A DNA stretch of 64,000 bases from Globodera rostochiensis. Lineage: Eukaryota > Nematoda > Chromadorea > Rhabditida > Heteroderidae. The notes beneath the pieces were generated by a model. It saw nothing but the letters and a program-made list of their open reading frames with translations, searched no databases and was not told the origin of the DNA. The stretch is taken from the NCBI GenBank assembly GCA_018350325.1, contig JAEVLN010000003.1:5349758-5413757 (forward strand), read 5' to 3'. The translations under genes were made by a program, and so were the position numbers. Each line of letters begins with the position of its first letter. Position 1 is the first letter of the stretch. This document shows, piece by piece, positions 1 to 64,000 of the stretch.

Positions 1-3000
1 CTAAATTTAAATGTTCTTGGTTATCGACCATTCTTTGGGAAAAATTAGGCCAAGACTTCCGGTTTCTAGCTGAAAAGAGTTTGTGATTTTTTAGCGCTTG
101 TAAAAAGGTAATTTAGAGGACCTAAATTTAAATGTTCTTGGTTATCGACCATTCTTTGGAAAAATTATGCCAAGACTTCCGGTTTCTAACTAAAAAGAGT
201 TTGTGATTTTTTAGCGCTTGTAAAAAGGTAATTTAGAGGACCTAAATTTAAATGTTCTTGGTTATCGACCATTCTTTGGGAAAAATTAGGCCAAGACTTC
301 CGGTTTCTAGCTGAAAAGAGTTTGTGATTTTTTAGCGCTTGTAAAAAGGTAATTTAGAGGACCTAAATTTAAATGTTCTTGGTTATCGACCATTCTTTGG
401 AAAAATTAGGCCAAGACTTCCGGTTTCTAACTAAAAAGAGTTTGTGATTTTTTAGCGCTTGTAAAAAGGTAATTTAGAGGACCTAAATTTAAATGTTCTT
501 GGTTATCGACCATTCTTTGGAAAAATTAGGCCAAGACTTCCGGTTTCTAACTAAAAAGAGTTTGTGATTTTTTAGCGCTTGTAAAAGGGTAATTTAGAGG
601 ACCTAAATTTAAATTTCTTGGTTATCGACCATTCTTTGGGAAAAATTAGGCCAAGACTTCCGGTTTCTAACTGAAAAGCGTTTGTGATTTTTTAGCGCTT
701 GTAAAAGGATAATTTAGAGGACCTAAATTTAAATGTTTTGGTTATCGACCATTCTTTGGGAAAAATTAGGCCAAGACTTCCGGTTTCTAACTGAAAAGAG
801 TTTGTGATTTTTTAGCGCTTGTATAAGGGTAATTTAGAGGAGGATAAATTTAAATGTTCTTGGTTATCGACCATTCTTTGGGAAAAATTAGGCCAAGACT
901 TCGGTTCTAACTAAAAGAGTTTGTGATTTTTTTAGCGCTTGTAAAAGGGTAATTTAGAGGCTAAATTTAAATGTTTTGGTTATCGACCATTCTTTGGGAA
1001 AAATTAGGCCAAGACTTCGTTTCTACTGAAAAGAGTTTGTGATTTTTTAGCGCTTGTAAAAGGTAATTTAGAGGACAAATTTAAATGTCTTGGTTATCGA
1101 CCATTCTTTGGGAAAAATTAGGCCAAGACTTCCTTTTCTAACTGAAAAGAGTTTGTGATTTTTTAGCGCTTGTAAAAGGGTAATTTAGAGGATAAATTTA
1201 AATGTTCTTGATCGACCATTCTTTGGGAAAAAATTTTGCCAAGACTTCCGGTTTCTAACTGAAAAGAGTTTGTGATTTTTTAGCGCTTGTAAAAGGGTAA
1301 TTTAGAGGACATAAATTTAAATGTTCTTGGTTATCGACCATTCTTTGGAAAAATTAGGCCAAGACTTCCGGTTTCTAACTGAAAAGAGTTTGTGATTTTT
1401 TAGCGCTTGTAAAAGGGTAATTTAGAGGACCTAAATTTAAATGTTTTGGTTATCGACCATTCTTTGGGAAAAATTTTGCCAAGACTTCCGGTTTCTAACT
1501 GAAAAGAGTTTGTGATTTTTTAGCGCTTGTAAAAGGGTAATTTAGAGGACATAAATTTAAATGTTCTTGGTTATCGACCATTCTTTGGAAAAATTAGGCC
1601 AAGACTTCCGGTTTCTAACTAAAAAGAGTTTGTGATTTTTTAGCGCTTGTAAAAGGGTAATTTAGAGGACCTAAATTTAAATGTTCTTGGTTATCGACCA
1701 TTCTTTGGGAAAAATTAGGCCAAGACTTCCGGTTTCTAGCTGAAAAGAGTTTGTGATTTTTTAGCGCTTGTAAAAAGGTAATTTAGAGGACCTAAATTTA
1801 AATGTTCTTGGTTATCGACCATTCTTTGGAAAAATTAGGCCAAGACTTCCGGTTTCTAACTGAAAAGAGTTTGTGATTTTTTAGCGCTTGTAAAGGGTAA
1901 TTTAGAGGACCTAAATTTAAATGTTTTGGTTATCGACCATTCTTTGGGAAAAATTAGGCCAAGACTTCCGGTTTCTAACTGAAAAGAGTTTGTGATTTTT
2001 TAGCGCTTGTAAAAGGGTAATTTAGAGGACATAAATTTAAATGTTCTTGGTTATCGACCATTCTTTGTGAAAAATTAAGCCAAGCCTTCCGGTTTCTAAA
2101 AAGGGTAATTTAGAGGACATAAATTTAAATGTTCTTGGTTATCGACCATTCTTTGTGAAAAATTAAGCCAAGCCTTCCGGTTTCTAAAAAGGGTAATTTA
2201 GAGGACCTAAATTTAAATGTTCTTGGTTATCGACCATTCTTTGGGAAAAATTAGGCCAAGACTTCCGGTTTCTAACTGAAAAGAGTTTGTGATTTTTTAG
2301 CGCTGGTAAAAGTGTAATTTAGAGGACATAAATTTAAATGTTCTTGGTTATCGACCATTCTTTGGGAAAAATTAGGCCAAGACTTTCGGTTTCTAACTGA
2401 AAAGAGTTTGTGAATTTTAGCGCTTGTAAAAGGGTAATTTAGAGGACCTAAATTTAAATGTTCTTGGTTATCGACCATTCTTTGTGAAATTAAGCCAAGC
2501 CTTCCGGTTTCTAAAAAGGGTAATTTAGAGGACCTAAATTTAAATGTTCTTGGTTATCGACCATTCTTTGGGAAAAATTAGGCCAAGACTTCCGGTTTCT
2601 AACTGAAAAGAGTTTGTGATTTTTTAGCGCTGGTAAAAGTGTAATTTAGAGGACCTAAATTTAAATGTTCTTGGTTATCGACCATTCTTTGGAAAAATTA
2701 GGCCAAGACTTCCGGTTTCTAACTGAAAAGAGTTTGTGAATTTTAGCGCTTGTAAAAGGGTAATTTAGAGGACCTAAATTTAAATGTTCTTGGTTATCGA
2801 CCATTCTTTGGGAAAAATTAGGCCAAGACTTCCGGTTTCTAACTGAAAAGAGTTTGTGATTTTTTAGCGCTGGTAAAAGTGTAATTTAGAGGACATAAAT
2901 TTAAATGTTCTTGGTTATCGACCATTCTTTGTGAAAAATTAGGCCAAGACTTCCGGTTTCTAACTGAAAAGAGTTTGTGATTTTTTAGCGCTGGTAAAAG

Positions 3001-6000
3001 GGTAATTTAGAGGACCTAAATTTAAATGTTCTTGGTTATCGACCATTCTTTGGGAAAAATTAGGCCAAGACTTCCGGTTTCTAACTGAAAAGAGTTTGTG
3101 ATTTTTTAGCGCTTGTAAAAGGGTAATTTAGAGGACCTAAATTTAAATGTTTTGGTTATCGACCATTCTTTGGGAAAAATTAGGCCAAGACTTCCGGTTT
3201 CTAACTGAAAAGAGTTTGTGATTTTTTAGCGCTTGTAAAAGGGTAATTTAGAGGACCTAAATTTAAATGTTTTGGTTATCGACCATTCTTTGGGAAAAAT
3301 TAGGCCAAGACTTCCGGTTTCTAACTGAAAAGAGTTTGTGATTTTTTAGCGCTTGTAAAAGGGTAATTTAGAGGACCTAAATTTAAATGTTTTGGTTATC
3401 GACCATTCTTTGGGAAAAATTAGGCCAAGACTTCCTCCGGTTTCTAACTGAAAGAGTTTGTGATTTTTTAGCGCTTTGTAAAAGGGTAATAGAGGACCTA
3501 AATTTAAATGTTTTGGTTATCGACCATTCTTTGGGAAAAATTAGGCCGACTTCCGGTTTCTACTGAAAAGAGTTTGTGATTTTTTTAGCGCTTTGTAAAA
3601 GGGTATTAGAGGACCTAAATTTAAATGTTCTTGGTTATCGACCATTCTTTGGGAAAAATTAGGAATTTTGGTTTCTAACTGAAAAGAGTTTGTGATTTTT
3701 TAGCGCTGGTAAAAGTGTAATTTAGAGGACATAAATTTAAATGTTCTTGGTTATCGACCATTCTTTGGGAAAAATTAGGCCAAGACTTCCGGTTTCTAAC
3801 TGAAAAGAGTTTGTGATTTTTTAGCGCTGGTAAAAGTGTAATTTAGAGTTCTAAAAAGGGTAATTTAGAGGACCTAAATTTAAATGTTCTTGGTTATCGA
3901 CCATTCTTTGGGAAAAATTAGGCCAAGACTTCCGGTTTCTAACTGAAAAGAGTTTGTGATTTTTTAGCGCTGGTAAAAGTGTAATTTAGAGTTCTAAAAA
4001 GGGTAATTTAGAGGACCTAAATTTAAATGTTCTTGGTTATCGACCATTCTTTGGGAAAAATTAGGCCAAGACTTCCGGTTTCTAACTGAAAAGAGTTTGT
4101 GATTTTTTAGCGCTGGTAAAAGTGTAATTTAGAGGACATAAATTTAAATGTTCTTGGTTATCGACCATTCTTTGGGAAAAATTAGGCCAAGACTTCCGGT
4201 TTCTAACTGAAAAGAGTTTGTGATTTTTTAGCGCTTGTAAAAGGGTAATTTAGAGGACCTAAATTTAAATGTTTTGGTTATCGACCATTCTTTGGGAAAA
4301 ATTAGGCCAAGACTTCCGGTTTCTAACTGAAAAGAGTTTGTGATTTTTTAGCGCTTGTAAAAGGGTAATTTAGAGGACCTAAATTTAAATGTTCTTGGTT
4401 ATCGACCATTCTTTGGGAAAAATTAGGCCAAGACTCCCGGTTTCTAACTGAAAAGAGTTTGTGATTTTTTAGCGCTGGTAAAAGTGTAATTTAGAGGACA
4501 TAAATTTAAATGTTCTTGGTTATCGACCATTCTTTGGGAAAAATTAGGCCAAGACTTCCGGTTTCTAACTGAAAAGAGTTTGTGATTTTTTAGCGCTTGT
4601 AAAAGGGTAATTTAGAGGACCTAAATTTAAATGTTCTTGGTTATCGACCATTCTTTGGGAAAAATTAGGCCAAGACTTCCGGTTTCTAACTGAAAAGAGT
4701 TTGTGATTTTTTAGCGCTGGTAAAAGTGTAATTTAGAGGACATAAATTTAAATGTTCTTGGTTATCGACCATTCTTTGTGAAAAATTAAGCCAAGACTAC
4801 TTCCGGTTCTAACTGAAAAGAGTTTGTGATTTTTTAGCGCTTGTAAGGGTAATTTAGAGGACCTAAATTTAAATTTCTTGGTTATCGACCATTCTTTGGG
4901 AAATTAGGCCAAGACTTCCTGTTTCTACTGAAAAGAGTTGATTTTTTAGCGCTTGTAAAAGGGTAATTTAGAGGACCTAAATTTAAATGTTCTTGGTTAT
5001 CGACCATTCTTTGGGAAAAATTAGGCCAAGACTTCCGGTTTCTGAAAAGAGTTTGTGATTTTTTAGCGCTTATAAAAGGGTAATTTAGAGGACCTAAATT
5101 TAAATGTTCTTGGTTATCGACCATTCTTTGGGAAAAATTAGGCCAAGACTCCCGGTTTCTAACTGAAAAGAGTTTGTGATTTTTTAGCGCTGGTAAAAGT
5201 GTAATTTAGAGGACATAAATTTAAATGTTCTTGGTTATCGACCATTCTTTGTGAAAAATTAAGCCAAGCCTTCCGGTTTCTAAAAAGGGTAATTTAGAGG
5301 ACCTAAATTTAAATGTTCTTGGTTATCGACCATTCTTTGGGAAAAATTAGGCCAAGACTTCCGGTTTCTAACTGAAAAGAGTTTGTGATTTTTTAGCGCT
5401 TGTAAAAGGGTAATTTAGAGGACATAAATTTAAATGTTCTTGGTTATCGACCATTCTTTGGAAAAATTAGGCCAAGACTTCCGGTTTCTAACTAAAAAGA
5501 GTTTGTGATTTTTTAGCGCTTGTAAAAGGGTAATTTAGAGGACCTAAATTTAAATTTCTTGGTTATCGACCATTCTTTGGGAAAAATTAGGCCAAGACTT
5601 CCTGTTTCTGAAAAGAGTTTGTGATTTTTTAGCGCTTGTAAAAGGGTAATTTAGAGGACCTAAATTTAAATGTTCTTGGTTATCGACCATTCTTTGGGAA
5701 AAATTTTAGGCCAAGACTTCCTGTTCTACTGAAAAGAGTTTGTTTTTTAGCGCTTGTAAAAGGGTAATTTAGAGGACCTAAATTTAAATTTCTTGGTTAT
5801 CGACCATTCTTTGGGAAAAATTAGGCCAAGACTTCCTGTTTCTGAAAAGAGTTTGTGATTTTTTAGCGCTTGTAAAAGGGTAATTTAGAGGACCTAAATT
5901 TAAATGTTCTTGGTTATCGACCATTCTTTGGAAAAATTAGGCCAAGACTTCCGGTTTCTAACTGAAAAGAGTTTGTGATTTTTTAGCGCTTGTAAAGGGT

Positions 6001-9000
6001 AATTTAGAGGACCTAAATTTAAATGTTTTGGTTATCGACCATTCTTTGGGAAAAATTAGGCCAAGACTTCCGGTTTCTAACTGAAAAGAGTTTGTGATTT
6101 TTTAGCGCTTGTAAAAAGGTAATTTAGAGGACCTAAATTTAAATGTTCTTGGTTATCGACCATTCTTTGGGAAAAATTAGGCCAAGACTTCCGGTTTCTA
6201 GCTGAAAAGAGTTTGTGATTTTTTAGCGCTTGTAAAAAGGTAATTTAGAGGACCTAAATTTAAATGTTCTTGGTTATCGACCATTCTTTGGAAAAATTAG
6301 GCCAAGACTTCCGGTTTCTAACTGAAAAGCGTTTGTGATTTTTTAGCGCTTGTAAAAGGATAATTTAGAGGACCTAAATTTAAATGTTTTGGTTATCGAC
6401 CATTCTTTGGGAAAAATTAGGCCAAGACTTCCGGTTTCTAAAAAAGGTAATTTAGAGGACCTAAATTTAAATGTTCTTGGTTATCGACCATTCTTTGGGA
6501 AAAATTAGGCCAAGACTCCCGGTTTCTAACTGAAAAAAAGAGTTTGTGATTTTTTAGCGCTTGTAAAGTAATTTAGAGGACAATTTAAATGTTCTTGGTT
6601 ATCGACCATTCTTTGGAAAAATTAGGCCAAGACTTCCGGTTTCTAACTAAAAAGAGTTTGTGATTTTTTAGCGCTTGTAAAAGGGTAATTTAGAGGACCT
6701 AAATTTAAATTTCTTGGTTATCGACCATTCTTTGGGAAAAATTAGGCCAAGACTTCCGGTTTCTAACTGAAAAGCGTTTGTGATTTTTTAGCGCTTGTAA
6801 AAGGATAATTTAGAGGACCTAAATTTAAATGTTTTGGTTATCGACCATTCTTTGGGAAAAATTAGGCCAAGACTTCCGGTTTCTAACTGAAAAGAGTTTG
6901 TGATTTTTTAGCGCTTGTAAAAGGGTAATTTAGAGGACCTAAATTTAAATGTTTTGGTTATCGACCATTCTTTGGAAAAATTAGGCCAAGACTTCCGGGT
7001 TCTAACTAAAAAGAGTTTGTGATTTTTTAGCGCTTGTAAAAGGGTAATTTAGAGGACCTAAATTTAAATGTTTTGGTTATCGACCATTCTTTGGGAAAAA
7101 TTAGGCCAAGACTTCCGGTTTCTAACTGAAAAGAGTTTGTGATTTTTTAGCGCTTGTAAAAGGGTAATTTAGAGGACCTAAATTTAAATGTTTTGGTTAT
7201 CGACCATTCTTTGGGAAAAATTAGGCCAAGACTTCTGGTTTCTAACTGAAAAGAGTTTGTGATTTTTTAGCGCTTGTAAAAGGGTAATTTAGAGGACCTA
7301 AATTTAAATGTTTTGGTTATCGACCATTCTTTGGGAAAAATTAGGCCAAGACTTCCGGTTTCTAACTGAAAAGAGTTTGTGATTTTTTAGCGCTTGTAAA
7401 AGGGTAATTTAGAGGACCTAAATTTAAATGTTTTGGTTATCGACCATTCTTTGGGAAAAATTAGGCCAAGACTTCCTGTTTCTGAAAAGAGTTTGTGATT
7501 TTTTAGCGTTTGTAAAAGGGTAATTTAGAGGACCTAAATTTAAATTTCTTGGTTATCGACCATTCTTTGGGAAAAATTAGGCCAAGACTTCTGGTTTCTA
7601 ACTGAAAAGAGTTTGTGATTTTTTAGCGCTTGTAAAAGGGTAATTTAGAGGACCTAAATTTAAATGTTTTGGTTATCGACCATTCTTTGGGAAAAATTTT
7701 GCCAAGACTTCCGGTTTCTAACTGAAAAGAGTTTGTGATTTTTTAGCGCTTGTAAAAGGGTAATTTAGAGGACATAAATTTAAATGTTCTTGGTTATCGA
7801 CCATTCTTTGGAAAAATTAGGCCAAGACTTCCGGTTTCTAACTGAAAAGAGTTGTGATTTTTTTAGCGCTTGTAAAGGGTAATTTAGAGGACCTAAATTT
7901 AAATGTTTTGGTTATCGACCATTCTTTGGGAAAAATTAGGCCAAGACTTCCGGTTTCTAACTGAAAAGAGTTTGTGATTTTTTAGCGATTGTAAAGGGGT
8001 AATTTAGAGGACCTAAATTTAAATGTTCTTGGTTATCGACCATTCTTTGGGAAAAATTAGGCCAAGACTTCCGGTTTCTAGCTGAAAAGAGTTTGTGATT
8101 TTTTAGCGCTTGTAAAAAGGTAATTTAGAGGACCTAAATTTAAATGTTCTTGGTTATCGACCATTCTTTGGAAAAATTAGGCCAAGACTTCCGGTTTCTA
8201 ACTGAAAAGAGTTTGTGATTTTTTAGCGCTTGTAAAGGGGTAATTTAGAGGACCTAAATTTAAATGTTCTTGGTTATCGACCATTCTTTGGAAAAATTAG
8301 GCCAAGACTTCCGGTTTCTAACTAAAAAGAGTTTGTGATTTTTTAGCGCTTGTAAAAGGGTAATTTAGAGGACCTAAATTTAAATTTCTTGGTTATCGAC
8401 CATTCTTTGGGAAAAATTAGGCCAAGAGTTCCGGTTTCTAACTGAAAAGAGTTTGTGATTTTTTAGCGCTTGTAAAAGGATAATTTAGAGGACCTAAATT
8501 TAAATGTTTTGGTTATCGACCATTCTTTGGGAAAAATTAGGCCAAGACTTCCGGTTTCTAACTGAAAAGAGTTTGTGATTTTTTAGCGCTTGTAAAAGGG
8601 TAATTTAGAGGACCTAAATTTAAATGTTTTGGTTATCGACCATTCTTTGGGAAAAATTAGGCCAAGACTTCTGGTTTCTAACTGAAAAGAGTTTGTGATT
8701 TTTTAGCGCTTGTAAAAGGGTAATTTAGAGGACCTAAATTTAAATGTTTTGGTTATCGACCATTCTTTGGGAAAAATTAGGCCAAGACTTCTGGTTTCTA
8801 ACTGAAAAGAGTTTGTGATTTTTTAGCGCTTGTAAAAGGGTAATTTAGAGGACCTAAATTTAAATGTTATGGTTATCGACCATTCTTTGGGAAAAATTAG
8901 GCCAAGACTTCCGGTTTCTAACTAAAAAGAGTTTGTGATTTTTTAGCGCTTGTAAAAGGGTAATTTAGAGGACCTAAATTTAAATGTTCTTGGCTATCGA

Positions 9001-9093
9001 CCATTCTTTGGGAAAAATTAGGCCAAGTTCCGGTTTCTAACTGAAAAGAGTTTGTGATTTTTTAGCGCTTGTAAAAGGGTAATTTAGAGGACC
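1..9093. repeat. Sat1: tandem satellite, ~120-bp monomer
   Basis: About 75 head-to-tail copies of a monomer containing TTATCGACCATTCTTTGGG, a GGCCAAGACTTCCGG block and TTTTTTAGCGCTTGTAAAA. The period is 120 bp (copies start near 121, 241, 361, 481). Variants differ by 1-3 bases, such as GTTCTTGG/GTTTTGG and AACTGAAAAG/AACTAAAAAG. Some monomers are shortened by loss of about 40 bp, for example near 2090-2200 and 2500-2520. The array runs off the left edge of the window. Short open frames on the minus strand are repeat translations, not genes. Confidence 0.97.
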
Positions 9094-10486
9094 TATTGCA
9101 AACATTAAATTATTCCATTTTGGCCAGTCTCTTTTACCTGAAACTAGCTGAAAATAATAGTTTCGTGAAAATAGCTGAAAATAATAGTTTCGAAATAAGA
9201 TTCAGCAGGGTGGTTTTAGGTTCCGCGCAATGGTTCTTTCACCCTAGGCCTTTTTTGCAAACATTAAATTATTCCATTTTGGCCAGTCTCTTTTACCTGA
9301 AACTAGCTGAGAATGATAGTTTAGAAATAAGATTCAGCAGGGTGGTTTTAGGTTCCGCGCAATGTTCTTTCACCCTAGGCTTTTTTTGCAAACGTTAAAT
9401 TATTCATTTTGGCCAGTCTCTTTTACCTGAAACTAGCTGAAAATAATAGTTTCGAAATAAGATTCAGCAGGGTGGTTTTAGGTTCCGCGCAATAGTTCTT
9501 TCACCCTAGGCTTTTTTTGCAAACATTAAATTATTCCATTTTGCCAGTCTCTTTTACCTGAAACTAGCTGAAAATAATAGTTTCGAAATAAGATTCAGCA
9601 GGGTGGTTTTAGGTTCCGCGCAATGGTTCTTTCACCCTAGGCTTTTTTTGCAAACATTAAATTATTCCATTTTGGCCAGTCTCTTTTACCTGAAACTAGC
9701 TGAGAATGATAGTTTAGAAATAAGATTCAGCAGGGTGGTTTTAGGTTCCGCGCATTGGTTCTTTCACCCTAGGCTTTTTTTGCAAACATTAAATTATTCC
9801 ATTTTGGCCAGTCTCTTTTACCTGAAACTAGCTGAAAATAATAGTTTCGAAATAAGATTCAGCAGGGTGGTTTTAGGTTCCGCGCAATGGTTCTTTCACC
9901 CTAGGCTTTTTTTGCAAACATTAAATTATTCCATTTTGGCCAGTCTCTTTTACCTGAAACTAGCTGAAAATAATAGTTTCGAAATAAGATTCAGCAGGGT
10001 GGTTTTAGGTTCCGCGCAATGGTTCTTTCACCCTAGGCTTTTTTTGCAAACATTAAATTATTCCATTTTGGCCAGTCTCTTTTACCTGAAACTAGCTGAA
10101 ATAATAGTTTCGAAATAAGATTCAGCAGGGTGGTTTTAGGTTCCGCGCAATGGTTCTTTCACCCTAGGCTTTTTTTGCAAACATTAAATTATTCCATTTT
10201 GGCCAGTCTCTTTTACCTGAAACTAGCTGAGAATAATAGTTTAGAAATAAGATTCAGCAGGGTGGTTTTAGGTTCCGCGCAATGGTTCTTTCACCCTAGG
10301 CTTTTTTTGCAAACATTAAATTATTCCATTTTGGCCAGTCTCTTTTACCTGAAACTAGCTGAAAATAATAGTTTCGAAATAAGATTCAGCAGGGTGGTTT
10401 TAGGTTCCGCGTAATGGTTCTTTCACCCTAGGCTTTTTTTGCAAACATTAAATTATTCCATTTTGGCCAGTCTCTTTTACCTGAAA
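9094..10486. repeat. Sat2: tandem satellite, ~131-bp monomer
   Basis: About 11 copies of a monomer that starts near AAACATTAAATTATTCC and contains CCTGAAACTAGCTGA and GGTTCCGCGCAATGGTTC. Copies recur about every 131 bp (9259, 9390, 9522, 9651, 9783 and onward). The first copy carries a small internal duplication near 9155-9185. The junction with sat1 at about 9093 is abrupt. The right end breaks within a monomer into a truncated tRNA-like sequence. Long plus-strand open frames here simply read through the repeat. Confidence 0.96.
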
Positions 10487-10527
10487 AAATTTGGGTGGAG
10501 GACGTGGGTTCGAGTCCCACCCGGGGC
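10487..10527 (+). repeat. Truncated tRNA-like repeat (3' half)
   Basis: Only the T-arm and 3' acceptor side of the tRNA-like unit seen complete at 11661-11732 is present, including GGTTCGAGTCCCACC and CCGGGGC. It joins the broken end of sat2 to the pseudogene on its right. Confidence 0.75.
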
Positions 10528-10573
10528 TCATTTTGCCTACTCGCTGATGCAGAAGATGCGTGACGCTGAATAC

Positions 10574-11293
10574 CCGTCGCCGATATTTGTCTCCGAAGTC
10601 AATAAGGACGCTATTCCCCAAACAGTATTTAGCCTCCGCTTCCCTTGGACCATTTGTCCTCGTTGCGATCAATCGGACAGCGAACCAACAACCATTCGTC
10701 TTTCAAAGTCTCGCTCAATGCATCGCATCTCCAATCGTTCACCCGTAAAATTGTTTTTTCTTCAAATGACACTGTAAGGATTTGAGTGTTCCGCTGGTTG
10801 GAAGCGAACGGTTAAAACCTATGGCGGGGGCAAAAGATCATCCATAAAGAAGAAGGCTAATGGGACGCCCCGGTAGCAGTTGGAAGAGCTGCCCACGGAT
10901 TGGGTGGAGGACGTGAGTTCGAGTCCCAACCGGGTGACATTTTGCCTATTCTTTACTACACAATGCCAGCAGAAAAATGCCAAGAAATTGACGATCGGTC
11001 GAATTGAAAAATTCCTTATGAGGAATTGCAAAAAATCACCATTTTCAGCGCCTCCATTCTTTCCGAATCACAAAAGCAATCCGCCACCTTCGGATGGCCA
11101 TCCCCGCGGGGCGTGTGCAACCATTTGGCCAATGCTTGCTCAGAAGAAGCGCCGGCACTGTCATCGGCCGGAAATTCGGGAAAAAGACCATAGGCTTGGA
11201 TCATTCGGAGTCTTGGGCAATCGCCGAGAACGCTCGGAGAGAATTGCGCAAACGGTCAAGAGCGGAGGAAGATAAAGAAATTCCGCAAAGGAT
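10574..11293 (-). pseudogene. Gene-family pseudogene D (exons 3-4 with inserted repeat)
   Basis: Minus-strand fragment of the gene family best preserved at 58.6-60.4 kb. Exon 3 survives from 11293 to about 11040 and encodes LGDCPRLRMIQAYGLF, PADDSAGASSEQALAKWL and HTPRGDGHPKV. It ends at an ATG|GTGATT donor. Exon 4 starts at 11014 after an AAG acceptor. It is split by about 195 bp of tRNA-like repeat (10771-10965) and resumes with [13 protein letters not shown], ending at a GACGG|GT donor near 10574. The 5' part of exon 3 is replaced by another tRNA-like unit at 11294. Exons 1 and 2 are absent. The segment is nearly identical, inverted, to 24980-25720. It is a non-functional relic. Confidence 0.85.
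10771..10965 (+). mobile_element. tRNA-derived SINE-like insertion in pseudogene D
   Basis: The unit runs from an AAGGATTTGAGTGTTCCGC flank through CGGTTAAAACC and GGCTAATGGGAC into a tRNA-like core at 10867-10936, then TTTTGCCTATTCTTTACT. The core has an acceptor-stem start (GCCCCGG), a box-A-like region missing two bases, and a box B (GTTCGAGTCC). It lies antisense inside exon 4 of the host pseudogene. The inverted copy at 25321-25515 has the same insertion point. Confidence 0.7.
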
Positions 11294-12040
11294 TTGAGTG
11301 TTCCGCTGGTTGGAAGCGAACGGTTAAAACGCCTATGGCGGGGGCAGAAGATCATCCATAAAGAAGGAGGCTAATGGGACGCCCCGGTAGCTCAGTTGGT
11401 GGAAGAGCTGCACGGATTGGGTGGAGGACGTGGTTCGAGTCCCACCCGGGGCTAACATTTTGCCTATTTTACTGGCACCGGATGGTTGCCCAACCGTCGC
11501 CAGCGAAGCGATCGATGTGAGATCGATCGATGGACCGAGGGACCGGTCCCGTTGAGGATGAAGCTGTAAGGATTTGAGTGTTCCGCTGGTTGGAAGTGAA
11601 CGGTTAAAACGCCTATGGCGGGGGCAAAAGATCATCCATAAAGAAGAAGGCTAATGGGACGCCCCGGTAGCTCAGTTGGAAGAGCTGGCCACGGATTGGT
11701 TGGAGGACGTGGGTTCGAGTCCCACCCGGGGCTAACATTTTGCCTATTCTTTACTGGTAGCACCGGATGGTTGCCCAACGGTCGCCAGCGAAGCGATCGA
11801 TGTGTGATCGATCGATGGACCGAGGGACCGGTCCCGTTGAGGATGAAGCTGTAAGGATTTGAGTGTTCCGCTGGTTGGAAGCGAACGGTTAAAACGCCTA
11901 TGGCGGGGGCAAAAGATCATCCATAAAGAAGAAGGCTAATGGGACGCCCCGGTAGCTCAGTTGGAAGAGCTGCCCACGGATTGGGTGAAGGACGTGGGTT
12001 CGAGTCCCACCCGGGGCTAACATTTTGCCTATTCTTACTC
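11294..12040 (+). repeat. Tandem tRNA-like units (three copies)
   Basis: Three plus-strand units have tRNA-like cores at 11381-11452, 11661-11732 and 11946-12017. Each core has a perfect 7-bp acceptor stem (GCCCCGG/CCGGGGC), box A TAGCTCAGTTGG, box B GGTTCGAGTCC and a 5-bp T stem. The anticodon arm is not canonical: the 23 nt between D and T arms cannot form a 5-bp stem with a 7-nt loop and a T at position 33. Between cores lies a body containing GATCGATCGATGG and GGACCGGTCCCGTTGAGG. The middle period is about 285 bp. These look like a tRNA-derived SINE or tandem tRNA pseudogenes. Box A and B would allow Pol III transcription, which is inferred. Confidence 0.7.
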
Positions 12041-12069
12041 AATTCTTTTTTTGAGAATTTTGCTTCATT

Positions 12070-12609
12070 TCTTGGGGGGGGGGGTCGGAGAAAAGTCCAA
12101 AAATAAATGATGAAATTGATCGGTTCGATTGAATTACCAAATTCCTTAAAATAAAGAATTTAAAACAGAAAAAGTTCAATAAAACAAATGCAAAAACTCA
12201 CCAATTTGAGTCCTTCCATTTCTGGCCAACTCGAATAACGTTGACATTTCAGCACCTTCGGAAGTCCATCCCTGCGGGGCGTGAGCAACCATTTGGCCAA
12301 AGCTTGGCCAGAAGAAGCGCCGGCACTGTCATCAGCCGGAAACTCGAGAAAAAGATTAAGGCATTCGATCACTCGGAGTTTTGGGCAATCGCCGAGAACG
12401 GTGGGAGAGAATTTGCGCAAACAGTCGAGATCGGAGGGAAGCAATTCAAATCAGCAAATGTTGTCTTTGAACAAAGGCCAAACATTTTTCCAAATGATTT
12501 CCAAACTGCGGCTTCCGAATGCGGATGTTCCAAAGCAAAGATTGGTCTCTTTGGAGTCGAAAAGTGGCCGATGCGTTGGAGAAATTCGACGACACGTTGA
12601 TCAATATAT
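12070..12609 (-). pseudogene. Gene-family pseudogene E (exon 3 and start of exon 4)
   Basis: Exon 3 runs from an acceptor (TTTTTTAG) at 12610 down to a GTGAGT donor at 12202. It encodes [16 protein letters not shown], then after a frameshift continues through [22 protein letters not shown] and [26 protein letters not shown] stands where the family has Gly in DNICG. Exon 4 begins at 12144 (EFGNSIEPINFII) and dissolves into a poly-C tract near 12076-12086, next to a tRNA-like unit. At least one frameshift and one nonsense codon make this a pseudogene. Exons 1 and 2 are not found. Confidence 0.85.
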
Positions 12610-12754
12610 CTAAAAAAGAAGAATGAAATAATTTTGGATCTACCTACTTCAGTTTATGCGTCCAATTAGAGTTACAGTCTAACAAAAGTTATTCTCAAGA
12701 ATGTGTTGAAATATTTTGGTTTATCCGGTGTTGAACGATGATAGCTAAATTATG

Positions 12755-12838
12755 CTGGAACCGGAACCGGTATCCGGATGTTTTTGAGCTATCCGGTATC
12801 CGGGGGACCCGGATAATATCCGGTTTTGTCCAATCCTA
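12755..12838. mobile_element. Short cluster of TATCCGG motifs with hAT-like right end
   Basis: Dense repeats of CCGGTATCCGG and CCGGATAATATCCGG end in a sequence whose reverse complement starts TAGGATTGGACAAAACCGG. This resembles the termini of the other hAT-like elements in the window. No matching left terminus or 8-bp duplication was found, so it is probably a truncated end. Confidence 0.35.
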
Positions 12839-13218
12839 GTTAGTGCCATGTAAATGTTTTAAACCCTGTTTAAGAATTCGCAAGTAGCCTCAATGCCTTG
12901 CGTATGGAACTTGTGGGTTAGGGTCAGGGATGGACGTGATCGAAAAAAAAAAATCCGTGACCGTTCCGTGATCAAAAAAAATCCGTGACCGTGATCCGTG
13001 ATCACGGACCCCCAAAAACGCCGATTTGGCGTGATCCGTGATACGTGATTTTGAAAAAATAAATAAATAGAGAAAACCCATTTTTTTGAAATTATCTCTT
13101 TTTCTCCGTTGTTTTCTCCTAGTTTATACTGTAAGGATGCCCACTTTAGGTAGAGATATGAATTTTTTAAAATTCATTTTTTTAGTTTTCAAACTTTGTG
13201 GGGGGGGGGGGGGGGGGT

Positions 13219-13241
13219 CGGCAGTGCTGATAGGCACCGCC
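13219..13241. repeat. Degenerate copy of the GC-rich dispersed hairpin
   Basis: CGGCAGTGCTGATAGGCACC follows a run of 17 Gs. It matches the hairpin consensus seen at 13449, 23926 and 63075 with some stem mismatches. It sits inside the hAT-like element. Confidence 0.6.
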
Positions 13242-13448
13242 TTTACACTTCGCGAAATTTAAATTCCCATTTTTATTTCTGGAACGATTTTTGTATGGTC
13301 CAGCCCATCGGAACCGCCGGGGAAAGAATTAAAAAAATTCAATTTAGGAGTGTATTTTCGGGGGGTTTTAATGCATTTTTTTGTTAAGAAATTTTCAAAA
13401 ATAAATTTTTTTGCGAATTCTGCTTAACTTTTGGTGGGGGGGGGGGGT

Positions 13449-13780
13449 CGGCGGTGCCGATAGACGACGCCGAGAAAATTTTGAATTTTTGACTCGATTT
13501 GTGAAGAGATTTTTTAGAAATGCGGTAATTTTTTGAAGCTTTTATGGCGGTAAAAAATGGAAGCTTTAGTGAATAATTAGGAAAATATTCTTAAAATTTG
13601 CAACAAAAAAAATTAACATTTTATAAGGTTTTACACTGGGTGATGTTTTTAAGATCAGTAAAAAGGAGTATCTACTTACCAATTTAAATGAAGAAAATTT
13701 AATTTCACTTGGGGGACTAGAACTCAGGACAATATAGAGTAAGAGACACAGAATTTAGCCACTGCGCCATACGAGCACTG
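13449..13780 (-). mobile_element. tRNA-headed SINE-like repeat with GC hairpin
   Basis: Read on the minus strand it starts with a tRNA-like head near 13780-13711: a box-A-like TATGGCGCAGTGGC and a box-B-like GAGTTCTAGTCC. An A/T-rich body follows, ending in a GC-rich imperfect palindrome at 13449-13472 and then AAGTTAAGCAGAATTCGC. The same order and spacing recur at 55941-56243 and 57652-57932. This suggests one SINE family. The head is too degenerate to be a working tRNA. Confidence 0.6.
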
Positions 13781-13894
13781 TATCCATAAAGTTAACAAAG
13801 TATTAAAGGATTTCTAAATTTGTCATTGTTTTTAAAACTTTCAAGCCCATAATTCTTTATGATTTCTCACCAAAAATTCCATCTTTACCAGTGC

Positions 13895-14003
13895 AAAAAA
13901 GTCTCGTTTTCCGAGACTAAAAACCCGAGAGTCGAGACCGAGACCGAGACCCAAAAAAACCGAGAAATTTCTCGGTTCGAGACCGAGACTCTCGAACAGC
14001 CCT
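13895..14003. repeat. Cluster of CGAGAC/TCTCG motifs
   Basis: About 100 bp dominated by CGAGAC and GTCTCG on both strands. The right end is TCGAACAGCCCTA, the reverse complement of a TAGGGCTGTTCGA-type hAT terminus. It lies within the 1340-bp hAT-like element. No target duplication was found. Confidence 0.4.
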
Positions 14004-14044
14004 AATAGTTACTAACCGAAAAGTCATAAGAATAATCTACATTG

Positions 14045-14112
14045 ACGGGGTTCGAACCCCAACCAAATATGTTCCAATCACCAGCACTTACCACTAAACC
14101 ACAAGCTCACAT
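14045..14112 (-). repeat. tRNA-like head (SINE or tRNA relic)
   Basis: The minus strand reads a box-A-like TGGTTTAGTGGTAAGTGC and a perfect box B, GGTTCGAACCCC, with a short GGGG/CCCC T stem. The anticodon arm is not convincing. It is probably the head of a second, truncated SINE inside the hAT-like element. Confidence 0.5.
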
Positions 14113-14398
14113 GTGAACCTATGGGTCCTAAATCCAATTATTAATCCATACTCCAATACCAATCACGGATCAAAATCACGGATTATTTCAAAAAATCCGT
14201 GACCGTGATCACGGACCCCCAAAAACGCCGTGATTGGTATGATCCGTGATCACGTCCATCCCTGGTTAGGGTCTAAAAATTGTCAGAAATTTTCTTTCAA
14301 TTGAGAAAACTTCCCGATACCGCTCTACCCTAAATGAAACTGAAAATTCTTCCATTTATGGCAGCATTAGTTTTGCTTAGTCCTTTCAAAAAACTCAC

Positions 14399-14443
14399 AT
14401 TTCCTTCAATCGTTTTCTCCACATTCTTCGGATTGTCCGACAT
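14399..14443 (-). pseudogene. Gene-family first-exon fragment
   Basis: The minus strand starts ATGTCGGACAATCCGAAG (MSDNPK) and ends at GAAAT|GTGAGT, as in exon 1 of the locus at 60339-60382. An extra A in GAGAAAACG shifts the frame, so 45 nt replace the 44 nt of the better copy. No following exon 2 is seen downstream toward 14264. The upstream 14460-14760 resembles the upstream region of the 60.4-kb copy, so a promoter-plus-exon-1 segment was duplicated. Confidence 0.7.
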
Positions 14444-14629
14444 TTGTTTTATTGCAAATCCAAATAATTTTTACGATTCCAAATGAGCTAAAAAAAACTG
14501 TGGTTTTCTTCATCACTTTGGATCCCTTGAAAATCCATTTAGTGAAAGCCCGTTCAGTGCATAATCAAACGATAATTAATTTACAAAAACTGGTAAGGAT
14601 TTTCGAAAAACCTAACTCAAACTGAATTA

Positions 14630-14760
14630 TTGTGCGCAAATGTTATGGCCGATGGATCGGTAAGGGCACATACAAAAATCGATAAATGTTTTCGTCTAAC
14701 GAGGCGGCAGAGAAGCAAAAATATTTGGTAAATTTTGTGCATTCAAAGTTGTAACTTGTG
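14630..14760. repeat. Dispersed repeat with CACAAAAATCGATAA core
   Basis: Contains ACAAAAATCGATAAATG with a nearby GACGAGAC-like block. Related copies lie at 55085-55300 and 60547-60690. Two of the three copies sit a few hundred bases upstream of a gene-family first exon, so this may be conserved 5' flank of the family, or a repeat that travelled with it. Confidence 0.45.
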
Positions 14761-14764
14761 ATTT

Positions 14765-15205
14765 TTAGATGGGGTGCGTTGATGTCCAAATTGCTCTCGC
14801 CGCCTGACTCTCTTTAAAGCACACTATTTCTTCAAACAAAAAAATTTTCATTTTCATTGATTTTGGCCAATTTTATGGGCTGTAACTTTGCTCAAAATGG
14901 TGAGCGGCGCCCAATTTTTGCATATTCGTACTCAGCTCGATGAGGGGAATCGATTGATATAAAATTTAGGCAAATTTGCGTCTGTTGAAAAAATTTTATT
15001 TTTTTAGTTTATATCAGATATTTTTAATTTATTTTAATAAAGTTTTTGTTTTCTTTTTCCCTCGAATTCGCTAGAAATGTGCCCCCCCCCCCCGTGATTG
15101 ATTTAGTTTAATTTCTTGAACATTTTATTTTTTGAAGAAATAGTGTGCTAAAAGAGAGAGTCAGGCGGCGAGAGTAATTTGGACATGAACGCACCCCATC
15201 TAAAA
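14765..15205. repeat. Head-to-head inverted pair of sat3-like monomers
   Basis: A sat3 monomer on the plus strand (14768-14850: GATGGGGTGCGTTGATGTCC then CTCTCGCC) faces a minus-strand monomer (15121-15205, ending GAACGCACCCCATC). The spacer includes GAGCGGCGCCCAATTTTTGC. Symmetric outer ends (TTTTTAGATGGGG and CCCCATCTAAAAA) look like terminal inverted repeats of a small transposon. Confidence 0.6.
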
Positions 15206-15370
15206 ATTGTTTTAGTTTATTTCTGAAAATTTTATTTTTTGAAGAAATAGTGTGCTAAAAAGAGAGAGGCAGACGGCGAGAGTAATTTGGACATCAGCGC
15301 ACCCCATCTAAAAATTGTTTTAGTTTAATTTCCTGCAGATTTTATTTTTTGAAGAAATAGTGCGGATTTT
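15206..15370 (-). repeat. Additional minus-strand sat3-like monomers
   Basis: One complete and one partial monomer in the same orientation as 15121-15205, each with GAAATAGTG and CGCACCCCATC. They form a minimal tandem outside the main array. Confidence 0.6.
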
Positions 15371-15389
15371 TTAAATTTATTTGATTTTG

Positions 15390-15693
15390 TTTTCTTTTTT
15401 CCCTCGAATTCGCTAGAAATCCCCCCGTGATTTTAAGAATCAAATCCTAAAATAAAGGCATCAAATTTTTCAGTCATCGAAAATGTAAAAATTGGAAGAG
15501 AATTGATGCTCAATGCGGAAGAAGAATGTGCGGACAGTGAAGAGAGCAGCAGTCGCCGAGTGGAAGAAAAGAGAGTGGGCTGAGTGAAGAACTATTGCAT
15601 ATTAGGTGCTGGAATCAGACCCAAAAATGCACGCACAGCATCCAACATTTGCTTGACCAAAACATTCATTCTCCCCACAGCGCTTCTTTCTTC
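15390..15693 (+). promoter_or_regulatory. Conserved upstream region of SL1 RNA gene
   Basis: The roughly 300 bp before the SL1 gene closely match, inverted, the region 63665-63960 before the second SL1 gene. Shared blocks include CTCGAATTCGCTAGAAAT, AGAGAGCAGCAGTCGCCGAG and CATTCTCCCCACAGCGCTT. A conserved flank ending at the SL1 start would hold its promoter. I cannot identify individual elements such as the PSE with confidence. Confidence 0.55.
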
Positions 15694-15793
15694 GGTTTAA
15701 TTACCCAAGTTTGAGGTACTTGGTGTATCCTGCCCAAAATATCTGTAGCATGGAATAAATTTTGGAACTGCGCGGTCCTCAACTGGGCGGTGC
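15694..15793 (+). ncRNA. SL1 spliced-leader RNA gene
   Basis: The SL1 RNA donates its 5' 22 nt to pre-mRNAs by trans-splicing in nematodes. The leader at 15694-15715 begins GGTTTAATTACCCAAG and ends TTTGAG, the canonical nematode SL1. A GT donor follows at 15716. An Sm-binding site, AATTTTGG in the context ATAAATTTTGGAAC, lies near 15758 as in Caenorhabditis. The 3' end can form a hairpin (GCGCGGTCC, loop TCAACT, GGGCGGTGC, one mismatch). The length of about 100 nt fits the family. Downstream is a disrupted spacer and the 3' half of a 5S gene in the same orientation. Nothing in the RNA itself looks broken. The 3' end is approximate. Confidence 0.92.
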
Positions 15794-15799
15794 TTAAAT

Positions 15800-16507
15800 T
15801 TGTCTTGAAAAGATGTGTGTTTACGAGTTAGCACTAAAAAGTTGGAATTTTGCAGGGATTGTTTCGGACAAATTCGACAAATTGTAGCAATTTTTTACAT
15901 ACTTTCAATTTTTGAGGTGGTGCGAAGCTTTTGTTGCGGCCCTTTAAAGCAAAAAAAAACAAAAAATGACAAAATAATCTGGATAATTTATTTTGTCATA
16001 AATGCAAGTAAATTTAATAGACTCATGTTTGGACTAGTCGTCACACTGATCAAAATTTTCCTGCGAGTCGGTATTGTACCGCCCGCGAACGCGTGATTAA
16101 GCTGAAAGTCTCGACCAGATTTTTCAATGCTAAATCATTGTTTATATATTTTTTGGCTCGTGGCCTAGTCGAAACGCCCCGTGTCGGGTTGTTGAGCGGC
16201 GCCCAATTTTTGCATATTCGTACTCAACTCGATGAGGAGAATCGATTGATAAAAAATTTAAGCAAATTTGCGTCTGTCGAAAAAATTTTATTTTTTTAAT
16301 TTATATCGGATATTTTTAATTTATTTTAATAAAGTTTTTGTTTTCTTTTTTCCCTCGAATTCGCTAGAAATGATTTTGTTTTTTGAACATTTGTCTTGAA
16401 AAGATGTTTGTTTACGAGATAGCACAAAAAGTTGGAATTTTGCAGGGGTTGTTTCGGCCAAATTCGACAAATTGGAGCAATTTTTTACATACATTCAATT
16501 TTTGAGG
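15800..16507. repeat. Interrupted SL1-5S spacer with direct duplication
   Basis: A spacer segment (TTGTCTTGAAAAGATGT to ACATTCAATTTTTGAG, about 118 bp) occurs twice, at 15800-15917 and about 16390-16507. Between them lies about 470 bp including a second copy of the block GAGCGGCGCCCAATTTTTGC to AATAAAGTTTTTG (16190-16350, compare 14905-15060). The second SL1 locus has only one spacer copy. This looks like partial tandem duplication or recombination between SL1-5S units. Confidence 0.65.
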
Positions 16508-16545
16508 AAAATTTACAGAAAGTTATTCTTGACAATTTGTCCAAT

Positions 16546-16610
16546 AAGCAACGTTGGGCCTCCTTTGTACTTGGAACGGAGACGTCCTGGTAATCGGCGG
16601 TGTTGTAGGC
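16546..16610 (+). pseudogene. 5S rRNA 3' half (pseudogene)
   Basis: AAGCAACGTTGGGCC to GGTGTTGTAGGC matches the 3' 65 nt of the intact 5S gene at 63202-63319, with a few differences such as TCCTTTGTACTTGG for ACCTTAGTACTTGG. The 5' half and the adjacent spacer are deleted. A CAGGGATGG element end follows almost immediately. It cannot give a functional rRNA. Confidence 0.85.
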
Positions 16611-16612
16611 AT

Positions 16613-16700
16613 CAGGGATGGTCGGAATTCCGAGTTCCGATTTCCGTAATTTTAAGCAAAAAGTCGGAAATTTTCGGAAAAATTTGAGACATTTTTCGAC
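16613..16700. mobile_element. Single hAT-like terminus with TTCCGA motifs
   Basis: Starts CAGGGATGGTCGGAATTCC directly after the 5S fragment and continues with repeated TTCCGA/TCGGAA motifs. It resembles the termini of the proven elements. No opposite end or target duplication was found, so it is likely truncated. Confidence 0.4.
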
Positions 16701-16710
16701 GAGACTGTTT

Positions 16711-17034
16711 GATTAAAGAATGGGGGTCCTGAATTTTATATGGTCTAACAATTTGCATCCGGGGAGGGGGGTTTCGGGGAGTGATGATTACGAATCTGAC
16801 ATCAGATTTTGTCAAATCATTGATTTTGTTTAAAATATTCCATTAAAAATGGGGGCACCAGCTTTACTATTACCAAAAATCAAGTGCTTATTTGTTTATG
16901 GAAACTTAGACAGAATCAATGATTTGACAAAATCTGATGTCAGATTCGTAATCAGCACCCCTCAAACCCCCCCCCCCCCCGGATGCAAATTGTTAGACCA
17001 GATAAAATTCAGGACCCCCATTCTTTAGGATTAC
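16711..17034. mobile_element. Foldback (long inverted repeat) element
   Basis: Two arms of about 120 bp face each other: 16711-16830 (AAAGAATGGGGGTCCTGAAT to CAATGATTTTG) and 16911-17034 (the reverse complement). They are separated by about 80 bp. Arms match almost perfectly except in a poly-G/poly-C stretch. A transcript would form a long hairpin. No coding capacity is seen; it is a MITE-type foldback. Confidence 0.8.
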
Positions 17035-17184
17035 CACGGGAAGTTTCTCGATTAATAGAAAATTTCGGACAATTTTCGAAGGTTTTCACGCCCTTCCCGC
17101 ATTAACGAGAGAATTTAAACTTTTTTAACCCGAACTTTCTTTTGAAGAAAAGAAAAAAGAATTTCGATTAAGATAGCAAAATAC

Positions 17185-17885
17185 TTTAAGCCTTCGAAGT
17201 CTTCAAATTCTGTGGGCCTTTTGTGCTCGGACTGAAAGTGGCGTTGATCAGCGATCGATTTGACTTTTTGGTGGACGCGCATTTCAATTCGAAGGAATGG
17301 TCGTTGGGTGAATTGGACATTTGCCGTGCAATTAAAGGGAATGGCGCTGAAATTGTCAAACTCGTTGGCGACGAAGTCGAGCGTCGGCTGCTAATTCTGC
17401 AAGAGCCGCTTCCGGATTATGTTATCGGATTCGAATGCCTTCGAATAAGGTAATTGTCGGTATAAATTGTTTGAAAGCCATTAAGTTTTTCCTCAAAGAT
17501 TTTTTGTTAAATTATAACATAATTTTTAGTTACATCATTTTTTTATCTTCCTCCAAATTCGGCCGTTTGCGCCAATTCTCTCACACCGTTTTTGGCGATT
17601 GCCCAAAGCTCCAAATGATCCATTCCTTTGATCTTTTTCCCGAGTTTCCGGTGGACGACAGTGCCTGGCCAAGCTTTGGCCAAATGGCTGCACACGCCCC
17701 GCGGGGATGGACTCCCGAATGCTTTGGGATGCTTTTTTTGTTCGGAAAGAATGGAGGCACTGAGAATGGTGAGTTTTAAATTTGCTTTCATGGACTTTGT
17801 TTAAATTTCTTTATTCCGTTTAAGGAATTTGTCAATTCGACCAATCCGATCAATTTTATCATCTGTCTTGGGGATTGTTCTTGGA
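17185..17885 (+). pseudogene. Gene-family pseudogene A (exons 2-4, broken)
   Basis: Exon 2 (about 17188-17449) keeps [20 protein letters not shown], then [11 protein letters not shown], a [16 protein letters not shown] block and [10 protein letters not shown]. It ends at ATAAG|GTAATT. Exon 3 starts after ATTTTTAG at 17530. It has lost about 110 nt encoding the YID to DNIC segment and rejoins at LRQFSHTVFGDCPKLQM. Frameshifts follow around the [13 protein letters not shown] motif. The donor ATG|GTGAGT is at 17769. Exon 4 starts at 17825 (EFVNSTNPINFIICL) and is cut by a hAT-like remnant near 17880. No exon 1 was found. It is a pseudogene with the cleanest exon 2 in the window. Confidence 0.85.
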
Positions 17886-18062
17886 GTCGAGATCGAGCTT
17901 CTTTCGAGCGAGACTCGAGACGAGATTCTCGAAAAAATCTCGGATCTCGAAAAATCTCGAAAATTCAGTTTTATTTGAAACGAGATGTCGAGACAAGATT
18001 TCTCGAGAATCTCGTGAGATTTTCGAGATTTCGAGACGAGATCTCGTCTCGACCGGTCTCTA
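17880..18062. mobile_element. hAT-like remnant with CTCGAGA motifs inside pseudogene A
   Basis: About 180 bp of palindromic TCTCGA/CTCGAGA motifs end at GACCGGTCTCTA, the reverse complement of TAGAGACCGGTCGAGACGAG. This matches the termini of the 881-bp element at 23607-24487. The left terminus is missing. It interrupts exon 4 of the pseudogene. Confidence 0.6.
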
Positions 18063-18179
18063 CTTAAATTACGGAGCTAAAAACTCCGATATGCAAGCTT
18101 TATACAAAGATGCATCATCAAAACTATTTTCGGATTGACCGTTTGAGGAATTTTGATGATTTTAAATGAGGAAAAATAG

Positions 18180-18345
18180 TAGAATTCTCACTGAATAATA
18201 AAAAATGTATAACCTTTATTCACGGCGCCCATCTCTGATACAAATCAATCGGGTAAATGTTTATTCCAATTTGAATTCCCATCAAATTTCATTCCGTTAT
18301 CCTGCTCATTCATAAAGTCAGTCCCAAAATTCGCGCCAAAACAAC
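18180..18345 (-). pseudogene. Gene-family last-exon and 3' UTR remnant
   Basis: The minus strand carries ACTTTATGAATGAG and AATTGGAATAAACATTTA, then CAGAGATGGGCGCCGTGAATAAAG. These match the last exon and polyadenylation region of the 58.6-kb locus. It is isolated from other exons. Confidence 0.65.
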
Positions 18346-18490
18346 ATGTCAAGAGCTGTGTGATAATCGATTCAGTAATGGCTTTCTCATATCAAAAGCA
18401 TTCCCATTACCCCGGCCACCTTTCCCTTCCCACCAGCAGGGTTGCAGCGGATGAAATTTTGGGTTACGGTCATAACAAAGACCGGTGGTT

Positions 18491-19098
18491 TTATATAACA
18501 CCACAAGACCAACCCGCACCCTCCCCTCGTTCAACTGCCTCACCTTCAGTAGCTGATCTGGGGCTGTTGTCTTGCACTGCAGGCCCCGGCTGCTGCAAAG
18601 TCAAAGTGTATGGATCACCGGAGCCGGGCAATTGCCCACCAACTTCAGGCTCCAGCTGCTGAAAAGTGGGAGAGCAGCAAGGACCGGGCTCGGGCTCGTC
18701 AGGCAACTGCCCAATCACTCCGATCTCCGCAGTCTCGACCAACCCAGAAGGGTCTAAAAAGGTGGTCACAGAATATGGCTTGTGCAATGTAAAGGCAATG
18801 CACCCACCTTCACATGCCGACATCCAGTCTCCTTCATCGTCTTCCGCCGCCTCGGATCCACCACTTTCGCGTTCTTCTGCTTCTCCACCTCCTTCAACTT
18901 CCGCTGATGTCGCTGCTGGCGCTGCGAGAGTGTAAAAGTCGAAGTCGATTCCCAGACGTCGCATCCTTTCCCGACGCTGTTTCTCACGCCGCAGTTTGAC
19001 AGCTTCATGGGCCCTACGTAAGATCTGGCCAACCAACACCACCCCTTCTTCCGCTTCTGCCGCCACCAGCGCCGCGAGAGTGTCGGACCCTTAAGGTG
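18491..19098 (-). CDS. Uncertain GC-rich open reading frame
   Basis: An open frame of about 200 codons on the minus strand, in sequence much richer in G+C than its surroundings. It has no ATG at its start: an in-frame TAA precedes it and the first Met lies inside a basic stretch (LRREKQRRERMRRLG). The order is an Ala/Glu-rich region, the Arg-rich segment, a Gly/Glu-rich acidic region, a SACEGGCIAF block, then a Pro/Gly/Gln-rich tail. The acidic-plus-SxSEG module recurs in another minus frame at 19116-19298, so the region contains diverged internal repeats. Function is unknown. It may be an exon, a relic, or chance in a GC-rich repeat; the plus strand is also partly open. Confidence 0.25.
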
Positions 19099-19371
19099 TC
19101 TAATTGTTGTCACCCTTACCAGACAAAGTCACCTTCACTTGCGGACACCCAACCGTCTTCTTCTTCTTCGGCATCGTGAGGAGCCACCGCCGGCTGACTT
19201 CCTCCCCCGGCAGGCAATTGCCCACCGTCTCCACTCCCCAAGCGGTTGTTGGTCCGCCACGCATAGCCACGCCACGCGCCGCCTCCTCTCCAACGCATAT
19301 CTGTAATTGAAGCAGATCACTTATACTCTATCAATAAACAACACTGAAAAGATCCCAGCACTAAGCTACAA

Positions 19372-20790
19372 CTGACTTAATTTAAGACCGGTGGAGCTGT
19401 CACCGGCCTTAAATGTTATCCAATCAGAAACGCCACTGCATAGTAAATGTTTCGAAACTTTTTCTCCGGTAAAAGTTTTGAATTGTGTCCCCGACAGACA
19501 GGTGCCCACCGTTTGGTCGCAAGCTCCACTGGCCGGTGGGCCCGCCGCCTCCTCTCCAACGCATATCTGTAATTGAAGCAGATCTATCAACAAGCAACAC
19601 AGATTCGTCTGAAAGATCCCCGCCACTAAGCTACAACTTTTTTAATTTAAGACCAGTGGAAGTGTTACTGGTCTTAAATTAAGACCAACATTGTTACCAA
19701 AACCTAATAAGACCGATGGACACCTCCACCGGTCTTAAGGCGCTTCTGCGTAGTAACTGTTTCGAAACTTTTCCTCTGGTAAAAGTTTTGATTTGTGTCC
19801 CCGACAGAAAAAGTGCCCACCGTTTGGTCGCAAGCTCCACTGGCCGGTGGGCCCCGGCTGCACAACGGGGTCACCGGGCAAGTCACCTCCGCCACGCACT
19901 CGGTGGTGCCCACCGACTCCACAACCAAAGCGGTCGTTGATCCGCCGCTGCCTCTCCCACGCATGGCCACGCCAAGCGCCGCCTCCTCTCCAACGCATAT
20001 CTGTAATTGAAGCAGATCTATCAACAAGCAACACAGATTCGTCTGAAAGATCCCCGCCACTAAGTTACAAGTTTTTTAATTTAAGACCAGTGGAAGTGTT
20101 ACTGGTCTTAAATTAAGACAAACATTGTTACCAAAACCTAATAAGACCGATGGACACCTCCACCGGTCTTAAGACGCTTCTGCATAGTAAATGTTTCGAA
20201 ACTTTTCCTCTGGTAAAATTTTGAATTGTGTCCCCGACAGACAAGTGCCCACCGTTTGGTCGCAAGCTCCACTGGCCGGTGGGACCCGGCTGCACAACGG
20301 GGTCACCGGGCAAGTCACCTCCGCCACGCACTCGGTGGTGCCCACCGACTCCACAACCAAAGCGGTCGTTGATCCGCCGCTGCCTCTCCCACGCATGGCC
20401 ACGCCAAGCGCCGTCTCCTCTCCAACGCATATCTGTAATTGAAGCAGATCTATCAACAAGCAATACAGATTCGTCTGAAAGATCCCCGCCACTAAGTTAC
20501 AAGTTTTTTAATTTAAGACCAGTGGAAGTGTTACTGGTCTTAACTTAAGACCAACATTGTTACCAAAACCTAATAAGACCGATGGACACCTCCATCGGTC
20601 TTAAGACGCTTCTGCATAGTAAATGTTTCGAAATTTTTCCTCCGGTAAAAATTTTGAATTGTGTCCCCGACAGACAAGTGCCCACCATTTGGTCGCAAGC
20701 TCCACTGGCCGGTGGGCTCCGGCGGCACAACGGGGTCGCCGGGCAAGTCACCTCCGCCACGCACTCGGTGGAATTGGATAGATGATTGAA
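19372..20790. repeat. 433-bp tandem repeat with paired hairpins
   Basis: About 3.3 copies, with equivalent positions at 19707, 20141 and 20573. Each unit combines a GC-rich segment (TTTGGTCGCAAGCTCCACTG, GGTCACCGGGCAAGTCACC) with an A/T-rich one. Each unit has two palindromes: TTTAAGACCAGT/ACTGGTCTTAAA and TAAGACCGATGGA/TCCACCGGTCTTA. The first copy, near 19372-19700, lacks part of the GC-rich segment. An intron-acceptor-like CAATTACAG lies on the minus strand before an open segment, so repeated exons are possible, but neither strand gives convincing coding evidence. Confidence 0.85.
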
Positions 20791-20799
20791 TGGGCATAG

Positions 20800-21480
20800 C
20801 AAATTTTAATCTAAATGTCTTAACATTTTAACTTGAAGTGAACACGGCACGGGCTCGACGGGCAATTGTCGGAACAAACTATATCACGAAATATGTAAGG
20901 GAATATGAAAAAAATTCAGCTGGCAGGGTTCGGGTCGAGGTGTGTATGCGTATAGTTGTTTTACACAAATAACGACAATTACTATTGCTTCGATTTAATG
21001 GGAAATCTCGAAATATGGCTATAAAATATGGATGAAAAAATTTTCAAATATAGCAAAAAATGGCAAGATTTCCTAATAGAAGTAATAAAAGAGATAAAAA
21101 TTTTTATATGCAAATTAAAGGCATTTCAGAGAAAATTTGTGAAAATGTGCGAAAAAAATTGTTATTTTTTTGCCGCGAATAGGTCAATTTTTTAGGCGTG
21201 CATTTTTTGATAACTTTGAAAAAGTCGATCCTTAGGTATGTGTTTTTCGTTTTTTGTATTTTTGTTAAGGAATTTTTGGAAAATGGCAACATATGGATAA
21301 AAATATGGAATATGGATAAAAATCGCAAATATGGAAAAATATGGATTATAAAATGAGCTCTAAAAGCTCCAACCAAAGTTAAAAACACTATTTATGGCAT
21401 TTATACGCTGTTCCGAGTCGCTTAACAAATTACAAGAAAAGTATGGCCCGAAAAACTGGAAATTAAATGTTGTGCTCTTC
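20800..21480. other. AT-rich stretch with ATATGG repeats, no gene seen
   Basis: Contains scattered ATATGGATAAAAATATGG-type motifs (about 21000-21350) resembling subterminal clusters of the mobile elements. I see no coding or RNA gene. Confidence 0.5.
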
Positions 21481-21484
21481 TAAC

Positions 21485-21722
21485 TAGAGACCGGTAAAAT
21501 AAAATTTCCGGGAACGAGAACGGGAATTTCAAATCTAACGGGAACGGACCGTGTCTAGGTTTATATGAGAGCCTAAAAAAATGTTGCTTAATAAAAAGTT
21601 TTATAAAAAATTTTTCAAAAATTTTGACTAGCCTACCTTACATACCGGGTGCCCAACCGTGAGCGAGCGCCCAAACGTACCCAATCGCACTCAATCGTCC
21701 CGGTTCGGAACTGTTCCCTCTA
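21485..21722. mobile_element. Possible hAT-like element with GGGAACGAG motifs
   Basis: The left end reads TAGAGACCGGTAAAATAAAA and the right end's reverse complement reads TAGAGGGAACAGTTCC. Both fit the TAGAG start of neighbouring elements, with GGAACGGG motifs at the ends. The flanking 8 bp do not match, so the boundaries are uncertain. Confidence 0.35.
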
Positions 21723-21849
21723 CCTTATTTGCGTATTTATTTATTGATTGATAAATGCGCCAAAAAGTTTTTTCTTGATGTCTAATATCAGTACAGGCCA
21801 ACTATAAAGATCGATTTTGTGTCTGCCCTCAGCGGCCCATCGCCCATAG

Positions 21850-22020
21850 GGTTTTGTGCGAGCGTGTTAAATATTTGTTATTCTTCGCTTATATTTCTAA
21901 TTTTTTAGTGATTGCCCGAGGGTTTCACGGGTAGTGAAAAGATTTTAAAGAGATTGTAAAGAAATTACTCGAATTTGCGAATTTTGCAAACAATAGGGTC
22001 CCTCCCACTATGGTATTTTT
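21850..22020 (+). repeat. Paralogous empty site of the 23.6-24.5 kb element
   Basis: The sequence around AATATTTGTTATTCTTCGC, continuing through TTAGTGATTGCCCGAGG to GCAAACAATAGGGTCCC, matches the two flanks of the 881-bp element at 23580-23606 and 24488-24620. Here there is a single TTTGTTAT (21874-21881) and no insertion. Confidence 0.8.
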
Positions 22021-22171
22021 TTATAAAAAAAATTGGGTGATTTCGTCCAACCAAAAAATGAAAATTTTAAAAAAATGTCGCCTAAATTATTTTGTATAAA
22101 TCAGAAAAAAAATTAAAAATTGGTTACCCCACTACAAAATCCTCAACGAAAGCCATAAAAATCATTTGCAC

Positions 22172-22245
22172 AGCTGGGGTTCGAAGTTCGAACCCAAAAC
22201 GCTAACGGCTCCGACCACTCACCATTACACCACCACCGCACTGTG
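22172..22245 (-). repeat. tRNA-like head
   Basis: The minus strand has a box-A-like GGTGTAATGGTGAGTGG and a box B GGGTTCGAAC, with paired ends CACAGTG/CAGCTGTG. It resembles a SINE head or tRNA relic. No clear anticodon arm. Confidence 0.4.
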
Positions 22246-22689
22246 GGTGGCGTCCAAGGCTGCACGCAATCGGATTTTGATTGCGGACAATCCGCAATAC
22301 GCAACCCTAAAAATTTTGGATATTCCAATTAGAGGGTTCGAACCTTATAACAAATAGCATGCAAATTGAACTTGTTCAAAGAAGCTCAACCAACAAAAAT
22401 GCCATTTTGTAACTAAAAAGAACATCACTTTCATCGTAAATTTATTGAATTATATTTGAATAGGTCAATTTTGTTCTTTGGACTTTCTCTGATTAAGACA
22501 GATAGTGTGGGGGTGAAGATGAATATGAACATCACAAACATCGGCCGTCCTGCTCCGTCCCGTCCACCCGTCCATTCTCCAGCACCAATCGCCATTTTCT
22601 GGGTCAGCGTTTTGCCCCTAACAAATTCAAATAAATGCAAAAAAAGACATTTTCTGTATATTTTTTCATCACCCCCGGATTTCGATTTC

Positions 22690-22735
22690 GGTTTTTGGGC
22701 CAAAAAAGCTGGTTTACGGTTCGGTTAACCGACCG
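22690..22735. mobile_element. hAT-like right terminus with GGTTAACCG motif
   Basis: GGTTCGGTTAACCGACCGTGCACAACCCTA; its reverse complement starts TAGGGTTGTGCACGGTCGG. A single terminus only; the left end was not located. Confidence 0.35.
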
Positions 22736-22848
22736 TGCACAACCCTACTAAAAACTTTGATCTTTAGGAGTGCGTTTTTTATTGCAAGAAATTTTAAAAA
22801 ATGTTTATGATTGCACTTTTAGCTCCCACCCCCCCCTCCTCAGTAAAT

Positions 22849-23087
22849 ACCCAACTCGCTACCTGTTAACTCGCTACACCCCAACCTCGCTACTTTGTCC
22901 CGACTCGCTACCCCTTTTTACTTGTTCAAAAACCGTTTAAGACATTTTTTACAATTAAAAATGCATGTATTTCTCATCTACTCGATGAGACAAAACGAAC
23001 GGTACCATTTTTAGGCCCGAGTAACAACCATGAGCTGAGTTATAGAGATTTAAAAAAGTAGCGAGTTGGCAGGTAGCGAGTCAGGGT
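22849..23087. mobile_element. Short inverted-repeat element with ACTCGCTACC motifs
   Basis: Left ACTCGCTACCTG, two bases, AACTCGCTAC faces its exact reverse complement at 23058-23081. The outer bases extend as ACCC/GGGT. The motif ACTCGCTAC is repeated near the left end. About 240 bp, non-coding. A related TCGTTACC cluster lies at 62550-62630. Confidence 0.55.
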
Positions 23088-23284
23088 TCGTCCCCCCTCC
23101 TCTTCCACATTTGCTTCAATCATCGCATAAACTTTACCTTAATTCAGCAGGACTTGAAAAAAGATATTTTCACCTGCTGGAAACCCAACATTTTTAAACA
23201 TAAAAGAAATTTTAATTTGAAATAAAATTTTGAGTTGAAACCGTTTTAGATTATATAATTTCAATTTGCAAAAACAAAAAACAA

Positions 23285-23328
23285 ATGTCGGACAATCCGA
23301 AGAAAGTGTAGAAACGATTGAAAGAAAT
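23285..23328 (+). pseudogene. Gene-family first-exon fragment
   Basis: ATGTCGGACAATCCGAAG matches exon 1 of the family, but GTGTAGAAACG introduces a stop (MSDNPKKV, stop). The GT donor is lost (GAAATATTGG). No exon 2 follows. Confidence 0.7.
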
Positions 23329-23606
23329 ATTGGCGTTTTGCGGGTTTAAAATGACCTTAACTATCATTTAGAAAATATTTAATTCATTTATAATTTTCAG
23401 ACGACGCAAACGAAGAGGCCCCGAGTGAGCAAAAAGTGAATGAGTCGAACGGAATTTGGCTGGAAATTCAAACTTAGAAATGGAGAAAATAAATATTGAA
23501 AGTGTTACTTTCCCCCACATATTGTAAAGCTTTTTTTGGTCAAAATCTTTGATAAAAGCTTTGTTTTTAATAAGGGTTTTTTGCGAGCTTGTTAGGTATT
23601 TGTTAT

Positions 23607-24487
23607 TAGAGCCCGGTCGAGACGAGATCTCGTCTCGAAATCTCGAAAAATCTCGACGAGATTCTCGAGAAATCTCGTCTCGACATCTCGTCTCGAATAA
23701 AACTGAATTTTCGAGATTTTTCGAGATCCGAGATTTTTTCGAGAATCTCGTCTCGAGTCTCGCTCGAAAGAAGCTCGAGATTCTCGATCTCGACTCCAAA
23801 ATGTTTCATGAAAACAGTCCTTTTTTAAACAAAGATTGCCAATTTTTGTAAAAAATTCCCCCGGCGGCGCCTGTCGGCACCGCCGGACATACTCCCTTTT
23901 GGCTGCAAATCTCTCAAACTGTTCTCGGCGGCGCCTATCGGCACCGCCGAACCTCCTCTCACTCCCAGAGTGAATAAAAATTCTCAAAAAATTTTGAAAA
24001 ATTTATTAAAAAATGTTAAAAAATTCTAGCAATTTTCTGACCGGCTCTTTCATACCACACTATGGGTCAAGCCCAGAGGCGAAACGCCAAAATTTAAGCA
24101 ATTTCTCTACTGAAACAAAAAAATAGCTATGCGGCAGACAGCATATGGTCAGACACTATATCTCCTCACCATTGAATTGTTTGATTTTCAAAACCTTGGA
24201 ACACAGGCTAACACTTATATGTCGTGACCAAATTTTGCAGACATGCTTCTAGTGCTCCCTTTTTACCCGTACAAAATTTGGTGGAGTTTCTGAGAATTTT
24301 GGAAAAAAAATTATATTTCTCGAGTCTCGACTGTTCCGGCTCGAGATTTTTCGAGATCCGAGATTTTTCGAGAATCTCGTCTCGACATCTCGTCTCGACT
24401 AAAATGAGCTTCACGAGATTTTTCGAGATCCGAGATTTTTTCGAGATCTCGTCTCGAGTCTCGCTCGAAGCTCAAGTCCGGGCTCTA
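23607..24487. mobile_element. hAT-like non-autonomous element, 881 bp
   Basis: Ends are TAGAGCCCGG on both sides in inverted orientation, with subterminal arrays of TCTCGA/CGAGATCTCG motifs. An exact 8-bp target duplication, TTTGTTAT, lies at 23599-23606 and 24488-24495. The interior holds two GC-rich hairpins (23862-23886, 23926-23949) and A/T-rich DNA with no transposase. The unoccupied paralogue at 21850-22020 has one TTTGTTAT, which independently supports the insertion boundaries. Confidence 0.9.
23862..23949. repeat. Two GC-rich dispersed hairpins
   Basis: CGGCGGCGCCTGTCGGCACC at 23862 and CGGCGGCGCCTATCGGCACC at 23926, each completed by GCCG. Both fold as a 10-bp stem with a 4-nt loop. 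They lie inside the 881-bp hAT-like element. Confidence 0.75.
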
Positions 24488-24684
24488 TTTGTTATTCTTC
24501 GCTTATATTTTTAATTTTTTAGTGATTGCCCGAGGCTTTCACGGGTATTGAAAAGATTTTAAAGAGATTGTAAAGAAATTAGTCGAAAGTTGCGAATTTT
24601 GCAAACAATAGGGTCCCCCTATGGTGTTTTTTTGGTACTTTTCCGTTTTGTCCCCCCCCCCTCAAAAAATTTAAATTTATATTT

Positions 24685-24872
24685 TTTAGGGGTATTTAAG
24701 GGTGCTGGTCACGAATAAAAGAATTTTTTTTTGATCTGACGCCATTTAAACATTGGCCAATTGAGTCCCAACCCCCCCCCCCCCCTCATTTTTAGGGGTA
24801 ATTAAAGGTGCTGATCACGAATTTAATATTTTTTGATATGACGCCATTTAAACATTGGCCAATTGAGTCCCA
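24685..24872. repeat. ~95-bp direct duplication
   Basis: GGGTGCTGGTCACGAAT to CCAATTGAGTCCCA occurs at 24685-24771 and 24793-24872, with a poly-C tract between them. It is adjacent to pseudogene C. Confidence 0.75.
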
Positions 24873-24874
24873 GT

Positions 24875-25720
24875 GTAAAAGTGACATTCACAAAGGGACC
24901 CATCTTTACATTGGAACATCGGCCTTCGAAAGCCGCAGCTGGAAAATCATTTGTGAGAAGATTTGGCCTTTTTTCAGTGACAACATTTGCGGAATTTCTT
25001 TATCTTCCTCCGCTCTCGACCGTTTGCGCCAAATTCTCCGAGCGTTCTCGGTGATTGCCCAAGACTCCGAATGATCCAAGCCTATGGTCTTTTTCCCGAA
25101 TTTCCGGCCGATGACAGTGCCGGCGCTTCTTCTGAGCAAGCATTGGCCAAATGGTTGCACACGCCCCGCGGGGATGGCCATCCGAAGGTGGCGGATTGCT
25201 TTTGTGATTCGGAAAGAATGGAGGCGCTGAAAATGGTGATTTTTTGCATTTATTCCTCATAAGGAATTTTTCAATTCGACCGATCCGGTCAATTTCTTTG
25301 GCATTTTTCTGCTGGCATTGTGTAGTAAAGAATAGGCAAAATGTCAGCCCCGGTTGGGACTCGAACTCACGTCCTCCACCCAATCCGTGGGCAGCTCTTC
25401 CAACTGAGCTACCGGGGCGTCCCATTAGCCTTCTTCTTTATGGATGATCTTTTGCCCCCGCCATAGGCGTTTTAACCGTTCGCTTCCAACCAGCGGAACA
25501 CTCAAATCCTTACAGTGTCATTTGAACGGAAAAACAATTTTACGGGTGAACGATTGGAGATGCGATGCATTGAGCGAGACTTTGAGGAAGACGAATGGTT
25601 GTTGGTTCGCTGTCCGATTGATCGCAACGAGGACAAATGGTCCAAGTGGGAAGCGGAGGCTAAATACTGTTTGGGGAATAGCGTCCTTATTGACTTCGGA
25701 GACAAGGATATCGGCGACGG
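24875..25720 (+). pseudogene. Gene-family pseudogene C (exons 3-4 with inserted repeat)
   Basis: Exon 3 begins within the 95-bp duplication and encodes SAFESRSWKIICEKIWPFFS, then DNICG. A one-base frameshift near LDRLRQ follows, then SPSVLGDCPRLRMIQAYGLF and [17 protein letters not shown] up to ATG|GTGATT at 25235. Exon 4 starts at 25264 (EFFNSTDPVNF). It is split by the tRNA-like insertion (25321-25515) and resumes with [12 protein letters not shown] and [17 protein letters not shown], ending in a DIGDG donor at 25720. The part from 24980 is an inverted near-identical copy of 10574-11293. It extends further 5' in exon 3 than pseudogene D does. Confidence 0.87.
25321..25515 (-). mobile_element. 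tRNA-derived SINE-like insertion in pseudogene C
   Basis: The tRNA-like core is at 25347-25418 on the minus strand, with box A TAGCTCAGTTGG and box B AGTTCGAGTCC. Flanks match the tandem units at 11.3-12.0 kb. It splits a sequence that is continuous at 58.8-59.0 kb, where ATTGTG and CATTCGAACTG are adjacent. Confidence 0.72.
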
Positions 25721-25729
25721 GTACGGGCT

Positions 25730-26150
25730 AAATGGGATAAATCAACTGAACCGATTATTCTTGAACAACCTTGGAAATTCCTTAAGAAAATGCAATTTCG
25801 TTATGTCTGAACCCGCCGGACCCTGGACCTAGAATTAATTGTTAGAAGCATTTTGGTAATAGTTTGCCAGGTGCCCCACATTTTAAAAAAATACAATTTT
25901 TTCAAAGTTGATAAAAAGATGTTTTTAGGGGTTCTCGAGTGCGTAGAATCAGAATATGACATCCATTTCGAACCCCGGACCTGAATTCGAACAATTTTGA
26001 AAAAAATCACATTTATAAAAAATTATTTTTGGCCCCAAAATCATTCAAAAAGCATGAATTCGACCATTACCTGCCGTTTCGTTATAATTTGTGCTTTTCG
26101 AAGAGGCCCACAAATAATTTTTGAAAAAATGTGGGGAACCAGCCAAACTG
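25730..26150. other. Non-coding stretch, possible degenerate inverted-repeat element
   Basis: GTGCCCCACATTTTAAAA near 25870 and AAAAATGTGGGGAACC near 26122 are inverted relatives, suggesting a ~275-bp element. A segment with GACCTGAATTCGAAC resembles 60150-60180. No gene seen. Confidence 0.3.
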
Positions 26151-26275
26151 GGGTCCGGACAATTGGACAGTGGACAATCCGACAGTGGACAATCCGACAG
26201 TGGACAATCCGACAGTGAAGACAATCCGACAGAAGTGGACAATCCGACAGTTGGACAATCCGACAGTGAACGAAA
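26150..26275. repeat. Minisatellite, ~17-bp unit
   Basis: About seven copies of GGACAATCCGACAGT with spacers of 1-6 bp, giving a slightly irregular period. Confidence 0.9.
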
Positions 26276-26514
26276 ATTTTAAAAAACAAAATTGCTGTTC
26301 GAAGGAGAAAAACCGTGCCTATTTGAATGGTGCGGGTTAAAAAACTCCTTAAAGGTATTTCGGCTCAAAAATTTCGTTAATTTTGTTCTGGCAATCGATA
26401 AGCAATCGCCCTCAAATAAGCCAAAAATGGTCGGTTGGCGCGGTCGTGGCAAATCGCACTAACGGCCGCATCTTTCTCCACGTTTTCACTTTTTCTCGCC
26501 ATTCCTTTTCCACG

Positions 26515-29500
26515 GATACCATGCTGTGGATTGTTGTTGAAATCCTGGACAACCAATGCGAATCACAATCATCAGGCAACTCATGCATCAGTCCGTCGAG
26601 CTCAAATGAATACTAACGGCTCGACAAAGGTGTTAGACCTGAGCGTTCTTGGGGCCGTCAAATTATTCCATTTTGTACGAACCCTTATGCGTCCAGCTCC
26701 CTGACAATATTATTTTCCCCAAACGCCTTGCAAAAACATCGCTACTAACGGCTCGACCAGAGTTTTAGACCTGAGAGTTCTTGGGGCCGTCAAATTATTC
26801 CATTTTGTACGAACCCTTATGCGTGCAGCTCCCTGACAATATTATTTTCCCCAAACGCCTTGCAAAAACATCGCTACTAACGGCCGATTTGAGTGTTAGA
26901 CCTGAGAATCGGGTTTCAGCGGGTGTCTAGGATATTTTAGAGGAGTTAAAATTTGAATTTTTATTTGCTTGGGTATTCATCGATCGATCAACCATTCTAT
27001 GAGAAAAAATACACCAAAACTTGGGTTTCTAAATTGAAAGATATAATCGGGTTTCAGCGGGTGTCTAGGATATTTAAGAGGAGTTAAAATTTGAATTTTT
27101 ATTTGCTTGGGTATTCATCGAGCGATCAACCATTCTATGAGAAAAAATAAATCAAAACTTGGGTTTCTAAATTGAAAGATATAATCGGGTTTCAGCGGGT
27201 GTCTAGGATATTTTAGAGGAGTTAAAATTTGAATTTTTATTTGCGTGGGTATTCATCGATCGATCAACCATTCTATGAGAAAAAATACACCAAGAATTGG
27301 GTTGGAAAGATATAATCGGGGGGTTTCAGCGGGTGTCTAGGATATTTTAGGAGTTAAAATTTGAATTTTTATTTGCTAGGGTATTCATCGATCGATCAAC
27401 CATTCTATGAGAAAAAATACACCAAAAATTGGGTTTCTAAATTGAAAGATATAATCGGTTTCAGCGGGCGTCTAGGATATTTAAGAGGAGTTAAAATTTT
27501 AATTTTTATTTGCTTGGGTATTCATCGATCGATCAACCATTCTATGAGAACAAGAATTGGGTTTCTAAATTGAAAGATATAATCGGGTTTCAGCGGGTGT
27601 CTAGGATATTTTAGAGGAGTTAAAATTTGAATTTGTATTTGCTTGGGTATTCATCGATCGATCAACCATTCTATGAGAAAAAATACACCAAAAATTGGGT
27701 TTCTAAATTGAAAGATATAATCGGTTTCAGCGGGCGTCTAGGATATTTAAGAGGAGTTAAAATTTGAATTTTTATTTGCTTGGGTATTCATCGAGCGATC
27801 AACCATTCTATGAGAAAAAATAAATCAAAACTTGGGTTTCTAAATTGAAAGATATAATCGGGTTTCAGCGGGTGTCTAGGATATTTTAGAGGAGTTAAAA
27901 TTTGAATTTTTATTTGCTTGGGTATTCATCGATCGATCAACCATTCTATGAGAAAAAATACAACAAGAATTGGGTTTCTAAATACCATGCTGTGGATTGT
28001 TGTTGAAATCCTGGACAACCAATGCGAATCACAATCATCAGGCAACTCATGCATCAGTCCGTCGAGCTCAAATGAATACTAACGGCTCGACAAAGGTGTT
28101 AGACCTGAGCGTTCTTGGGGCCGTCAAATTATTCCATTTTGTACGAACCCTTATGCGTGCAGCTCCTTGACAATATTATTTTCCCCAAACGCCTTGTAAA
28201 AACATCGCTACTAACGGCTCGACCAGGGTTTTAGACCTGAGAGTTCTTGGGACCGTCAAATTATTCCATTTTGTACGAACCCTTATGCGTGCAGCTCCTT
28301 GACAATATTATTTTCCCCAAACGCCTTGTAAAAACATCGCTACTAACGGCTCGACCAGGGTTTTAGACCTGAGCGTTCTTGGGGCCGTCAAATTATTCCA
28401 TTTTGTACGAACCCTTATGCGTGCAGCTCCTTGACAATATTATTTTCCCCAAACGCCTTGTAAAAACATCGCTACTAACGGCTCGACCAGGGTTTTAGAC
28501 CTGAGCGTTCTTGGGGCCGTCAAATTATTCCATTTTGTACGAACCCTTATGCGTGCAGCTCCTTGACAATATTATTTTCCCCAAACGCCTTGTAAAAACA
28601 TCGCTACTAACGGCTCGACCAGGGTTTTAGACCTGAGAGTTCTTGGGGCCGTCAAATTATTCCATTTTGTACGAACCCTTATGCGTGCAGCTCCCTGACA
28701 ATATTATTTTCCTCAAACGCCTTGCAAAAACATCGCTACTAACGGCTCGACCAGAGTTTTAGACCTGAGAGTTCTTGGGGCCGTCAAATTATTCCATTTT
28801 GTACGAACCCTTATGCGTGCAGCTCCCTGACAATATTATTTTCCCCAAACGCCTTGCAAAAACATCGCTACTAACGGCCGATTTGAGTGTTAGACCTGAG
28901 AATCGGGTTTCAGCGGGTGTCTAGGATATTTTAGAGGAGTTAAAATTTGAATTTTTATTTGCTTGGGTATTCATCGATCGATCAACCATTCTATGAGAAA
29001 AAATACACCAAAACTTGGGTTTCTAAATTGAAAGATATAATCGGGTTTCAGCGGGTGTCTAGGATATTTTAGAGGAGTTAAAATTTGAATTTTTATTTGC
29101 TTGGGTATTCATCGATCGATCAACCATTCTATGAGAAAAAATACACCAAAACTTGGGTTTCTAAATTGAAAGATATAATCGGGTTTCAGCGGGTGTCTAG
29201 GATATTTAAGAGGAGTTAAAATTTGAATTTTTATTTGCTTGGGTATTCATCGAGCGATCAACCATTCTATGAGAAAAAATAAATCAAAACTTGGGTTTCT
29301 AAATTGAAAGATATAATCGGGTTTCAGCGGGTGTCTAGGATATTTTAGAGGAGTTAAAATTTGAATTTTTATTTGCGTGGGTATTCATCGATCGATCAAC
29401 CATTCTATGAGAAAAAATACACCAAGAATTGGGTTGGAAAGATATAATCGGGGGGTTTCAGCGGGTGTCTAGGATATTTTAGGAGTTAAAATTTGAATTT

Positions 29501-31428
29501 TTATTTGCTTGGGTATTCATCGATCGATCAACCATTCTATGAGAAAAAATACAACAAGAATTGGGTTTCTAAATACCATGCTGTGGATTGTTGTTGAAAT
29601 CCTGGACAACCAATGCGAATCACAATCATCAGGCAACTCATGCATCAGTCCGTCGAGCTCAAATGAATACTAACGGCTCGACAAAGGTGTTAGACCTGAG
29701 CGTTCTTGGGGCCGTCAAATTATTCCATTTTGTACGAACCCTTATGCGTGCAGCTCCTTGACAATATTATTTTCCCCAAACGCCTTGTAAAAACATCGCT
29801 ACTAACGGCTCGACCAGGGTTTTAGACCTGAGAGTTCTTGGGACCGTCAAATTATTCCATTTTGTACGAACCCTTATGCGTGCAGCTCCTTGACAATATT
29901 ATTTTCCCCAAACGCCTTGTAAAAACATCGCTACTAACGGCTCGACCAGGGTTTTAGACCTGAGCGTTCTTGGGGCCGTCAAATTATTCCATTTTGTACG
30001 AACCCTTATGCGTGCAGCTCCTTGACAATATTATTTTCCCCAAACGCCTTGTAAAAACATCGCTACTAACGGCTCGACCAGGGTTTTAGACCTGAGAGTT
30101 CTTGGGGCCGTCAAATTATTCCATTTTGTACGAACCCTTATGCGTGCAGCTCCCTGACAATATTATTTTCCTCAAACGCCTTGCAAAAACATCGCTACTA
30201 ACGGCTCGACCAGAGTTTTAGACCTGAGAGTTCTTGGGGCCGTCAAATTATTCCATTTTGTACGAACCCTTATGCGTGCAGCTCCCTGACAATATTATTT
30301 TCCCCAAACGCCTTGCAAAAACATCGCTACTAACGGCCGATTTGAGTGTTAGACCTGAGAATCGGGTTTCAGCGGGTGTCTAGGATATTTTAGAGGAGTT
30401 AAAATTTGAATTTTTATTTGCTTGGGTATTCATCGATCGATCAACCATTCTATGAGAAAAAATACACCAAAACTTGGGTTTCTAAATTGAAAGATATAAT
30501 CGGGTTTCAGCGGGTGTCTAGGATATTTTAGAGGAGTTAAAATTTGAATTTTTATTTGCTTGGGTATTCATCGATCGATCAACCATTCTATGAGAAAAAA
30601 TACACCAAAACTTGGGTTTCTAAATTGAAAGATATAATCGGGTTTCAGCGGGTGTCTAGGATATTTAAGAGGAGTTAAAATTTGAATTTTTATTTGCTTG
30701 GGTATTCATCGAGCGATCAACCATTCTATGAGAAAAAATAAATCAAAACTTGGGTTTCTAAATTGAAAGATATAATCGGGTTTCAGCGGGTGTCTAGGAT
30801 ATTTTAGAGGAGTTAAAATTTGAATTTTTATTTGCGTGGGTATTCATCGATCGATCAACCATTCTATGAGAAAAAATACACCAAGAATTGGGTTGGAAAG
30901 ATATAATCGGGGGGTTTCAGCGGGTGTCTAGGATATTTTAGGAGTTAAAATTTGAATTTTTATTTGCTAGGGTATTCATCGATCGATCAACCATTCTATG
31001 AGAAAAAATACACCAAAAATTGGGTTTCTAAATTGAAAGATATAATCGGTTTCAGCGGGCGTCTAGGATATTTAAGAGGAGTTAAAATTTTAATTTTTAT
31101 TTGCTTGGGTATTCATCGATCGATCAACCATTCTATGAGAACAAGAATTGGGTTTCTAAATTGAAAGATATAATCGGGTTTCAGCGGGTGTCTAGGATAT
31201 TTAAGAGGAGTTAAAATTTGAATTTTTATTTGCTTGGGTATTCATCGAGCGATCAACCATTCTATGAGAAAAAATAAATCAAAACTTGGGTTTCTAAATT
31301 GAAAGATATAATCGGGTTTCAGCGGGTGTCTAGGATATTTTAGAGGAGTTAAAATTTGAATTTTTATTTGCTTGGGTATTCATCGATCGATCAACCATTC
31401 TATGAGAAAAAATACAACAAGAATTAGA
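26515..31428. repeat. Higher-order array of two alternating satellites (A ~138 bp, B ~132 bp)
   Basis: Three higher-order units start at about 26515, 27984 and 29573. Each has a ~100-bp leader (ATGCTGTGGATTGTTGTTG onward). Next come B monomers (GACCTGAGCGTTCTTGG, CAAATTATTCCATTTTG), then A monomers (TTCATCGATCGATCAACC, TCGGGTTTCAGCGGG). Copies of B are 3, 7 and 6; of A are 8, 5 and 8. Long identical stretches between units (27361-27573 equals 30952-31164) point to recent duplication. The B-to-A switch always has the same junction (GGCCGATTTGAGTGTTAGAC), so the mixed unit was copied whole. The leader contains a 31-codon open frame but no coding evidence. Confidence 0.93.
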
Positions 31429-34400
31429 AATTAAACTAAATCAATTTTTAGATGGGGTGCATTCTTGTGCAAATTACTCTCGCCGTCTGACTCTCTCTTT
31501 TTAGTACACTATTTCTCCGAAAAATAAAATTTTCAGAAATTAAACTAAAACAATTTTTAGATGGGGTGCATTCTTGTGCAAATTACTCTCGCCGTCTGAC
31601 TCTCTCTTTTTAGTACCCTATTTCACCAAAAAATAAAATTTTCAGAAATTAAACTAAAACAATTTTTAGATGGGGTGCATTCTTGTCCAAATTACTCTCG
31701 CCGCCTGACTCGCTCTTTTTAGTACACTATTTCTCTAAAAAATAAAATTTCAGAAATTAAACTGAAACAATTTTTAGATGGGGTGCATTCTTGTCCAAAT
31801 TACTCTCGCCGCCTGACTCTCTCTTTTTAGCACACTATTTCTTCAAAAAATAAAATTTTCAGAAATTAACTAAAACAATTTTTAGATGGGGTGCGTTCAT
31901 GTCCAAATTACTCTCGCCGTTTGACTCTCTCTTTTTAGTACACTATTTCACCAAAAAATAAAATTTTCAGAAATTAAACTAAAACAATTTTTAGATGGGG
32001 TGCATTCTTGTCCAAATTACTCTCGCCGCCTGACTCTCTCTTTTTAGTACACTATTTCTCTAAAAAATAAAATTTCAGAAATTAAACTAAAACAATTTTT
32101 AGATGGGGTGCATTCTTGTCCAAATTACTCTCGCCGTCTGACTCTCTCTTTTTAGTACACTATTTCTCCGAAAAATAAAATTTTCAGAAATTAAACTAAA
32201 TCAATTTTTAGATGGGGTGCATTCTTGTGCAAATTACTCTCGCAGTCTGACTCTCTCTTTTTAGTACACTATTTCTCCGAAAAATAAAATTTTCAGAAAT
32301 TAAACTAAAACAATTTTTAGATGGGGTGCATTCTTGTGCAAATTACTCTCGCCGTCTGACTCTCTCTTTTTAGTACCCTATTTCACCAAAAAATAAAATT
32401 TTCAGAAATTAAACTAAAACAATTTTTAGATGGGGTGCATTCTTGTCCAAATTACTCTCGCCGTCTGACTCTCTCTTTTTAGTACACTATTTCTCTAAAA
32501 AATAAAATTTCAGAAATTAAACTAAAACAATTTTTAGATGGGGTGCATTCTTGTCCAAATTACTCTCGCCGCCTGACTCTCTCTTTTTAGTACACTATTT
32601 CTCTAAAAAATAAAATTTCAGAAATTAAACTAAAACAATTTTTAGATGGGGTGCATTCTTGTCCAAATTACTCTTGCCGTCTGACTCTCTCTTTTTAGTA
32701 CACTATTTCTCCGAAAAATAAAATTTTCAGAAATTAAACTAAATCAATTTTTAGATGGGGTGCATTCTTGTGCAAATTACTCTCGCCGTCTGACTCTCTC
32801 TTTTTAGTACACTATTTCTCCGAAAAATAAAATTTTCAGAAATTAAACTAAAACAATTTTTAGATGGGGTGCATTCTTGTGCAAATTACTCTCGCCGTCT
32901 GACTCTCTCTTTTTAGTACCCTATTTCACCAAAAAATAAAATTTTCAGAAATTAAACTAAAACAATTTTTAGATGGGGTGCATTCTTGTCCAAATTACTC
33001 TCGCCGCCTGACTCTCTCTTTTTAGTACACTATTTCTCTAAAAAATAAAATTTCAGAAATTAAACTAAAACAATTTTTAGATGGGGTGCATTCTTGTCCA
33101 AATTACTCTCGCCGCCTGACTCTCTCTTTTTAGCACACTATTTCTTCAAAAAATAAAATTTTCAGAAATTAACTAAAACAATTTTTAGATGGGGTGCGTT
33201 CATGTCCAAATTACTCTCGCCGTTTGACTCTCTCTTTTTAGTACACTATTTCTCCAAAAAATAAAATTTTCAGAAATTAAACTAAAACAATTTTTAGATG
33301 GGGTGCATTCTTGTCCAAATTACTCTCGCCGCCTGACTCTCTCTTTTTAGTACACTATTTCTCCAAAAAATAAAATTTTCAGAAATTAAACTAAAACAAT
33401 TTTTAGATGGGGTGCATTCTTGTCCAAATTACTCTCGCCGTCTGACTCTCTCTTTTTAGTACACTATTTCTCCGAAAAATAAAATTTTCAGAAATTAAAC
33501 TAAATCAATTTTTAGATGGGGTGCATTCTTGTGCAAATTACTCTCGCCGTCTGACTCTCTCTTTTTAGTACACTATTTCACCAAAAAATAAAATTTTCAG
33601 AAATTAAACTAAAACAATTTTTAGATGGGGTGCATTCTTGTCCAAATTACTCTTGCCGTCTGACTCTCTCTTTTTAGTACACTATTTCTCCGAAAAATAA
33701 AATTTTCAGAAATTAAACTAAATCAATTTTTAGATGGGGTGCATTCTTGTGCAAATTACTCTCGCCGTCTGACTCTCTCTTTTTAGTACCCTATTTCACC
33801 AAAAAATAAAATTTTCAGAAATTAAACTAAAACAATTTTTAGATGGGGTGCATTCTTGTCCAAATTACTCTCGCCGCCTGACTCTCTCTTTTTAGTACAC
33901 TATTTCTCTAAAAATAAAATTTTCAGAAATTAAACTAAAACAATTTTTAGATGGGGTGCATTCTTGTCCAAATTACTCTCGCCGTCTGACTCTCTCTTTT
34001 TAGTACACTATTTCTCCGAAAAATAAAATTTTCAGAAATTAAACTAAATCAATTTTTAGATGGGGTGCATTCTTGTGCAAATTACTCTCGCCGTCTGACT
34101 CTCTCTTTTTAGTACACTATTTCTCCAAAAAATAAAATTTTCAGAAATTAAACTAAAACAATTTTTAGATGGGGTGCATTCTTGTGCAAATTACTCTCGC
34201 CGTCTGACTCTCTCTTTTTAGTACCCTATTTCACCAAAAAATAAAATTTTCAGAAATTAAACTAAAACAATTTTTAGATGGGGTGCATTCTTGTCCAAAT
34301 TACTCTCGCCGCCTGACTCTCTCTTTTTAGTACACTATTTCTCTAAAAAATAAAATTTCAGAAATTAAACTAAAACAATTTTTAGATGGGGTGCATTCTT

Positions 34401-37400
34401 GTCCAAATTACTCTCGCCGTCTGACTCTCTCTTTTTAGTACACTATTTCTCTAAAAAATAAAATTTTCAGAAATTAAACTAAAACAATTTTTAGATGGGG
34501 TGCATTCTTGTCCAAATTACTCTCGCCGTCTGACTCTCTCTTTTTAGTACACTATTTCCCCAAAAAATAAAATTTTCAGAAATTAAACTAAAACAATTTT
34601 TAGATGGGGTGCATTCTTGTCCAAATTACTCTCGCCGTCTGACTCTCTCTTTTTAGTACACTATTTCTCAAAAAATAATATTTTCAGAAATTAAACTAAA
34701 ACAATTTTTAGATGGGGTGCATTCTTGTCCAAATTACTCTCGCCGTCTGACTCTCTCTTTTTAGTACACTATTTCTCCAAAAAATAAAATTTTCAGAAAT
34801 TAAACTAAAACAGTTTTTTAGATGGGGTGCATTCTTGTCCAAATTACTCTTGCCGTCTGACTACCTTCTCTTTTTAGTACACTACTCCGAAAAATAAAAT
34901 TTTCAGAAATTAAACTAAAACAGATTTTTAGATGGGGTGCATTCTTGTCCAAATTACTCTCGCCGTCTGACTCTCTCTTTTTATTACACTATTTCTCCAA
35001 AAAATAAAATTTTCAGAAATTAAACTAAAACAATTTTTAGATGGGGTGCATTCTTGTCCAAATTACTCTCGCCGTCTGACTCTCTCTTTTTATTACACTA
35101 TTTCTCCAAAAAATAAAATTTCAGAAATTAAACTAAAACAATTTTTAGATGGGGTGCATTGTTGTCCAAATTACTCTCGCCGTCTGACTCTCTCTTTTTA
35201 TTACACTATTTCTCCAAAAAATAAAATTTTCAGAAATTAATCTAAAACAGTTTTTTAGATGGGGTGCATTCTTGTCCAAATTACTCTCGCCGTCTGACTC
35301 TCTTTATTACACTATTTCTCCAAAAAATAAAATTTTCAGAAATTAAACTAAAACAATTTTAGATGGGGTGCATTCTTGTCCAAATTACTCTCGCCGTCTG
35401 ACTCTCTCTTTTTAGTACACTATTTCTCCATAAAATAAATTTTCAGAAATTAAACTAAAACAATTTTTAGATGGGGTGCATTCTTGTCCAAATTACTCTC
35501 GCCGTCTGACTCTCTTTTTAGTACACTATTTCTCAAAAAAATAAAATTTTCAGAAATTAAACTAAAACAATTTTTAGATGGGGTGCATTCTTGTCCAAAT
35601 TACTCTCGACGTCTGACTCTCTCTTTTTATTACACTATTTCTCCAAAAAATAAAATTTCAGAAATTAAACTAAAACAATTTTTAGATGGGGTGCATTCTT
35701 GTCCAAATTACTCTCGCCGTCTGACTCTCTCTTTTTAGTACACTATTTCTCCAAAAAATAAAATTTTCAGAAATTAAACTAAAACAATTTTTAGATGGGG
35801 TGCATTCTTGTCCAAATTACTCTCGCCGTCTGACTCTCTCTTTTTATTACACTATTTCTCCAAAAAATAAAATTTTCAGAAATTAAACTAAAACAATTTT
35901 TAGATGGGGTGCATTCTTGTCCAAATTACTCTCGCCGTCTGACTCTCTCTTTTTATTACACTATTTCTCCAAAAAATAAAATTTTCAGAAATTAAACTAA
36001 AACAATTTTTAGATGGGGTGCATTCTTGTCCAAATTACTCTCGCCGTCTGACTCTCTCTTTTTATTACACTATTTCTCCAAAAAATAAAATTTTCAGAAA
36101 TTAAACTAAAACAATTTTTAGATGGGGTGCATTCTTGTCCAAATTACTCTCGCCGTCTGACTCTCTCTTTTTATTACACTATTTCTCCAAAAAATAAAAT
36201 TTTCAGAAATTAAACTAAAACAATTTTTAGATGGGGTGCATTCTTGTCCAAATTACTCTCGCCGTCTGACTCTCTCTTTTTATTACACTATTTCTCCAAA
36301 AAATAAAATTTTCAGAAATTAAACTAAAACAATTTTTAGATGGGGTGCATTCTTGTCCAAATTACTCTCGCCGTCTGACTCTCTCTTTTTATTACACTAT
36401 TTCTCCAAAAAATAAAATTTTCAGAAATTAAACTAAAACAATTTTTAGATGGGGTGCATTCTTGTCCAAATTACTCTCGCCGTCTGACTCTCTCTTTTTA
36501 TTACACTATTTCTCCAAAAAATAAAATTTTCAGAAATTAAACTAAAACAATTTTTAGATGGGGTGCATTCTTGTCCAAATTACTCTCGCCGTCTGACTCT
36601 CTCTTTTTATTACACTATTTCTCCAAAAAATAAAATTTTCAGAAATTAAACTAAAACAATTTTTAGATGGGGTGCATTCTTGTCCAAATTACTCTCGCCG
36701 TCTGACTCTCTCTTTTTATTACACTATTTCTCCAAAAAATAAAATTTTCAGAAATTAAACTAAAACAATTTTTAGATGGGGTGCATTCTTGTCCAAATTA
36801 CTCTCGCCGTCTGACTCTCTTCTCTTTTAGTACACTATTTCTCCAAAAAATAAAATTTTCAGAAATTAAACTAAAAATTTTAGATGGGGTGCATTCTTGT
36901 CCAAATTACTCTCGCCGTCTGACTCTCTCTTTTGTACACTATTCAAAAAATAATATTTTCAGAAATTAAACTAAAACAATTTTTAGATGGGGTGCATTCT
37001 TGTCCAAATTACTCTCGCCGTCTGACTCTCTCTTTTTAGTACACTATTTCTCAAAAAATAATATTTTCAGAAATTAAACTAAAACAATTTTTAGATGGGG
37101 TGCATTCTTGTCCAAATTACTCTCGCCGTCTGACTCTCTCTTTTTAGTACACTATTTCTCCAAAAAATAAAATTTTCAGAAATTAAACTAAAACAGTTTT
37201 TTAGATGGGGTGCATTCTTGTCCAAATTACTCTCGCCGTCTGACTCTCTCTTTTTAGTACACTATTTCTCCAAAAAATAAAATTTTCAGAAATTAAACTA
37301 AAACAGTTTTTTAGATGGGGTGCATTCTTGTCCAAATTACTCTCGCCGTCTGACTCTCTCTTTTTAGTACACTATTTCTCCAAAAAATAAAATTTTCAGA

Positions 37401-40400
37401 AATTAAACTAAAACAATTTTTAGATGGGGTGCATTCTTGTCCAAATTACTCTCGCCGTCTGACTCTCTCTTTTTAGTACACTATTTCTCCAAAAAATAAA
37501 ATTTTCAGAAATTAAACTAAAACAGTTTTTTAGATGGGGTGCATTCTTGTCCAAATTACTCTCGCCGTCTGACTCTCTCTTTTTATTACACTATTTCTCC
37601 AAAAAATAAAATTTTCAGAAATTAAACTAAAACAATTTTTAGATGGGGTGCATTCTTGTCCAAATTACTCTCGCCGTCTGACTCTCTCTTTTTATTACAC
37701 TATTTCTCCAAAAAATAAAATTTCAGAAATTAAACTAAAACAATTTTTAGATGGGGTGCATTCTTGTCCAAATTACTCTCGCCGTCTGACTCTCTCTTTT
37801 TATTACACTATTTCTCCAAAAAATAAAATTTTCAGAAATTAAACTAAAACAATTTTTAGATGGGGTGCATTCTTGTCCAAATTACTCTCGCCGTCTGACT
37901 CTCTCTTTTTATTACACTATTTCTCCAAAAAATAAAATTTTCAGAAATTAAACTAAAACAATTTTTAGATGGGGTGCATTCTTGTCCAAATTACTCTCGC
38001 CGTCTGACTCTCTCTTTTTATTACACTATTTCTCCAAAAAATAAAATTTCAGAAATTAAACTAAAACAATTTTTAGATGGGGTGCATTCTTGTCCAAATT
38101 ACTCTCGCCGTCTGACTCTCTCTTTTTATTACACTATTTCTCCAAAAAATAAAATTTTCAGAAATTAAACTAAAACAATTTTTAGATGGGGTGCATTCTT
38201 GTCCAAATTACTCTCGCCGTCTGACTCTCTCTTTTTAGTACACTATTTCTCCAAAAAATAAAATTTCAGAAATTAAACTAAAACAATTTTTAGATGGGGT
38301 GCATTCTTGTCCAAATTACTCTCGCCGTCTGACTCTCTCTTTTTATTACACTATTTCTCCAAAAAATAAAATTTTCAGAAATTAAACTAAAACAATTTTT
38401 AGATGGGGTGCATTCTTGTCCAAATTACTCTCGCCGTCTGACTCTCTTTATTACACTATTTCTCCAAAAAATAAAATTTCAGAAATTAAACTAAAACAAT
38501 TTTTAGATGGGGTGCATTCTTGTCCAAATTACTCTCGCCGTCTGACTCTCTCTTTTTATTACACTATTTCTCCAAAAAATAAAATTTCAGAAATTAAACT
38601 AAAACAATTTTTAGATGGGGTGCATTCTTGTCCAAATTACTCTCGCCGTCTGACTCTCTCTTTTTAGTACACTATTTCTCCAAAAAATAAAATTTTCAGA
38701 AATTAAACTAAAACAATTTTTAGATGGGGTGCATTCTTGTCCAAATTACTCTCGCCGTCTGACTCTCTCTTTTTATTACACTATTTCTCCAAAAAATAAA
38801 ATTTTCAGAAATTAAACTAAAACAATTTTTAGATGGGGTGCATTCTTGTCCAAATTACTCTCGCCGTCTGACTCTCTCTTTTTAGTACACTATTTCTCCA
38901 AAAAATAAAATTTTCAGAAATTAAACTAAAACAATTTTTAGATGGGGTGCATTCTTGTCCAAATTACTCTCGCCGTCTGACTCTCTCTTTTTAGTACACT
39001 ATTTCTCAAAAAATAATATTTTCAGAAATTAAACTAAAACAATTTTTAGATGGAGTGCATTCTTATCCAAATTACTCTCGCCTTCTGACTCTCTCTTTTT
39101 AGTACACTATTTCTCCAAAAAATAAAATTTTCAGAAATTAAACTAAAACAATTTTTAGATGGGGTGCATTCTTGTCCAAATTACTCTCGCCGTCTGACTC
39201 TCTCTTTTTAGTACACTATTTCTCAAAAAATAAAATTTTCAGAAATTAAACTAAAACAATTTTTAGATGGGGTGCATTCTTGTCCAAATTACTCTCGCCG
39301 TCTGACTCTCTCTTTTTAGTACACTATTTCTCCAAAAAATAAAATTTTCAGAAATTAAACTAAAACAATTTTTAGATGGGGTGCATTCTTGTCCAAATTA
39401 CTCTCGCCGTCTGACTCTCTCTTTTTATTACACTATTTCTCCAAAAAATAAAATTTTCAGAAATTAAACTAAAACAATTTTTAGATGGGGTGCATTCTTG
39501 TCCAAATTACTCTCGCCGTCTGACTCTCTCTTTTTATTACACTATTTCTCCAAAAAATAAAATTTTCAGAAATTAAACTAAAACAATTTTTAGATGGGGT
39601 GCATTCTTGTCCAAATTACTCTCGCCGTCTGACTCTCTCTTTTTATTACACTATTTCTCCAAAAAATAAAATTTCAGAAATTAAACTAAAACAATTTTTA
39701 GATGGGGTGCATTCTTGTCCAAATTACTCTCGCCGTCTGACTCTCTCTTTTTATTACACTATTTCTCCAAAAAATAAAATTTTCAGAAATTAAACTAAAA
39801 CAATTTTTAGATGGGGTGCATTCTTGTCCAAATTACTCTCGCCGTCTGACTCTCTCTTTTTATTACACTATTTCTCCAAAAAATAAAATTTCAGAAAAAA
39901 CTAAAACAATTTTTCGATGGGGTGCATTCTTGTCCAAATTACTCTCGCCGTCTGACTCTCTCTTTTTAGTACACTATTTCTCCAAAAAATAAAATTTTCA
40001 GAAATTAAACTAAAAGAATTTTTAGATGGGGTGCATTCTTGTCCAAATTACTCTCGCCGTCTGACTCTCTCTTTTTAGTACACTATTTCTTCAAAAAATA
40101 AAATTTTCAGAAATTAAACTAAAACAATTTTTAGATGGGGTGCATTCTTGTCCAAATTACTCTCGCCGTCTGACTCTCTCTTTTTAGTACACTATTTCTC
40201 CAAAAAATAAAATTTTCAGAAATTAAACTAAAACAATTTTTAGATGGGGTGCATTCTTGTCCAAATTACTCTCGCCGTCTGACTCTCTCTTTTTAGTACA
40301 CTATTTCTTAAAAAATAAAATTTCAGAAATTAAACTAAAACAATTTTTAGATGGGGTGCATTCTTGTCCAAATTACTCTCGCCGTCTGACTCTCTCTTTT

Positions 40401-43400
40401 TAGTACACTATTTCTCCAAAAAATAAAATTTTCAGAAATTAAACTAAAACAGTTTTTTAGATGGGGTGCATTCTTGTCCAAATTACTCTCGCCGTCTGAC
40501 TCTCTCTTTTTAGTACACTATTTCTCAAAAAATAATATTTTCAGAAATTAAACTAAAACAATTTTTAGATGGGGTGCATTCTTGTCCAAATTACTCTCGC
40601 CGTCTGACTCTCTCTTTTTAGTACACTATTTCTCCAAAAAATAAAATTTTCAGAAATTAAACTAAAACAATTTTTAGATGGGGTGCATTCTTGTCCAAAT
40701 TACTCTCGCCGTCTGACTCTCTCTTTTTATTACACTATTTCTCCAAAAAATAAAATTTTCAGAAATTAAACTAAAACAATTTTTAGATGGGGTGCATTCT
40801 TGTCCAAATTACTCTCGCCGTCTGACTCTCTCTTTTTATTACACTATTTCTCCAAAAAATAAAATTTTCAGAAATTAAACTAAAACAATTTTTAGATGGG
40901 GTGCATTCTTGTCCAAATTATTCTCGCCGTCTGACTCTCTCTTTTTATTACACTATTTCTCCAAAAAATAAAATTTTCAGAAATTAAACTAAAACAATTT
41001 TTAGATGGGGTGCATTGTTGTCCAAATTACTCTCGCCGTCTGACTCTCTCTTTTTAGTACACTATTTCTCAAAAAATAAAATTTTCAGAAATTAAACTAA
41101 AACAATTTTTAGATGGAGTGCATTCTTGTCCAAATTACTCTCGCCGTTATTTCTCCAAAAAATAAAATTTTCAGAAATTAAACTAAAACAATTTTAGATG
41201 GGGTGCATTCATGTCCAAATTACTCTCGCCGTCTGACTCTCTCTTTTTAGTACACTATTTCTCCAAAAAATAAAATTTTCAAAAATTAAACTAAAACAAT
41301 TTTTAGATGGGGTGCATTCATTCCAAATTACTCTCGCCGTCTGACTCTCTCTTTTTAGTACACTATTTCTCCAAAAAATAAAATTTTCAAAAATTAAACT
41401 AAAACAATTTTAGATGGGGTGCATTCATGTCCAAATTAGTCTCGCCGTCTGACTCTCTCTTTTTAGCACACTATTTCTCCAAAAAATAAAATTTTCAAAA
41501 ATTAAAATAAAACAATTTTTAGATGGTGTGCATTCTTGTCCAAATTACTCTCGCCGTCTGACTCTCTCTTTTTAGCACACTATTTCTCCAAAAAATAAAA
41601 TTTTCAAAAATTAAACTAAAACAATTTTTAGATGGGGTGCATTCATGTCCAAATTACTCTCGCCGTCTGACTCTCTCTTTTTAGTACACTATTTCTCCAA
41701 AAAATAAAATTTTCAGAAATTAAACTAAAACAATTTTTAGATGGGGTGCATTCTTGTCCAAATTACTCTCGCCGTTATTTCTCCAAAAAATAAAATTTTC
41801 AGAAATTAAACTAAAACAATTTTTAGATGGGTGCATTCTTGTCCAAATTACTCTCGCCGTCTGACTCTCTCTTTTTAGTACACTATTTCTCCAAAAAATA
41901 AAATTTTCAGAAATTAAACTAAAACAGTTTTTTAGATGGGGTGCATTCTTGTCCAAATTACTCTCGCCGTCTGACTCTCTCTTTTTATTACACTATTTCT
42001 CCAAAAAATAAAATTTTCAGAAATTAAACTAAAACAATTTTTAGATGGGGTGCATTCTTGTCCAAATTACTCTCGCCGTCTGACTCTCTCTTTTTAGTAC
42101 ACTATTTCTCCAAAAAATAAAATTTCAGAAATTAAACTAAAACAATTTTTAGATGGGGTGCATTCTTGTCCAAATTACTCTCGCCGTCTGACTCTCTCTT
42201 TTTATTACACTATTTCTCCAAAAAATAAAATTTTCAGAAATTAAACTAAAACAATTTTTAGATGGGGTGCATTCTTGTCCAAATTACTCTCGCCGTCTGA
42301 CTCTCTCTTTTTATTACACTATTTCTCCAAAAAATAAAATTTTCAGAAATTAAACTAAAACAATTTTTAGATGGGGTGCATTCTTGTCCAAATTACTCTC
42401 GCCGTCTGACTCTCTTTATTACACTATTTCTCCAAAAAATAAAATTTTCAGAAATTAAACTAAAACAATTTTTAGATGGGGTGCATTCTTGTCCAAATTA
42501 CTCTCGCCGTCTGACTCTCTCTTTTTATTACACTATTTCTCCAAAAAATAAAATTTTCAGAAATTAAACTAAAACAATTTTTAGATGGGGTGCATTCTTG
42601 TCTAAATTACTCTCGCCGTCTGACTCTCTCTTTTTATTACACTATTTCTCCAAAAAATAAAATTTTCAGAAATTAAACTAAAACAATTTTTAGATGGGGT
42701 GCATTATTGTCTAAATTACTCTCGCCGACTGACTCTCTCTTTTTATTACACTATTTCTCCAAAAAATAAAATTTTCAGAAATTAAACTAAAACAATTTTT
42801 AGATGGGGTGCATTCTTGTCCAAATTACTCTCGCCGTCTGACTCTCTCTTTTTATTACACTATTTCTCCAAAAAATAAAATTTTCAGAAATTAAACTAAA
42901 ACAATTTTTAGATGGGGTGCATTCTTGTCCAAATTACTCTCGCCGTTATTTCTCCAAAAAATAAAATTTTCAGAAATTAAACTAAAACAATTTTTAGATG
43001 GGTGCATTCTTGTCCAAATTACTCTCGCCGTCTGACTCTCTCTTTTTAGTACACTATTTCTCCAAAAAATAAAATTTTCAGAAATTATACTAAAACAGTT
43101 TTTTAGATGGGGTGCATTCTTGTCCAAATTACTCTCGCCGTCTGACTCTCTCTTTTTATTACACTATTTCTCCAAAAAATAAAATTTTCAGAAATTAAAC
43201 TAAAACAATTTTTAGATGGGGTGCATTCTTGTCCAAATTACTCTCGCCGTCTGACTCTCTCTTTTTATTACACTATTTCTCCAAAAAATAAAATTTTCAG
43301 AAATTAAACTAAAACAATTTTTAGATGGGGTGCATTCTTGTCCAAATTACTCTCGCCGTCTGACTCTCTCTTTTTATTACACTATTTCTCCAAAAAATAA

Positions 43401-46400
43401 AATTTTCAGAAATTAAACTAAAACAATTTTTAGATGGGGTGCATTCTTGTCCAAATTACTCTCGCCGTCTGACTCTCTCTTTTTATTACACTATTTCTCA
43501 AAAAAATAAAATTTTCAGAAATTAAACTAAAACAATTTTTAGATGGGGTGCATTCTTGTCCAAATTACTCTCGCCGTCTGACTCTCTCTTTTTATTACAC
43601 TATTTCTCCAAAAAATAAAATTTCAGAAATTAAACTAAAACAATTTTTAGATGGGGTGCATTCTTGTCCAAATTACTCTCGCCGTCTGACTCTCTCTTTT
43701 TATTACACTATTTCTCCAAAAAATAAAATTTTCAGAAATTAAACTAAAACAATTTTTAGATGGGGTGCATTCTTGTCCAAATTACTCTCGCCGTCTGACT
43801 CTCTCTTTTTATTACACTATTTCTCCAAAAAATAAAATTTTCAGAAATTAAACTAAAACAATTTTTAGATGGGGTGCATTCTTGTCCAAATTACTCTCGC
43901 CGTCTGACTCTCTCTTTTTATTACACTATTTCTCCAAAAAATAAAATTTTCAGAAATTAAACTAAAACAATTTTTAGATGGGGTGCATTCTTGTCCAAAT
44001 TACTCTCGCCGTCTGACTCTCTCTTTTTATTACACTATTTCTCCAAAAAATAAAATTTTCAGAAATTAAACTAAAACAATTTTTAGATGGGGTGCATTCT
44101 TGTCCAAATTACTCTCGCCGTCTGACTCTCTCTTTTTATTACACTATTTCTCCAAAAAATAAAATTTTCAGAAATTAAACTAAAACAATTTTTAGATGGG
44201 GTGCATTCTTGTCCAAATTACTCTCGCCGTCTGACTCTCTCTTTTTATTACACTATTTCTCCAAAAAATAAAATTTTCAGAAATTAAACTAAAACAATTT
44301 TTAGATGGGGTGCATTCTTGTCCAAATTACTCTCGCCGTCTGACTCTCTCTTTTTATTACACTATTTCTCCAAAAAATAAAATTTTCAGAAATTAAACTA
44401 AAACAATTTTTAGATGGGGTGCATTCTTGTCCAAATTACTCTCGCCGTCTGACTCTCTCTTTTTATTACACTATTTCTCCAAAAAATAAAATTTTCAGAA
44501 ATTAAACTAAAACAATTTTTAGATGGGGTGCATTCTTGTCCAAATTACTCTCGCCGTCTGACTCTCTCTTTTTATTACACTATTTCTCCAAAAAATAAAA
44601 TTTTCAGAAATTAAACTAAAACAATTTTTAGATGGGGTGCATTCTTGTCCAAATTACTCTCGCCGTCTGACTCTCTCTTTTTATTACACTATTTCTCCAA
44701 AAAATAAAATTTCAGAAATTAAACTAAAACAATTTTTAGATGGGGTGCATTCTTGTCCAAATTACTCTCGCCGTCTGACTCTCTCTTTTTATTACACTAT
44801 TTCTCCAAAAAATAAAATTTTCAGAAATTAAACTAAAACAATTTTTAGATGGGGTGCATTCTTGTCCAAATTACTCTCGCCGTCTGACTCTCTCTTTTTA
44901 TTACACTATTTCTCCAAAAAATAAAATTTTCAGAAATTAAACTAAAACAATTTTTAGATGGGGTGCATTCTTGTCCAAATTACTCTCGCCGTCTGACTCT
45001 CTCTTTTTAGTACACTATTTCTCCAAAAAATAAAATTTTCAGAAATTAAACTAAAACAATTTTTAGATGGGGTGCATTCTTGTCCAAATTACTCTCGCCG
45101 TCTGACTCTCTCTTTTTAGTACACTATTTCTCCAAAAAATAAAATTTTCAAAAATTAAACTAAAACAATTTTTAGATGGGGTGCATTCATGTCCAAATTA
45201 CTCTCGCCGTCTGACTCTCTCTTTTTAGTACACTATTTCTCCAAAAAAAAAAATTTTCAAAAATTAAACTAAAACAATTTTTAGATGGGGTGCATTCTTG
45301 TCCAAATTACTCTCGCCGTCTGACTCTCTCTTTTTAGTACACTATTTCTCCAAAAAATAAAATTTTCAAAAATTAAACTAAAACAATTTTTAGATGGGGT
45401 GCATTCATGTCCAAATTACTCTCGCCGTCTGACTCTCTCTTTTTAGTACACTATTTCTCCAAAAAACAAATTTTCAAAAATTAAACTAAACCATTTTAGA
45501 TGGGGTGCATTCATGTCCAAATTAGTCTCGCCGTCTGACTCTCTCTTTTTAGCACACTATTTCTCCAAAAAATAAAATTTTCAAAAATTAAACTAAAACA
45601 ATTTTTAGATGGGGTGCATTCTTGTCCAAATTACTCTCGCCGTCTGACTCTCTCTTTTTAGTACACTATTTCTCCAAAAAATAAAATTTTCAAAAATTAA
45701 ACTAAAACAATTTTTAGATGGGGTGCATTCTTGTCCAAATTACTCTCGCCGTCTGACTCTCTCTTTTTAGTACACTATTTCTCCAAAAAATAAAATTTTT
45801 AGAAATTAAACTAAAACAATTTTTAGATGGGGTGCATTCTTGTCCAAATTACTCTCGTCGTCTGACTTTCTCTTTTTATTACACTATTTCTCCAAAAAAT
45901 AAAATTTTCAGAAATTAAACTAAAACAATTTTTAGATGGGGTGCATTCTTGTCCAAATTACTCTCGCCGTCTGACTCTCTCTTTTTATTACACTATTTCT
46001 CCAAAAAATAAAATTTCAGAAATTAAACTAAAACAATTTTTAGATGGGGTGCATTCTTGTCCAAATTACTCTCGCCGTCTGACTCTCTCTTTTTAGTACA
46101 CTATTTCTCAAAAAATAATATTTTCAGAAATTAAACTAAAACAATTTTTAGATGGAGTGCATTCTTATCCAAATTACTCTCGCCGTCTGACTCTCTTTAT
46201 TACACTATTTCTCCAAAAAATAAAATTTCAGAAATTAAACTAAAACAATTTTTAGATGGGGTGCATTCTTGTCCAAATTACTCTCGCCGTCTGACTCTTT
46301 CTTTTTAGTACACTATTTCTCCAAAAAATAAAATTTTCAGAAATTAAACTAAAACAATTTTTAGATGGGGTGCATTCTTGTCCAAATTACTCTCGCCGTC

Positions 46401-49400
46401 TGACTCTCTCTTTTTAGTACACTATTTCTCCAAAAAATAAAATTTTCAGAAATTAAACTAAAACAATTTTTAGATGGGGTGCATTCTTGTCCAAATTACT
46501 CTCGCCGTCTGACTCTCTCTTTTTATTACACTATTTCTCCAAAAAATAAAATTTTCAGAAATTAAACTAAAACAATTTTTAGATGGGGTGCATTCTTGTC
46601 TAAATTACTCTCGCCGTCTGACTCTCTCTTTTTATTACACTATTTCTCCAAAAAATAAAATTTTCAGAAATTAAACTAAAACAATTTTTAGATGGGGTGC
46701 ATTCTTGTCCAAATTACTCTCGCCGACTGACTCTCTCTTTTTATTACACTATTTCTCCAAAAAATAAAATTTTCAGAAATTAAACTAAAACAATTTTTAG
46801 ATGGGGTGCATTCTTGTCCAAATTATTCTCGCCGTCTGACTCTCTCTTTTTATTACACTATTTCTCCAAAAAATAAAATTTTCAGAAATTAAACTAAAAC
46901 AATTTTTAGATGGGGTGCATTGTTGTCCAAATTACTCTCGCCGTCTGACTCTCTCTTTTTAGTACACTATTTCTCAAAAAATAAAATTTTCAGAAATTAA
47001 ACTAAAACAATTTTTAGATGGAGTGCATTCTTGTCCAAATTACTCTCGCCGTCTGACTCTCTCTTTTTAGTACACTATTTCTCCAAAAAATAAAATTTTC
47101 AGAAATTAAACTAAAACAATTTTTAGATGGGGTGCATTCTTGTCCAAATTACTCTCGCCGTCTGACTCTCTCTTTTTATTACACTATTTCTCCAAAAAAT
47201 AAAATTTTCAGAAATTAAACTAAAACAATTTTTAGATGGGGTGCATTCTTGTCCAAATTACTCTCGCCGTCTGACTCTCTCTTTTTAGTACACTATTTCA
47301 CCAAAAAATAAAATTTCAGAAATTAAACTAAAACAATTTTTAGATGGGGTGCATTCTTGTCCAAATTACTCTCGCCGTCTGACTCTCTCTTTTTATTACA
47401 CTATTTCTCCAAAAAATAAAATTTTCAGAAATTAAACTAAAACAATTTTTAGATGGGGTGCATTCTTGTCCAAATTACTCTCGCCGTCTGACTCTCTCTT
47501 TTTATTACACTATTTCTCCAAAAAATAAAATTTTCAGAAATTAAACTAAAACAATTTTTAGATGGGGTGCATTCTTGTCCAAATTACTCTCGCCGTCTGA
47601 CTCTCTCTTTTTATTACACTATTTCTCCAAAAAATAAAATTTTCAGAAATTAAACTAAAACAATTTTTAGATGGGGTGCATTCTTGTCCAAATTACTCTC
47701 GCCGTCTGACTCTCTCTTTTTATTACACTATTTCTCCAAAAAATAAAAATTTCAGAAATTAAACTAAAACAATTTTTAGATGGGGTGCATTCTTGTCCAA
47801 ATTACTCTCGCCGTCTGACTCTCTCTTTTTAGTACACTATTTCTCCAAAAAATAAAATTTTCAGAAATTAAACTAAAACAATTTTTAGATGGGGTGCATT
47901 CTTGTCCAAATTACTCTCGCCGTCTGACTCTCTCTTTTTAGTACACTATTTCTCAAAAAATAATATTTTCAGAAATTAAACTAAAACAATTTTTAGATGG
48001 AGTGCATTCTTATCCAAATTACTCTCGCCGTCTGACTCTCTCTTTTTATTACACTATTTCTCAAAAAATAATATTTTCAGAAATTAAACTAAAACAATTT
48101 TTAGATGGAGTGCATTCTTATCCAAATTACTCTCGCCGTCTGACTCTCTCTTTTTAGTACACTATTTCTCCAAAAAATAAAATTTCAGAAATTAAACTAA
48201 AACAATTTTTAGATGGGGTGCATTCTTGTCCAAATTACTCTCGCCGTCTGACTCTCTCTTTTTAGTACACTATTTCTCCAAAAAATAAAATTTTCAGAAA
48301 TTAAACTAAAACAGTTTTTTAGATGGGGTGCATTCTTGTCCAAATTACTCTCGCCGTCTGACTCTCTCTTTTTAGTACACTATTTCACCAAAAAATAAAA
48401 TTTCAGAAATTAAACTAAAACAATTTTTAGATGGGGTGCATTCTTGTCCAAATTACTCTCGCCGTCTGACTCTCTCTTTTTAGTACACTATTTCTCAAAA
48501 AATAATATTTTCAGAAATTAAACTAAAACAATTTTTAGATGGAGTGCATTCTTATCCAAATTACTCTCGCCGTCTGACTCTCTCTTTTTAGTACACTATT
48601 TCTCAAAAATGGAGTGCATTCTTGTCCAAATTACTCTCGCCGTCTGACTCTCTTTAATACACTATTTCTCCAAAAAATAAAATTTCAGAAATTAAACTAA
48701 AACAATTTTTAGTTGGGCTGCATTCTTGTCCAAATTACTCTCGCCGTCTGACTCTCTCTTTTTAGTACAATATTTCTCCAAAAAATAAAATTTTCAGAAA
48801 TTAAACTAAAACAATTTTTAGATGGGGTGCATTCTTGTCCAAATTACTCTCGCCGTCTGACTCTCTCTTTTTAGTACACTATTTCTCCAAAATGGGGTGC
48901 ATTCTTGTCCAAATTTCTCTCGCCGTCTGACTCTCTCTTTTTATTACACTATTTCTCCAAAAAATAAAATTTCAGAAATTAAACTAAAACAATTTTTAGA
49001 TGGGGTGCATTCTTGTCCAAATTACTCTTGCCGTCTGACTCTCTCTTTTTAGTAGACTATTTCTCCGAAAAATAAAATTTTCAGAAATTAAACTAAATCA
49101 ATTTTTAGATTGGGTGCATTCTTGTCCAAATTACTCTCGCCGTCTGACTCTCTCTTTTTAGTACACTATTTCTCTAAAAAATAAAATTTTCAGAAATTAA
49201 ACTAAAACAATTTTTAGATGGGGTGCATTCTTGTCCAAATTACTCTTGCCGTCTGACTCTCTCTTTTTAGTACACTATTTCTCCGAAAAATAAAATTTTC
49301 AGAAATTAAACTAAATCAATTTTTAGATGGGGTGCATTCTTGTGCGAATTACTCTCGCCGTCTGACTCTCTCTTTTAGTACCCTATTTCACTAAAAAATA

Positions 49401-51817
49401 AAATTTTCAGAAATTACTAAAATCAATTTTAGATGGGGTGCATTCTTGTCCAAATTACTCTCGCCGTCTGACTCTCTTTTTAGCACACTATTATCCAAAA
49501 AATAAAATTTTCAGAAAATTAAACTAAAACAATTTAGATGGGGTGCATTCTTGCCCAAATTACTCTTGCCGTCTGACTCTCTCTTTTTAGCACTATTTCT
49601 CCGAAAAATAAAATTTTCAGAAATTAAACTAAAATCAATTTTTAGATGGTGCAGTCTTGCCAAATTACTCTCGCCGTCTGACTCTCTCTTTTTAGTACAC
49701 TATTTCCCAAAAAATAAAATTTTCAGAAATTAAACTAAAACAATTTTTAGATGGGGTGCATTCTCCAAATTACTCTCGCCGTCTGACTCTCTCTTTTTAG
49801 TACACTATTTCATCCAAAAAATAATTTTCAGAAATTAAACTAAAACAATTTTAGATGGGGTGCATTCTTGTCCCAAATTACTTCGCCGTCTGACTCTCTC
49901 TTTTTAGTACACTATTTCTCCGAAAAAATAAAATTTCAAATTAAACTAAAACAATTTTTAGATGGGGTGCATTCTTGTCAAATTACTCTCGCCGTCACTC
50001 TCTCTTTTTAGTACACTATTTCATCCAAAAAATAAAATTTTCAGAAATTAAACTAACAATTTTTAGATGGGGTGCATTCTTGTCCAAATTACTCTTGCCT
50101 GTCTGACTCTCTTTTTAGTACACTATTTCTCCGAAAAATAAAATTTTCAGAAATTAAACTAAATCAATTTAGATGGGGTGCATTCTTGTGCAAATTACTC
50201 TCGCCGTCTGACTCTCTCTTTTTAGTACTATTTCTCTAAAAATAAATTTCAGAAATTAAACTAAAACAATTAGATGGGGTGCATTCTTGTCCAAATTACT
50301 CTTGCCGTCTGACTCTCTCTTTTTAGTACACTATTTCTCCGAAAAATAAAATTTTCAGAAATTAAACTAAAACAATTTTTAGATGGGGTGCATTCTTGTG
50401 CAAATTACTCTCGCCGTCTGACTCTCTCTTTTTAGTACCCTATTTCATCAAAAAATAAAATTTTCAGAAATTAATAAACTAAATCAATTTTTAGATGGGG
50501 TGCATTCTTGTCCAAATTACTCTCGCTCTGACTCTCTCTTTTTAGCACACTATTCTCCAAAAAATAAAATTTCAGAAATTAAACAAACAATTTTTAGATG
50601 GGGTGCATTCTTGTCCAAGTTACTCTTGCTGTCTGACTCTCTTTTTAGTACACTATTTACTCCGAAAAATAAAATTTTCAGAAATTAAACTAAATCAATT
50701 TAGATGGGGTGCATTCTTGTGCAAATTACTCTCGTCTGACTCTCTCTTTTTAGTACACTATTTCTTCTCTAAAAAATAAAATTTCTGAAATTAAACTAAA
50801 ACAATTTTTAGATGGGGTATTCTTGTCAAAATTACTCGTGCCGTCTTACCTCTTTTTAGTACACTATTTCTCCGAAAAATAAAATTTTCAGAAATTAAAC
50901 TAAATCAATTTTTAGATGGGGTGCATTCTTGTGCAAATTACTCTCGCCGTCTGACTCTCTCTTTTTAGTACACTATTTCATCAAAAAATAAAATTTTCAG
51001 AAATTAAACTAAAACAATTTTTAGATGGGGTGCATTCTTGTCCAAATTACTCTCCTCGTCTTCTGACTCTCTCTTTTTAGCACACTATTCTCCAAAAAAT
51101 AAAATTTTCAGAAATTACTAAAACAATTTTTAGATGGGGTGCATTCTTGTCCAAATTACTCTTGCCGTCTGACTCTCTTTTTATTACACTATTTCTCCGA
51201 AAAATAAAATTTTCAGAAATTAAACTAAATCATTTTAGATGGGCTGCATTCTTGTGCCAAATTACTCTCGCCGTCTGACTCTCTCTTTTAACACTATTTC
51301 ACCAAAAATAAAATTTTCAGAAATTAAACTAAAACAATTTTTAGATGGTGCATTCTTGTCCAAATTACTCTCGCCGTCTGACTCTCTCTTTTTAGTACAC
51401 TATTTCTAAAAAATAAAATTTCAGAAATTAAACTAAAACAATTTTTAGATGGGGTGCATTCTTGAAAATTACTCTTGCCGTCTGACTCTCTCTTTTAGTA
51501 CCCTATTTCATCAAAAAATAAATTTCAGAAATTAAACTAAATCAATTTTTAGATGGGGTGCATTCTTGTCCAAATTACTCGCCGTCTGACTCTCTCTTTT
51601 TAGCACACTAATCTCCAAAAAATAAAATTTTCAGAAATAACTAAAACAATTTTTAGATGGGGTGCATTCTTGTCCAAATTACTCTTGCCGTCTGACTCTC
51701 TTTTTATTACACTATTTCTCCGAAAAATAAAATTTTCAGAAATTAAACTAAATCTTTTAGATGGGCTGCATTCTTGTGCAAATTACTCTCGCCGTCTGAC
51801 TCTCTCTTTTTAACACT
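31429..51817. repeat. Sat3: 20-kb tandem satellite, ~109-bp monomer
   Basis: About 187 head-to-tail copies of a monomer with TTTTTAGATGGGGTGCATTC, CAAATTACTCTCGCCGTCTG and CTCTCTTTTTAGTACACTA. Subtypes alternate: TTTTTATTACACT or TTTTTAGTACACT, AAAATTTTCAG or AAATTTCAG. The centre (about 43.2-45.0 kb) is nearly uniform. Both edges carry variants rare in the centre (TGTGCAAATTACTC, AAATCAATTTTT, TTCTCCGAAAAAT). A deletion-bearing 237-bp pattern recurs at 41720 and 42891, 1171 bp apart, indicating higher-order structure. Small open frames on either strand are repeat translations. Confidence 0.97.
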
Positions 51818-52556
51818 CAATGCCTCGTCGACTAATTTGAATGCCTCGTCTACTAATTTGTAAAAAAAATTTTTGTATTTAACTTTTTGTGGCAACGCTC
51901 TTGCAAGGGAGGGTACTTGGTCCTACTCTTAAAGTAGCCAAATGCCTCGTTGGGTGAGCTGGGTTAAGCTGGGGTGAGCTGGGTGATGGGTGAGCTGGGT
52001 GAGCTGGTGAGCTGGGTGAAGCTGGGTGGAGCTGGGTGAAGCTGTGAAGCTGGGTGAGCTGGGTGAAGCTGGGTGAAGCTGGAGCTGGGTGGAGCTGGGT
52101 GAGCTGGGTGAGCTGGGTGGAGCTGGGTGAAGCTGGGTGAAGCTGGGTGAGCTGGGTGAAGCTGGGTGAAGCTGGGTGAAGCTGGGTGAGCTGGGTGAAG
52201 CTGGATGAGCTGGATGAGCTGGGTGAGCTGGGTGAGCTGGGTGAGCTGGGTGAAGCTGGGTGAAGCTGGGTGAAGCTGGGTGAAGCTGGGTGAAGCTGGG
52301 TGAGCTGGGTGAGCTGGGTGAGCTGGGTGAGCTGGGTGAGCTGGGTGAAGCTGGGTGAGCTGGGTGAGCTGGGTGAAGCTGGGTGGACCTGGGTGAGCTG
52401 GGTAAGCTGGGTGGATTTGATGAGCTGGGTGGATTTGGTGAGCTGGGTGAAGGGTACTTGGTCGAATAAGGTAGCCAAATGCCTGCCTCATCGGCTAATT
52501 TGTAAGAATTATTATTTTTATTTATTTTTTGTGGCAACGCTCTTGCAATACCAACC
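51818..52556. repeat. G-rich 9/10-bp minisatellite with duplicated flanks
   Basis: From about 51950 to 52450 there are roughly 50 units mixing GAGCTGGGT (9 bp) and GAAGCTGGGT (10 bp). A ~120-bp flank is present on both sides in direct orientation. It includes GGGTACTTGGTC, GTAGCCAAATGCCT, a CTAATTTGTA block and TTTGTGGCAACGCTCTTGCAA. GGG runs are separated by 6 or 7 bases throughout, which fits a loose G-quadruplex pattern. Because units lack stop codons, three overlapping minus-strand frames are open over 500 bp; they are not genes. Confidence 0.93.
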
Positions 52557-52641
52557 GAGGTTTTCAGTTTATGACCAGTGTTTCCTGTTCCAACTTTTTC
52601 CTGTTCTGTGCCAAGATTTCCAAAATCAAGTTCAATAACTA

Positions 52642-52740
52642 GGTGGTGCTTAAACCGTCAGTTTTGGTACCCGATTTTCGGTTAACCGGGATTTTGAAGA
52701 CCCGGTTTTCATAACCGTTTAACCGGTAATGACCAACCCC
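52642..52740. mobile_element. Possible 99-bp hAT-like MITE
   Basis: Flanked by ATAACTA on both sides (52635-52641, 52741-52747). Ends GGTGGTGCTTAAACCG and the inverted GGGGTTGGTCATTACCGG share only a loose match. The interior is rich in GGTTAACCGG-type motifs, like the other hAT-like termini. Confidence 0.45.
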
Positions 52741-52749
52741 ATAACTAAG

Positions 52750-53170
52750 GACAACAGCGAGCATGCGATAAATATAGTTTTTAAGAATTATTCAAAAAGC
52801 ATTTTGTCCCTGAATAAATAATCCTCTTACCCCCCATTTTCGTAGTAATTAAACGTCAATTCCTGTTCTTCCCGAACTTGTTTTCCATGCACAACAACAG
52901 TTACAGCAGCCTAAAAGTAACAGTTCCTGCCCGTCTGGGTATTTTTGAAAATATATATTATCTCCCACACCCCAGATCACCTAAATCATATACCAAGACT
53001 GCTCGGCCTCTAAAGCAAAATACGAAATAAAATTGCGCGGTTTAGGACTAAACCTCAATTGCTTAAGATCGCTTTGTTAAATTGTTGTTTCCGAGAAAAA
53101 AATTAATTTGTGAGATCTAGGTTTACATTTATTTTAAGAAATACTGGCACAAAAATATCACTTATAAATG
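52750..53170. other. Unannotated single-copy-looking DNA
   Basis: No recognisable repeat, RNA gene or convincing coding frame seen in this stretch. Confidence 0.4.
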
Positions 53171-53455
53171 GACAGAAATGAACCGGCAGGACGATTCGTT
53201 ACCTTTGCCAAACTTTTTCAACTTTTCCATTAACTTTTTTCTAGCTAACCAAATCAAATATTATTGGTATCATTCGAAAGCAGACACTGAAGAAGCTATT
53301 AGCAAGCAAAAGCTAATTTCGGCATTTTTAACGACTTTTTTGAACTTTTGCCCATTTCGACTTTTTTTTTATTAAGGATTGAACTTACCTTTGATCCATC
53401 TGTGCGCGAATGTGAAGGCGACGTTGTCAAGTTAGCCAATTTGGTTTTGTTCAGC

Positions 53456-53692
53456 TTAATCATTCCTATCGTCCGGCTGTGTTTTCGTTTTTAGTCCGTT
53501 TGCAATTATTCTGTAAGTGCCCACGAAATCTAAGACGGTGGAGACAGTAACGGAGTATTGAACCCCGGGCGGATCGAAGTACACTTTCAGATAAGCTCCA
53601 TCGACACTTTGGTGATGATGGACCAGATGAAGTAGCACAATTTGTGCATAAATAAACCAACAAACTTTGGCGCACAAAAATATTTTAGCCAT
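53456..53692 (-). CDS. Candidate small protein, unknown function
   Basis: A 78-codon ATG-started frame on the minus strand in apparently non-repetitive DNA. The first 25 residues are hydrophobic (MAKIFLCAKVCWFIYAQIV), resembling a signal peptide or anchor. A segment GAYLKVYFDPPGVQYSV then TVSTVLDFVGTYRII is plausible beta-rich sequence, and the end is polar. A GGTAAGT donor-like site lies about 65 bp beyond the stop in another frame (near 53387), so this may be one exon of a spliced or frameshifted gene. Plus-strand frames also cross the region. I recognise no family. Confidence 0.3.
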   Translation of the reverse strand: MAKIFLCAKVCWFIYAQIVLLHLVHHHQSVDGAYLKVYFDPPGVQYSVTVSTVLDFVGTYRIIANGLKTKTQPDDRND

Positions 53693-53699
53693 TTTCTTT

Positions 53700-54072
53700 A
53701 AAACCGAGGGAACATTAGTTAATCAATTAAACGTAATTTTTAGCTTAAGAGAAGTAAGAAGTCGGTTTTAGAATTGTCCAAAATTGGCCATTGGAGCCAG
53801 CGGTTAATGATTGTGACATGACAAAAAAATGATTTCACCAAAAATATGGCTTAATTTTAAATGTTCCAAATTAAGTTAAAATATTATAAAACACTTTATT
53901 CTTCATATTTCTGCATTGTTTTCACTTTTTGAGCAAGTCTGGACGAGAAAGAAAAAGATCGTATTTTTTATAGCATTTGTTAAAAAAATTGCAAAAATTT
54001 CGAAAAATTGCCGATTCGCATTTTCAAAAATTTTTGCGAATTCCGCTTTACTTCAGCTGGGGGCAGATGGGT
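53700..54072. other. AT-rich intergenic DNA
   Basis: No gene seen. The right part (about 54030-54050) contains TTTTTGCGAATTCCGCTTTA, the sequence that borders the GC-rich hairpin in other copies. Confidence 0.4.
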
Positions 54073-54096
54073 CGGCGGTGCCGATAGGGGCACGGA
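54073..54096. repeat. GC-rich dispersed hairpin (degenerate)
   Basis: CGGCGGTGCCGATAGGGGCA matches the family consensus on the left arm, with a damaged right arm. It follows GCGAATTCCGCTTTACTT, the usual neighbour. Confidence 0.6.
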
Positions 54097-54317
54097 CCCC
54101 AAAATGGCAAATGCTGCCATTATAAACCACCCTGGACCAATCACTACGATGAACAGAATGCGAATAAATATACCGGGCATTTTAAAATTTGTAATTATAG
54201 TGAAAAAAATTGAGTCGCATGTCTCTGTTTCTGTTTCCACACAGACGAAATTAAAAATTGCCCCATTGTCCTTTGTTGCACTTATTGATCATATAACATT
54301 TGTCATTTCCCACCATT

Positions 54318-54490
54318 ACATGCACTTTTTCCTCTTTTGGCATTTGCCCTCTTGCACTTTTTCCTCTTTTGGCATTTGCCCTCTTGCACTTTTTCCTCTT
54401 TTGGCATTTGCCCTCTTGCACTTTTTCCTCTTTTGGCATTTGCCCTCTTGCACTTTTTCCTCTTTTAGCATTTGCCCTCTTGCATTTTTC
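54318..54490. repeat. Minisatellite, ~32-bp unit
   Basis: About five copies of TGCACTTTTTCCTCTTTTGG followed by CATTTGCCCTCT. It ends directly at a sat3-like monomer. Open frames on both strands here come from the repeat. Confidence 0.93.
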
Positions 54491-54560
54491 CTAAACAATT
54501 TTTAGATGGGGTGCGTTTTTGTCCAAATTACTCTCGCCGTCTTACTCTCTATTTTAGAAA
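54491..54560 (+). repeat. Solitary sat3-like monomer
   Basis: CAATTTTTAGATGGGGTGCG to CTCTCTATTTTAG; one partial copy next to the 32-bp minisatellite. Confidence 0.75.
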
Positions 54561-54714
54561 GCCCCTTATGCTTTTTTAAATTCTAAAAACCAACACATGA
54601 ATATTGCATACTATCGGCAGAATTTCATGATCCGTTCTCATCTGCACATCTTCATATATTTCTAGAAAAGTTTAACTTGTTTTATTGCCAATATTTCATA
54701 CCTTTTGGTTATTT

Positions 54715-55003
54715 AAACTAAAACAATTTTTAGATGGGGTGCGTTGATGTCCAAATTACACTCTCCGCCTGACTCTCTCTTTTTAGCACACTATTTATTC
54801 AAAAATAAAATGTTCAGGTTAAGATTTGCTTAACTATTTGATATGTTTGGTATTTCTTAATTAAATAAATTAGACAATCTATGCTGCTCCTCCGCACCCA
54901 ATTGTTTTTTTTTATTCTTAAAATTTTATTTTTTGAAGAAATAGTGTGCTAAAAGAGAGAGGCAGACGGCGAGAGTAATTTGGATATCAACGCACCCAAA
55001 AAT
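54715..55003. repeat. Head-to-head inverted pair of sat3-like monomers
   Basis: A plus-strand monomer (54715-54810: GATGGGGTGCGTTGATGTCC) faces a minus-strand one (54910-55003, ending GGATATCAACGCACCC). The spacer is about 100 bp. Same architecture as 14765-15205. Confidence 0.65.
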
Positions 55004-55084
55004 AAGATTTTGCTGGAATTTTGCTGGCAAAAATAAGGACACTTTACAAAATGTTCCAAAATGCAGTAAATCTTTATTTTAAAC

Positions 55085-55300
55085 CCTACCTGTAAATAAA
55101 TAATCGGACAAATGACAAATAAAGTGAAGAAAAGTCTATCGAATGATTGTAGTGAGAAAAGTGTGAGTGTGGGAGAGGGAGTAAAAAATTTGGATTTATG
55201 GACGATGGATCGATGAGGGTAGACACAAAAATCGATAACATTTAATGGATCGCCTGACGAGACAGAGAAGAGAAAACTATTCGGCACATTTGTGCAATCA
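55085..55300. repeat. Dispersed repeat, second copy
   Basis: CCCTACCTGTAAATAAATAA through GGTAGACACAAAAATCGATA and CGCCTGACGAGACAGAG. Matches 60547-60690 and partly 14630-14760. Confidence 0.6.
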
Positions 55301-55590
55301 ATAAATACAAGTGCAAGTCCCGCCACTACCGTCCCTGTTGAAAAAGAGATTCGGGGGCGTAGAATCCAAATTTGTTCTCCGTTTCGACAAATTCCGAACC
55401 CCGTTTCTGATGATTTCACTAAAATATCACTTTCCCACTGAATCACCCACCCACCCCCAATAATTCCTTCCATTCACTGATCGATTGGACAGACCGCCGG
55501 GGAATCGCGGCGTTTGGTTGTGTGGGCAGTCCGCCGCCGTTCATTCATTTCATTTCTATTCAAAGTTGCCCCCGAATAATGATTTTTAAT

Positions 55591-55745
55591 TAGGGTTGAG
55601 CGGGACCGGAACTTTTGGGAAAAACCGGGACCGGGACTTCCCGGGACCAGAAAAACCGGGACCGGGACTTACCGGGACCAGAAAAACCGGGACCGGGACC
55701 AAGATTTTCAACCGGGACCGGGACTAACCGGGACTTTTCAAGGGA
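55591..55745. mobile_element. hAT-like left terminus with GGGACCGGGAC motifs
   Basis: Starts TAGGGTTGAGCGGGACCGG, then ACCGGGACCGGGACTT repeated about seven times. No matching right end with a target duplication was found. Confidence 0.45.
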
Positions 55746-55940
55746 AATTTTTTTTTTGTAATGTTCAATGGTAAAACAAAAATTTTTTTTGTTATTCAAA
55801 ATATTTTCCTCATTGTCTTTAACTTCAATTTTATCATCATCATTCTTTTTTTTTTGAGATTCTGCTTTACTTTTAGGGAGGGTGGGGTTGCTTCGGAATT
55901 TCAGAGAAAAAAACTGGTTTAAGTAAGAATGGAGGATGTC

Positions 55941-56243
55941 CGGCGGTGCCAACAGGCGCCGCCGGAGAAATTTTACAAAAATTGGCAATCTTTGTTAAGG
56001 AAATTGAAGCAAAAATTCAAAGACGTGATGAATTTATTTCAAAAATTCTTGTATATATTCTTTTTTGCGCGCATTTTTAATTAAAATATTAGAATATTTA
56101 TTTAAAAAATCCTATTAATGAGGGAATGCCTATATTTGAGTAGAGGGGAAAAAAACCAATAAATAAGTACTTGCACTCAACCGGGTTCGAACCCAACACA
56201 TAAAATAAGACTCACCAAAAAGAGAAACCACTAGGCCATCGGA
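55941..56243 (-). mobile_element. tRNA-headed SINE-like repeat with GC hairpin
   Basis: Minus strand: tRNA-like head near 56243-56171 (GATGGCCTAGTGGTTTCTC as box A, GGGTTCGAACCC as box B), A/T-rich body, then the GC palindrome at 55941-55965 (CGGCGGTGCC, AACA loop, GGCGCCGCCG). The foldback element 56247-56627 borders the head. Confidence 0.62.
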
Positions 56244-56246
56244 GTA

Positions 56247-56627
56247 GGGGTCATTAGCGTCTGGCCACTAGCGTCTCAGGGACGTTTGGCAGCTCATAAC
56301 TTTTTTCAAGACTGACCAATCTTCATAATCTTTATATTATTCGAAAGCTCTAAATGATTAGAAGATATATGTCAGCAACAACGAGCCGCTTCGATGCACT
56401 ATTAAAAAGTTATAGATGAAAAGGTGTAAAAATCGGACTTTTTCATTGGTTTCTGGTCATAACTTTGTTCAACTTTATCCAATGCTTTTCGAATGCTTAT
56501 AAATAGCTTCGTCTTATTACGGCCTTTCGAATGATATAAAGATTATAAAGATTGGTCAGTCTTGAAAAAAGTTATGAGCTGCCAAACGTCCCTGAGACGC
56601 TAGTGGCCAGACGCTAATGGCCCGCTT
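56247..56627. mobile_element. Foldback element with ~100-bp arms
   Basis: Left arm 56247-56350 (CATTAGCGTCTGGCCACTAG, CAGGGACGTTTGGCAGC, GACTGACCAATCTT) is the reverse complement of 56518-56623. The loop is about 170 bp and carries an imperfect internal repeat (TTCGAATG). The motif GGCCATCG lies outside both arms (56236 and 56631 areas), a possible target duplication, but not abutting. No coding capacity. Confidence 0.8.
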
Positions 56628-56696
56628 CGAGGCCATCGACCTATTTGGAAGAGATAAATAAAAATGGTTGAAATTCTCGCTCGATGATGCCATCAT

Positions 56697-56800
56697 TAGG
56701 GGTGTAAATTTAGTCCCGGTCCCGGCGGGACCAAAAAACCGGGACCGGGACTTTCAGTTTTCAAAAAGTCCCGACCGGGACCGGGATCCGAATCTGAACT
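56697..56800. mobile_element. hAT-like left terminus with CCCGGTCCCGG motifs
   Basis: Starts TAGGGGTGTAAATTTAGTCC, then GGGACCGGGACTTT repeats. The right end is not identifiable. Confidence 0.4.
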
Positions 56801-56920
56801 CTATCCGACCGATTTCTAACCTTTTCTTAGACCCTAACCTATAGCCTATTACCCAATTCCGGTATTAAACTATTAGTCATGAAACGATAAACAAACAAAA
56901 GACCGATGCACAAAATATGT

Positions 56921-57048
56921 GTGAATTTGATGAAATTTTAGATTGGGTCCAGTTTCATCAACTGTGGGCGGGCATCTTATGTACATACACTTAAATGAGG
57001 TAGGTAGGTACTTGAAACTGGACCCAATCTAAATTTCATGAAATTCAT
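56921..57048. mobile_element. Small inverted-repeat element, ~40-bp arms
   Basis: TTTAGATTGGGTCCAGTTTC faces GAAACTGGACCCAATCTAAA with about 50 bp between. Arms extend imperfectly through GATGAAAT/ATTTCATG. Confidence 0.75.
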
Positions 57049-57141
57049 ACATTTTTTGTCCAGGCATAATTATTATTAATTTTTCAGTTTTTAGCTGATT
57101 GGAAACATAAAAATCAAATTATTTTTGTCAACAAAAAACAA

Positions 57142-57186
57142 ATGTCGGACAAATCCGAAGAAAGTCGAGAAACGGCTGAAGGAAAT
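57142..57186 (+). pseudogene. Gene-family first-exon fragment
   Basis: ATGTCGGACAAATCCGAAG, with one extra A compared with the family start, then GAAACGGCTGAAGGAAAT. The donor is mutated (ATGAGT instead of GTGAGT). A hAT-like end (CAGGGGTGC) begins 12 bp downstream. Confidence 0.7.
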
Positions 57187-57198
57187 ATGAGTTTTTTA

Positions 57199-58120
57199 CA
57201 GGGGTGCTCACGGTTAACAATTTTCGTAACCGTAACCGCCCGTCCTCAAACACTCGTAACCGTTAACCGCCCGTAACCGCCCGTCCTCAAAATTTCATAA
57301 CCGTTAACCGCCCGTCCTCAAAATCTCATAACCGTTAACCGCCCGCGGTTATCCGCGGTTAACCGCATTATTTAAAATCAATAAAGTTTTCCAGATTTCG
57401 AAAAATCGATATCTCAAAACTAATTTTTTCCGATCGTGATGTGGCGTCTTTTTAAAATTAAATCAAAATTGATGTGTATTGAACTTAACAAGTGATTTTT
57501 ATCAGATTTTGTCAATGAATAAAATTTTTAAATCTCTTTCTAACACTTTCATGATTAAAATCTAACAAAGCGCGACCGATCAGAGTAATATTTTCTGTTT
57601 TTTGCGCATTAGTTTCCTAAAATATTTTTAAGAGAAGAGGGAGTGGGGGTTCGGCGGTCGATAGGCGCCGCCGAGGGAAAAAAAAAAATCGAATATCTAA
57701 CGCCTTATGCTGAGAAATCGTCCAAATTTTAGGTAATTGATTTCTAAAATGCACTAATTATTTATGTAAATACTGAATTTTACTTTTTATATATAAAATT
57801 TTTGCAAAAAATTGAAAGAATACTAAAAAGACGATATTAAAATATAAATAAAAATAATTACAGCGGAAGGGGCTAGAACCTAGACCAAATAATCAGTCTA
57901 AGAGTTCACCACTGAGCCACTGGACAGATAGGTGCGTTTGGTGAAATGAATAAAGAAGAAATTTGAAGTCAAATCGTCTCAATCCTTAGAATTCAAAACA
58001 ACGGATGCGACGGTTAACCGCGGTTTTAGTGGTCATAACCGTTAACCGACCGTAACCGCGATGCTTTAAAATTCCATAACCGTTAACCGTCCGTAACCGC
58101 CAGCCTCATATCTCATCCCC
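57199..58120. mobile_element. Probable hAT-like element with TAACCGTTAACCG motifs
   Basis: The left end is CAGGGGTGCTCACGGTTAAC. Both ends are dense in CCGTTAACCGCCCG motifs (57210-57370 and 58010-58110). The right boundary is degenerate (CTCATCCCCGG) and the flanking 8 bp do not match. It contains a SINE-like repeat (57652-57932). Confidence 0.5.
57652..57932 (-). mobile_element. tRNA-headed SINE-like repeat with GC hairpin
   Basis: Minus strand: head near 57932-57865 (AGTGGCTCAGTGGTGAACTC as box A, AGGTTCTAGCCCC as box B), an A/T body, and the GC palindrome at 57652-57673 with a shortened left arm. It lies inside the 57.2-58.1 kb hAT-like element. Confidence 0.6.
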
Positions 58121-58169
58121 GGAGGGTATTCTGCAAAAAATAACATTAAGAACCCTAGGGTGTTCTATC

Positions 58170-58307
58170 TAGTGTTCGGCAAATGAGGTTTTTTGGTGAA
58201 AAAATCCCGAAATTTCTTCGGTCGGTATACCGAATCGGTAATACCGAAAAAAATACCCCGGTAATACCGAAAATTACCGCGGTAATACCGTACCGTGCCG
58301 AACACTA
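58170..58307. mobile_element. 138-bp hAT-like MITE
   Basis: 12-bp terminal inverted repeats TAGTGTTCGGCA are flanked by GTTCTATC (58162-58169) and GTTCTATG (58308-58315), an 8-bp duplication with one mismatch. Inside are repeated GGTAATACCG palindromes. Too short to encode protein. Confidence 0.82.
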
Positions 58308-58439
58308 GTTCTATGCACCCACCAAATTTATTCCGAAATGCCACGGCACCTGAAAATGCAAGCACTTATATATTTATTGTTTCCTCTGCACATTCTCTTC
58401 CCCAAAATAATAAAATAAATCTTCAAATATTTCCGGTAA

Positions 58440-58534
58440 AATTATAAATTATGCGAGAGGGAATTTTAAAAAGAACGGGAACGGGACTCCCGCACTTTCC
58501 CCACGGGAAACACCACGTTCCCGCCGACCTCTAA
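58440..58534. mobile_element. hAT-like right terminus with GGAACGGGA motifs
   Basis: Ends GTTCCCGCCGACCTCTA; its reverse complement begins TAGAGGTCGGCGGGAACG. It lies 3' of the gene-family locus. The left end is unclear. Confidence 0.35.
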
Positions 58535-58597
58535 TTTTGATAACATAAATGAGGAAAAATAGTTAGAAGAATTCGCATTTGGATAATAAAACATTTA

Positions 58598-60382
58598 TTT
58601 ATTCACGACGCCCCATCTCCGATACATATCAATCCGATAAATGTTTATTCCATTTGGAATTTTGCATCCAATTCCGTTTCGTCCTCCTCCTCATTCATGA
58701 AGTCAAAGCCTGTGTGAAATAATCAGTTCAGTGGAGGAGGAATTATTCTGATCCCCCCATTTTGCCCTTACCCGTCGCCGATGTCCCCGTCTTTGAAGTC
58801 AATTTGGATGAGATTCCGCTGACGATTCCAATCCCATTTAGCTGCCTCCTTTTCCCAATTAGCCCATTTCGCTTCGTCGCGCTCAATTGGACAACGAACC
58901 AAAAGCCAATTGTCTCTATTAAAGCGCCGCAAGTTCAATCGCTCCCCCGTCAAATTCTTCTTCAGTTCGAATGGCACAATGTCCGCAGAAGGATAATCCC
59001 AAAGACAGATGATAAAATTGACCGGATCAATTGAATTGCCAAATTCCTTGAAAGGAATTTAAAACAGTGTCCAATAAAACAAAATCAAAATCACCATTTT
59101 CAGTGGCTCCATTTTTTTCGAATGAACAAAGCATTTCAACACCTTCGGAAGTCCATCGCCGCGGGGCGTGTGCAACCATTTGGCCAATGCTTGGCCAGAA
59201 GAAGCGCCGGCACTGTCAGCGGCCGGAAACGCGGGAAAAAGATATTCGGATTTGATCATTCGGAGTTTTGGGCAATCACCGAGAACGGTCGGAGAGAATT
59301 GACGCAAACGGTCGAGTTTGGAGGGAAACAAGTAATATCCACAAATGTTGTCACGGATCAAAGGCCAAATTCGGTGCCAAATGATTTGCCAACTGCGGTG
59401 TTGGTTGCCGGGTGTTCCAATCCAAAGATTGGAGTCTTTGTGGCGAATGCTTTTGAGAAATTCGAGGACACTTTGGTCGATGTAACTAAAAATAAGAAAT
59501 AAAACATTTGTGAAAAAATTTTGATGGGTTTTCAAATAATTTTAAACCGACAATAGAATAACCGTTCTATTTTAATGTCTGAAATAAATTTTTGACCTTA
59601 TTTCAAGGCCTTTGAATCCGATCACTTTGTCGAAAAACGGCTCTTGTAGAATTGGCAGCCGACGCTCGACTTTACTGCCAATGAATTTGATAATTTTAGC
59701 GCCATTTCCGATAGCTGCACGACGAATTTCCAACCGACCCCCCAGACCATTCCTTCGAATTGAAATGCGCGTCCACCAAAAGTCAAATCGATCGCTGATC
59801 AACAACTTTCAATCCCAGCACAAAAGGGCCACAAAATTTGAAGACTTCGAACAAAAGATCCACAAATGGGACTGAAAATCGGGGGTTAAATGAGGCAAAT
59901 AAACAATTTCCCGTGATAAAATTGGTCAAAAAAGAGCAACATTTTCTCATTAACGCGGAAAAGGCGTGAAACCCTTCAGAAAATTTTCTATTAATCGAGG
60001 AAACTTCCCGTCCGACCTAAATTAAACTGAAAATTCGGTAATCTTAAAGAATGGGTTTCGAATTCATTTTTAAAGTCGTTAGAAAATAGTTTCTAATGCT
60101 CTTTACTGAGACTAGAATCCGAATCTAACTCCATTTTCCCAAGTTCGAACCTTGGACCTGAATTTTTTGAAAAATGGATTTTCTAAATTTTACCAATAAA
60201 ATATTGAAAAGGTGGTTCCCGGGTTTTCTAATGCGTAGATAGGTTAACCCTAAAAAACGAGCATTTGAAATTTTAAAAGTCCAAAATTTTTTTTTAATTT
60301 TCCGTCGTCCATTTGCTTATTCCCTTCAAAAAACTCACATTTCCTTCAATTGTTTCTCCACTTCATTCGGATTGTCCGACAT
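58598..60382 (-). pseudogene. Best-preserved gene-family locus B (five-exon model, exon 2 frameshifted)
   Basis: Exon 1 is 60382-60339 (MSDNPNEVEKQLKEM), ending GAAAT|GTGAGT. Exon 2 spans about 59864-59602: [16 protein letters not shown], then small indels against pseudogene A (two bases lost before DQRSI, one lost after DRFDF, one gained at WSG). Intact RLPILQEPFFDKVIGFKGLE follows. Exon 3, 59485-59095, is a clean 391 nt: [70 protein letters not shown]. Exon 4, 59046-58772: [28 protein letters not shown], ending DIGDG. The last exon starts at 58709; the obvious acceptor gives an early stop, while an acidic frame (FMNEEEDETEL) runs to TAA at 58645, with AATAAA at 58603. The N-terminus is F-box-like by recollection of similar cyst-nematode proteins. 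The function, if any, would be in ubiquitin-ligase substrate recruitment, which is inference. The indels indicate a recent pseudogene, or assembly errors in a live gene. Confidence 0.72.
59886..60338 (-). other. Long first intron of locus B
   Basis: Non-coding sequence between exon 1 (GTGAGT donor at 60338) and the exon 2 acceptor near 59865 (GATTTTCAG). Related sequence containing AAGTTTCTCGATTAATAGAA also precedes exon 2 in pseudogene A (about 17040-17180). No other gene seen. Confidence 0.5.
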
Positions 60383-60546
60383 TTGTTTTTTGTTTTTGCA
60401 AATGCGAAATGATTTTTATGATTCAAATGAGCTAAAAACTGAAAAATGTAATTTTTTTAAACATATAAAAATTAGTACATAATAAAAATCGAATTCTGGG
60501 CCAGGGGTGGACGAAATTCATTTAGTTTTTGTCCTAAAATTCGTAA

Positions 60547-60690
60547 CACCCTACTTGTAAATAAATAATGGGACAAATGGCAACCGTGAGGCGAAGAAAA
60601 AGTCTATTCGAATGTTGTGAAGCAAATGTGGGGGAGGGAGTTGGATCGGTTAGGGTAGACACAAAAATCGATAACAGTTAATCGGTCGCC
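60547..60690. repeat. Dispersed repeat upstream of locus B
   Basis: CCTACTTGTAAATAAATAATG to GGTAGACACAAAAATCGATA; closely matches 55085-55300. It lies 165-310 bp upstream of the exon 1 ATG and could hold promoter sequence. Confidence 0.55.
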
Positions 60691-60844
60691 TGTGTTGATT
60701 TGAGACGGTGTCCGGACATTTGGCACATTGGACATTTGGCACATAGTGAAAAAACGGACGTTTCGCACACATTCAATAAAAAGTATTTTACATAGATGAA
60801 TAAATACAAAACAAACTCAAAAAACACAATGCCAACCCATTTTG

Positions 60845-61643
60845 GCCAACATTCTTTTTGCGAATTCTTACTCAGCTCGACGAGAGGAAGTCGCTGAAGA
60901 GCACGGTCGACCACTGCTGGGGTGTATGATTGACATAGGATCTCGCAAAATCCAACCGAGCCAGTCTGTTTTTTTTTGACAGTAGCGGTTTGTAGGCTGG
61001 TCTGTGGGCAAACAATTGAGCACTGTTCAATAGTCGTCGACCCGTCCTTGTGCTAATGGATTTGTCAAATTTGGTGGCGACACAATTGACCAAGTCGGTG
61101 GCACTTTTGGTTGGATCGAGCTGAATTTCCCGAAGTGCGATCCGCTCTTCCTTAATTGACAATTTTTTTGGACGTCCACTTCTTGACTTTCGGTGCAGAT
61201 CATCCGGCTCTGTAGCGCTTGTAAATGTCCGATACGGCTCGATGACTCACTCCAAATTGTGCAGCAACAGCCCTATCTGTTTGACCATTTTTTTTTGCCT
61301 CCACAATGTCTTTTTTTGGGAGTAGGAATGTGATTTTTCTATGGAATATCTGAGACTAAAAACTTATGGTAAAAGGAGTTGATGAGAATGGTGCATATGC
61401 TTAGAAATAAAGCGTTGAACTTTTTGGGCATATACTTTTGTCCACCCAATTTTTGAGCAGGTTGAGTTCAATGGGGGCAAACAAATCGGAGAGTGCTTGA
61501 AGCGCAGTGGGCTCATTTTGAAGCTAGCAAATGGCGCTAAATTTAATCACTAACAATTGGCTGGCTTCAACAGCTTTAAAAGCTGCTATGACAATTTTCA
61601 TATCCAAATATGTTTTGGGCATATACTTATGTCCGATACTGTA
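60845..61643 (-). mobile_element. Truncated Tc1/mariner element with transposase N-terminal fragment
   Basis: The minus strand begins TACAGTATCGGACATAAG at 61643, next to TA, the usual Tc1 insertion site. A direct copy of TTGGGCATATACTT-GTCC recurs about 190 bp inward (61613-61635 and 61422-61446), the IR/DR arrangement of Tc1-like elements. A transposase fragment follows with frameshifts: a helix-turn-helix (DRAVAAQFGVSHRAVSDIYK), then RSGRPKKLSIKEERIALREI, SISTRTGRRLL and FARSYVNHTPQQWSTVLFSD. The frame stops at the first catalytic Asp of the DDE triad. The remaining catalytic half and the other terminus are missing, so the element is dead. Confidence 0.87.
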
Positions 61644-61750
61644 TATATCAATGTGATACAACGAGTTGAATCAGAAAAAAACGAGTTGATTAAAAAACGT
61701 GTGATTTCGTCCAACCAAAAAAAGAAATGAAAAACGTATATTGTCATCGT

Positions 61751-62441
61751 TAGGGATCGGACCGATATGCACCAAAAATGGCCAAATATGCGCATATATA
61801 TATGCACCAAAAAAAGGCCAAAATATGCACCAAAATATGCCAAAAATGCCGAAATATGCACCAAAAATGCCGAAATATGCATCGAAAAATGGCACTTTTA
61901 GTTCACTATTTTGCTTAATACTTAATTTTTTCATCTTTTAACGTCTGATAAGTAGGTTTAAAGCCTTTTCGCATATTATTTTAGTATTTTTGGAAAGTTG
62001 AACAAATTGAGAAAAATTTTAACTGTCATCAGGCCAATTCATCGCCGGCTGGCGATCTCCGCGCCAGCCACTAGCGCTGCGCCATTTCAGCGCCGCGATT
62101 TTTCCCCTTATTTTATGAAAATGTTCAATTTCAAGCATTTTTTTCAAAAATGACTAAACCTTATTGTTAAAAATATGAATTATTTTTCAAACAGCCAGAA
62201 ATCCATGATTTTGGGTTCATTTTATCAAATTTTGAAAAAATGCTAATATGCTCGAAATATGCAAAATATGCCATATGCAAAATATGTAAAAAATATGCAC
62301 GAACCCCCAAAATATGAAAAATATGTTTTTTTAAACTTGACCAAAAAAGCTCAAACCAACGCGAAAAGGCTATTTTTAAGCCGTATTCTTCAAAGCATAT
62401 GAGAAAACAAAATATGCAAAATGCATATAATCCGTTCCCTA
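61751..62441. mobile_element. 691-bp hAT-like non-autonomous element
   Basis: Ends TAGGGATCGGACCGATATGC and, inverted, TAGGGAACGGATTATATGC. An exact 8-bp target duplication, GTCATCGT, lies at 61743-61750 and 62442-62449. Both subterminal regions are packed with ATATGCACCAAAAAT and AAATATGCA motifs. A GC-rich segment (GCCGGCTGGCGATCTCCGC) lies in the middle. No transposase. Confidence 0.88.
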
Positions 62442-62449
62442 GTCATCGT

Positions 62450-63060
62450 CATCTATAATATTTAAAAGTTTAAAAAAATCCACTAACTAAAATTTGCAGC
62501 TTTTTGAACAAATTTCGCGATTCGCTCTATTTGCGTCGGTAAAATATCGACTCGTTACCTCCCCCCCCCCCCCCCCTTCCCTCGTTCACCTACGACTCGT
62601 TACCTTTTTATCGAATCGTTACCTTTAACAAAAATGACCCAAAATGACAACAAACGTCAAAAATTACGAAAATCCAAGTACACTCAAAAAATTTTCTCCA
62701 CAAAAAATTTAGGGTGTTACCCAACATCGGAGCCATATTATCCTTAAATTTTTGGAAATTTTATGAAACTTGTTATGAAAAGTGAACAAAAATGCTGGAA
62801 AATAGTAAATGGATCAAGTCTATTTGGAAATAAGTACGAATCGGACCCCTGAGCAAAACGCTTAATAAGAGCTATTCGGCTAAAGACTCGGGAACCCTGT
62901 CGGCGCGCACTTAAAATGTCCTTAAAAAAGCAGGAAATTTACCAAAAAAATGTGTTTTTTTTTTGAATTTAGAAAATTCCGCAATTCGGTCTTCGCGCCT
63001 TTATTTATTGATTTCACAAATCTGGCAAAAAGTTTCCTTTTCTCTGTCTCATCAGCTAGG
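62450..63060. other. Non-coding stretch with TCGTTACC cluster
   Basis: A cluster of CGACTCGTTACC motifs with a long poly-C tract (62545-62640) resembles the ACTCGCTACC element at 22.9 kb. The remainder is AT-rich with no gene seen. Confidence 0.4.
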
Positions 63061-63074
63061 CAAGCGATTGGGTA

Positions 63075-63098
63075 GACGGTGCCGATAGGCGCCGCCGA
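63075..63098. repeat. GC-rich dispersed hairpin
   Basis: GACGGTGCCGATAGGCGCCG with CCG completes a 9-10-bp stem with a GATA loop. It lies about 100 bp downstream of the 5S gene. Confidence 0.7.
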
Positions 63099-63188
63099 GA
63101 AAATGCTCCAAAAATTAATTTGCGATGTTATTTCTCTCTTTTTTTCCTACGCTAAGAAAAAATCTATTCATAAATACACTTAAAATTT

Positions 63189-63198
63189 AAAAAAAAAA
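63189..63198 (-). terminator. Pol III terminator of the 5S gene
   Basis: A run of ten T on the minus strand starts three bases past the 5S 3' end, a standard RNA polymerase III terminator. Confidence 0.8.
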
Positions 63199-63201
63199 GG
63201 A

Positions 63202-63319
63202 GCCTACAACATCGCCGATTCCCAGGACGTCTCCGTTCCAAGTACTAAGGTGGCCCAACGTTGCTTAACTTGTCAGATCGGACGGGATGGCGTGCTTTCA
63301 ACGTGGTATGGTCGTAAGC
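63202..63319 (-). rRNA. 5S rRNA gene
   Basis: The 118-nt minus-strand sequence starts GCTTACGACCATACCACG and ends GATGTTGTAGGC. It contains CACGCCATCCCGTCCGATCT and AAGTTAAGCAACGTTGGGCC, the conserved eukaryotic 5S core. The ends pair (GCTTACGAC/GTTGTAGGC, one wobble), forming helix I. Close to the Caenorhabditis 5S as I recall it. A ten-T terminator follows. The SL1 gene lies 245 bp upstream on the same strand. It appears intact. The 16.5-kb copy is only its 3' half. Confidence 0.95.
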
Positions 63320-63564
63320 GATGCTCGAGTGAGGGAAGCCAACCAAATGTGTCACTTTTCGTCCCTTTTGTCACGCTCATACAGATATTGGACAATTTGT
63401 CAAGAATAACTCTCTGTAAATTTTCCTCAAAAATTGAATGTATGTAAAAAATTGCTACAATTTGTCGAATTTGGCCGAAACAATCTTCGCAAACGAAACC
63501 CCTGCAAAATTCTCAACTTTTTAGTGCTAATTCGTAAACGAACATCTTTTCAAGACAAATTTAA

Positions 63565-63664
63565 GCACCGCCCAGTTAAGGACCGCGCAGTTCCAAAATT
63601 TATTCCATGCCACAGATATTTTGGGCAGGATACACCAAGTACCTCAAACTTGGGTAATTAAACC
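63565..63664 (-). ncRNA. SL1 spliced-leader RNA gene, second copy
   Basis: The leader is at 63664-63643 (GGTTTAATTACCCAAG to TTTGAG), with the GT donor next. An Sm site AATTTTGG and a 3' hairpin follow. It differs from the copy at 15694-15793 in only a few bases (TGTGGC for TGTAGC; GGTCCTTAACTGG for GGTCCTCAACTGG, which lies in the hairpin loop). Upstream and downstream flanks are homologous as well, so both come from one SL1-5S unit. It sits in the same orientation as the intact 5S gene. Confidence 0.93.
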
Positions 63665-64000
63665 GAAGAAATTAAGCGCTGTGGGGAGAATGAATGTTTT
63701 GGTCAAAGCAAATGTTGGATGCTGTGCGTGCATTTTTGGGTCTGATTCCAGCACCTGCTATGTAATAGTTCTTCACTCAGCCCACTCTCTTTTCTTTCAC
63801 TCGGCGACTGCTGCTCTCTTCACTGTCCGCACATTCTACTTCCGCATTGAGCATCAATTCTCTTCCAATTTTCACATTTTCGATGACGCAAAAAATTGAT
63901 GGCTTTATTGGAATTTGATTTTTAAAATCACGGGGGGGGGGGTCATTTCTAGCGAATTCGAGGGAAAAAAGAAAACAAAAACTTTATTAAAATAAATTAA
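63665..64000 (-). promoter_or_regulatory. Upstream region of the second SL1 gene
   Basis: Matches the plus-strand region 15390-15693 in inverted orientation, including AAGCGCTGTGGGGAGAATG directly before the RNA start. The similarity runs on to AATAAAGTTTTTG and past the window edge. It probably holds the SL1 promoter; individual elements are not resolved. Confidence 0.55.

What the first reader, a model, noticed from the sequence alone, without database searches (positions are those of the whole stretch)
12925..62449. One principle behind many motif clusters: hAT-like elements with family-specific subterminal palindromes
Four elements have readable inverted ends and 8-bp duplications: 12925-14264 (GTTAGGGT), 23607-24487 (TTTGTTAT), 58170-58307 (GTTCTATC/G), 61751-62441 (GTCATCGT). 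Each packs its ends with a different short motif: CCGTGATCACGG, TCTCGA, GGTAATACCG, ATATGCA. At least eight more clusters (CCGGGAC, GGTTAACCG, TATCCGG, GGAACGGG and others) abut a TAGGG/CAGGG/TAGAG-type end. hAT transposases are known to bind subterminal repeats. The inference is that this genome carried many hAT families that diversified their binding motif while keeping one architecture.
Basis: partly seen in the sequence, partly recalled or inferred. Interest (0 to 1): 0.75.

Follow-up and report, generated by a model that had tools for sequence, protein, structure and literature searches.

The report
Nematode hAT transposons, family-specific end motifs
The short-motif clusters in this stretch of nematode DNA are mostly ends of cut-and-paste (hAT) transposons, each family packing its ends with its own short word behind a similar tip; this is ordinary in kind, but it offers a clear natural series of how a transposon changes the word its enzyme appears to read.

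Summary
All four window elements have inverted ends and 8-bp target duplications. Genome copies keep exact duplications: 18 of 20 (element 2), 24 of 30 (element 3), 18 of 19 end-to-end copies (element 4). Element 1 was read only in the window.

The hAT reading is supported. The end motifs of elements 2 and 3 also flank elements that encode the hAT dimerisation domain, with exact 8-bp duplications; nine such coding elements cover six motif families. On a tree of 30 dimer domains, 18 hand-assigned motif labels each fall in one clade. The tip TAGAG[AC]CCGG is shared by families with different motifs, so tip and inner motif evolve separately. No transposase was tied to elements 1 or 4, and palindromes are not general.

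The most informative result lies at 57199-57520. This end aligns with a hAT-coding end elsewhere; opposite 15 CGGATA units, 12 read CGGTTA, with 1 change in 71 at the other unit positions. That looks like a recognition word changed site by site.

Work on Ac, Hermes, Kat1 and CGGBPs makes the principle known. The host is most likely Globodera rostochiensis. Binding is inferred, not shown.

The parts
12925..14264 (.). Element 1: non-coding hAT-like element, tips CAGGGATGGACGTGATC, target duplication GTTAGGGT at 12917-12924 and 14265-14272, ends packed with CCGTGATCACGG-type units
   Evidence: tip at 37 genome places, 14 of them seven inward pairs under 2 kb
13926..14004 (+). CTCGGTCTCG-type solo end inside element 1, terminus CAGCCCTA
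   Evidence: 91% to hAT-coding end L102 over 58 bp and 84% to L108 over 67 bp
16613..16680 (.). Solo end, tip CAGGGATGG, TCGGAATTCCGA units; right boundary approximate
   Evidence: 93% to hAT-coding end L096 over 30 bp; read
17886..18062 (.). Element 2-type solo end, TCTCGAGA units, terminus CCGGTCTCTA; left boundary approximate
   Evidence: 98% to hAT-coding L091 over 58 bp, 81% to L008 over 112 bp
21485..21557 (.). AACGGGA-type end, tip TAGAGACCGG
   Evidence: 87% to hAT-coding end L001 over 70 bp
23607..24487 (.). Element 2: tips TAGAGCCCGG, duplication TTTGTTAT, TCTCGAGA units at both ends
   Evidence: 18 of 20 fetched copies with exact duplication; end 96% to hAT-coding L091 over 78 bp
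55591..55843 (.). ACCGGGA-type end, tip TAGGGTTGAGC
   Evidence: 72% to hAT-coding end L112 over 294 bp
56697..56790 (.). CCGGGAC cluster with tip TAGGGGTGTAAATTTAG; right boundary approximate
   Evidence: motif and tip only; 47-bp match to L112 within the motif
57199..57520 (.). CGGTTA-type end, tip CAGGGGTGCTCACGGTTA, homologous to the CGGATA-type hAT end L116
   Evidence: 71% over 336 bp; 12 of 15 CGGATA units stand opposite CGGTTA; at least 40 genome copies
58170..58307 (.). Element 3: tips TAGTGTTCGGCA, duplication GTTCTATC/GTTCTATG, GGTAATACCG units
   Evidence: 24 of 30 loci with exact duplication; same tips and motif on coding elements L004, L006, L007
58400..58533 (.). AACGGGA cluster ending CCGACCTCTA; left boundary approximate
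   Evidence: motif and tip only
61751..62441 (.). Element 4: tips TAGGGA..., duplication GTCATCGT, ATATGC units at both ends
   Evidence: 18 of 19 end-to-end copies with exact duplication

Best explanation
The clusters are ends of many families of hAT (Ac-like) cut-and-paste transposons and of their internally deleted, non-coding derivatives. Each element has a short YAGRG-type tip, then an array (about 50-250 bp) of one family-specific short word, often with a CGG core, and sits in an 8-bp duplication of the form nTnnnnAn. Shown here: tips, duplications, motif packing, presence of the hAT dimerisation domain inside elements with these ends, and motif type following the transposase clade. Inferred: the word is the binding site of the transposase's N-terminal BED zinc finger; many sites allow cooperative recognition of the family's own ends, while the tip, read by the catalytic part, stays similar between families. 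Finger and sites then change together, which separates families from one another.
For: Copies with exact 8-bp duplications: 18 of 20, 24 of 30, 18 of 19 for elements 2, 3, 4. T at position 2 and A at position 7 in 44 of 57 distinct duplications, 5.7 expected. At least 100 dimerisation-domain hits; nine of the 18 loci of about 3 kb held around such hits are bounded by matching tips and an exact duplication, covering six motif families. 35 of 39 stretches 3' of the domain hold a packed 6-mer, against 31 of 120 flanks. Eighteen motif labels need 17 changes on the domain tree, the minimum. 21 of 45 BED hits have a dimerisation-domain hit downstream within 5 kb, 1 of 45 in the reversed control. In the 57199 end, 12 of 13 comparable units changed at one position, 1 of 71 at the others, 70 of 231 outside. 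Precedent: Ac AAACGG, Hermes BED fingers, CGGBPs.
Against: No transposase tied to element 1 or 4. Motif labels and tips were assigned by eye, many same-label rows are close copies, and 14 of 26 inner branches of the tree are poorly resolved. Four of 39 3' stretches have no packed word and three more (L101, L115, L119) have one without a clear hAT tip. 8-bp palindromes exceed shuffles in only 6 of 22 rows. Of 45 BED hits, 24 have no listed dimerisation domain within 5 kb. No binding or movement was tested.
Confidence: 0.88

Rival explanations
1. The arrays are tandem repeats that grow and homogenise by slippage and gene conversion; differences between families are neutral turnover and the words have no binding role.
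For: Parts of several arrays are tandem (periods 31 and 41 at 57227-57345, 31 at 55619-55699, 28 at 12946-13004). Homogenisation could spread one base change through an array. Only one sequence of each family was compared at 57199.
Against: Words occur in both orientations and at both ends of an element. In the L116/57199 pair, five of six unit positions differ in 1 of 71 cells against 70 of 231 outside, and units outside the tandem part, the tip-proximal one included, also changed. Word type follows the transposase clade.
Confidence: 0.09
2. Some elements, in particular 1 and 4, belong to another superfamily with 8-bp duplications and only resemble hAT.
For: No hAT domain hit lies within 6 kb of the 37 element 1 tips, and none was tied to element 4 tips by eye. 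Element 4 has its own target form nTnATnAn (16 of 16).
Against: Element 1's tip CAGGGATGG is that of hAT-coding L096. Element 4 has 8-bp duplications with T2 in 13 and A7 in 12 of 16 and the same layout. A candidate dimerisation domain about 5.5 kb from an element 4-type tip (C67:2513750 and C67:2519280) could not be read.
Confidence: 0.12
3. The words are kept because a host DNA-binding protein uses them, for example one derived from a hAT transposase, not because a transposase reads them.
For: hAT-derived DNA-binding proteins with diverse words are known in other hosts (PMC8097297).
Against: Words are confined to element ends, absent from element middles and follow the transposase clade. No association with host genes was examined.
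Confidence: 0.03

Closest known systems
Maize Ac/Ds (hAT)
   Same: Short tips, many copies of one hexamer (AAACGG) in the terminal 200 bp bound cooperatively by the transposase, non-coding deletion derivatives, filler DNA (PMC3260210, passages); 8-bp duplications (general hAT statement in PMC3942097, passages)
   Different: One word for one family there; here about 18 word types on related transposases in one genome, some behind a shared tip
Hermes (hAT)
   Same: BED zinc fingers bind subterminal repeats, two of them forming a quasi-palindrome (PMC10368747, passages)
   Different: Few, precisely spaced sites, binding mainly at one end; here dense arrays at both ends
CGGBPs and related hAT proteins
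   Same: Diverse words, usually with CGG, some AT-rich; words of all four hAT-encoded proteins match their own subterminal regions (PMC8097297, two of three parts of the text)
   Different: Measured by binding arrays across many hosts; here read from element ends in one nematode genome
Kat1 (yeast, domesticated hAT)
   Same: Hexamer repeated between the tips, BED domain important for specific binding (PMC4763223, passages)
   Different: One domesticated locus

Membership tests
hAT superfamily | 8-bp target duplication | tested here: met
   18 of 20, 24 of 30 and 18 of 19 copies exact for elements 2, 3, 4; 9 coding elements exact; element 1 in the window copy only
hAT superfamily | Short terminal inverted repeats starting YAG | tested here: met
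   All four window elements and the nine coding elements
hAT superfamily | hAT C-terminal dimerisation domain (PF05699) inside elements with the same ends, elements 2 and 3 | tested here: met
   L008, L091 for element 2; L004, L006, L007 for element 3
hAT superfamily | The same, elements 1 and 4 | tested here: inconclusive
   No listed domain hit near element 1 tips; none tied to element 4 by eye; lists are capped and one candidate could not be read
hAT superfamily | N-terminal BED zinc finger | tested here: met
   BED-like fingers read for five motif families; 21 of 45 BED hits upstream of a dimerisation domain
hAT superfamily | CxxH, RW and a C-terminal SE..F stretch of the transposase (recalled hallmarks) | tested here: met
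   CAAH at 206, RW at 257, SEQLF at 513 in P0014, a G. rostochiensis protein matching L002; not checked for other families
Ac group of hAT | Target form nTnnnnAn (recalled; not in the passages that I read) | tested here: met
   44 of 57 distinct duplications, 5.7 expected; the Buster-type nnnTAnnn (recalled) in 3 of 57
hAT superfamily | Transposase binds the subterminal word | not testable with these tools
   needs a binding measurement
   8-bp palindromes match or exceed shuffles at 4 of 100 or fewer in 6 of 22 rows (L008, L098, L100, L104, L112, L116), element 1 at 9 of 100, element 2's own ends at 92 of 100

The most novel reading that the evidence does not exclude
The genome preserves in-place switches of a transposase recognition word. 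Between the end at 57199-57520 and the hAT-coding end L116, one base changed in 12 of 13 comparable units, the tip-proximal unit included, while the rest of each unit was held. With about 18 word types on clades of one transposase superfamily, several behind a shared tip, this would be a natural series from which a BED-finger recognition code, and the order of change (finger first or sites first), could be read.
Probability: 0.6. Interest if true: 0.75.

Novelty: new member of a known kind. Interest (0 to 1): 0.58.

Why it matters
hAT transposases are known to read subterminal repeats, but how a family changes its word without losing its own ends is, as far as I know, open. One genome here holds many families at different distances, with tip and word evolving separately, so finger and word can be compared pair by pair. 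It also gives an annotation rule for this genome: a short-motif cluster beside a YAGRG tip is probably a hAT end, which explains many apparently unrelated clusters.

Tried and rejected
Tried without result: (1) tying element 1 and 4 tips to a transposase by position and by the PF14372 model, which gave two weak hits. (2) hAT coding remnants in the window (satellites masked) with the dimerisation domains and a set of longer proteins: none. (3) Palindromes as a general rule. (4) The count of tips after motif arrays, C.CT[AG] within 75 bp, 31 of 35: not used as evidence, because the pattern is short, no control was made, and at least the L003 and L101 matches look spurious. (5) The ATATGG cluster near 21000-21350 as a relative of element 4: no such alignment. 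(6) Satellites as the whole explanation.

Weaknesses of controls: many clusters in the 120 control flanks are themselves hAT-type words, so that contrast is conservative, but the 39 tested stretches include several copies of one family and are not independent. The word matrix is not perfectly diagonal: the L006 row lacks the word chosen for its family (its array is CGGTAA/TACCGA) and has two CTCGGT, and AACCGG also occurs three times each in L104 and L112. The CGG count (11 of 16) was made after seeing the words.

Rows dropped before counts: element 2, 20 of 22 full-length places were fetched (L090 is a duplicate of the window insertion). Element 3, the 30 loci include the window copy and duplicates (L011-L014). 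Element 4, 11 of the 30 loci were truncated matches; the 19 include the window copy and duplicates (L041/L042, L047/L048). The 57 duplications were made unique within each family. L005 has one good and one poor tip and no duplication and is not among the nine. For the 11-of-16 count L097, L101, L114, L115 and L118-L120 were left out (weak or no array); L115's top word would have counted for, L101's and L119's against.

Literature (held open-access library only): searches. I saw no listed title on family-specific hAT end motifs in a nematode. PMC11118728 (passages) reports hAT elements in plant-parasitic nematodes and does not contain the word subterminal.
Full report
What the window is. The nematode SL1 leader sequence (recalled) occurs twice in the window and 122 times in the 92.6-Mb genome, with none in the reversed control. 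Transposase domains from this genome match UniRef proteins of Globodera rostochiensis at 100% over 70 residues (P0068 with L121) and 100% over 53 (P0093 with L127); some Globodera pallida proteins also match at 93-96%. The host is most likely G. rostochiensis. Published assemblies of 95.5 and 95.9 Mb are near the 92.6 Mb held here (PMC11118728 and PMC4901422, passages).

The four elements. A scan of the non-satellite window finds the four and one more AT-rich pair; six shuffles give 0, 0, 0, 1, 1, 1 pairs. Genome searches returned 44 matches for the left end of element 1, 114 for element 2, 64 for element 3 and 41 for element 4, pieces and lower bounds. Exact duplications: element 2, 18 of 20 fetched copies, one with one mismatch, one without. 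Element 3, 24 of 30 loci, three with one mismatch, one without, two without a partner end in the stretch held. Element 4, 18 of 19 end-to-end copies. These sets include the window copy or its near-identical duplicates. For element 1 the tip occurs at 37 places, 14 of them as seven inward-facing pairs under 2 kb, the window's included; other copies were not read.

Target form. Over 57 distinct duplications of elements 2, 3 and 4, T at position 2 and A at position 7 occur together in 44, against 5.7 expected. As I recall, that is the Ac-group form. Element 4 adds AT at positions 4-5 in 16 of 16.

The link to transposases. The dimerisation-domain model PF05699 gives 100 matches, with 150 of 156 candidates scored. 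Of the 18 loci of about 3 kb held around such hits (L001-L008, L091-L100), nine have the hit enclosed by matching tips and an exact 8-bp duplication. L008 and L091 have element 2's tips and TCTCGAGA arrays. L004, L006 and L007 have element 3's tips and CGGTAA/TACCG arrays. L001 has element 2's tip but AACGGGA arrays. L094 (TAGAGACCGACC, CCTGGACC), L096 (CAGGGATGG, TTCGGAATTCCGA) and L100 (CAGGGCTGCGTCGAAA, TTTCGAAA) are three more families. Twenty further loci were read only for about 430 bp after the domain; these add CTCGGTCTCG, CGGATATCCG, GGGGATCCCC, AACCGGTT, GGGCTCGAG, ACCGGGA and GCCCGCCCGG types. L118 and L119 are weak, and L101, L115 and L120 show no clear array with a tip. Over all 39 stretches, 35 hold a 6-mer five or more times within 250 bp, against 31 of 120 control flanks. 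Of 45 BED-finger hits, 21 have a listed dimerisation-domain hit downstream on the same strand within 5 kb, against 1 of 45 in the reversed or upstream arrangement.

Motif follows transposase, tip does not. On a tree of 30 dimerisation domains (29 distinct, 79 columns, 14 of 26 inner branches open), 18 motif labels change 17 times, the minimum, and the five-letter tip class changes nine times. Labels were assigned by eye and most same-label rows are close copies, so the informative cases are few: L122/L130 share CGGATATCCG with different tips, and L121/L125 have related words with different tips. Conversely TAGAG[AC]CCGG stands before AACGGGA, TCTCGAGA and TTTTGGG words, and TAGAGACCGACC before CCTGGACC. 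The word matrix is mostly diagonal (exceptions in Tried and rejected). The top word has CGG or CCG in 11 of 16 families, against a background of 0.116 (my hand tally, made after seeing the words).

Other window clusters. Six of the eight extra clusters with a YAGRG-type tip align to ends of hAT-coding loci: 13926-13991 (L102, L108), 16620-16649 (L096), 17903-18014 (L008, L091), 21478-21547 (L001, L099), 55584-55843 (L112), 57199-57520 (L116). The two others, 56697 and 58533, match by word and tip only. No hAT coding sequence was found in the window with the satellites masked.

A word changed in place. The end at 57199-57520 aligns with the 3' end of L116 at 71% over 336 bp. L116 has 15 CGGATA units and no CGGTTA; the window end has 1 and 13. 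Opposite the 15 units the window reads CGGTTA 12 times, CGGATA once, and has gaps twice. By position, the fourth base differs in 12 of 13, the other five in 1 of 71, and DNA outside units in 70 of 231. A second aligner gives 11 clean switches, one unchanged unit and three gapped. The unit next to the tip changed too. At least 40 genome places match the window end at 89% or more (40 of 392 candidates scored). Limits: aligners favour matching units, part of the array is tandem so homogenisation may have helped, and one sequence of each family was compared. The transposase of the window-type family is not known.

Fingers. BED-like fingers could be read for five motif families: CGGTAATACCG (L004, L005), AACGGGA (P0014), TTTTGGG (L097), TTCGGAA (P0059, P0075; L096's own copy is broken) and TTTCGAAA (L100, P0072); L091 gives part of one for TCTCGAGA. 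Helix regions differ between families and are alike within them. This is too few for a test of a code.

Mechanism. Shown: layout, duplications, presence of the domain inside elements with these ends, clade-specific words. From the literature: BED fingers bind subterminal repeats (Hermes); repeated sites act cooperatively (Ac); words differ widely among hAT-derived proteins and match their own subterminal regions. Inferred: the words here are such sites, and a private word keeps each transposase on its own ends and its own deleted derivatives.

Verdict. What this case adds is the number of words in one genome, the separation of tip and word, and one clear in-place word change.

Noticed in passing
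61751-62441 and copies L041-L068: Element 4 inserts at nTnATnAn: A at position 4 and T at position 5 in 16 of 16 distinct duplications, stricter than elements 2 and 3.
   Followed up: partly
Window 12925-62441 and C8:1317270-1367208: All four elements have collinear copies at 95-100% identity on contig C8 at nearly constant offset (and elements 1, 2 and 3 again on C23 near 5.02-5.14 Mb), so the window seems to lie in a large duplicated block or an uncollapsed haplotype.
   Followed up: no
23863-23950, 55942 and others; flanks of L100 and L108: A GGCGGTGCCGAYAGGCGCCGCC-like hairpin recurs inside or beside several elements; hAT elements L100 and L108 appear to have inserted into it.
   Followed up: partly
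13700-13780, 14045-14110, 56180-56245, 57860-57925: By eye, interiors of several elements hold tRNA-like stretches with B-box-like GGTTCGAACC or similar; not tested and not called by the tRNA tools at those places.
   Followed up: no
31426-51812: A 20-kb array of a 109-bp tandem unit, about 189 copies; further long arrays at 1-9095 and 26611-31425.
   Followed up: no
   Followed up: no
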